A DNA stretch of 35,314 bases, from positions 1-35,314 of the forward strand of contig CAITQH010000201.1 in NCBI GenBank assembly GCA_903894475.1. Direction: 5' to 3'. This document shows positions 1 through 35,314 of this stretch, piece by piece. A program made the translations under genes and the position numbers. The stretch's first letter is position 1, and each line of letters starts with the position of its first letter. The notes under the pieces were generated by a model. That model was given only the letters and a program-made list of their open reading frames with translations, searched no databases and was not told the origin of the DNA. Origin of the DNA: an uncultured beta proteobacterium (GTDB lineage Bacteria; Pseudomonadota; Gammaproteobacteria; Burkholderiales; Burkholderiaceae_C).

Positions 1-1
1 C

Positions 2-295
2 GCCGCCGCTGGCGGTGATATGCAGTCTTCACTCATGAGCATGCTGCCCCTGGTGTTGATGTTTGTGGTGCTTTATTTTGTGATGATTCGTCCCCAGATG
101 AAGAAGCAAAAGGAGCACAAGACCATGATTGATTCGCTGGCAAAGGGGGATGAGGTTGCCACCGCTGGTGGTGTACTTGGCAAAGTTGCGAAGCTCGGCG
201 ACAGCTACCTGAGCCTGGAAGTTGCCAGCGGTGTTGAACTGCAGGTTCAGCGCAGTGCCGTGGTACAGGTTCTGCCCAAAGGCAGTATCAAGTAA
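2..295 (+). CDS. yajC: YajC, Sec translocon accessory protein (5' end cut by window)
   Basis: YajC is a small single-span inner-membrane protein that associates with SecDF and the SecYEG translocon. The visible part has one hydrophobic segment (about residues 7-23 counted from the Met at position 20) followed by the family signature RPQMKKQKEH and a small beta-rich cytoplasmic domain with GDEVATAGG. The reading frame is open to the window edge, with Ala-Ala-Gly-Gly-Asp before the Met at 20. YajC proteins normally have an Ala-rich stretch there, so the true start probably lies upstream and the Met at 20 is internal. The gene leads directly into secD with a 15-base gap, the usual yajC-secD-secF operon. 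Confidence 0.95.
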   Translation, partial: AAAGGDMQSSLMSMLPLVLMFVVLYFVMIRPQMKKQKEHKTMIDSLAKGDEVATAGGVLGKVAKLGDSYLSLEVASGVELQVQRSAVVQVLPKGSIK

Positions 296-310
296 GCAAG
301 AAACGCGATC

Positions 311-2191
311 ATGAATCGTTACCCGATATGGAAGTACACGATCATTGTGATCGCGTTGGTGGTGGGGTTTTTGTACACCTTGCCGAACTTTTTTGGCGAA
401 GCGCCTGCGGTCCAGGTTTCGTCGGCCAAGGTCACGATCAAGCTTGACGCCGGCACCAAGCTGCGCGTCGAAGAGATCCTGAAGGCGTCCGGCCTTGCAG
501 CCGATTTTGTGACGCTGGACAACACCTCGGTGAAGGCGCGCTTTGGCAACACCGAGACACAGCTCAAGGCCAAGGATGCCATTCAAAAAGCCCTGATCCC
601 CGATGCGGCCAATGCCGGCTACATCGTTGCGCTCAACCTGTTGTCGCGCTCGCCGGTATGGCTCACGTCTCTGCATGCCTTCCCGATGTATCTGGGGCTC
701 GATTTGCGCGGTGGCGTGCATTTCATGCTGCAGGTGGATATGCAGGCGGCACTGGCCAAGAAGGCGGAATCCCTGTCGGGCGACATTCGCACCAGTTTGC
801 GTGAAAAGAATGTGCGCCACAGCGGCATCAGTCGCAACGGACAGACCATCGAAGTGCGTTTTCGGGACATGCCTACACTGGCCGCTGCCAAAGCGCTGAT
901 CCTCGATCAATTTCCTGATCTGCAGACGATCGAGGCGAGCGATGGCGCTGAGTTCAAGTTGACCGCCAGCATCAAAACCGAGGCAGCCCGCCGGGTGCAG
1001 GATCAGTCACTCAAACAAAATATCACCACATTGCACAACCGGATCAATGAACTCGGTGTAGCCGAGCCCGTGATTCAGCAACAGGGTCTGGACCGGATCG
1101 TGGTGCAGTTGCCTGGGGTGCAGGACACGGCCAAGGCCAAGGACATTCTGGGACGCACGGCGACGCTGGAAGTGCGCATGGTTGACGAGACCAGTGAAGC
1201 GCGCGCTGCCGAGAGCGGCGCTGCCGCGGTGCCCTTTGGCTCTGAACGCTATCTGGAGCGCAACAGTCAGCCTGTCATTGTCAAGAAGCAGGTCATCCTC
1301 ACTGGTGAAAACCTGACCGACGCGCAGCCCGGCTTTGACAGTCAGACGCAGGAGGCGGTGGTCAACCTGACGCTGGACGCCAAGGGTGCGCGCATCTTCA
1401 GGGACGTGACGCGCGAGAGTGTGGGCAAGCGCATGGCCATTTTGCTGTTTGAAAAGGGCAAGGGCGAGGTCGTCACGGCGCCGGTGATCCGCTCTGAAAT
1501 TGGCGGTGGTCGGGTGCAGATTTCCGGTCGCATGACCACCATGGAAGCCAACGACACGGCCCTGCTGCTGCGCGCAGGATCGCTCGCCGCGCCGATGGAG
1601 ATCATCGAGGAAACCACCATCGGCCCGAGCCTGGGCGCAGAAAACATTGCCAAAGGCTTTAACAGCGTCACCTATGGCTTTGCTGCCGTGGCGGTTTTCA
1701 TGTGCATTTACTACATGCTGTTTGGCATGTTCTCGAGCATTTCGCTGGCTGTCAATCTGTTGCTGCTGGTGGCTGTGCTGTCGATGCTGCAGGCGACCCT
1801 GACGCTGCCCGGCATGGCCGCCATGGCCCTGGTGCTCGGTATGGCGATTGACTCCAACGTGCTGATCAACGAGCGGGTTCGCGAGGAACTGCGCAACGGA
1901 GCGTCGGCGCAGGCGGCGATCCATGCCGGCTATGACCGGGCCTGGGCCACGATTCTCGACTCCAACGTCACCACCCTGATAGCCGGGCTGGCCCTGCTGG
2001 CCTTTGGCTCGGGGCCGGTGCGAGGCTTTGCCGTGGTGCATTGCCTGGGCATTCTGACAAGCATGTTCTCGGGCGTGTTTTTCTCAAGAGGCCTGGTCAA
2101 TCTCTGGTACGGCCGACAGAACAAGCTCAAGAGCCTGTCCATTGGCACCGTCTGGCGCCCCGATTCCAGCAATCAGCTCGCCCCTCAGTAA
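311..2191 (+). CDS. secD: Protein translocase subunit SecD
   Basis: SecD is an RND-type membrane protein that, with SecF, uses the proton-motive force to help pull preproteins across the inner membrane. The 626-residue product has an N-terminal membrane helix (about residues 9-27), the P1 region beginning with LGLDLRGGVHF, a large periplasmic domain, and C-terminal membrane helices including the conserved GMAIDSNVLINERVREE stretch. The length is typical. It sits between yajC and secF; secF follows after 12 bases with an ACGGAG ribosome site immediately after the secD stop. Nothing unusual was seen. Confidence 0.97.
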   Translation: MNRYPIWKYTIIVIALVVGFLYTLPNFFGEAPAVQVSSAKVTIKLDAGTKLRVEEILKASGLAADFVTLDNTSVKARFGNTETQLKAKDAIQKALIPDAANAGYIVALNLLSRSPVWLTSLHAFPMYLGLDLRGGVHFMLQVDMQAALAKKAESLSGDIRTSLREKNVRHSGISRNGQTIEVRFRDMPTLAAAKALILDQFPDLQTIEASDGAEFKLTASIKTEAARRVQDQSLKQNITTLHNRINELGVAEPVIQQQGLDRIVVQLPGVQDTAKAKDILGRTATLEVRMVDETSEARAAESGAAAVPFGSERYLERNSQPVIVKKQVILTGENLTDAQPGFDSQTQEAVVNLTLDAKGARIFRDVTRESVGKRMAILLFEKGKGEVVTAPVIRSEIGGGRVQISGRMTTMEANDTALLLRAGSLAAPMEIIEETTIGPSLGAENIAKGFNSVTYGFAAVAVFMCIYYMLFGMFSSISLAVNLLLLVAVLSMLQATLTLPGMAAMALVLGMAIDSNVLINERVREELRNGASAQAAIHAGYDRAWATILDSNVTTLIAGLALLAFGSGPVRGFAVVHCLGILTSMFSGVFFSRGLVNLWYGRQNKLKSLSIGTVWRPDSSNQLAPQ

Positions 2192-2203
2192 CGGAGATAT
2201 TGC

Positions 2204-3157
2204 ATGGAATTTTTCAGAATCAAGCGCGATATCCCGTTCATGCGGCATGCGCTGGTCTTCAATCTGGTGTCTCTGGTCACCTTTCTGGCAGCCGTCTTTT
2301 TCCTGTTCAGCCGCGGTCTGCATCTGTCGGTTGAATTTACCGGCGGCACTTTGATGGAGGTAAGCTACACCCATCCGGCCGACTTGAATGGCGTGCGCGG
2401 TGCGGTGGAGGCACTTGGTCTGAAAGATCTTCAGGTACAAAATTTCGGCACCGCGCGTGATGTGCTGATCCGCCTGCCGGTGCAAAAAGGAGTCAGTTCT
2501 GCGCAGCAGAGCGAACAGGTCATGACGGCGCTGAAGGCGGCCGATGCCTCTGCCGCCATGCGCCGTACCGAGTTTGTCGGCCCGCAGGTGGGGGATGAAC
2601 TGGCGACAGACGGCTTGAAGGCGCTGGCATCGGTGGTAATCGGCATCATGCTTTACCTTGCCATTCGCTTTGAATGGAAGTTTGCTGTGGCTGCCATCAT
2701 TGCCAATTTGCATGACGTCATCATCATTCTCGGATTTTTTGCATTTTTCCAGTGGGAGTTTTCACTACCGGTGCTCGCCGCCGTGCTGGCGGTGCTGGGT
2801 TATTCGGTCAACGAGTCGGTCGTTATCTTTGACCGGATTCGGGAGAATTTTCGGCGTTATCGCAAGATGAACACGGTACAGATCATCGACAGTTCGATCA
2901 CTTCGACCATCAGCCGGACCATCATCACGCATGGCTGCACGCAGTTGATGGTGCTGTCGATGCTGCTTTTTGGCGGGGCCACGCTGCATTACTTTGCTCT
3001 GGCCTTGACGATCGGCATCTGCTTTGGTATTTATTCCTCGGTTTTTGTCGCGGCGGCGATTGCCATGTGGCTGGGTATCCAGCGCGAAGACCTGATCAAG
3101 GGTGGCACCAAGAAAGACGGTGACCCGAACGATCCTAACGCTGGCGCCACCGTTTGA
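2204..3157 (+). CDS. secF: Protein translocase subunit SecF
   Basis: SecF is the partner of SecD in the proton-driven SecDF translocation motor. The 317-residue product starts with MEFFRIKRDIPFM and an N-terminal membrane helix, carries the family motif VEFTGGTLMEV near residue 45, and has the C-terminal membrane bundle with GYSVNESVVIFDRIREN. GGAG at 2193-2196 sits seven bases before the ATG and supports this start. It is third in the yajC-secD-secF operon, and the next gene starts 14 bases after its stop. Confidence 0.97.
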   Translation: MEFFRIKRDIPFMRHALVFNLVSLVTFLAAVFFLFSRGLHLSVEFTGGTLMEVSYTHPADLNGVRGAVEALGLKDLQVQNFGTARDVLIRLPVQKGVSSAQQSEQVMTALKAADASAAMRRTEFVGPQVGDELATDGLKALASVVIGIMLYLAIRFEWKFAVAAIIANLHDVIIILGFFAFFQWEFSLPVLAAVLAVLGYSVNESVVIFDRIRENFRRYRKMNTVQIIDSSITSTISRTIITHGCTQLMVLSMLLFGGATLHYFALALTIGICFGIYSSVFVAAAIAMWLGIQREDLIKGGTKKDGDPNDPNAGATV

Positions 3158-3171
3158 CGGGGAAAGAGGGC

Positions 3172-5646
3172 ATGGCAACGCAACCGACAGTGAAACCGCG
3201 CGAGCAGCTACCGCAGGAAACGCGGCGGCGCTTTGTGCGTGATGCCGCTCGCGTCATGGAGCACCTTGGCAGCGCCGTGCTGGAGCGCTTCACCGAGTTG
3301 ATGAACGAGGCCGCACCGTCGCGGGAAATGCAGAACCGGCGCGATGCCTGGACCGCCTACCAGAAGAACAAGGCGCCCTGGGTCGACGGTACCTGCAAAG
3401 CGTGGATGGAGGCGTTGCAACCAGCGCTGCCAAAGGTAAAAACAGCACTTGACGGTGTCTTTGAACTGGTCGCGACCGATGTCGCTGAAAACAAGATTCT
3501 GGCCTCCCGCTTGGCTATCGGTGTGCTCGAACAAGCCGGCTCCGAGTACAACGATCTGCTGTTTCGCATGAAGCAGTTGCTGGGCACACAAGAGCTTGAA
3601 GACGACGATATCCTGCGGCCCGAGGTATTGTTCATGGCATTGGTTGAGCGCTGGGTAGGTCTTGACCTTTCGCGCGAGGCCTGGGCAATGGTCAATGATG
3701 TAGCCCAAAAATTGCTGACCGAAGGGATCAGACAGGCGTACGCCAGCGCCAATGCGTTCCTGATCGAGCGGGGTGTCTTTCCAACCATCGAATTGGCCGA
3801 CCGGATTGCGCGCTCACAGGTGCTTGCTGGTCACACCGCGTCGACCGCAGTCAAGGCACCGCTTCAAGCACCAGCAGCGGTCGAGGCGGCGCCACAGGAT
3901 GGAGCCGCGCCGCGCCAGGGTGCGCCCACTGCTCAGCGGGCTGGCGCTCCGTTTGCTGGGCGCCTGGGTTGGGAAAGCGAACGAGGCGCGGTCAGTTCTC
4001 CGGGGGCGCCCATTTTCGGCGCTGCGGCGGGCGAAGCGTCGACCGGCTCCGGTGGGGTCGAACGGGCGCCAAACCGGCCATCCACCAGCGGCTACAGTTC
4101 GGATGGCGCCAGTGCCGCTGATGAGACCCGCATGATGACCGGCACCACGCCGCTGGCACGGGCGCGCAGCCGCGCAGCCGGTGTGGTAGGGCAACTCAGG
4201 CGCTTGCTCGGCAACGCTGGCGGTGTCGATTTTGAGGCGACGGTGCGCAGAGCGCCTTCGCCGGCCCTGGCTGCTGCCATTGCAGCGCCGTCAGCGGCTT
4301 CGGCAGCCGCTGGCGGCAGTGCCACCGTGCTGGAAGATTACAGCCCGGCCGGTGTCGCCAGAGTCTCGGCAGACCTGCGGCGGCGCACCACGGACCTCAA
4401 GAACAAGGCTGAAACCAAGAGCGAAAAGGCCACCATCGAAATCGTGGCGCTGATGTTTCAGGCGATTTTGCAGGAAGATCGGATCCCGCCCGGCATCCGT
4501 GTCTGGTTTGCCCGATTGCAAATGCCTGTGCTGCGCGTGGCCTTGGCGGAGCCGGATTTTTTTGGCACCATGGATCACCCGGCGCGTCAACTGATTGACC
4601 GGATGGGTTCCTGCGTCATGGGTTTTGACGCCAGTGGTATCAATGGCGGCCCGCTGGAGATCGAAATCAAGCGGGTTGTCCAGGTGATCGAGCAGTACCC
4701 GGAAACCGGCAAGCGCGTCTATCAGCTGGTTTATGACGAGTTCCAGAAATTTCTGGCGCAGTTCCTGACGGGTCGTGACTCAACGCAAAAAGTTGTCGGT
4801 GTGGCGCAGCAGGTGGAGCAGAAGGAAACGCTGACGATCCAGTACACGATCGAGATGCGCAACATGCTCAAGGACTTGCCGGTGCGCGAGGAAATTCGAC
4901 AGTTTCTGTTCAAGGTCTGGGCCGAGGTGCTGGCGCTGGTAGCGGTACGCAAGGGCCCTCAGAACGAAGAGACACTCAGTCTGAAAAAACTGGCATCCGA
5001 TCTGGTCTGGTCGGCCAGCGCCAAACCGAATCGCGCTGACCGGGCACGCGTCATACGCGACTTGCCGCAGTTGCTGCAGAAACTGCGCTCCGGCATGACC
5101 TTGCTCGGCATCACGCCGACCGAACAGGACACCCATATCAAGACCGTCAGCGATACCCTGGCGGATGCGTTTGTCTCCAAGACGCAGGCTATTCCTAGCG
5201 AGCAGATCGCCGCGATGGCCGAGCGCCTGGCGAATCTGGAAGATTTTGTCACCGACGAAGGCACAGGTGACTTGCCGCTCGATGCGCAAGGCATCGAGAT
5301 GATGCTCGGGATTGACGCCTCCAATATTGACGTTGTCACCGATGGCGGATCCAAACCGACACCGGCCATGATTTCATGGGCGCAGCAGTTGCAGGTTGGT
5401 GCCTGGTTTACGATGGACCATAACGGGCGGGTGGCGCAAGTGCAATTTGTCTGGCGCAGCGAGCGCAAACACCTGAATTTGTTTGCGTCGAGCGATGGAC
5501 GCAGTTATTTGATCCAGGCCCGGCGACTGGCTGCCTATCTGCAGGCCGGATTGCTGGTACCGCAGGAGCAGGAAGCGCTGACGGTGCGCGCCACGCGCGA
5601 CGCGCTGGTCAAGCTCAACGCCAATCCGGAGCGTTTGCTGGGCTGA
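3172..5646 (+). CDS. DUF1631 family protein
   Basis: This is a large (824-residue) protein of the DUF1631 family, common in Beta- and Gammaproteobacteria; no biochemical role is established that I know of. A conserved N-terminal alpha-helical part (about residues 10-200) is followed by an Ala/Pro/Gly-rich low-complexity linker (about 215-310), then a long helical C-terminal domain ending in a segment that resembles a small beta-barrel. No signal peptide or membrane helix is visible, so it is probably cytoplasmic. The frame is open to a TTG at 3154 inside secF, but I prefer the ATG at 3172, preceded by GGGGAAAGAGGG. Its stop is one base from the stop of the convergent dprA, leaving no room for a separate terminator. 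Confidence 0.8.
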   Translation: MATQPTVKPREQLPQETRRRFVRDAARVMEHLGSAVLERFTELMNEAAPSREMQNRRDAWTAYQKNKAPWVDGTCKAWMEALQPALPKVKTALDGVFELVATDVAENKILASRLAIGVLEQAGSEYNDLLFRMKQLLGTQELEDDDILRPEVLFMALVERWVGLDLSREAWAMVNDVAQKLLTEGIRQAYASANAFLIERGVFPTIELADRIARSQVLAGHTASTAVKAPLQAPAAVEAAPQDGAAPRQGAPTAQRAGAPFAGRLGWESERGAVSSPGAPIFGAAAGEASTGSGGVERAPNRPSTSGYSSDGASAADETRMMTGTTPLARARSRAAGVVGQLRRLLGNAGGVDFEATVRRAPSPALAAAIAAPSAASAAAGGSATVLEDYSPAGVARVSADLRRRTTDLKNKAETKSEKATIEIVALMFQAILQEDRIPPGIRVWFARLQMPVLRVALAEPDFFGTMDHPARQLIDRMGSCVMGFDASGINGGPLEIEIKRVVQVIEQYPETGKRVYQLVYDEFQKFLAQFLTGRDSTQKVVGVAQQVEQKETLTIQYTIEMRNMLKDLPVREEIRQFLFKVWAEVLALVAVRKGPQNEETLSLKKLASDLVWSASAKPNRADRARVIRDLPQLLQKLRSGMTLLGITPTEQDTHIKTVSDTLADAFVSKTQAIPSEQIAAMAERLANLEDFVTDEGTGDLPLDAQGIEMMLGIDASNIDVVTDGGSKPTPAMISWAQQLQVGAWFTMDHNGRVAQVQFVWRSERKHLNLFASSDGRSYLIQARRLAAYLQAGLLVPQEQEALTVRATRDALVKLNANPERLLG

Positions 5647-5647
5647 G

Positions 5648-6820
5648 CTATTTGACGCGCTGGAACAATCCGCCGGGCAGGCGCGCCAAGTCTCCGGCAA
5701 GTTCGAGCCTCATCAATTGTGCCTGAAGTCCTGCCGTGTCGAGCCCTGAGCGCGCCTGGAGCGCGTCCAGCCCGACCGGATCGAAACCGACAAGCTCGAG
5801 CAAGTACTGCGCGGGGTCGCGCCCACCGAGTTCGTCCCTGCTCTTGTCCGCAGCGCTGTGCTTGCCCTGTTGCGGCTGAAAATCGATTTTCAGTTCTTCC
5901 AGGATGTCCTGTGCCGACTCCACCAGTTTGGCACCCTGCTTGATAAGGGCGTGACAACCACGCGCCTGCGGTGAATGAATCGAGCCGGGGATGGCAAACA
6001 CCTCCTTGCCCTGTTCCGCCGTCAGCCGCGCCGTGATCAGTGAGCCCGAGCGCAGCGCTGCCTCCACCACCAGCGTACCCTGTGCCAAACCGGCAATCAG
6101 GCGATTGCGTTTCGGAAAATTGGCGGTTAAAGGGGGCGTGCCCAGCGGGTACTCGCTCAGCAACAGACCGTGGCGCGCGATCCGGTGCGCCAGTTCCAGA
6201 TGCCGCTTGGGGTAGACGCGGTCCAGTCCGGTGCCAACGACTGCCACCGTGGCGAGCCGCTCCGAGCCGACGGCAAGGCTCGCCAGAGCGCCCTCGTGAG
6301 CGGCGCCGTCAATGCCCAGGGCCAGACCGGAGACGATGGCGAGGCCCGCTTCGGCGAGCGCCTTGGAAAAGAGTCGAGCATTGAGCGCACCCTGGGGCGT
6401 CGGGTTGCGACTTCCAACCACTGCAATGCTGTTGAGCAGGGCGCCGGCCAGGCCGCTTTGGGCGAGTTTTCCGGCACCGAGCAGATAGAGCATCAAGGGT
6501 GGATCGTTGATGTTCAGGAAAGATGCGGGGTAGTCTGCGTCGCCCAGAACCAGAATCTGACGCTGAGAGGCCCCCTCACCGGATTCCTGCAACCATTTCC
6601 AGCTCAGTTCGAGAAGTTCAGGCAATTCGGCGGGCGTCTGGCGCAGCGCCATCGCTTGCGCTTCGCTGACGACGTGACGCAGGGCATGGACCGACTGGCC
6701 GAAGACGGACTGCGGCAGTCCGAAGGCGCTGAGCAATTTGCGCGCCGTGCTGTTGCCGATGCCCTGCGCCAGCGTCAGTCGCAGCCAGCTTTCAAGTTCC
6801 TGCCGCTGCATGGACTGCAT
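5648..6820 (-). CDS. dprA: DNA-processing protein DprA (Smf)
   Basis: DprA binds incoming single-stranded DNA during natural transformation and loads RecA onto it. The 390-residue product has an N-terminal helical SAM-like domain (about residues 8-75) and then the Rossmann-like core with VVGSRNPTPQG, SGLALGIDGAAHEGAL, VVGTGLDRVYP and the long GSLITARLTAEQGKEVF/AIPGS block. A C-terminal winged-helix (DML1-like) domain starting near DPVGLDALQ follows. It lies 13 bases downstream of the lysM gene, likely in one transcript. Two in-frame Mets (6820 and 6811) are possible starts. Confidence 0.95.
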   Translation of the reverse strand: MQSMQRQELESWLRLTLAQGIGNSTARKLLSAFGLPQSVFGQSVHALRHVVSEAQAMALRQTPAELPELLELSWKWLQESGEGASQRQILVLGDADYPASFLNINDPPLMLYLLGAGKLAQSGLAGALLNSIAVVGSRNPTPQGALNARLFSKALAEAGLAIVSGLALGIDGAAHEGALASLAVGSERLATVAVVGTGLDRVYPKRHLELAHRIARHGLLLSEYPLGTPPLTANFPKRNRLIAGLAQGTLVVEAALRSGSLITARLTAEQGKEVFAIPGSIHSPQARGCHALIKQGAKLVESAQDILEELKIDFQPQQGKHSAADKSRDELGGRDPAQYLLELVGFDPVGLDALQARSGLDTAGLQAQLMRLELAGDLARLPGGLFQRVK

Positions 6821-6833
6821 GGCGCAGGCACGC

Positions 6834-8090
6834 TCAACGGGGGTTGACCAAGCGGTCGCCGACGCGCACGCTGTCCGTGATTTCCAGAATCAGGGCGTAG
6901 GAGAGCCGATCGAAAGCCTTGAAAACCATCAGCAAGCCATTGCGCTCATCGGGCAGTTTCAACTCGGTTCGCGCTTCATCGGTTTTGTCAATCAGTCGCG
7001 CGCCGTCCTTCAAAATGGCCAGCACATGTCCGTTCTCGATGCCGTCTCGCGTGCCACGATTGATGGACACCACCTGGTTCTGTGCCGCATTGACGACGGC
7101 ATTTCCGTAAACTGAAACGATTCTGGCGTCGCTAGGGGCCTGCGGTGCATGCGGCACATAGTTGAGCAATTGCCGCTCTGGCTCGGGCAGCAGCCGGTCG
7201 CCAACGCGAATTTCCTCTTTGGCCGCTGTGATGTCAATCGTGGCCGGAATCGTGTCAGTGCGGGTCTTGCCATCCTTGTCTTGCGACTGCTCGGTGGCCT
7301 CGCTGCCCGCCAGCAGCGCCTTGCCAAGATACTGAGCCTCCAAACCCAGAACCTCACCGGTGATCGGGTCTTTCAGCGGCGTGGCCTCGCGAAATATCCG
7401 GTACACCTGCTGCTTCTGGCTGAGGTCATCTTTCAGGGCGGCGTTGGCCGGGCCGCGGGCATAGGCGCGGTCACCGCGCGTCAGCAGGACGCGCCCCTCC
7501 TGGGTCGCCACGATGCGTGGTGCCGAGCGCATCGTGCTTTCGTCAACGATCACCGGTTCCGCCAGATAGGGCTCGATCAAGTGAAATTTCAGAGCCGGCA
7601 GCGCACCGCTGCCCAGTATTTCGGAGCGAGTATGGGGCGACCAGCGCACCGTTGCCAGCGGCTCCGTGGCGGACCCATCAGCGCCGGCAGCGGGAGCGAC
7701 AGAATCGGCGACTGTGCGCAGGGTCGCTCGTCCGTCCTTCTTTTCCAGGTAGAGCTTTTGTCCAGGGTAAATCAGGTGCGGATTTTTGATCTCGGCCAGA
7801 TTCATGCCCCACAACTCGGGCCAGCGCCAGGGAGATTTCAGGAACAACGTAGCGATGCCCCACAAGGTGTCGCCGCTCTTGACGCTGTAGCTATCAGGCG
7901 CATTGGCAGCGAGCGCGCTCAGGGCAATGCCGCTTTGCGCCACCTGGTCTGCCATGGCCTTTTGCTGGGGCGTCACGGTAAGGGTCTGGGCCAGGGTCGG
8001 CGTTGCCGCGAGCAATGCCAGGGACAGGCTTGCTAGCTGCGTCACCACTTTGAATTTCGCGGTCCTGCTGTTTGTGATGATTGCTTGCAC
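6834..8090 (-). CDS. Exported LysM-domain protein
   Basis: This 418-residue product begins with a Sec signal peptide (hydrophobic core LASLSLALLAATPTLA, probable cleavage near residue 35). One LysM domain follows at about residues 67-115, with YSVKSGDTLWGIA at its start and a YPGQKLYL end. LysM domains bind peptidoglycan, so the protein is probably periplasmic or wall-associated. The remaining 300 residues look like the conserved tail of the betaproteobacterial LysM protein encoded next to dprA and def; I see no catalytic motif. It is transcribed divergently from def and just upstream of dprA. The exact role is unknown. Confidence 0.88.
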   Translation of the reverse strand: MQAIITNSRTAKFKVVTQLASLSLALLAATPTLAQTLTVTPQQKAMADQVAQSGIALSALAANAPDSYSVKSGDTLWGIATLFLKSPWRWPELWGMNLAEIKNPHLIYPGQKLYLEKKDGRATLRTVADSVAPAAGADGSATEPLATVRWSPHTRSEILGSGALPALKFHLIEPYLAEPVIVDESTMRSAPRIVATQEGRVLLTRGDRAYARGPANAALKDDLSQKQQVYRIFREATPLKDPITGEVLGLEAQYLGKALLAGSEATEQSQDKDGKTRTDTIPATIDITAAKEEIRVGDRLLPEPERQLLNYVPHAPQAPSDARIVSVYGNAVVNAAQNQVVSINRGTRDGIENGHVLAILKDGARLIDKTDEARTELKLPDERNGLLMVFKAFDRLSYALILEITDSVRVGDRLVNPR

Positions 8091-8271
8091 TGGGATCCCT
8101 TTTCAACTGTTCTGGAAGACGCCTCGTGGTCTGGTCAGGCCGCGAAAAATCTTGATGAATTTGGCGCAATTTTGCTCTCAAGCCCTGCAGAGGGCAACGC
8201 TTTTAGGGGGCACGCGCTGGCAAGGTACATAAAAGTAGCGAAAATAGCGACAACTGCAAACCGATTAAAAC
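8091..8271. promoter_or_regulatory. Divergent intergenic region between lysM and def
   Basis: This 181-base gap separates two outward-reading genes, so it should contain promoters for both. It is AT-richer towards def (runs such as TACATAAAAG near 8226-8235). I cannot assign -35/-10 pairs with confidence. No clear Shine-Dalgarno sequence precedes the def ATG. Confidence 0.4.
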
Positions 8272-8781
8272 ATGGCTTTACTTCCCCTTCTTTTCTTCCC
8301 TGATCCGCGACTGCAGACCGTCGCCAAGCCGGTGCCCGCCATGGATGAACGCATTCGAAGACTGGTTGCCGATATGCTGGAAACCATGTACGAGGCCAAG
8401 GGTATTGGTTTGGCGGCGACCCAGGTTGATGTTCATGAACGTGTGATCGTCATTGACGTATCGGAGCAGCGCGACCAGGCCGTCGTGCTGATCAATCCGC
8501 AAGTTGTCTGGAACAGTTCGACGACCCACCTCAATGAGGAGGGCTGCCTCTCGGTACCCGGTATTTACGACGGTGTCGAACGTTTTGATGCGGTCACGGT
8601 CAGCGCCCTCGATGGCACTGGCCAGTCCCGTGTGGTGCAGGCCGAAGGTTTGCTGGCGGTCTGCATCCAGCATGAGATGGACCACTTGCTGGGCAAGGTT
8701 TTCGTTGAATACCTGTCACCCCTGAAACGCAACCGGATCAAGAAGAAAATGCTCAAGGCACAGCGTGAGGACGCCCGGTGA
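8272..8781 (+). CDS. def: Peptide deformylase
   Basis: Def removes the formyl group from the N-terminal Met of new proteins, using a metal ion (iron or zinc). The 169-residue product has all three family motifs in order: GIGLAATQ (motif 1), EEGCLSVP (motif 2, the Cys is a metal ligand) and [10 protein letters not shown] (motif 3, two His ligands and the catalytic Glu). The start [14 protein letters not shown] is the usual one. It overlaps fmt by four bases (GTGA, fmt starting with GTG at 8778), coupling the two formyl-Met enzymes. Confidence 0.97.
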
Positions 8782-9860
8782 GGCTGATCTTCGCCGGCAC
8801 GCCCGAGTTTGCCAGGGTCGCGCTGGAACAGCTGCAACAGGGCGGTCACGAGGTTGCACTGGTGCTGACGCAGCCCGATCGACCGGCCGGGCGTGGCATG
8901 AAGCTGCAGGCATCAAGCGTCAAGCAGTACGCGGTCGAGCACGGTATGCCCGTGTCGCAGCCGCGCAGCCTGAGGCTGGACGGCAAGTACCCTGAAGATG
9001 CCCAGGCGGCCAAAGCAGCCATCGAAGCGGCGCAGGCCGACGCCATGGTGGTAGCAGCCTACGGCCTCATCTTGCCGCAATGGGTACTGGATGCGATGGC
9101 CGACGCGCCGGGCCGCCCCAAGCCTGTCGTGCAGTCCCTCCGGGACCTGCCCGAGGGCACGGCCCCCTCGGGGGGCAGCGCAGCACACGAAGTGGCAAGC
9201 GTGGGGGCCCGTAAATTCGGTTGTTTCAATATCCACGCCTCATTGCTGCCGCGCTGGCGCGGTGCGGCACCGATTCATCGCGCGATTGAAGCCGGTGACG
9301 CCGAGACGGCGGTCACGATCATGCAGATGGACGCCGGGCTCGATACTGGTGACATGCTGATGGCCCATACGGTAGCGATAGAGGCCAGCGATACCACCGG
9401 CAGCCTGCAGGACAGGTTGGCACAACTGGGTGGGCGATTGATGTTGCTGGCGCTGGAAAAGGCCGAGGCGCACGCCTTGAAGCCCGTGCCGCAGAGCGCG
9501 CAAGGGGTCACTTATGCGCAGAAGATTGAAAAGAGCGAAGCCGGCATTGACTGGCGTCAGGGCGCTGGCCAGATAGCACAGAAGGTTCGGGCGTTCAATC
9601 CGTTTCCGGGCGCCACAACCACGCTGAACGGTGAAATCCTGAAAATATGGATGGCAGCGCAGGCACCCGTTGCGCCACCAACTGACGCGCAGCCGGGCAC
9701 AGTTCTGCTGTTGGATCCGAAGGGCCTGGCTGTAGCAGCGAGGGATTCGGTTGTGGTCATCACTGAATTGCAACGTGCGGGAGCCAGGCGCATGCACGTC
9801 GCCGAATTTCTGCGCGGCTGTGCAGTACAGCCGGGTATGGCTTTTGAGAATCCGGCCTGA
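8778..9860 (+). CDS. fmt: Methionyl-tRNA formyltransferase with an in-frame repeat insertion
   Basis: Fmt transfers a formyl group from 10-formyl-tetrahydrofolate to initiator Met-tRNA. The 360-residue product has the N-terminal formyltransferase fold with [12 protein letters not shown], the catalytic block [20 protein letters not shown] (the Asn and His of the active site), the [13 protein letters not shown] region with the catalytic Asp, and the C-terminal OB-like domain. It is longer than typical Fmt (about 315). Between [10 protein letters not shown] and [10 protein letters not shown] about 47 residues occur where E. coli Fmt has 9. The extra residues (about 112-146) are encoded by a GC-rich palindromic repeat (separate entry). 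The frame is intact and motifs on both sides are conserved, so it is probably functional. The start is GTG at 8778, overlapping def. Confidence 0.95.
9111..9217 (+). repeat. Palindromic repeat element inserted in frame in fmt
   Basis: This stretch has two adjacent hairpins. GTCCC(9134-9138)-TCC-GGGAC(9142-9146) is followed by CCCGAGGG(9150-9157)-CACGGCC-CCCTCGGG(9165-9172). A tail including GGGGGCAGCG and GCGTGGGGGCC comes next. From memory, this CCCTCGGGGGGCAGCG-type motif is a frequent intergenic repeat in Comamonadaceae. Here it lies inside a coding frame, adds roughly 35-38 residues and contains no stop in the used frame. Boundaries are approximate. Confidence 0.7.
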
Positions 9861-10567
9861 TGTTTTTTCTGCCAGGAAACTACCGGCACCCGGAATTTCG
9901 CCAGGGTGTCCTTGATTCGCTTTCGGTGGCGCCGGGTATTGCCGCCTGGGGCTTGATGACCGGTGTGGCGATGATGAAGTCTGGCATGAGCACGCTGGAA
10001 GCGCTGCTGATGAGTGTCATCGTCTTTGCCGGCAGTTCGCAACTGGCTGCCATCCCGCTGCTCACGGCAGGGGCACCGATGTGGGTCGTGCTGGCAACCG
10101 GTTTTTGTGTCAATCTGCGCTTTGTCGTTTTCAGCGCGCACCTGCGACCTTACATGATGCATCTGCCGCTCTGGCAGCGCCTGACCAGCGGCTACCTGAC
10201 GACGGATTTGAGTTACGTGCTGTTTACCAGACGCTATCCGGCGCATGGCGGCAACAGCGCGCAGATGCAGGCCCAACAGGCTTATCTGGCGGGCAATTGC
10301 GGCATCAACTGGGTCGCCTGGGTCGGTTGCAGTGTCATCGGTGTGGTGTTGGCCAATTGGATTCCAACCGAGTGGGGTCTGGGCTTTGCCGGCATTCTGG
10401 CCTTGCTGGGCATTCTGTGCTCACTGGCGTCGAGTCGCATGCGCCTGGTATCGGCGGGCGTGGCTGGTGCTGCGGCCATTGCTGCCTTTGCCTTGCCCTT
10501 CAAGCTCAATATTCTGGTCGCCATTGCGGCCGCCGTGGCGCTCTGCCTGACGCTGGAAAAACCATGA
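9860..10567 (+). CDS. azlC: AzlC family branched-chain amino acid exporter subunit
   Basis: AzlC and AzlD together form a small exporter for branched-chain amino acids and analogues (AzlCD in Bacillus, YgaZH in E. coli). The 235-residue product is strongly hydrophobic with several membrane helices and the family signatures [19 protein letters not shown] at the N terminus and [13 protein letters not shown] near residue 55. The ATG overlaps the fmt stop (TGATG), so it is coupled to fmt. azlD overlaps the end of this gene. Substrate is inferred from the family only. Confidence 0.88.
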
Positions 10568-10914
10568 ACGCACAGAGCGATCCCTGGACACTTGCCATCA
10601 TCGTCGGACTGGCCGGCGTGACGGTATTGACGCGTTGTTTCTTCTTCATCTCCAGCAAGTCGTGGAGCTTGCCCTCATGGGCACAACGCGGCTTGCAGTA
10701 CGCGCCCATTGCGGCGCTGGCGGCGGTGATCGCACCCGAAGTGCTCATGACGCAGGGGCAATTGATCAGCAACTGGCAGGATGCCCGACTGTTTGCCGGT
10801 GCCGCCGGCGCGCTCTGGTTTTTCTGGCGCAAGGGTGCCGGGCAGGCCGTTCTGGGCACCATCATCGTCGGTATGGCGGTGTACTTGCCGCTGCATCTGG
10901 GACTCGGCTGGTAA
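10564..10914 (+). CDS. azlD: AzlD family branched-chain amino acid exporter subunit
   Basis: This 116-residue hydrophobic protein has about four membrane helices. It has the AzlD signatures [10 protein letters not shown] near residue 20 and [18 protein letters not shown] near residue 45. The ATG at 10564 overlaps the azlC stop (ATGA), typical of this two-gene exporter. The frame extends further upstream without a stop, but the overlap start is the conventional one. It is the last gene of the def-fmt-azlC-azlD run. Confidence 0.88.
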
Positions 10915-10935
10915 GGTTGAGCGCGGGCGCGCTTC

Positions 10936-10941
10936 TACAAT
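10936..10941 (+). promoter_or_regulatory. Possible -10 element (TACAAT) for pgk
   Basis: TACAAT stands 32 bases before the pgk ATG in the gap after azlD. It is a 5/6 match to the sigma-70 -10 consensus. I see no good -35 at 16-18 bases, so the call is tentative. Confidence 0.3.
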
Positions 10942-10973
10942 CGGGCCAGCAACATACTTTGACGGGCTTTTCC

Positions 10974-12173
10974 ATGAACGTTATTCGCTTCTCCGACCTG
11001 TGCGCCAGCGGCCAGATCACCGGCAAACGCGTCTTTATCCGGGCTGACCTCAATGTGCCGCAGGACGATGCCGGCCAGATCACGGAGGACACCCGCATTC
11101 GGGCTTCTCTGCCTTGCATCCGCATGGCGCTGGACGCCGGTGCTGCAGTGATGGTGACCTCACATCTGGGGCGCCCGACCGAGGGCGAATTCAAGGCGGC
11201 TGATTCGCTGGCTCCGGTGGCCGAGCGCATGGCTGAACTGCTGGGACGCGAGGTGCCTCTGTTGGCCAACTGGGTTGATGGGGTCAGTGTGCAACCGGGG
11301 CAACTGGTGCTGCTGGAGAACTGCCGCGTCAACAAAGGCGAGAAGAAGAACAACGAGGAACTGGCACGCAAGATGGCCGCCTTGTGCGATGTCTTTGTGC
11401 ATGATGCTTTTGGCACCGCACACCGCGCAGAAGCCTCCACTTACGGCATTGCCCAATATGCCAAAGTAGCCTGTGCCGGTCCGCTGCTGGCAGCCGAGAT
11501 GGATGCCATCACGCTGGCCCTGGCGAACCCAAAGCGACCGTTGGTGGCCATCGTGGCGGGCTCCAAAGTCTCCACCAAACTGACCATTCTCAAGAGCCTG
11601 GCGGCCAAGGTTGATCAGTTGATTGTGGGCGGTGGCATCGCCAACACCTTCATGCTGGCGGCAGGACTCAACATTGGCAAGAGTCTGGCCGAGGCCGATT
11701 TGGTGACCGAGGCCAGGGCCGTGATCGAGGCAATGAAAGCGCGTGGCGCGGCGGTTCCAATTCCAACCGATGTCGTTACTGCCAAGAGCTTTTCTGCCGA
11801 TGCTGTGGCCAGCGTCAAGGCGGCCGCCGATGTGACAGACGATGACCTGATCCTGGACATAGGTCCGCAGACCGCAGCGGTGCTGGCTGCGCAGCTCCAG
11901 CAGGCCGGCACCATTGTCTGGAACGGTCCGGTGGGGGTGTTTGAGTTTGCAGCGTTCGAGAACGGTACCCGGGTACTGGCGCACGCCATCGCCGACTCCA
12001 GCGCCTTCTCCATCGCTGGTGGCGGCGATACCCTGGCCGCCATAGCCAAATACGGCATCGAGAAGCAAATCAGTTACATCTCGACCGGTGGCGGTGCCTT
12101 TTTGGAGGTTCTGGAGGGCAAGATCTTGCCGGCCTTTGAAATCCTGACGCGTCGCGCAGCGGGTGCAGCGTGA
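10974..12173 (+). CDS. pgk: Phosphoglycerate kinase
   Basis: Pgk interconverts 1,3-bisphosphoglycerate + ADP and 3-phosphoglycerate + ATP in glycolysis and gluconeogenesis. The 399-residue product has the N-domain substrate motifs RADLNVP and SHLGRP, the hinge and GGGIANTF segment, the nucleotide site GPVGVFE and the C-terminal [11 protein letters not shown] and STGGGAFLE loops. The frame is open far upstream, but the protein homology begins at the ATG at 10974 (MNVIRFSDL). The stop overlaps the GTG start of pyk, so the two are translationally coupled. Confidence 0.97.
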
Positions 12174-13606
12174 TACCTCGGCGCGCCACCAAGATCGTCG
12201 CCACGCTGGGCCCGGCCTGTAGCGATCCGGCCTTGCTGGAGAAGATGTTTCGTGCCGGCGTTAATGTGGTGCGACTGAATTTCAGCCACGGTACAGCACA
12301 GGACCATATAGAGCGGGCACGGCTGGTGCGCGAAGTCTCGCTGCGCGTTGGTCGGGAAGTTGCCATCATTGCCGACCTTCAAGGACCCAAGATCAGGGTT
12401 GGCAGGTTCGCACAGGGAAAGGTCTTGCTGCAGGCCGGGCAAAAGTTTGTGCTTGATGCGACGCGCATCGAACTGGGTGATACGGATGCTGTGGGCCTGG
12501 ACTACAAGTCCTTGCCGCGCGAGGTCAAGGCTGGCGATGTGCTCTTGCTCAACGACGGCCTGATCGTCATCACGGTGGATGCGGTCACTGGAGACAAGGT
12601 TCACACCACGGTCAATCTGGGCGGTGAATTGTCGAATAACAAGGGCATCAACAAGCGAGGCGGTGGGCTCAGTGCGGCGGCGCTGACCGCCAAGGACATG
12701 GAAGACATTCGCACGGCGATGAGTTTTCAGGCCGACTATGTGGCGGTCAGCTTCCCGAAGAACGCGACCGACATGGAAATGGCTCGTCAGTTGTGCAATG
12801 TGGCGGCCGGCGAGTATGGGCACAAGCCGGGCTTGATTGCCAAGATTGAACGCGCCGAAGCGATTCCTAAACTGCAGGAGATCCTGATGGCCAGCGATGG
12901 CATCATGGTGGCGCGCGGCGACCTGGCGGTGGAAGTGGGCAACGCCGCGGTGCCGGCATTGCAAAAACGCATGATCAAGATGGCGCGGGAGTTTGACAAG
13001 GTGGTCATCACGGCGACGCAGATGATGGAGTCGATGATCAGCAACCCGGTGCCCACGCGGGCCGAGGTCAGTGATGTCGCCAACGCAGTGCTCGACGGCA
13101 CCGACGCCGTGATGCTGTCAGCCGAGACCGCCGCTGGAAAATTCCCGCTGGAAACCGTGATGGAGATGGCAAAAATTTGCCATGCTGCCGAGGACAACGA
13201 AGAGTTCAGGCTGGAAGCAGATTTCACTGGCAAGACCTTCAACCGCATCGATCAGTCGATTGCCATGGGCGCTTTGTTCACGGCGCACCATCTGGGCGCC
13301 AAAGCCATCGTTGCTCTGACCGACAGTGGTTCGACCGCCTTGTGGATGAGCCGGCACCTGATTCACGTGCCGATTTACGCCTTGACTTCCAAGGTCGCTA
13401 CGCAGCGCCTCATGACGCTGTACCGAAATGTGCGTCCACTCTTCATGGACACCAGCGCCGATCGCGACACGGCACTGGCTGAAGTCGAGAACAATCTGAA
13501 AACCCGTGGTCTGGTGCAAAAAGGTGATGTTTATGCCATTACCTGCGGTGAGCCGATGGGCGCGCCGGGCGGCACCAATATGCTAAAGATTTGCAGGGTA
13601 TCCTGA
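12170..13606 (+). CDS. pyk: Pyruvate kinase
   Basis: Pyruvate kinase makes pyruvate and ATP from phosphoenolpyruvate and ADP. The 478-residue product begins [16 protein letters not shown] and has [18 protein letters not shown], the substrate/metal segment [22 protein letters not shown] and [10 protein letters not shown], all diagnostic, plus the C-terminal allosteric domain. The length is standard. The start is GTG at 12170, overlapping the pgk stop as GTGA. Transcription converges with the cyclase gene downstream. Confidence 0.97.
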
Positions 13607-13614
13607 GACCTTGC

Positions 13615-13655
13615 GGGACAGACCGCAGCTACGCGCAGCGAACCAGCTCTGTCCC
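13615..13655. repeat. REP-like hairpin between convergent pyk and cyclase genes
   Basis: GGGACAGA (13615-13622) and TCTGTCCC (13648-13655) form a perfect 8-base stem around a 25-base interior that contains CGCAG repeats. Elements with GGGACAGA/TCTGTCCC ends resemble REP sequences mobilised by RAYT transposases in Proteobacteria. It lies eight bases after the pyk stop and could act as a bidirectional terminator, though no T-run follows. Confidence 0.45.
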
Positions 13656-13684
13656 CAACACGAAACGGGATGTCGGAGGTCCGC

Positions 13685-14905
13685 TCAGACCGCGTAAATC
13701 GCCGCCAGCACTGGCTCAGTCTTGCCCTTGGCCTGAATGCTGCTTGTTTCTTCGCTACCGTTGGAGATCGCGTTCACCGGACCGGCCAGCAACTGGCCAC
13801 CTCGCGCGTGATCGCACAATCTTTTGGCTGTGTTGACAGTGTCGCCGATGACATCGTGGATCTGTGCGCTTGGCGTGCCGAAGAAACCTTCCACCACCGG
13901 CCCCAGCCAGAGCCCGGCTCCCGCCGTGAGTTGCATGGGTTCCAGGGTGGCGATGGCGGCAGCCAGGGCCTTTTGCATGAGCGCGATGGTCGAGGCGTCG
14001 GCAGGAAGCACCAGCATCACTTCGTCGCCGCTCATCTTGGATTTGACCAGGTCCGCGCCGCAGGCTTCGAGTATCGCAGTGTAAAAGCCGTTCAGCATAC
14101 CGATCACCTGCTCGGGTTGGTGTGCCTCGCTCCAGGAGGTGAATCCGCGCACGTCGATGAAGCCGATGGCCCGCTCAATCCGACTGGCAGCATGGGTGCC
14201 GCTGTCACGCAGCACGTCTTTGACCACCTGGCTGCCAAAGCCCCATCGTGACAAAGTCTTTAGCTGCTGCGTCAGATCGACGATCACAGTCTGCTGCCGG
14301 CGCGCCACCAGGGACAGCGAGATGTAAGCGCCGGCCTGCATGATGGCGAGGACGAACAGATACAGGTGTGCGGGCGAGGAAAAGAAGTCAAAAACACCCG
14401 CGACCCAGGGCATGCCCTTGACGTCCAGTGCAATGTAAAAAAGAAGCGGTCCAAGGCCTTGTGCGGTGCGGGAAAGGCAAACACCGCTGATCGCGCGCCA
14501 TGGCTTGTCGGCGCGCTCCTCCAGGGCTGCACCCCATGCATACATCAACATCAGGACGATGAAAGTGAGGTGCTTGGGCTTGTCAAAAAAAGAAATGCCT
14601 TCAATCAAGGACTCCATCAGGGCATAAGCCCCCAAACCCACCAGCCGGCTCCACCAGGGCAGTGTCAATCCGTGGAATCTGCGCCGCGCGAGCCAGGCGC
14701 TTTGTCCCAGTGCCGCTACGGACAGCACGTAGACGTCGGGCTTGCCGAACATGAAGCCCCACTCCCAGATAGCCTCCAGCATCAGCAGCAGCAACGCAAT
14801 GTGACCCACACCCTGAAACAGGTCGGTCAGGAAAAAGCTCAACCAGGACCCTTTCAAGGTGGCATTGACTTGCTGGTCAAGGGAGTCTGTTGTTGGAGTT
14901 TGCAT
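13685..14905 (-). CDS. Membrane-anchored class III adenylate/guanylate cyclase
   Basis: This 406-residue protein has an N-terminal membrane domain of about five to six helices (residues 30-200) and a C-terminal class III nucleotide cyclase domain (245-406). Catalytic residues appear intact: metal-binding Asp251 (GFIDVRGFTSW) and Asp294 (SGDEVML), a Lys at 290 in the purine-site position, and the transition-state Asn358 and Arg362 in GDTVNTAKRL. It should make cAMP or cGMP; the sequence alone does not settle which. It is oriented against pyk and divergent from fba, so it appears to be a stand-alone gene. The sensed signal is unknown. Confidence 0.88.
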   Translation of the reverse strand: MQTPTTDSLDQQVNATLKGSWLSFFLTDLFQGVGHIALLLLMLEAIWEWGFMFGKPDVYVLSVAALGQSAWLARRRFHGLTLPWWSRLVGLGAYALMESLIEGISFFDKPKHLTFIVLMLMYAWGAALEERADKPWRAISGVCLSRTAQGLGPLLFYIALDVKGMPWVAGVFDFFSSPAHLYLFVLAIMQAGAYISLSLVARRQQTVIVDLTQQLKTLSRWGFGSQVVKDVLRDSGTHAASRIERAIGFIDVRGFTSWSEAHQPEQVIGMLNGFYTAILEACGADLVKSKMSGDEVMLVLPADASTIALMQKALAAAIATLEPMQLTAGAGLWLGPVVEGFFGTPSAQIHDVIGDTVNTAKRLCDHARGGQLLAGPVNAISNGSEETSSIQAKGKTEPVLAAIYAV

Positions 14906-15030
14906 GGAATGCTTATATGGATTTTCATTCTATGACAGGGTCGGCGCCGTCTGGTTACACGAAGGGCTAGGCCGTTCACGCACCGTGTCGCTAAAATTCA
15001 TCCAAGTCACCAATCAATCCCCCACTTTCA

Positions 15031-15035
15031 AAGGA
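15031..15035 (+). promoter_or_regulatory. Ribosome binding site of fba
   Basis: AAGGA lies seven bases before the ATG at 15043. A TAAAAT at 14992-14997 could be a -10 element, without a convincing -35. Confidence 0.45.
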
Positions 15036-15042
15036 CTCCATC

Positions 15043-16107
<1,065 letters not shown>

Positions 16108-16108
16108 T

Positions 16109-17017
16109 ATGTCTGCTGCCCTGCACACGTCCATGCTTACCTCGTTGCCGCTGCTGGCCAGGGGCAAGGTGAGAGACAACTACGCTGTCGGAACCGACCG
16201 CATCCTGATGGTGGCCAGTGACCGTCTGAGCGCCTTTGACGTGATCATGGGTGAGCCCATTCCCGGCAAAGGTGCTCTGCTGACACAGATGGCGCTGTTC
16301 TGGTTCGACAAGCTCGGACCGAATGGCTTGAACATCTGCCCGATTCACCTCACGGGTGATGCACCCGAGAGCGTGGTGAGCGCCGCCGAGGTGCCCCAAG
16401 TGGTGGGTCGCTCGATGTTGGTCAAGCGCCTGAAGCCCTTGCCGGTGGAAGCAGTGGTGCGCGGTTATCTGGCCGGCAGCGGCTGGAAGGAATATCAGCA
16501 GAACCAGGCAGTGTGCGGCGTGAGCTTGCCTGCCGGTCTGAAGAACGCGTCCAGGTTGCCCGAGCCTATATACACGCCTGCAGGCAAGGCTGCCGCTGGC
16601 GACCACGATGAGAACATCACCTTCGAGCAGACGGTAGCGGTGATCGGTGTTGAACTGGCCACGCGTATACGCGACATCAGCATCGCGCTTTACAAGGCAG
16701 CCAGCGAGATCGCCGCGGCCAAGGGCATCATCATTGCCGACACCAAGTTCGAGTTCGGTCTGGACGCACAGGGCACGCTGACCCTGATGGACGAGGTGCT
16801 GACACCCGATTCCTCGCGTTTCTGGCCGGCCGAGAGCTACCAGGAAGGCATCAATCCGCCGAGCTACGACAAGCAGTTTGTACGCGACTGGCTGGAGCAG
16901 GTGCAAATCGACGGCAAACCCTGGAGCAAGACGCCACCGGCGCCGCGTGTGCCCAACGAGGTGATTGCCAAGACGGCTGCCAAGTACCAGGAAGCGATGG
17001 CGCGGCTGATGCGATGA
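16109..17017 (+). CDS. purC: Phosphoribosylaminoimidazole-succinocarboxamide synthase
   Basis: PurC joins aspartate to CAIR with ATP in purine synthesis. The 302-residue product has [17 protein letters not shown], the [19 protein letters not shown] block, [11 protein letters not shown] and the acidic metal site around DTKFEFGLD and [14 protein letters not shown]. The frame is open to a GTG at 16082 inside fba, but homology begins at the ATG at 16109. In many Burkholderiales purE and purK follow purC. Here the next genes are the convergent bam genes, so this is the boundary between housekeeping and catabolic DNA. Confidence 0.97.
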
Positions 17018-17099
17018 GGTGAAGCATGCTTACCGACACTTGACGAAGTCGATGCAGGTTCGGAAACGATCGGTCCGGCTGAAGACAACGAGCTCAGAA

Positions 17100-17783
17100 T
17101 CAGTGGCTGTCTTGGCCTGTCATTGGCACCGCCATGATGGGAATAACCACGCGTGGTTTGGCGGCTTTCTTGGCTGCGCGGGTTGCGGTCTTGCGTTGCC
17201 CCGGAAAGGCCAGCGCTTCAGTCAGCAGGTACGCGGCCTGTGCATACGACGTTGGACAAAGCGCAAAGCATTCCTGGCAGTCCCAGCATTCGTTTTTGGC
17301 GACTTCGGGGACGAACTTGATCTGGCGCACGGAGCCGTTGTCGAAGAAGCTGACAGCGTTCTTTTTCTTCACCTCGTTGCAGTAACGCACGCACAGTCCG
17401 CATAACACACAGAACGATGCCTCCTTCTCAAACCGGTTGCGGTCGGCGCCGTACTCCTCGGCCATCTTCACCAACTCGGGAGAATCTGGCGCGTGCGCCA
17501 TCAGTTCTTCGACCAGCACCTTGCGGATTTTGTCCACCTTCTCCGAGCGGGTGCGCACGATGATGTCTTTGGCGACCGGATAAAGGCAGGACACGACGTA
17601 ACTGGTCCAGCCGCGCGACTCCACCTCCACCATGCACAGGCGGCAGCCGCCATAGGCTTCTAGCTGTTCGTGATGGCACAGGGTGGGGATGTAGATGCCT
17701 GCCTGCTGTGCTGCCTGCAAAACCGTCATACCGGCTTCGGCCTTCACCTGCCGGTCGTCGATGGTCAAAACAATTTCAGTCAT
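17100..17783 (-). CDS. bamI: BamI-like iron-sulfur subunit (NuoG/HoxU type)
   Basis: This would be the electron-transfer subunit of the NADH-linked module of a class II benzoyl-CoA reductase complex. The 227-residue product has an N-terminal plant-type [2Fe-2S] domain (Cys36, Cys47, Cys50, Cys66; CHHEQLEAYGGCRLC) followed by two CxxCxxCxxxC [4Fe-4S] sites (CVLCGLCVRYC and CWDCQECFALC). It lacks the large molybdopterin-like domain of NuoG and so resembles HoxU-type short subunits. The tail is Lys/Ala-rich. It overlaps bamH by four bases (ATGA) and is the last gene of the run. The naming rests on its place in a complete bamB-I order; by itself it could serve any diaphorase. Confidence 0.82.
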   Translation of the reverse strand: MTEIVLTIDDRQVKAEAGMTVLQAAQQAGIYIPTLCHHEQLEAYGGCRLCMVEVESRGWTSYVVSCLYPVAKDIIVRTRSEKVDKIRKVLVEELMAHAPDSPELVKMAEEYGADRNRFEKEASFCVLCGLCVRYCNEVKKKNAVSFFDNGSVRQIKFVPEVAKNECWDCQECFALCPTSYAQAAYLLTEALAFPGQRKTATRAAKKAAKPRVVIPIMAVPMTGQDSH

Positions 17784-19432
17784 TTGGCGTCACTCCCGGC
17801 GGCAATGCGTGCTTCATACTCGGGCTTGAAATAGCGGAACATGCTTTTCAGCGGGTCGCCGGAGGTCTTGCCCAGTGCGCACAGGCTGGCCACGCCGGTC
17901 ACCTCGATCAGCTCCTGCAGGCGCTCAATGTCGCCGGCCTTGCCCTGACCTTCGGTGATGCGTGTCAGGATTTGCAGCATCTGCATCATGCCCTCGCGAC
18001 ACGGCACACACTTGCCACAGGATTCCTTGGTCAGGAAGTCCATCAGGTAGCGCGAGACTTCGACCATGTCGGTGTCTTCGTCCATCAACAGCAAGCCGCC
18101 GGCACCAATCGGTGCGCCCAGCTTGGACATGCCGTCAAAGTCCAGCGGCGCGTCGATCAGGTCCGCCGGAATCGAGCCGCCCATGGCGCCACCGAAATGG
18201 ATGGCCTTGAGCGTCTTGCCGTCACGTACACCGCCACCAATGTCATGCACCAGCGTGCGCAGCGGGGTGCCCATCGGCACTTCGACGATGCCGCTGTTCA
18301 CCACGTGACCCGAGAGCGAGACCAGCTTGGTGCCCTTGCTCTTCTCCGAGCCGATGCTGGTGAACCAGTCGGCACCCTTTTCTATGATCTGCGGCACGTT
18401 GGCCCAGGTCTCGACGTTGTTCAGGTTGCTCGGCTTGTCCCAGATGCCCGACACCGAGGTGCGGATGTACTTGGGCCTAGGTTCTGGTACGTTGCCTTCG
18501 ATCGAACGCATCAGCGCACTCGATTCACCGGAGACGAAGATGCCGACGTCAAAGTGCAGTTCGCATTCGAAGTCGAAGCCTGACCCGAGGATGTTCTTGC
18601 CCAGCAGGCCGTACTCGGCTGCCTGGGCCAGCGCGTTGCGCACATGCTTTTCCAGGAGCGGCATGTCGTGCCGGGTGTACATGAAGCCCTTTTGCGCGCC
18701 GATGGCGTAGGCACCGATGATCAGGCCTTCGAGGATTTTGTGCGGGTTGCCGGTGAGCATGGCGCGGTCCATGAAGGCGGCGGACTCGCCTTCGTGGCCG
18801 TTGACGATGACGTACTTGGTCTTCTCCGGCGCGTTGCGGGTCGTCTCCCACTTCAAACCGGCCGGAAAGCCGCCGCCGCCACGGCCACGCAGATTGGCTT
18901 TCTTGACTTCATCGAGCACCTGCTCCGGGCTCATCGTGGTCAAGGCCTTGACCAGCGCAGCGTAGCCGCCCACCGCCAGATAGTCGTCGATCTTCATCGG
19001 GTCTATCTTCGGGTTGTCGCCCATCAAAAGGCGCGTCTGGTGTTTGTAGAACGGCACTTCCTGCATGTGCACGGCCTTGGCGCCGGTGTTCGGATCCTTG
19101 TAGACCAGACGCTCGACCACTTCACCTTGGAGCGTGGCTTCGATGATCTCCGGTACATCGGCAGGGCTGACCTCGAAATAGCAGATGTCGCCCGGCGTGA
19201 CGACCACGTTCGGTCCCTTTTCGCAGTAGCCGTGGCAACCGGTGGTTCTCACCTCGATCCTGTCACCCAGCGTGGCAACCGCAGCGACAAACGCAGCCGC
19301 CACCGCCGCCGAGTCCTGGCCGTCGCAGGCCGCGCCAGCGCAGACCGCGATGCAGGGTTTGGCGCTGGAGCGCTTGGCCAGGATTTCTGACCTGAATTTT
19401 TCCAGCTCAGCGGCTGATTGCAACTTTGGCAT
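17780..19432 (-). CDS. bamH: BamH-like NADH-binding flavoprotein subunit (NuoF type)
   Basis: This subunit would carry FMN and an NAD(H) site in the Bam complex. The 550-residue product has an N-terminal thioredoxin-like [2Fe-2S] domain (Cys27/31/36, Cys66, Cys70), then the NuoF fold with the nucleotide loop GRGGGGFP (183-190) and the C-terminal [4Fe-4S] motif ESCGKCVPCR with Cys472, 475, 478 and distal Cys518. The segment normally reading NADEGDPGAFMDR in NuoF/HoxF is NGHEGESAAFMDR here. The frame is open upstream to 19669, but the ATG at 19432 is eight bases after the bamG stop and starts a typical sequence, so I chose it. It overlaps bamI. Confidence 0.85.
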   Translation of the reverse strand: MPKLQSAAELEKFRSEILAKRSSAKPCIAVCAGAACDGQDSAAVAAAFVAAVATLGDRIEVRTTGCHGYCEKGPNVVVTPGDICYFEVSPADVPEIIEATLQGEVVERLVYKDPNTGAKAVHMQEVPFYKHQTRLLMGDNPKIDPMKIDDYLAVGGYAALVKALTTMSPEQVLDEVKKANLRGRGGGGFPAGLKWETTRNAPEKTKYVIVNGHEGESAAFMDRAMLTGNPHKILEGLIIGAYAIGAQKGFMYTRHDMPLLEKHVRNALAQAAEYGLLGKNILGSGFDFECELHFDVGIFVSGESSALMRSIEGNVPEPRPKYIRTSVSGIWDKPSNLNNVETWANVPQIIEKGADWFTSIGSEKSKGTKLVSLSGHVVNSGIVEVPMGTPLRTLVHDIGGGVRDGKTLKAIHFGGAMGGSIPADLIDAPLDFDGMSKLGAPIGAGGLLLMDEDTDMVEVSRYLMDFLTKESCGKCVPCREGMMQMLQILTRITEGQGKAGDIERLQELIEVTGVASLCALGKTSGDPLKSMFRYFKPEYEARIAAGSDAK

Positions 19433-19440
19433 TGGATGAC

Positions 19441-19893
19441 CTACTCGTATTGTTTCAGGACGTCTTCGACCTTGTCCGGTGTCATCCGGCCATAGTGCTT
19501 GCCGTCGATGATCAGTTCGGGGGCGATGCTGCAACTGCCCAGACAGGCGCCGGTTGCAAAAGTAAATTTGGCATCGGCGTCGGTTTGCCCGTCCTGCAGG
19601 CCGGTCAGCTCCTCCACCTTGGCCTGCAGCCTGGCCGCACCGCGCAGGTGGCAGGTCATGCCGGTGCACACATGCACTTCGTGACGGCCTTTCGGCGTCA
19701 GGCTGAAAGTCTTGTAGAAGCTGGCGATCTGCATCACCTGGGCGAATGGCACCTGCAACGCGTCGGCCACCCGGTGCATGACCTCGCGGGGCAGCCAGTG
19801 GTTGGCATGCTGGATTTCCACCAGAGCGTGGATCAGCGAACTCGGCTGGCCCCGGTATTTCTCGATGATGGTCTTGATTTTTTCTTCGCTCAT
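19441..19893 (-). CDS. bamG: BamG-like [2Fe-2S] subunit (NuoE type)
   Basis: This 150-residue product is a NuoE-like thioredoxin-fold ferredoxin. A helical N-terminal part with HANHWLPREVMHRVADAL leads into a [2Fe-2S] domain whose ligands are the CTGMTC pair and the CLGSC pair (ATGACLGSCSIAPELIIDG). It would relay electrons between the flavin of BamH and the rest of the complex. It is separated from bamF upstream by 281 bases containing a repeat array and is followed closely by bamH. AGAGG lies about 11 bases before the ATG. Confidence 0.85.
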   Translation of the reverse strand: MSEEKIKTIIEKYRGQPSSLIHALVEIQHANHWLPREVMHRVADALQVPFAQVMQIASFYKTFSLTPKGRHEVHVCTGMTCHLRGAARLQAKVEELTGLQDGQTDADAKFTFATGACLGSCSIAPELIIDGKHYGRMTPDKVEDVLKQYE

Positions 19894-19983
19894 AGTACGG
19901 TTTGACCTCTGATTGCTTGTTGCGCCTTAGGTAGCGGGCAATTTGAAAACTAACGTTTTAGAAACGCCGGAAACACCGTCGTT

Positions 19984-20139
19984 GTCATGCCGGAATTGAT
20001 CCGGCATCCAGTAAGCGCGAACACTGGATTGCGGATCAAGTCCGCAATGACAAGCCAGGGGTTCGCAACGACAAACAGGATGTCCGCAACGACAAGCCAG
20101 GGGTTTGCAATGACAAACAGGATGTCCGAAATGACAAAC
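19984..20139. repeat. Palindromic repeat array 1 (bamF-bamG gap)
   Basis: Two hairpins stand side by side: ATGCCGGA/TCCGGCAT (19987-20007) and ATTGCGGA/TCCGCAAT (20028-20048), separated by CCAGT...ACTGG, which also pair. To the right, the 3' arm of the second hairpin recurs with a strict 21-base period starting at 20040, 20061, 20082, 20103 and 20124 (GTCCGCAATGACAA and variants). The linkers alternate (GCCAGGG, then ACAGGAT), giving a 42-base higher-order period. Only one left-hand unit (19984) is present. Confidence 0.9.
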
Positions 20140-20174
20140 GCTAATAGCCGATACATTTGAAATTTCCATCTTCC

Positions 20175-20945
20175 TCAGGCGGCCACCGCGACCTGTGCCT
20201 GCTTGCCGTGCAGACGGACTATGCCTTGCTCCGACAGTGCAAGCAGGTGCCGCGCTACTTCCGAATCCTGGACGCCGATTTTTGCCGCAATATCCTCGGT
20301 CGTCGTCACGTCGGCGCGCAGTGCACCCATGATGCGGCCCATGGTCAGCTTGTCGAGCACCAGTTCCTTGAACAGTGGTTCGTAGTCAGGTCTGGCAAAG
20401 AATTCCTTGTAACCATTTTCGGTCCGCTTGCTCACCCGAAAGCGTTCGCGCTCGACCAGCTTGAAGTAGGGCACCAAATCTGTTGCGGCCTTCAGGCCGT
20501 CGAGCAGACCAGCAACGTCGCGTCCTTCGCTTGAGCCAAAGGGACCCAGGGCTTTGATCTTGGCTCCGAACTCGTGCATGATCTCGGCGAAGCGTATGCC
20601 TTCACCGGCGGAGACCCATTCCAGGCGCAGCCGGTCCGGGTTGATGCCGATGTTCTCCAGGATGCGCTTGGCGACGAAGCTGTTGCCCAGGGCGTCGTAA
20701 TTGCCTTCGGGGTTGTAGTGACAGTCGCCCAGATGGCAGCCGCCGATAAACACGGCGTCCGCCTTCTTGGCAAAGGCTCGGAAGATGAACTCCAGATCGA
20801 CCCGGCCCGAGCACATCAGGCGGATCACGCGCAGATAGGGCGGATACTGAAAGCGCGAGACGCCAGCCAGATCGGCGCCGCCATAGCAGCACCAGTTGCA
20901 CAGAAAACCGACGATGACGGGTTTGAATTCAGAAGGGGATGCCAT
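20175..20945 (-). CDS. bamF: BamF-like MvhD-type subunit with C-terminal helix-turn-helix extension
   Basis: MvhD-type subunits link an electron-input module to HdrA-type flavoproteins through a [2Fe-2S] cluster. Residues 10-140 form that domain, with Cys16, Cys19 and Cys20 (FLCNWCCYGGADLAG), Cys45 (MCSGRVD) and the GGCHLGDCHY motif (Cys70, Cys75). Geobacter BamF has been reported as a selenoprotein; here every such position is Cys and the frame has no TGA. Residues 195-250 form a winged-helix-like segment (TTEDIAAKIGVQDSEVARHLLALSEQG is the core), making the protein longer than plain MvhD (about 140). It sits between arrays 1 and 2. Confidence 0.82.
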   Translation of the reverse strand: MASPSEFKPVIVGFLCNWCCYGGADLAGVSRFQYPPYLRVIRLMCSGRVDLEFIFRAFAKKADAVFIGGCHLGDCHYNPEGNYDALGNSFVAKRILENIGINPDRLRLEWVSAGEGIRFAEIMHEFGAKIKALGPFGSSEGRDVAGLLDGLKAATDLVPYFKLVERERFRVSKRTENGYKEFFARPDYEPLFKELVLDKLTMGRIMGALRADVTTTEDIAAKIGVQDSEVARHLLALSEQGIVRLHGKQAQVAVAA

Positions 20946-20980
20946 GCTTGATACCTTAACGTGAAATAACGGCTTTGGCT

Positions 20981-21114
20981 GTCATCCCGGACCCTGAAGT
21001 TGTCATCCCGGACTTGATCCGGGATCCAGTGCCAGGGGGCCATGGATTGCGGATCAAGTCCGCAATGACAAAGCAAGTGCCCGCAATGACAAAGCAAGGG
21101 TCCGCAATGACAAA
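20981..21114. repeat. Palindromic repeat array 2 (bamE-bamF gap)
   Basis: Left-type units (GTCATCCCGGAC) begin at 20981 and 21002; the second forms a hairpin with TCCGGGAT. A second hairpin ATTGCGGA/TCCGCAAT follows. Right-type units (GTCCGCAATGACAAAGCAAG and variants) start at 21058, 21079 and 21100. All spacings are exactly 21 bases. The layout is the same as the other arrays: two left and three right units. Confidence 0.9.
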
Positions 21115-21157
21115 CACTGAGAGTTCGTAAATTTCTGTCTCCCTTAAGTTGGTCTTT

Positions 21158-24100
21158 TCAGACCTCCGCAAGTGCGGCGTCAATCTGGACGAACACCTCG
21201 TCGTCCGTGTAGTGCGAAAGGCTGATGGCCGCGGTCGGACACTTGGCGACGCACAGGCCGTCGCCCTTGCACAGCACCGCATTGACCACTGCCTTCTTGC
21301 CACGCGGCGTATCCTCGAACGAGATGGCACCATAAGTGCAGACCGAGATGCAAGCGCCGCAGGACACGCAGTCCCTGGCGGACACAGCGCACACCGCGCC
21401 CGAGGCCACCACCGTGTCGTTTGACAGCAGGGTCAGAGCTCGTCCCGCTGCACCATAAGCCTGGGTGATGGTCTCCGACAGGTGCTTGGGATACTGCGCG
21501 GTGCCGCACAGGTAAACGCCTTCCGCAGCAAAGTCGACCGGCCGTAACTTGGCATGGGCTTCCTGGAAGAAGCCGTCCGGGCTCAGTGGCACTTTGAACA
21601 TGCGCCCAAGCTCGGCGGAACCGGCAGCAGGGATCACGGCCGCGGCCAGAATGATGGCATCGGCATCGAGCTCAAGCTTTTTGCCCAGAATCGGATCGGC
21701 TGCCGTGACGCGGATGAAGCTGCGTCCGCCTTGTTCGACGCTTTCGAGCTGTGGCTTGTCGTCCGCTTCGTAGCGGATGAACTTGACGTTCTGGTGCGAC
21801 GCCTCGAGGTAGTAATCCTCGCGGAAGCCGTAGGTCCGGATATCGCGGAACAGCACGTAGATTTCCACTTCGGGCTTGAGCGCCTTCATCTTCAAGGCGT
21901 TCTTCATGGTTCCGCTACAGCAGACGCGGGCGCAGTAGTTGCGGTCCTCGTTGCGGCAACCGACGCACTGAATCATCACCACGTTCTCGGCTGCCATCAG
22001 CTTTTCGTCCTGCTTGGCGAGTTTGCCTTCCATCTCCAGCAGCGTCATCACCTTGTCGCTCTTGCCGTACAGGTACTCGGTTGGCTTGTACTCGGCCGCG
22101 CCGGTGGCGATGATGGCGGCACCGTGTTTGATGGTGCGTACCCGGGCCTTGGACTTGACCGTGGTCGTGAAATTGCCAACGTAACCATCCACATGCGTTA
22201 TCAAAGCGTCCATGATGGCGTGGATCTTCGGGTGGCGATACACCTTTTTCTTGAGGTCCTTCAGGAAGCTCTGTACGTCCATCCCTTCGAGTGTGTAGTG
22301 CAGGCGGTTGGCCATGCCGCCCAAATCCGAGGCTTTCTCGATCAGGTAAGTCTCATAGCCCTGCTCGGCCAGGGTGTGGGCGCTGATCATGCCGGCCACA
22401 CCGCCGCCGATCACCAGTGCGGTCTTGTCCACCGGCAGCGAAAACTCGTCAAGTGGTTCGAGTATGCCGACCCGTGCCACTGACATGCGAACCAGATCCT
22501 TGGACTTGGCCGTTGCGGCTTCCTTCTCCTTGGAGTGCACCCAGGAGCAGTGCTCGCGGATGTTGGCCATGTCGATGTAGTACTGGTTCACGCCAGCTTC
22601 GCGCAAGGTGTCGCGAAACAGTGGCTCGAGCGTGCGCGGCGTGCAGGCGGCGATCACCACCCGGTTCAGCCCCTTGTCGCGGATGGTGTCGGAGATCGCC
22701 TGGGCGGTATTGGTGGCGCAGGCGAACAGGGAATCTTCGACGTGTATCACGCCCGGCAAGCCCAGGGCGTATTGCGCGACATCTGGCACATCGACGACGC
22801 TGCCGATGTTGGCACCGCAGCGACAGACGAAGACGCCGATCTTGGCTTCGTCTTGCGAGACATCCTTTTCCACCGGATAGACCCGGTCCGTCGAGAGCTG
22901 GCCGCGCCGCGACTTGAGCAGGTTGGCGACCTGGGCGCCAGCGCCGCTGGCCCCCATCACCGACTCGGGAATGTCCATCGGTCCCTGGAAGGCGCCGCTG
23001 GTGAAAATGCCCGGACGGCTGGTCTGCAGCGGGTTGAAGGGCTCAACCTTGCAAAAGCCGTGATGGTTGAGTTCAATGCCAAAGACTTTGGAAAAACGCT
23101 GGGCATCCTTGGGCGGTGCCAGACCGACCGAGAGCACCACCAGTTCGAAGAATTCCTCGACCACCCCGTCCGCTGTGATGTAGCGGATCGAGACGTCACC
23201 GGTCACCGGGTCTTCGCTGCCGACAGAGACGTAGCTGCGCACGAAATGCACGTCGGGCAGATTCTGCGCGCGCTGGTAGAAGCGCTCAAAGTCCTTGCCG
23301 TAGGAGCGAATGTCGTTGTGAAAAATCTTGGCGTGCATATCCGGCAGGTGGTCCTTGGCCAGGATCACCTGCTTCTGCGTGTACGAGCAGCACACGGCAG
23401 AGCAGTAGCTGTTGGCGCCTTCGGGGTTAACCTGGCGCGATCCGACGCAGTGAATCCAGGCGATCTTGTGCGGATGCTTCTTGTCCGAGGGCCGCAGGAT
23501 CTGCCCCTCGTGCGGACCGGTGGAACACAGCAGGCGCTCGAAGTCCATACTGGTGACGACGTTCTTGAACACGCCGTAGCCGTAATCGTTGCGCGGCAGG
23601 GGGTTGTAGGTTTCGTAGCCGGGCGACAGGATGATGGCGCCGACCTTGACCTTGATTTTTTCGGGTCGCTGGCTGAAGTCGATGGCGTCGTTTTCACAGA
23701 CGGCCTGGCAGATATTGCAGGTTTTGTCCTTCAGGAACAGGCAGCTGTCGTCGATGTAAGTGACCAGCGGTACGGCTTGTGCAAAGTAGATGTGCACCGC
23801 CTTGTTCAGCGACAGCTCCTGATTGAAGGGGTCGGGGATTTTGACCGGGCAGCGCTCGACGCAGGCGGTGCATCCCGTGCATTTGTCGGCGTTGACGTAG
23901 CGCGGTTTTTTCAGCAGCGTGACGGTGAAGTCTCCGGGCTGGCCCTCGACGCTGTCGACGTCGGTGTAGGTCATCAGCTGGATGTTGGGCGCCCGGTCGG
24001 TTTCGATGAATTTCGGCGACTCGATGCACATCGAGCAGTCATTGGTCGGGAAGGTCTTGTCGAGCTGCGACATCTTGCCGCCGATGGTCGGCGACTTCTC

Positions 24101-24256
24101 GACCAGATAGACCTTGTAACCATCCGTTGACAGGTCGAGCGCGGACTGGATGCCGCTGATGCCGCCACCGATGACCATCACGTCGCCCATGTTGTCGTCC
24201 GCCGGACGAAACACGTTCTGCGTGTTCCATTGCTGCTGTAAGAGTCCAAATTCCAC
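21158..24256 (-). CDS. bamE: BamE-like double HdrA flavo-iron-sulfur protein
   Basis: HdrA proteins carry FAD and several [4Fe-4S] clusters and are the bifurcating centre of heterodisulfide reductase-type complexes. This 1032-residue product is two HdrA-like halves fused. The first has an FAD motif GGGISG (30-35), an HdrA Cys region (Cys74, Cys77) and [4Fe-4S] sites CTGCTACVERC (126-136) and CNICQAVC (180-187). The second has VIGGGVAG (616-622) and CVGCRNE...CARVCC (764-780). Two ferredoxin motifs end the protein, CVSCGACISVC (963-973) and CKGDGLCVAKC (996-1006). Double HdrA fits BamE of the class II benzoyl-CoA reductase complex. Fourteen bases separate it from bamD, with GAGGA as ribosome site. 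Confidence 0.88.
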   Translation of the reverse strand: MEFGLLQQQWNTQNVFRPADDNMGDVMVIGGGISGIQSALDLSTDGYKVYLVEKSPTIGGKMSQLDKTFPTNDCSMCIESPKFIETDRAPNIQLMTYTDVDSVEGQPGDFTVTLLKKPRYVNADKCTGCTACVERCPVKIPDPFNQELSLNKAVHIYFAQAVPLVTYIDDSCLFLKDKTCNICQAVCENDAIDFSQRPEKIKVKVGAIILSPGYETYNPLPRNDYGYGVFKNVVTSMDFERLLCSTGPHEGQILRPSDKKHPHKIAWIHCVGSRQVNPEGANSYCSAVCCSYTQKQVILAKDHLPDMHAKIFHNDIRSYGKDFERFYQRAQNLPDVHFVRSYVSVGSEDPVTGDVSIRYITADGVVEEFFELVVLSVGLAPPKDAQRFSKVFGIELNHHGFCKVEPFNPLQTSRPGIFTSGAFQGPMDIPESVMGASGAGAQVANLLKSRRGQLSTDRVYPVEKDVSQDEAKIGVFVCRCGANIGSVVDVPDVAQYALGLPGVIHVEDSLFACATNTAQAISDTIRDKGLNRVVIAACTPRTLEPLFRDTLREAGVNQYYIDMANIREHCSWVHSKEKEAATAKSKDLVRMSVARVGILEPLDEFSLPVDKTALVIGGGVAGMISAHTLAEQGYETYLIEKASDLGGMANRLHYTLEGMDVQSFLKDLKKKVYRHPKIHAIMDALITHVDGYVGNFTTTVKSKARVRTIKHGAAIIATGAAEYKPTEYLYGKSDKVMTLLEMEGKLAKQDEKLMAAENVVMIQCVGCRNEDRNYCARVCCSGTMKNALKMKALKPEVEIYVLFRDIRTYGFREDYYLEASHQNVKFIRYEADDKPQLESVEQGGRSFIRVTAADPILGKKLELDADAIILAAAVIPAAGSAELGRMFKVPLSPDGFFQEAHAKLRPVDFAAEGVYLCGTAQYPKHLSETITQAYGAAGRALTLLSNDTVVASGAVCAVSARDCVSCGACISVCTYGAISFEDTPRGKKAVVNAVLCKGDGLCVAKCPTAAISLSHYTDDEVFVQIDAALAEV

Positions 24257-24270
24257 GTTGGTGTCCTCGG

Positions 24271-25425
24271 CTAGATTGCTTCGCGGATGATTTCGGTGAT
24301 GTCCAAGATAGAGATCGAGGCACCGCCGTCAGCACGGCCCAAGCGACTGTCTTCGAAATTGGTGATGCAGTAAGGACAGGATGTCACCAGGACCTGCGCG
24401 CCGGTCACGGCCGCCTGCTCCAGGCGCACGTCGGAGAAGCGCTCGCCCTTGGGCGTTTCCATCCAGATGCGACCGCCGCCACCGCCGCAGCAGAAGCTGT
24501 TCTTGCGGTTCTCGGCCATCTCGGTCAATTGCAGTCCCGGCACGCTCTTGAGTGCTTCGCGTGGCTGATCGAAGATGCCGTTGTGACGGCCCAGGTAGCA
24601 GGGATCGTGATAGGTGACGTTCTTGGCGACTTCCTTGGTCAGCTTCAAGCGGCCCTCGCCAATCAACTGGTGGATGAATTCGGTGATGTGCACCACCTCG
24701 AAATGCACCATGAACTCGGGGTACTCGTTCTTGAAGCTGTGATAGCAGTGCGGCGACGAAACCAGGATCTTCTTGACACCGTTGCCGACCAGTTGACCAA
24801 TGTTCTGCCGCGCCAGCGTGCGAAACAATTTCTCATCGCCGGTCTTGCGGATGCTCTCTCCGCAGCAACTCTCGTCGGTGCCGAGGATGCCGAAGTTCAC
24901 GCCCGCCGCCTGCAGTATCTCGACCGTGGCCTTGGCGATCTTCTTGCCGCGCGGATCGTACGAAAGGTAGCAGCCGGGGGAGTACATGACTTCCATGCCC
25001 TCCTCGAAACGCTTGACACCCAAGCCGTTGGCCCAGTCGGCCCGCTTGGAGCGCGCTTCGCCGAACGGATTGCCCTCAGCCCGCAGGCTGGCAGCCACAC
25101 CCGGAATTGGCGAGGCGCCGCCGGCGAAGACGTCATACTCCGTGGCGACGCGGCGCAGCGCGACGCCGGACTCGATCTGTTTGACGTCGCGCGGACAGAC
25201 CTGCGGACATTTGCCGCAAGTGGTGCAGCGCCAGATGTCCTCGCTGTCGATCTCGGTCAGGCCGAAAGTGGCTTCGCGCACGAGTTTGCGCATGCTGAAT
25301 TTGGAAACCCTGTTCCACGGGCAGACGGTATCGCACATGCCGCACTGGTAACAGGATTTGAAAGCATCGCCACCGGCTGCCTTGATGGCATCGATGATTT
25401 CTTTTTGGGGGGCTACGGTTTCCAT
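24271..25425 (-). CDS. bamD: BamD-like HdrD-type iron-sulfur protein
   Basis: This 384-residue product resembles HdrD/GlpC-type proteins. Two [4Fe-4S] motifs lie near the N terminus (CYQCGMCDTVCP, Cys25/28/31/35, and CTTCGKCPQVCP, Cys67/70/73/77). Two CCG domains follow: one around DESCCGE and SSPHCYHS, the other around DPCYLGRH, FCCGGGGG and SCPYC. CCG domains bind noncubane or [4Fe-4S] clusters in heterodisulfide reductases. In the Bam complex it would connect BamBC with the HdrA-like BamE. It starts three bases after the bamC stop, with GAAGG inside the end of bamC. Confidence 0.87.
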   Translation of the reverse strand: METVAPQKEIIDAIKAAGGDAFKSCYQCGMCDTVCPWNRVSKFSMRKLVREATFGLTEIDSEDIWRCTTCGKCPQVCPRDVKQIESGVALRRVATEYDVFAGGASPIPGVAASLRAEGNPFGEARSKRADWANGLGVKRFEEGMEVMYSPGCYLSYDPRGKKIAKATVEILQAAGVNFGILGTDESCCGESIRKTGDEKLFRTLARQNIGQLVGNGVKKILVSSPHCYHSFKNEYPEFMVHFEVVHITEFIHQLIGEGRLKLTKEVAKNVTYHDPCYLGRHNGIFDQPREALKSVPGLQLTEMAENRKNSFCCGGGGGRIWMETPKGERFSDVRLEQAAVTGAQVLVTSCPYCITNFEDSRLGRADGGASISILDITEIIREAI

Positions 25426-25428
25426 GCC

Positions 25429-25968
25429 TCAGGCCTTCGACATTCTTGCCAGGGTGTCCAGCACTTGCTGCAAACCGTGTTTATCTATCATGGCGCCGAT
25501 GCCGATCTCGACATCGCCGAGCTTGGGCTGATCCTCTTCGACTTCCTCTTCGCGCTCGACGTAAATCAGGGCCTCGGCATGGCACCACTCGACGCACTTG
25601 GGCTGGTCCAGCGCCGGTGTCTCCTCACACATGTCGCACTTGAGCGGCAGGCCCGAATCGGGTTCCTTGAACAGGTCGCGCGAAGGGCAGGAGGCGCGGC
25701 AGAAATCGCATTCGTTGTATTCCTTGCCGTCGATGATGTACTTGTCGCGCCCGGTGCATTCCGACTCGGTGTACTCGCCGGCGTAGACCGGCAGGTAGAT
25801 GTCGCGCAGCGGCAGGCGCACGATGCGGATGCGTGAACGCGCCGGGTTGTTGCTGCTGTAGCGCGGCGTTGCGTGCCACGAAGAACAGATCACCTCGCAG
25901 GCCTTGCAGCCGTTGCATTTGTCGGCGTCAATGGTGATCGACTTGACGATTTTCTTGACCTTAGCCAT
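25429..25968 (-). CDS. bamC: BamC-like three-cluster ferredoxin subunit
   Basis: This 179-residue product is a HycB/NrfC-like electron-transfer protein. Cys clusters are CNGCKACEVIC (18-28), Cys71, CDFCRASC (87-94) and CDMC...CVEWC (111-129), enough for three [4Fe-4S] clusters as known for BamC. It would bring electrons to the tungsten and iron-sulfur site of BamB. The frame extends upstream into bamB, but the ATG at 25968 overlaps the bamB stop by eight bases and starts the recognisable sequence (MAKVKKIVKSITID), so I chose it. The C-terminal 50 residues are acidic and outside the ferredoxin fold. Confidence 0.88.
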   Translation of the reverse strand: MAKVKKIVKSITIDADKCNGCKACEVICSSWHATPRYSSNNPARSRIRIVRLPLRDIYLPVYAGEYTESECTGRDKYIIDGKEYNECDFCRASCPSRDLFKEPDSGLPLKCDMCEETPALDQPKCVEWCHAEALIYVEREEEVEEDQPKLGDVEIGIGAMIDKHGLQQVLDTLARMSKA

Positions 25969-27922
25969 GGCCGTAAATCCCCTTCTGCTCAAATTCTTCG
26001 GCGACGAAATCCATTTCAAGGTCGTGCAGCGATTCCTTGGTCGGAATGCCCTGATCGTTGAATCCCTTGAGCTTGTAGTACTGGTCCAGTAACTCCTTCT
26101 CCAGATCGGGGAAGCGCTTCCTCCAGTGGTCCTCCGGTGGCTTGTCGTCGACCCGGCGCAGGCCACGGCGCACATTGAGTGCGCGCATCAGGGTGCGGGT
26201 ACGCGTTGCTGACTTCCACACATCGTCCTTGCTCATCTTGATGCCGGTGCCGGCGGTGACGAACTCCGCATAGTTGTGGATGTGGTAGGGCGGCTTGAGC
26301 GGGAACGATGAGAGACCGGCGCACATGCCCAGGGCGTCGTCGATGTAGTGCATCTTCTCCATCCAGTCGACGATCTCGCAACTGGCCTCGACCGTCGGGT
26401 AGTAGGGATTGGACATTTCGCCGCGTGGCTCCCAATCGACGTAGTACTTCTTGAACTTCTCGTCGGGCACCTGGAACCAGTCCTTGACAAACTCTTCGCG
26501 CAACTCGCGCGTGGCAAAAGGCTCCTGCGGAAACTGGCCTTCGATCTGCGTGATGTTGATCTTCTCGCCGGTCGAGTACATCAGGTAGTAGACCGGATTG
26601 AGCATGCCGAGCTTGAGCGGCAACTGCTCGTGCTTCTTGATGGTGTTGTGATCGTACTTTTCCGCGCCCTTGCCGATGCGACGCGCGGCCCAGTAGGTAC
26701 CGTCGGCCAGGTAGTCGCCGATGCCTTCACGGCGCACCATCTTTTCCAGCAGGTAGTAAAAGCGTCCCTCGGTATCCTCGGGCATACCGGGGAAGTCTTC
26801 CATGGTCAGGATGCCGGCCTCCAGCAGTTCCAGGCCGAAAGCCATCGCCTGCGGTGCAGAGAAACCGTCGACGCCATACTCGGTGGCTTTTTGCGCTATC
26901 TTGAAACCAAAGTCCAGGTCCGAGAAGGCTGCCATGGTGTAGGTCAGCTTCGAATAGCACTTCATCATGTAGGTTGGCAGACCCGGCACCGAGATGGTGG
27001 CGCCGCACTTCATCGGGCAGTTGTGGCAACTGATCAGGCGTGTGCGCACGTTCTCCTGGGTTTCCTTCCACTTCTGCTCGATTTCATGGGTCCAGAAATC
27101 CTTGCGCCGGGTGCGTGAATTGCCCCAGGTGAAGTTGGTGGTGTGCCATTCTTCATCGACGATGGCCATTTCCTGCGGTGAACCCAGGCCCTGCAGAATC
27201 GGCGGCACACCCTGGATCGGATGGTCGGCGCGATATTTGATGTACTTGAGAACGCCGTCGCACAGTTCCATGTACTTGACAGGGTCAGCGACGTTGATGT
27301 CCTTGGTGCCGCGCACGGCGACGGCCTTCAGGCCCTTGTCGCCCATCACGGCACCAATGCCGCCGCGGCTTGCGCTGGAGCGCCCCTGCTCGATCGAAGC
27401 AAAGAAGACACGGTTCTCGCCGGCCAGGCCAATGGCAGCGACCTGAATGTCGGGGTCTTTCAGTTCCCGGCGGATGGCCTCGGAGGTTTCGGTGGCGCCC
27501 AGGCCCTTGAGGTGCGAGGCGTCACGGATTTCAACCTTGTCGTTATTGATCCACAGGTAAACCAGTTCCTCGGACTTGCCGCTGATGACGATCTTGTCGT
27601 AGCCGGCGTACTTGAGTTCGGGTGCAAAGAAGCCGCCCATCATGGAATACGCCATCAGCTTGGTTTGCGGCGAGATGGTCGAGACGATGGTCCGGTTGCT
27701 GCCTGGTGCCGCCGTCCCACACAGTAGGCCGCTGCTGAAGATCAGCAGGTTTTCAGGGGAGAAAGCATCCGTCTCGGCTGGAACCCGGTCCCACATGATC
27801 TTGGCGTTGGTGCCGAGCCCACCCATGAACAACCTGGTGTCGTTCGGGTCGGTCTCGACCCGGTCGATGCTGCCTCGCGTGAGGTCCACTTCCAGGTCAA
27901 AGCCTATTTCTCCGTAACGCAT
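25961..27922 (-). CDS. bamB: BamB-like tungsten-containing benzoyl-CoA reductase catalytic subunit
   Basis: BamB is the aldehyde:ferredoxin oxidoreductase-family subunit that reduces benzoyl-CoA to cyclohexa-1,5-diene-1-carbonyl-CoA without ATP. The product has 653 residues, which is the length I recall for Geobacter metallireducens BamB. Probable [4Fe-4S] ligands are Cys299, Cys302, Cys306 (CHNCPMKC) and Cys534. Glu251, Glu257, His260 and Cys322 fall at the same numbers that I remember for active-site residues and the tungsten-ligating Cys of the solved BamB. The N-terminal region (1-205) is the tungstopterin-binding fold. It is 64 bases downstream of dch and overlaps bamC. A plain aldehyde oxidoreductase is unlikely given these residues and neighbours. 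Confidence 0.9.
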   Translation of the reverse strand: MRYGEIGFDLEVDLTRGSIDRVETDPNDTRLFMGGLGTNAKIMWDRVPAETDAFSPENLLIFSSGLLCGTAAPGSNRTIVSTISPQTKLMAYSMMGGFFAPELKYAGYDKIVISGKSEELVYLWINNDKVEIRDASHLKGLGATETSEAIRRELKDPDIQVAAIGLAGENRVFFASIEQGRSSASRGGIGAVMGDKGLKAVAVRGTKDINVADPVKYMELCDGVLKYIKYRADHPIQGVPPILQGLGSPQEMAIVDEEWHTTNFTWGNSRTRRKDFWTHEIEQKWKETQENVRTRLISCHNCPMKCGATISVPGLPTYMMKCYSKLTYTMAAFSDLDFGFKIAQKATEYGVDGFSAPQAMAFGLELLEAGILTMEDFPGMPEDTEGRFYYLLEKMVRREGIGDYLADGTYWAARRIGKGAEKYDHNTIKKHEQLPLKLGMLNPVYYLMYSTGEKINITQIEGQFPQEPFATRELREEFVKDWFQVPDEKFKKYYVDWEPRGEMSNPYYPTVEASCEIVDWMEKMHYIDDALGMCAGLSSFPLKPPYHIHNYAEFVTAGTGIKMSKDDVWKSATRTRTLMRALNVRRGLRRVDDKPPEDHWRKRFPDLEKELLDQYYKLKGFNDQGIPTKESLHDLEMDFVAEEFEQKGIYGHG

Positions 27923-27986
27923 ATTTCTGGTCCTCTGTCAGACGGTGTTTCTATCGATCAATCCTGACTGTGCTGGCGCAACGCCA

Positions 27987-28769
27987 TCAGGCGTGCGTCC
28001 AGCTGGGTGCGCGCCGCGCCAGAAAGGCTGCCAGCCCCTCGTTCGCATCGTGTGTTTTCATCAGGCGGTCCAGGTAAAGGGTCTCGACTTCCTGCAAGCG
28101 TGCGCGCAGACTGCGAATCAGCGGTCCCCGCGCGGCGGCCACCGCACAGGCCAGTGCTGCCGCGCTCTTGGGCGCGAGATGCTGGTCAAAATACTGCAGG
28201 GCTGCACTCTCGGGGTCGTCGGCAACGGTCTGCACCAGGCCCATGGCCTTGGCCTCGACGCCGCTGATCGAGCGACCGGAAAAAAGAAGGTCTTCGGCGT
28301 CGCTCTGGTTGACGCGGTAGGGCAGCAAACAGGAAGCGGCCGGCGCAAACACACCCAGGCTCATTTCAGGCTGACCGAGCTTTGCGTCAGCCGTTGAAAA
28401 GATGGGGCCCCCGGCCAGCGCCACTTCAAGTCCACCGCCCAGACACTGGCCGCGTACCACCGTCAGGATCGGCAGCGGGAACTCGACCATGGTGAGGATC
28501 AGTGCATGCAGCGCAGCAAGCATGCCGGCGCAGCGTTCGGCGAGGTGCTCTTCCACACTGGCGCCAAAGCTGAAATGCGTTCCTTCCGCATCGAGCAGCA
28601 CGCCGCGCAAGCCTGGTGACGCACGATGTGCATCGAAGGCTGCCTGCAGACAGGCAATCATCGCGGCGTCGACGATGTTGGCTTTCGGACGGTCCAGCCG
28701 CAGGCGCAACAGCGCGCCATCGCGATCAAGCCAGACTTTGAGGGGGGAGGTCGTGTTTGTTTCAGTCAT
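27987..28769 (-). CDS. dch: Cyclohexa-1,5-diene-1-carbonyl-CoA hydratase
   Basis: Dch adds water to the cyclic dienoyl-CoA made by benzoyl-CoA reductase, giving 6-hydroxycyclohex-1-ene-1-carbonyl-CoA. The 260-residue product is a crotonase-family protein with the oxyanion-hole segment HFSFGAS, the GQCLGGGLEVALAG loop and GQPEMSLGVFAPAASCLLP. These resemble Thauera Dch closely, as I recall it. It stands between oah and bamB on the same strand, separated from oah by repeat array 3. General enoyl-CoA hydratases share the fold, but the motif set and the neighbours point to Dch. Confidence 0.9.
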   Translation of the reverse strand: MTETNTTSPLKVWLDRDGALLRLRLDRPKANIVDAAMIACLQAAFDAHRASPGLRGVLLDAEGTHFSFGASVEEHLAERCAGMLAALHALILTMVEFPLPILTVVRGQCLGGGLEVALAGGPIFSTADAKLGQPEMSLGVFAPAASCLLPYRVNQSDAEDLLFSGRSISGVEAKAMGLVQTVADDPESAALQYFDQHLAPKSAAALACAVAAARGPLIRSLRARLQEVETLYLDRLMKTHDANEGLAAFLARRAPSWTHA

Positions 28770-28790
28770 ATCGATTCAATTCCTGAGTCT

Positions 28791-28987
28791 GTCATTCCGG
28801 ACTCGACAGCTGTCATCCCGGACCCCGAGTTTGTCATCCCGGACCCCGAGTTTGTCATCCCGGACCTGATCCGGGATCCAGTGCCTCGCGAACACTGGAT
28901 TGCGGATCGAGTCCGCAATGACAAGGCAAGAGTCCGCAATGACAAGGCAAAAGTCCGCAATGACAAGGCAAAAGTCCGCAGTGACAC
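28791..28987. repeat. Palindromic repeat array 3, fully symmetric (oah-dch gap)
   Basis: Four left-type units (GTCATCCCGGAC and variants) start at 28791, 28812, 28833 and 28854, and four right-type units (GTCCGCAATGACAAGGC and variants) start at 28911, 28932, 28953 and 28974, all 21 bases apart. The innermost units belong to two central hairpins, ATCCCGGA/TCCGGGAT and ATTGCGGA/TCCGCAAT, linked by CCAGTG...CACTGG. The array is symmetric, and left and right units are imperfect inverted copies of each other. It fills most of the 245-base gap. Confidence 0.92.
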
Positions 28988-29014
28988 CATGAGTGTTACC
29001 GGCCATCGCTGCGT

Positions 29015-30118
29015 TCAACCCTTGCGTTTGGCCTTGGGCTGAATCGAGTCATGCAGCGGGCCGACCCAGCTCTCTCCGGCGGCCAGCTTTTGGCGCAGCA
29101 AGACGAAGTCGGCTTCGCGATCGTCCTTGGTGCCTTCGTTGAAAGCGGTGAAGCCGGCGCGCGCTTCGGTCATCATGTTCAGGGCCAGCCAGGCGCGCGA
29201 GTTTTCCTTGTTCTTGTCCCAGGCTTCGAGCTTGGGTTTGCGCAGCTCTTCCAGGGTCTTGGTGGTGCAATCCGGGAAGGTCAGCAGGATCTTGGAACAC
29301 AGTTCCTCGACTCTCGCGTCGAGCATGGACAGGTCCACAGTGCCGCGCGCCATCAGGGCCTTGCCTTCCTTCAGCGCGTCGCCGGTCTTGGGTTCGCCAA
29401 AGCAGAAGCGGCCATGGTCGTCCACCATCTGTTTGGTCTCCACCAGCGGATTGGCAACGAACTTGCCATCGACCTTGAGCGCCGGCACGACATCGGTCAG
29501 GATGCCCATCCAGCTTGCCTTGTGCGCCGAGAACGGCTCGCACAGCACGCAGGCCGCCATGGCCCGCTCGGCGCCGGCGATCACGGGCAGGAAGTCAGTG
29601 GCGCCGCCAATCGGTGCCGAGCCATGCTTGGGGCCGGCCTGGCCGAAGCGCGCCAGATCCTGGGCGACCGAGAAGTCGCAGGCCATGCCGATTTCCTGGC
29701 CGCCGCCGATACGCATGCCATTGACCCGGCAGATCACCGGCTTGTCGCACAACAGAATGGCGCTGACCATGTCGTTGAACAGCCGCATGTACTGACGGTA
29801 TTCCTGCGGATGGCCCGCGTAGTATTCGGCGTATTCCTTGGTGTTGCCGCCTGTGCAAAAGGCCTTGTCGCCGGCGCCGGTGAAGACGACGCAGACCACG
29901 TCGCGCGCATTGGCTGCAGCGCGCATGGCCAGGATGACGCCCTTGACCATGTCGGTCGTGTAGGAGTTGTACTGGCTTGGGTTGTCCAGTGTGATCCAGG
30001 CGTTGAAGAGGCCGGGTACGGCGCTGCCATCGGGCATGCGTGCCGGGCGCTTTTCAAATTTGACGCCAGGCTTGGAAATGTCATCGACCAGGTCGTGGTT
30101 CTTGAACTCGCGTGTCAT
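29015..30118 (-). CDS. oah: 6-oxocyclohex-1-ene-1-carbonyl-CoA hydrolase (ring-opening)
   Basis: Oah (BamA in obligate anaerobes) adds water and cleaves the ring of 6-oxocyclohex-1-ene-1-carbonyl-CoA to give 3-hydroxypimelyl-CoA. The 367-residue product is a long crotonase-family member with FTGAGDKAFCTGGNTKEYAE, RVNGMRIGGGQEIGMACDFS and GQAGPKHGSAPIGGATDFLP, the segments used as markers for anaerobic aromatic degradation. The length matches the family, which is longer than ordinary enoyl-CoA hydratases. It lies between had and dch on the same strand, with repeat arrays on both sides. Confidence 0.95.
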   Translation of the reverse strand: MTREFKNHDLVDDISKPGVKFEKRPARMPDGSAVPGLFNAWITLDNPSQYNSYTTDMVKGVILAMRAAANARDVVCVVFTGAGDKAFCTGGNTKEYAEYYAGHPQEYRQYMRLFNDMVSAILLCDKPVICRVNGMRIGGGQEIGMACDFSVAQDLARFGQAGPKHGSAPIGGATDFLPVIAGAERAMAACVLCEPFSAHKASWMGILTDVVPALKVDGKFVANPLVETKQMVDDHGRFCFGEPKTGDALKEGKALMARGTVDLSMLDARVEELCSKILLTFPDCTTKTLEELRKPKLEAWDKNKENSRAWLALNMMTEARAGFTAFNEGTKDDREADFVLLRQKLAAGESWVGPLHDSIQPKAKRKG

Positions 30119-30151
30119 GGGTGTGCTCCTTAAGTTGACTTGATTGGGTTT

Positions 30152-30287
30152 GTCATTGCGTGCAAAAGGGCTGTCATTGCGGGCAGAAAAGGGTTGTCAT
30201 GCCGGACTCGATCCGGCATCCATGCCTTCTTGGGCGCACTGGATTGCGGGTCGAGCCCGCAATGACAACGAGCGGCGGCAATGACAG
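30152..30287. repeat. Palindromic repeat array 4 (had-oah gap)
   Basis: Left-type units start at 30152, 30173 and 30196. The last forms the hairpin ATGCCGGA/TCCGGCAT. The second hairpin ATTGCGGG/CCCGCAAT follows after a longer linker, with one further degenerate right unit (GCAATGAC repeated at 30259 and 30278). The pattern is as in arrays 1-3 but more diverged, with irregular spacings of 23 and 19. Confidence 0.85.
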
Positions 30288-30313
30288 CTAAATGGGTCAC
30301 GTGTTCGCATTCA

Positions 30314-31384
30314 TCACGCCGGTATCAGCACAGCACGCCGCTTGATCTCGCGGTGATGTACGGCAGGAAAGATCTGGTTGATGTTGTCAAGCGGGTGCTC
30401 TTCAACAAAAGGTGCCAGTTGCACCTTGCCTTCGAGCACCAGATCGAGTGCGGCCGGGTAGTACTCCGGCGGGCAGCCCCAGTTGCCCAAAGCGCGCGCG
30501 TCGAATGCCATCAGGTTGGACAGGCGGACTTCCACACGGTCCATGGTGAAGCCGACCACCGACAGGGTAGCACCATGCACCAGCAGGCCAAAGGCCGACA
30601 ACTGCCCGGCGGCGGTGCCGGAACATTCGAAAATCTGCCACTCGGTGCTGCGCAAGCCGTTCTGCTTGGCAAAGGCCTGAATCGCGGCCTTCAGGGCCTT
30701 GGTGTCGTGGTTGCGGGCGTTCAGTGTGAGTGACGCGCCGCCATGCGCTGCGATGGCGGCGAGTTTTTCGTCATCGACGTCGATCGCCACCACCTTGGCA
30801 CCGAAGGCGCGCGCCACCTGAACGCAGTAGCCGCCAACGCCACCGGCGCCGATCACAACCGCCAGACTGCCAGGTGTGACGCCAGCACGACGCACTGCCT
30901 GGTAAGGCGTGGTGAGCGCGTCGGCGATGATGGAAACTTGCGCCAGATTCAAATCGATGGCGGCAAGGCGCTTTTCGTCGACTTCGCACAGGCCGCGACC
31001 GGGCACCACAATGTGCGAAGCAAAACCACCTTGAATGTCGTTGCCGGGCATTTTTTGCGCGCGGCAGATCGGCTCCAGTCCGCGCTTGCACAAATCACAT
31101 TCACCGCAGGGCAGCACGGCCGGGATGATCACCGCTTTGCCGAGCCAGTCTTGCGCACCGGCGCCGGCTGCCACCACGTGGCCGCTGATCTCGTGCCCGA
31201 GGGTCAGGGGCAGGGCGATATTGGTCCGCACACCATCGTAGTAATAGCCCAGATCGGTGTGACAGACGCCGCATCCGGCAATCGCCACCACCACTTCTCC
31301 GGCCGCGGCTACAGCGCTGAAGGCGATCCGCTCGAACGGCTCACCCGGCTTGTTCATTTGCCAACGGTAGGCTTGGATGCTCAT
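30314..31384 (-). CDS. had: 6-hydroxycyclohex-1-ene-1-carbonyl-CoA dehydrogenase
   Basis: Had oxidises the 6-hydroxy group with NAD, giving the 6-oxo compound used by Oah. The 356-residue product is a zinc-dependent medium-chain dehydrogenase. It has the catalytic zinc Cys in [15 protein letters not shown], the GHEISG segment with the zinc His, the structural-zinc lobe [15 protein letters not shown] and the Rossmann motif [11 protein letters not shown]. The Had assignment rests on these residues together with its position beside oah and dch. AGGAGA lies eight bases before the ATG. It is the first gene of the 14-kb minus-strand run and divergent from korA. Confidence 0.9.
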
Positions 31385-31560
31385 GTCTTGTCTCCTGCTT
31401 AAAGATGGATAGAGTGGACTTTTTTTAATTGTCGTATATTAGTACCTAAATACCATCAATGCCAGAAAAAGTTTTGAAAATCGATGAACGGCGGCTGATT
31501 TGAGTCAAACTAAACACCTTTTGGTCGGTCCCGCAAGGTTTTAAATCGAAGGAGAGCAAC
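31385..31560. promoter_or_regulatory. Divergent control region between had and korA
   Basis: This AT-rich 176-base gap should hold promoters for both the had-bam run and the kor genes. On the minus strand TAATAT, with CTGGCA 18 bases upstream, is a possible sigma-70 pair for had. On the plus strand TTTGAGTCAAA (31499-31509) is a perfect palindrome, and TATTAG-TAC-CTAAATA (about 31437-31452) is a near palindrome; either could be an operator. I found no good FNR or TGCA-type BzdR site. Confidence 0.5.
31549..31554 (+). promoter_or_regulatory. Ribosome binding site deciding the TTG start of korA
   Basis: AAGGAG stands six bases before TTG at 31561. No ATG occurs at a suitable place nearby, and the domain homology begins within ten residues, so the TTG start is well supported. 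Confidence 0.7.
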
Positions 31561-33318
31561 TTGCAAGAACAAATTTCGGCCCCAACCAGTGTTTCAATAG
31601 CACTGGCGGGTAGCGGTGGCAGCGGCGTCATGACCGCTGGCACTGTGCTGCTGGCTGCTGCCGCCAAGGCGGGTGCCTATGGACTGATGGTACGCACCAG
31701 CGGGCCGCAGATTCGGGGTGGCGAGGCAGCCGCACTGGTGCGCCTGGGGCCGCAGCCGATCAGTTCGCTCGATGACGGATTTGACCTGTTGCTGGCGATT
31801 GACTGGCAGAACGTCAATCGCTTTGCCGACGAGATCGTGCTCGGAGCGCGCAGCGTGCTCATCGGTGACCCCGACGAAGGTGAGGCGCCGGAGGTATTCA
31901 AGGCCACGGGGGCGCGCTACATTCCCCTTAGCCTGAAGAAGATGGCCAAGGAAATTCCGGGTTGCTGGATCAATATGCTGGCGCTGGGGATCTCCGGCAC
32001 GCTGGCCGGCCTGCCACTGCAGGCCTTGCAGGATGCGGTGCGCGAGTCGTGGAAGAAGCCGGACACGCTGGAGGCCAATCTGCTGGCAGTGGCCAGAGGT
32101 GCGCAAGCTGCTGCGGGTGTGGCCGAGCAACTGGCGAAAGATGGCGGACCGATGGCGCAACTGCAAGACGCTGGCGCATCCACTACCAAGCGCTGGATGA
32201 TCAGTGGCAACGAAGCTGCCGGTCTGGGCGCGATCCGCGGTGGCGTGCGTTTTGTCGCGGCCTATCCGATCACACCGGCAACCGAGGTGCTGGAGTGGCT
32301 GGCGCCGCAACTGATCAAGGTCGGCGGCACCTTGTTGCAGGCCGAGGACGAATTGGCGTCCATCAATATGATCATCGGTGCCTCGTACGGCGGCGTGCCT
32401 TCGCTGACTGCCACGGCAGGCCCGGGACTGGCCCTGATGACCGAGGCGATTGGTCTGGCCGTCGCAGCCGAGGTTCCGATTGTCATCGTGGATGTGATGC
32501 GCGGTGGTCCGTCCACCGGTATTCCAGCCAAGAGCGAACAGAGTGACCTCTCGTTTGCGGTGAGTGGCCTGCATGGTGATGCACCGCGGCTGGTCGTGGC
32601 ACCGAGCTCGATCTCGGATTGCCTGGGCGCGACCCAGTGGGCGGTGCAGTTGGCCGAGGCCCTGCAGGCGCCAGCGATTGTGCTGTCGGACCAGTACATG
32701 GGACAGTCGCGCGCCATCATCGACCGCCCACTTGACAGCAGTGGTGTCACACAACGGCTGACAGCGCCAGCCAACGCACCGGACTACAAGCGCTACCGCA
32801 ACACGGACTCCGGTGTATCACCCATGGCCATTCCGGGAACAGAAGGCGTGAGTTATACGGCCGACGGCCTGGAACATTCCGAAGCCGGTATTCCCAGCAG
32901 CCAGTCCAAGGACCATGTGCTGCAACTCAACAAGCGCGAGCGCAAGCTCGCGCTGCACGACTACGGTCCGTACTGGGCTGACATAGAAGGCGATGCCGAT
33001 GCCGTGGTGATCACGTTTGGTTCAAGCTCGGGTCCGGTGCGTGAGGCTGTGGCCCGCGCCCGCGCCATGGGTGTCAGTCTGCGTCTGATGGTATTGCGTC
33101 TGCTGGCACCGGCCCGACCGGAGCAGATGGCCGCAGCGCTGCAGGGCGTCAAACATGTCATCGTGGTGGAGCAGAACCACGGTGCCCAGTTGTACCGTTA
33201 CCTGCGCGCCTGGTACGACTTCCCGCAGCGCCCCGCCAGCTACCACCGACCCGGGCCCTTGCCGCTGCGTCCCGGAGAATTATTGAACGCCCTGCTTGAC
33301 TGGAGGAAAGCACAATGA
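31561..33318 (+). CDS. korA: 2-oxoacid:ferredoxin oxidoreductase, fused gamma-alpha subunit (KorA-like)
   Basis: KorAB oxidises a 2-oxoacid, probably 2-oxoglutarate, to the acyl-CoA and reduces ferredoxin. The 585-residue product joins a gamma domain (about residues 10-190, with LAGSGGSGVMTAGTVL and RTSGPQIRGGEAAALV) to an alpha domain (from about 208). The alpha part carries AAYPITPATEVLEWLA, the EDELASINMIIGASYGG segment and ATAGPGLALMTEAIGLAV. In Thauera a korAB pair stands beside the class I benzoyl-CoA reductase genes and supplies its ferredoxin. The TTG start has a strong ribosome site, and korB overlaps by four bases. Substrate specificity cannot be read from sequence alone. Confidence 0.88.
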   Translation: MQEQISAPTSVSIALAGSGGSGVMTAGTVLLAAAAKAGAYGLMVRTSGPQIRGGEAAALVRLGPQPISSLDDGFDLLLAIDWQNVNRFADEIVLGARSVLIGDPDEGEAPEVFKATGARYIPLSLKKMAKEIPGCWINMLALGISGTLAGLPLQALQDAVRESWKKPDTLEANLLAVARGAQAAAGVAEQLAKDGGPMAQLQDAGASTTKRWMISGNEAAGLGAIRGGVRFVAAYPITPATEVLEWLAPQLIKVGGTLLQAEDELASINMIIGASYGGVPSLTATAGPGLALMTEAIGLAVAAEVPIVIVDVMRGGPSTGIPAKSEQSDLSFAVSGLHGDAPRLVVAPSSISDCLGATQWAVQLAEALQAPAIVLSDQYMGQSRAIIDRPLDSSGVTQRLTAPANAPDYKRYRNTDSGVSPMAIPGTEGVSYTADGLEHSEAGIPSSQSKDHVLQLNKRERKLALHDYGPYWADIEGDADAVVITFGSSSGPVREAVARARAMGVSLRLMVLRLLAPARPEQMAAALQGVKHVIVVEQNHGAQLYRYLRAWYDFPQRPASYHRPGPLPLRPGELLNALLDWRKAQ

Positions 33319-34169
33319 ACGATATTGTCAACGAAGTGGCAGAAGTACCCGTCAAGGTTCTGACCGCTGCCAACTTCAAGTCGAGCTACAAGCCGATCTG
33401 GTGCCCTGGCTGTGGCGACTACACGGTGCTGAGTTCAGTCACCAAGGCGCTGGCCATCATGGGCGTGCCACCGAAAGATTGCGCAGTGGTTTCCGGCATT
33501 GGCTGCTCATCGCGTATTCCGGCTTACACCACCTGCTACGGTTTTCACGGCGTGCATGGCCGCTCGCTGGCTGCTGCCACCGGCCTCAAGGTGGCGCGGC
33601 CTGATTTGCAAGTGCTGGTGGCGGGTGGCGATGGCGACGGTTATTCGATCGGCGGCAACCACTTTCTGCATGCCTGCCGGCGCAATGTGGACATGACTTA
33701 CCTGGTGATGGACAACCATGTTTACGGCATGACCAAAGGCCAGCCCTCGCCCACGACCGAACCAGATTGGGATTCCAAGCTTTCGCCCGGCGGCACCGGT
33801 GTGCGCGTCTTCAACCCGCCGGTCGTGGCGCTGGCCTCGGGCGCGAACTTCGTGGCGCGGGCCTTTGCCGGCGACTTGCACGGCACGGCCGACATCATTG
33901 CCAAGGCAATGCAACACCCCGGCTTTTCCTTTGTCGAAATACTGAGCCCTTGTGTGACCTTCCGCCCGGAGCAACGTGACTGGCGCAAGCTGGTGCGACC
34001 AGCCCCGGTGCAAGCCACCGACGATGCCGGACGCGCCGCCCGGCGCCTCATGACCGATGACGGCCTGAATATCGGTGTTCTGTACGCTGGCAACCGGGCG
34101 CCGTACCAGGCCTGTGTGCGCGAGAGTCGGGGCAGTGTGGCCGAACTGGAAGCGGAGTTTGCGCTATGA
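33315..34169 (+). CDS. korB: 2-oxoacid:ferredoxin oxidoreductase, beta subunit (KorB-like)
   Basis: This is the thiamine pyrophosphate-binding beta subunit paired with KorA. The 284-residue product has the cluster motif WCPGCGDY (Cys30, Cys33), Cys64 in GIGCSSRIPAY and a later Cys in EILSPCVTF, enough for one [4Fe-4S] cluster. The TPP/Mg motif is GGDGDGYSIGGNHFLHA (from residue 104), followed by MDNHVYGMTKGQPSPT. It overlaps korA (ATGA) and the following ferritin-like gene (ATGA), so all three should be made together. Length and motifs agree with two-subunit Kor enzymes. Confidence 0.9.
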   Translation: MNDIVNEVAEVPVKVLTAANFKSSYKPIWCPGCGDYTVLSSVTKALAIMGVPPKDCAVVSGIGCSSRIPAYTTCYGFHGVHGRSLAAATGLKVARPDLQVLVAGGDGDGYSIGGNHFLHACRRNVDMTYLVMDNHVYGMTKGQPSPTTEPDWDSKLSPGGTGVRVFNPPVVALASGANFVARAFAGDLHGTADIIAKAMQHPGFSFVEILSPCVTFRPEQRDWRKLVRPAPVQATDDAGRAARRLMTDDGLNIGVLYAGNRAPYQACVRESRGSVAELEAEFAL

Positions 34170-34702
34170 ATAACCATACCTCCGACGCCGCAAGGCTGCC
34201 CGACACGCTGGAACAATTCATGGCGCAAGCGCTGCAGATGGAGCTCGATGCAGCCGAGCGCTACAACGAATTTGCCGACATGATGGACACCCACAATAAT
34301 GCCGAAGTGGCGCAGTGGTTTCGCAAGATGGCTGAGGTCGAAGGCAAACATGCCAATCAGATCATGAGCGAGATGGGTTGGAGCCAAGCACCCTCGGGCT
34401 TGCGCACGGCCCCTTTGCTGACCGGTCTTGAAGCGCCCGAGTCAGCGTCGGACGACGAGTTGCACTACCTGATGCAACCCTGGCACGTGCTCCAGCTGGC
34501 CTTGCTCAATGAGCAGCGGGCCGAACGCTTTTTTGGCAAACTGGCAAGTCTGGCCACGGTCGAATCGGTGCGCAAGGCGGCGCTCGAACTGCAGCAGGAA
34601 GAAGCCGAGCACATCGAGATGGTGCAGGCCTGGCTCAAGAAGGTTCCGCAGCCCGCAGCCAACTGGGATCAGGATCCTGATCCTCCGCGCTACGACAGCT
34701 AG
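34166..34702 (+). CDS. Ferritin-like/rubrerythrin-type diiron protein
   Basis: The 178-residue product is a four-helix ferritin-like protein. Likely diiron ligands are the Glu residues of ALQMELDAAERY, the Glu and His of AEVEGKHANQ, and the EQRAERFF and EEAEHIEMV segments (ExxH). It lacks the rubredoxin domain of classical rubrerythrin. Such proteins remove peroxide or oxygen or handle iron. Its coupling to korB by an ATGA overlap suggests protection of, or iron supply for, the oxygen-sensitive iron-sulfur enzymes of this block. A role as a subunit of the oxidoreductase cannot be excluded. Confidence 0.78.
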   Translation: MNNHTSDAARLPDTLEQFMAQALQMELDAAERYNEFADMMDTHNNAEVAQWFRKMAEVEGKHANQIMSEMGWSQAPSGLRTAPLLTGLEAPESASDDELHYLMQPWHVLQLALLNEQRAERFFGKLASLATVESVRKAALELQQEEAEHIEMVQAWLKKVPQPAANWDQDPDPPRYDS

Positions 34703-34735
34703 GGCCCGATCCAATTTCTGCTTCCTGCTGGTAAA

Positions 34736-34752
34736 CCCCGGTGCAACCGGGG
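34736..34752. other. GC-rich stem-loop downstream of the ferritin-like gene
   Basis: CCCCGG (34736-34741) and CCGGGG (34747-34752) form a six-base stem with a TGCAA loop, 33 bases after the stop. No T-run follows on the plus strand, so it is at best a weak terminator. Confidence 0.4.
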
Positions 34753-34836
34753 CGCACTGGTGATTAAGATAATGGCTTGGCATAGCATATTGAAATTAAC
34801 ATGAGCGCTGACATGGACAATTCTTCCTGCACAGAG

Positions 34837-34864
34837 ACGGCATTGCCGTTGGCTCTTTTGTTTT
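34837..34864 (+). terminator. Possible terminator or attenuator before the binding-protein gene
   Basis: ACGGC-ATT-GCCGT (34837-34849) is followed by GGCTCTTTTGTTTT (34851-34864). A short stem with a T-rich tail could end the kor transcript or act as an attenuator in the leader of the next gene, whose ATG is about 100 bases downstream. Confidence 0.35.
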
Positions 34865-34961
34865 CGGCTGAACTGGGTGCCGTGCGGCTTGACCCGGTAG
34901 CTCGGCCATCGATCCGCCGCACGCGATCTGCTTCCACATCACTACCAACAGGAGATAGACA

Positions 34962-35314
34962 ATGAGCTTGAAGAAAACACTGCCGATGCTGGCCGCATTG
35001 GCAATGGCGACCGCGGCGTATGCCGACATCAACGTGGGTGTCACGGTATCGGCAACCGGTCCTGCCGCTTCCCTGGGCATCCCGGAGAAAAATACGATCG
35101 CCCTGATGCCCACCACCATCGCCGGGCAGAAGATCAACTACATCGTTCTCGATGACGCATCGGACACCACAGCAGCGGTGACCAACGCTCGCAAGCTGAT
35201 CAATGAATACAAGGTCGATGTATTGCTGGGTTCGACCACCACACCGAATTCGCTGGCCATGATTGATGTCGCCGCCGAGGCGCAGACACCCATGATCTCG
35301 ATGGCGGCATCGGC
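34962..35314 (+). CDS. ABC transporter periplasmic binding protein, branched-chain/aromatic type (3' end cut by window)
   Basis: Only the first 117 residues are in the window and the frame is open to the edge. The product begins with a Sec signal peptide (MSLKKTLPMLAALAMATAAYA, probable cleavage after Ala21) and continues DINVGVTVSATGPAASLG, the start of a type I periplasmic binding fold of the LivK family, with ARKLINEYKVDVLLGSTTT further on. AGGAGA stands six bases before the ATG. LivK-type systems next to anaerobic aromatic genes often take up benzoate or related acids, so an aromatic acid is the likely ligand, but this is inference from position. Confidence 0.85.
   Translation, partial: MSLKKTLPMLAALAMATAAYADINVGVTVSATGPAASLGIPEKNTIALMPTTIAGQKINYIVLDDASDTTAAVTNARKLINEYKVDVLLGSTTTPNSLAMIDVAAEAQTPMISMAAS

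Follow-up and report, generated by a model that had tools for sequence, protein, structure and literature searches.

Class II benzoyl-CoA reductase genes at the operon position of class I genes in a Rhodoferax-like betaproteobacterium

Introduction

Benzoyl-CoA reductases of class II are found mostly in strict anaerobes and those of class I in facultative ones, as far as the available portions of three published accounts go (PMC5400083, PMC5378359, PMC7701123). In the accessible part of PMC6449761, the gene order in Thauera is given as had-oah-dch-bcrCBAD-fdx, and excerpts of PMC9765128 report a class I enzyme for Georgfuchsia toluolica, a member of the Betaproteobacteria that has been characterized as a strict anaerobe. 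For Rhodoferax ferrireducens, the consulted sections of a metabolic modelling paper predict growth on benzoate with Fe(III), and describe a genome with no class I genes and with bam-like genes that are merely scattered, forming no cluster (PMC2755013). How, then, does a class II gene set come to stand behind had, oah, and dch in a contig of 35,314 nucleotides (hereafter the window) from a Rhodoferax-like freshwater bacterium, a metagenome-assembled genome (MAG) of the Comamonadaceae?

A search of the open-access literature, much of it available in part, found no earlier report of a class II reductase in Betaproteobacteria. We consider it probable that the locus records a module swap, in which an imported class II set, bamB-I, took the operon place of an ancestral class I set, bcrCBAD, in a Rhodoferax-like facultative anaerobe. 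Such a replacement concerns the operon and does not extend to the genome as a whole.

Genes of the Window

The block, which abuts purC at its bamI end, comprises the following features.

17100..17783, minus strand: bamI, NuoG-N/HoxU-like iron-sulfur subunit (domain search: Fer2/NuoG-N-like)
17780..19432, minus strand: bamH, NuoF-like, 550 aa (domain search; ATG chosen to match the frame length in relative L219)
19441..19893, minus strand: bamG, NuoE-like 2Fe-2S protein, 150 aa (domain search: 2Fe-2S thioredoxin-like)
20175..20945, minus strand: bamF, FlpD/MvhD-like (uninterrupted frame with cysteines and without in-frame TGA)
21158..24256, minus strand: bamE, HdrA-like flavoprotein, 1032 aa (two FAD/NAD-binding stretches)
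24271..25425, minus strand: bamD, HdrB/C-like, CCG/Fer4 (two CCG stretches)
25429..25968, minus strand: bamC, [4Fe-4S] ferredoxin-type protein, 179 aa (domain search, start re-placed)
25961..27922, minus strand: bamB, tungsten AOR-family catalytic subunit, AFOR_N/AFOR_C (72.4% identical to PDB 4z3w_A)
27987..28769, minus strand: dch, cyclohexa-1,5-dienecarbonyl-CoA hydratase (TIGR03189, 374.6 against a cut-off of 292.5 bits)
29015..30118, minus strand: oah (TIGR03200, 614.4 against a cut-off of 464.5 bits)
30314..31384, minus strand: had, 6-hydroxycyclohex-1-ene-1-carbonyl-CoA dehydrogenase (TIGR03201, 567.5 against a cut-off of 338.7 bits)
31434..31453, no strand assigned: operator-like motif RGTACYNNNWTAC, two overlapping opposite-strand matches in the had/korA divergent promoter region
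31561..33318, plus strand: korA, 2-oxoacid:acceptor oxidoreductase alpha (TIGR03710, 548.6 against a subfamily cut-off of 482.8)
33315..34169, plus strand: korB, 2-oxoacid:acceptor oxidoreductase beta (TIGR02177, 259 bits, just below the cut-off of 261.9)
34166..34702, plus strand: rubrerythrin/ferritin-like protein after korB (domain search: rubrerythrin domain)

The first-pass annotation had described this arrangement correctly: bamB to bamI follow one another in alphabetical order on the minus strand (17100-27922), each of the eight as an open frame, had, oah, and dch lie ahead of bamB with korAB divergent, and Had, Oah, and Dch all score above their NCBIfam cut-offs. Small corrections to that reading most likely apply to the starts of bamC (25968) and bamH (19432). 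The domain search gave BamH an extra thioredoxin-like 2Fe-2S match, weak and below cut-off. The Oah of the window is the sole protein above the TIGR03200 cut-off in the genome.

The Operon Place

Among 399 genomes of the order, ten others carry Oah; nine of these have oah-dch-bcrC, the contig of the tenth stopping after oah, and had stands ahead of oah in eight. Two class I loci, L235 and L239, are without had next to oah. The class I operons found in four MAGs that also carry bam likewise read had-oah-dch-bcr with korA divergent. In the window and six relatives (L022, L023, L024, L026, L029, and L031), bamB comes after dch. The bam set is complete to bamI in 5/7 of these, the contigs of L023 and L024 ending in bamE and bamD, respectively, and korAB is missing beside had in L029 and L031. 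The window has the had-oah-dch order, the divergent korAB, and an Oah of the class I-operon clade, but downstream of dch, where a class I-type operon has bcrCBAD, it has bamB-I.

In comparison with class I operons of the Thauera order, the window shares had, oah, dch, and the divergent korA, but a ferredoxin gene, part of that order in the accessible text of PMC6449761, was not seen in the block. Homologues of its rubrerythrin-domain gene adjoin korB in three class I operons (L180, L182, and L190).

Class II Identity and Proposed Working

In domain searches, all eight subunits of the window fit those of class II enzymes. BamB aligns without gaps over residues 1-651 with the solved Geobacter enzyme (471/651 identical), and Glu251, His260, and Cys299, 302, 306, 322, and 534 are invariant across 21 betaproteobacterial and 60 other sequences. 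Position 255 is Val or Ala in 20/21 betaproteobacterial rows and His in 48/60 others. The bam genes are under purifying selection (dN/dS 0.02-0.21). Likeness to the Geobacter system extends to the eight subunits and the seven residues; the window differs in its host, a member of the Comamonadaceae whose bin also holds bcrCBAD and the aerobic boxB, and in that its bam genes sit inside a class I-type operon.

Tungstate uptake, to which the first-pass annotation had pointed, is represented in the genome by a partial TupA-like protein that is cut by a contig end and lies below the cut-off (172.5 bits against 400). A paralogue, bamB2 on C232, was considered as a possible second class II enzyme, but this was not upheld: the four paralogues compared (L008, L198, L229, and L039) have Thr or Trp at position 251, and the other two genes of the contig are not bam. 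Carriage on plasmids was also rejected; 31 plasmid records match BamB, the best at 31.9% identity, and 59 match Oah, none across >80% of its length.

By analogy with described enzymes, the block would constitute the central anaerobic benzoyl-CoA pathway of the host. BamB, with tungsten-pterin, and BamC would convert benzoyl-CoA to the 1,5-dienoyl-CoA without ATP, BamD-I would carry out electron delivery and bifurcation, and KorAB could supply reduced ferredoxin from the oxidation of 2-oxoglutarate; Dch would hydrate, Had oxidize, and Oah open the ring. The bam block is presumably expressed and active.

Class I and Box Genes in the Host and Its Relatives

The first-pass annotation took the window to be free of class I genes, which is correct (no bcr or bzdO match). 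Its suggestion that class II has replaced class I is supported within the operon, where Oah goes with class I operons, but fails for the genome. Both PF06050 matches of the genome lie on another contig, C267, which carries a complete bcrCBAD with all four proteins above equivalog cut-offs and with dN/dS of 0.02-0.10, indicative of purifying selection. This contradicts the idea that the organism has lost class I, and dependence of the organism on an ATP-independent route is unsupported, since class I is retained. A functional class I reductase elsewhere, together with bam genes not induced by aromatics, had been named as grounds for abandoning the idea; as to genes, the first half of this is present.

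Class I of the bcr type also occurs in 8 to 9 of 20 bam-carrying relatives, and the bzd type in three more. In none of the betaproteobacterial bins does a class I match above cut-off lie on a bam contig, and the co-occurrence of the two classes therefore rests on binning. The oxygen-dependent boxB was found in 22/23 genomes searched, which points to a facultative lifestyle of the host. In two MAGs of unstated completeness, CG12 and palsa, boxB is on the same contig as the had-oah-dch-bam operon, and no match to TIGR02260 or TIGR03191 above cut-off was found; a bcr-like set is nevertheless present in palsa, where BcrB is 32% and BcrC 36% identical. Going by their gene content, bam may be the sole benzoyl-CoA reductase of CG12 and palsa.

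These genes bear on the possibility that benzoyl-CoA is reduced in this organism by the class I enzyme and that bam is an accessory, acting on another aryl-CoA ester or barely expressed. The intact bcrCBAD of the same MAG, the motif upstream of its bcrC, and the substitution at position 255 all speak for it. We nevertheless judge it unlikely: the operon of both CG12 and palsa contains class II, and those class I matches are lacking in the two, all seven compared BamB residues are retained, and bam stands first behind had-oah-dch under strong purifying selection.

Integrity of the Assembly

The bam carriers are MAGs, by title or by fragmentation, and with MAG data only, and 7.08% contamination in the window's bin, bam genes of a strict anaerobe might have been joined to, or binned with, a betaproteobacterium. 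The bamI-purC junction, moreover, occurs in the window contig only, and a second purC piece (240 bases, 93% identical) lies on C130. Such an artefact is very improbable, and for the operon itself it is largely refuted: oah-dch-bamB occur together in the window and on contigs of six named MAGs, the BamB of all seven falls in one betaproteobacterial clade apart from anaerobes, and boxB shares a contig with the operon in CG12 and palsa. The purC piece on C130 also suggests that a mobile element placed the block at the 3' end of purC, but the presence of two strains in the bin explains the piece equally well, and we make no such claim.

Ancestry and Transfer

In an Oah tree built without sequences named Thauera or Azoarcus, the Oah of class II operons lies inside the class I-operon clade (SH-aLRT 97) and forms one group at a support of only 74%; that of the window is placed with Oah from class I operons that share its gene order, apart from eight rows of other source. 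BamB of the 21 betaproteobacterial rows forms one clade (99 in the first tree, 100/100 in a later one) that stands apart from BamB of anaerobes in the first tree, a quick tree of 86 rows in which the branch separating the paralogue from the remainder drew a long-branch warning. Judged from sequence, these trees show the operon halves, bam and had-oah-dch, to be of separate ancestry. None of had, oah, and dch occurs in the 1.3 to 10 kb of available DNA upstream of eight stand-alone bam clusters (L025, L027, L028, L030, L032, L034, L036, and L037). Arrival of had-oah-dch-bam whole from an anaerobe, with nothing replaced, would suit the contiguity and single direction of the window genes but is scarcely credible in the face of the Oah grouping and the stand-alone clusters.

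Within the betaproteobacterial clade, the Rhodoferax branch of BamB falls among Sterolibacteriaceae, which points to transfer from one family to another. Between the window and Sulfuritalea E14, RpoB is 75.3% identical and BamB 94.3%. The group of Comamonadaceae rows with L025, L027, and L028 has a support of 100/99, and the Comamonadaceae rows alone 87/96. A single clade of Sterolibacteriaceae BamB was rejected with ten rows (p-AU 0.0018), including L030, L033, and L036, all without RpoB, and with the six rows placed by RpoB (p-AU 0.010), L035, whose bin holds two RpoB genes in different clades, being omitted; both tests post-date the first BamB tree, and their groups were named from RpoB and titles. 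RpoB was obtained from all but 6 of 30 genomes, and rows G224 and L040 of its tree, which are wrong-strand frames, were disregarded. The search found no RpoB in the Kiruna MAG (L024), the placement of which accordingly rests on BamB, Oah, and purC. Comparisons of synonymous divergence with STA_46 and CG12 placed the arrival of bam later, but in that with Kiruna the ranges overlap, and a younger arrival was not upheld.

A Candidate Operator

Scanning within 300 bases upstream for the motif, which was originally derived from ten of the same promoters, found it exactly before had in 12/13 class I and 4/6 class II operons, with two mismatches in CG12 (L188) and one in palsa (L189), and before relocated bcrC in 3/3 cases, that of the host MAG among them. 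It is absent upstream of bcrC in two Sterolibacterium MAGs and from the nine stand-alone bamB genes with sufficient upstream DNA (L025-L038), and exact matches occur before just 2/60 bamB genes of other phyla and in 30/3000 random 300-mers. The motif may be an operator of the bcr-type operon. Its presence before both had and the relocated bcrC suggests that the two reductases could be under common control. It differs from the TGCA repeat of PMC6449761, a study that detected no BzdR/BoxR site upstream of the Thauera operon.

The regulator that reads the motif would perhaps be Rrf2-like. An Rrf2-domain gene lies close to the motif in L097, and we take BgeR to belong to the Rrf2 family; an available excerpt describes BgeR as a repressor of benzoate genes (PMC7324539). 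As regulator of the motif, Rrf2/BgeR was set aside as a mere lead, no regulator gene having been identified in the window. Control of had through FNR sites was not upheld either. In ten promoters scanned with the FNR consensus, the best site beat nearly all shuffles in three (Ja1, beaten by 0/300; AHI15, 1/300; palsa, 1/300), and that before had of the window was beaten by 54/300.

The two reductases may serve different energy or redox conditions. We put forward, tentatively and with some doubt, a facultative betaproteobacterium equipped with Box, class I, and class II, in which both reductases answer to one operator, class II came from another family onto the promoter and place of class I, and redox or energy state would decide whether the cell uses the reductase that is fast but costs ATP or the thrifty one.

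Relation to Known Systems

Exchange of class I and class II at one operon place, with both behind the same motif in one draft genome, breaks the rule that divides them between facultative and strict anaerobes. The swap amounts to a natural experiment on the choice of reductase, be it for oxygen tolerance, ATP cost, or electron supply, and makes bcr or bamB alone an unsafe marker of aromatic degraders. It also bears on benzoate reduction in Rhodoferax, a question left open in the consulted sections of PMC2755013: R. ferrireducens, as portrayed there, belongs to the same genus group, and the window differs from it in having clustered bam genes. G. toluolica, on the excerpts cited above, shares betaproteobacterial anaerobic aromatic degradation but has a class I reductase. 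A class II and a class I set (bamB-I and bcrCBAD) also occur together in a Bacteroidales MAG, of another phylum by its title, where they are adjacent and divergent, ~270 bases apart on one contig (JAUXWT010000085.1, L053).

Gene Block and Predicted Function

Gene calls and domains bear out the first-pass annotation of eight minus-strand genes in the order bamB-C-D-E-F-G-H-I, preceded by had, oah, and dch and accompanied by divergent korAB, in a 5.20-Mb draft genome (536 contigs, completeness 98.49%, contamination 7.08%).

31384 down to 17100, minus strand: had, oah, dch, bamB, bamC, bamD, bamE, bamF, bamG, bamH, bamI, in this order
Opposite direction to the had-bam block: korAB and a rubrerythrin-domain gene

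The starts of bamC (25968) and bamH (19432) were placed by translation and by a relative (L219). All eight bam genes have open frames, and bamF uses cysteines. BamB aligns without gaps to the solved Geobacter BamB (4z3w_A), with 471 of 651 residues identical. Glu251, His260, Cys299, Cys302, Cys306, Cys322, and Cys534 are invariant across 21 betaproteobacterial and 60 other sequences; we take Cys322 to be the tungsten ligand, and Glu251 and His260 are presumably active-site residues. At position 255, 20 of the 21 betaproteobacterial sequences have Val or Ala and 48 of the 60 others have His. In the most likely scheme, drawn from known homologues, KorAB would form reduced ferredoxin from 2-oxoglutarate, BamD-I would pass on and bifurcate the electrons, BamBC would reduce the ring without ATP, and Dch, Had, and Oah would complete ring opening.

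Repeated palindromic elements of 21-base units (19981-20144, 20978-21120, 28788-28994, and 30193-30268) are found in gaps among had, oah, and dch and among bamE, bamF, and bamG; a similar element lies between bamE and bamD in Rhodoferax STA_46. At 16770-17100 the 3' end of purC abuts bamI. A second purC 3' piece (240 bases, 93% identical) lies on the trx-purE-purK side of another contig of the genome (C130; L223 11617-11856), and the Kiruna and STA_46 metagenome-assembled genomes (MAGs) have purC without bam beside it.

Host and Distribution of bamB

As judged by RpoB, the host genome is within the Rhodoferax group of Comamonadaceae, with identities of 99.5% to the Erken MAG, 99.2% to PowLak16, 97.1% to STA_46, 93.2% to palsa, and 91.4% to CG12; Kiruna gave no RpoB match in the search, and its fba-purC is 90% identical to the window. 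bamB is rare in the family and in the class: matches at E 1e-100 were found in two of 399 genomes of the family, the window's own and one with only a 58% paralogue, and at 1e-60 in two of 369 genomes of the class, again the window's and one with a paralogue. Of 289 relatives confirmed in a scan of named genomes, the best 80 were retained, and 20 of these (L022-L041) carry a BamB 78-100% identical to that of the window. By title 17 of the 20 are betaproteobacterial and three (L030, L033, and L041) only "Proteobacteria," the BamB of these three falling inside the same clade as the 17. In the other 60 of the best 80, BamB is 72-76% identical; most of their titles name Thermodesulfobacteriota or Deltaproteobacteria, and some name Bacteroidota, Bacillota, Acidobacteria, Chloroflexi, or further groups.

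In the open-access literature searched, and as far as the accessible text of each paper goes, no class II reductase was found described from Betaproteobacteria; most subscription literature lies outside that search, and absence is not proven. The available portions of several papers link class II wholly or mostly to strict anaerobes (PMC5400083, PMC5852087, PMC5378359, PMC12016498, PMC7701123), deal with the Geobacter enzyme (PMC13328260), and describe bam sets in Chloroflexota MAGs (PMC11362221). Comparable excerpts record class I in Georgfuchsia (PMC9765128), no benzoyl-CoA reductase in Dechloromonas aromatica (PMC2907700), and neither class I genes nor a bam cluster in R. ferrireducens, the question being left open there (PMC2755013). 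The accessible parts of PMC6486533, PMC13386854, and PMC11946414 held nothing relevant.

A Class II Reductase at the Class I Position

A search of 399 genomes of the order found Oah over its cut-off in 11, one of them the window's. In nine of the ten others dch is followed by bcrC (the remaining contig stops after oah), and had stands in front of oah in eight, being absent from that position in L235 and L239. Four MAGs that carry bam also have class I operons running had-oah-dch-bcr with korA or korAB divergent; that of Ja1 is whole, those of AHI15 and Pavin62 are divided over contigs, and MAG26 has two copies, one cut in bcrB and the other in korA. The order in Thauera, in the portion of the source available, is had-oah-dch-bcrCBAD-fdx (PMC6449761).

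In seven contigs (the window, L022, L023, L024, L026, L029, and L031) bamB follows dch. Five of the seven have had on the same contig, and in five the bam set reaches bamI, the remaining two contigs stopping earlier. korAB is adjacent and divergent in the window, L024 (Kiruna), and L026, and a second Erken contig (L179) has korA next to had; korAB was not found beside had in L029 and L031. In the Oah tree the class II operons sit within the class I-operon clade (SH-aLRT 97), the seven forming one group at an SH-aLRT of only 74, and the window's BamB forms one clade with the 20 betaproteobacterial-type sequences (SH-aLRT 99 in one tree; 100/100 in another). The two halves of the operon are thus of different origin. 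The first-pass proposal was that a class II reductase had replaced class I within a betaproteobacterial block.

That replacement stands at the operon position, where bamB rather than bcrC follows dch, but not for the genome. Consecutive bcrC, B, A, and D, each exceeding its equivalog cut-off, lie on another contig (C267), so class I is retained in the draft genome. An alpha/beta hydrolase adjoins this set, and Kiruna and STA_46 share the arrangement, with Bcr proteins 91-99% identical. Among the 20 bam carriers, BcrB is over the cut-off in eight and, in one more, split over two contigs and under it; BzdO of the bzd type is over the cut-off in three others. Neither was found in eight of the 20, absences that weigh little, as MAG completeness is unstated; E14 and palsa, both among the eight, have a bcr-like set under the cut-off (BcrB 32-33%, BcrC 35-36% identical). 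BoxB of the oxygen-dependent pathway was looked for in 23 genomes and exceeds its cut-off in 22 (that of the window, 19 of the 20 carriers, and two further genomes, G332 and G766). In CG12, bamI is followed on the same contig by boxC, boxB, boxA, and a phenylacetate-CoA ligase gene, and in palsa boxB is on the bam contig.

A third kind of bcr-like set, with two activase-type subunits, occurs in SKS1, E14, and palsa (L111, L112, and L113; BcrB 32-33%, BcrC 35-37% identical). In CG12 (L217 2622-8430) an alpha/beta hydrolase gene stands between bamI and boxC, boxB, and boxA; its product shares 79% identity with the hydrolase encoded next to bcrC in the window's genome. The ends of the STA_46 bam and bcr contigs (L186 1-202, L185 1-202) have 202 bases in common, inverted, at 97.5%; the contigs may be neighbours or may share a repeat.

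Probable Transfer between Families

The bam genes of Sterolibacteriaceae form stand-alone clusters: had, oah, and dch were not found in the 1.3 to 10 kb upstream of eight bam loci, and Oah is of a divergent kind located elsewhere. Between the window and Sulfuritalea E14, RpoB is 75.3% and BamB 94.3% identical. In the BamB tree the Comamonadaceae sequences group with L025, L027, and L028 at 100/99 and form their own group at 87/96, and a single Sterolibacteriaceae BamB clade is rejected (p-AU 0.0018 with ten sequences, 0.010 with six placed by RpoB), implying, on sequence comparison, that bam was transferred between families. Synonymous divergence, uncorrected for codon bias, is 0.29-0.48 for bam versus 0.58-0.94 for had, oah, dch, and kor between the window and STA_46, and 0.53-0.89 versus 0.97-1.46 against CG12; the ranges overlap against Kiruna (0.12-0.54 and 0.20-0.75). 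It is possible that bam arrived later than the rest of the operon.

A Shared Operator-Like Motif

Alignment of ten had promoters yielded an operator-like motif, RGTACYNNNWTAC, present in the window as two overlapping copies (31434-31453; 0.01 expected). Of 13 class I operons, 12 have an exact copy within 300 bases upstream of had, as do four of six class II operons, counts that include the ten source promoters (eight exact, palsa with one mismatch, CG12 with two). An exact copy also lies within 300 bases upstream of bcrC in each of the three relocated class I sets (those of the window's genome, Kiruna, and STA_46). The background is 30 of 3000 random 300-mers drawn from the same, partly redundant, loci. 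Outside its derivation the motif is exact in seven of eight class I promoters (L230-L234 and L236-L238, the miss being L231), in the Erken promoter (L179), and upstream of bcrC in all three cases. Among the third-type bcr-like sets one of three has it exactly, and it was found before neither bcrC of two Sterolibacterium MAGs. No exact copy precedes the nine stand-alone bamB genes of L025-L038 with enough upstream DNA; before bamB of L039-L041 one of three is exact and two have one mismatch. In other phyla an exact copy precedes 2 of 60 bamB genes, one of them a Geobacteraceae locus (L091) with the motif before oah too. We infer that a single regulator may control both reductases through this motif. 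In the part of the source available, BzdR/BoxR sites are TGCA repeats, unlike the window's motif, and none was found upstream of the Thauera sp. MZ1T bcr operon (PMC6449761); the motif is thus not that of BzdR/BoxR. The window's operator-like motif stands with the third-type bcr-like set of palsa as well.

BamB Paralogues and Other Neighbours

Glu251 is absent from all four BamB paralogues compared. One (L008 371-2302; 58% identical) lies on contig C232 of the window's genome, beside a MarR-type regulator gene and a salicylyl-CoA 5-hydroxylase-like gene. G332 (L198), which belongs to the same class and is 98% complete with 0% contamination, has a full bam set with a BamB2-type paralogue, and in G766 (L229), of the window's own family, a contig starts with bamH-bamI-bamB2. 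In a Bacteroidales MAG (JAUXWT010000085.1; L053 4935-21900) bcrCBAD and bamB-I are divergent across a gap of about 270 bases, with oah and had near the pair; BcrA is under its equivalog cut-off and the other three class I proteins are over theirs.
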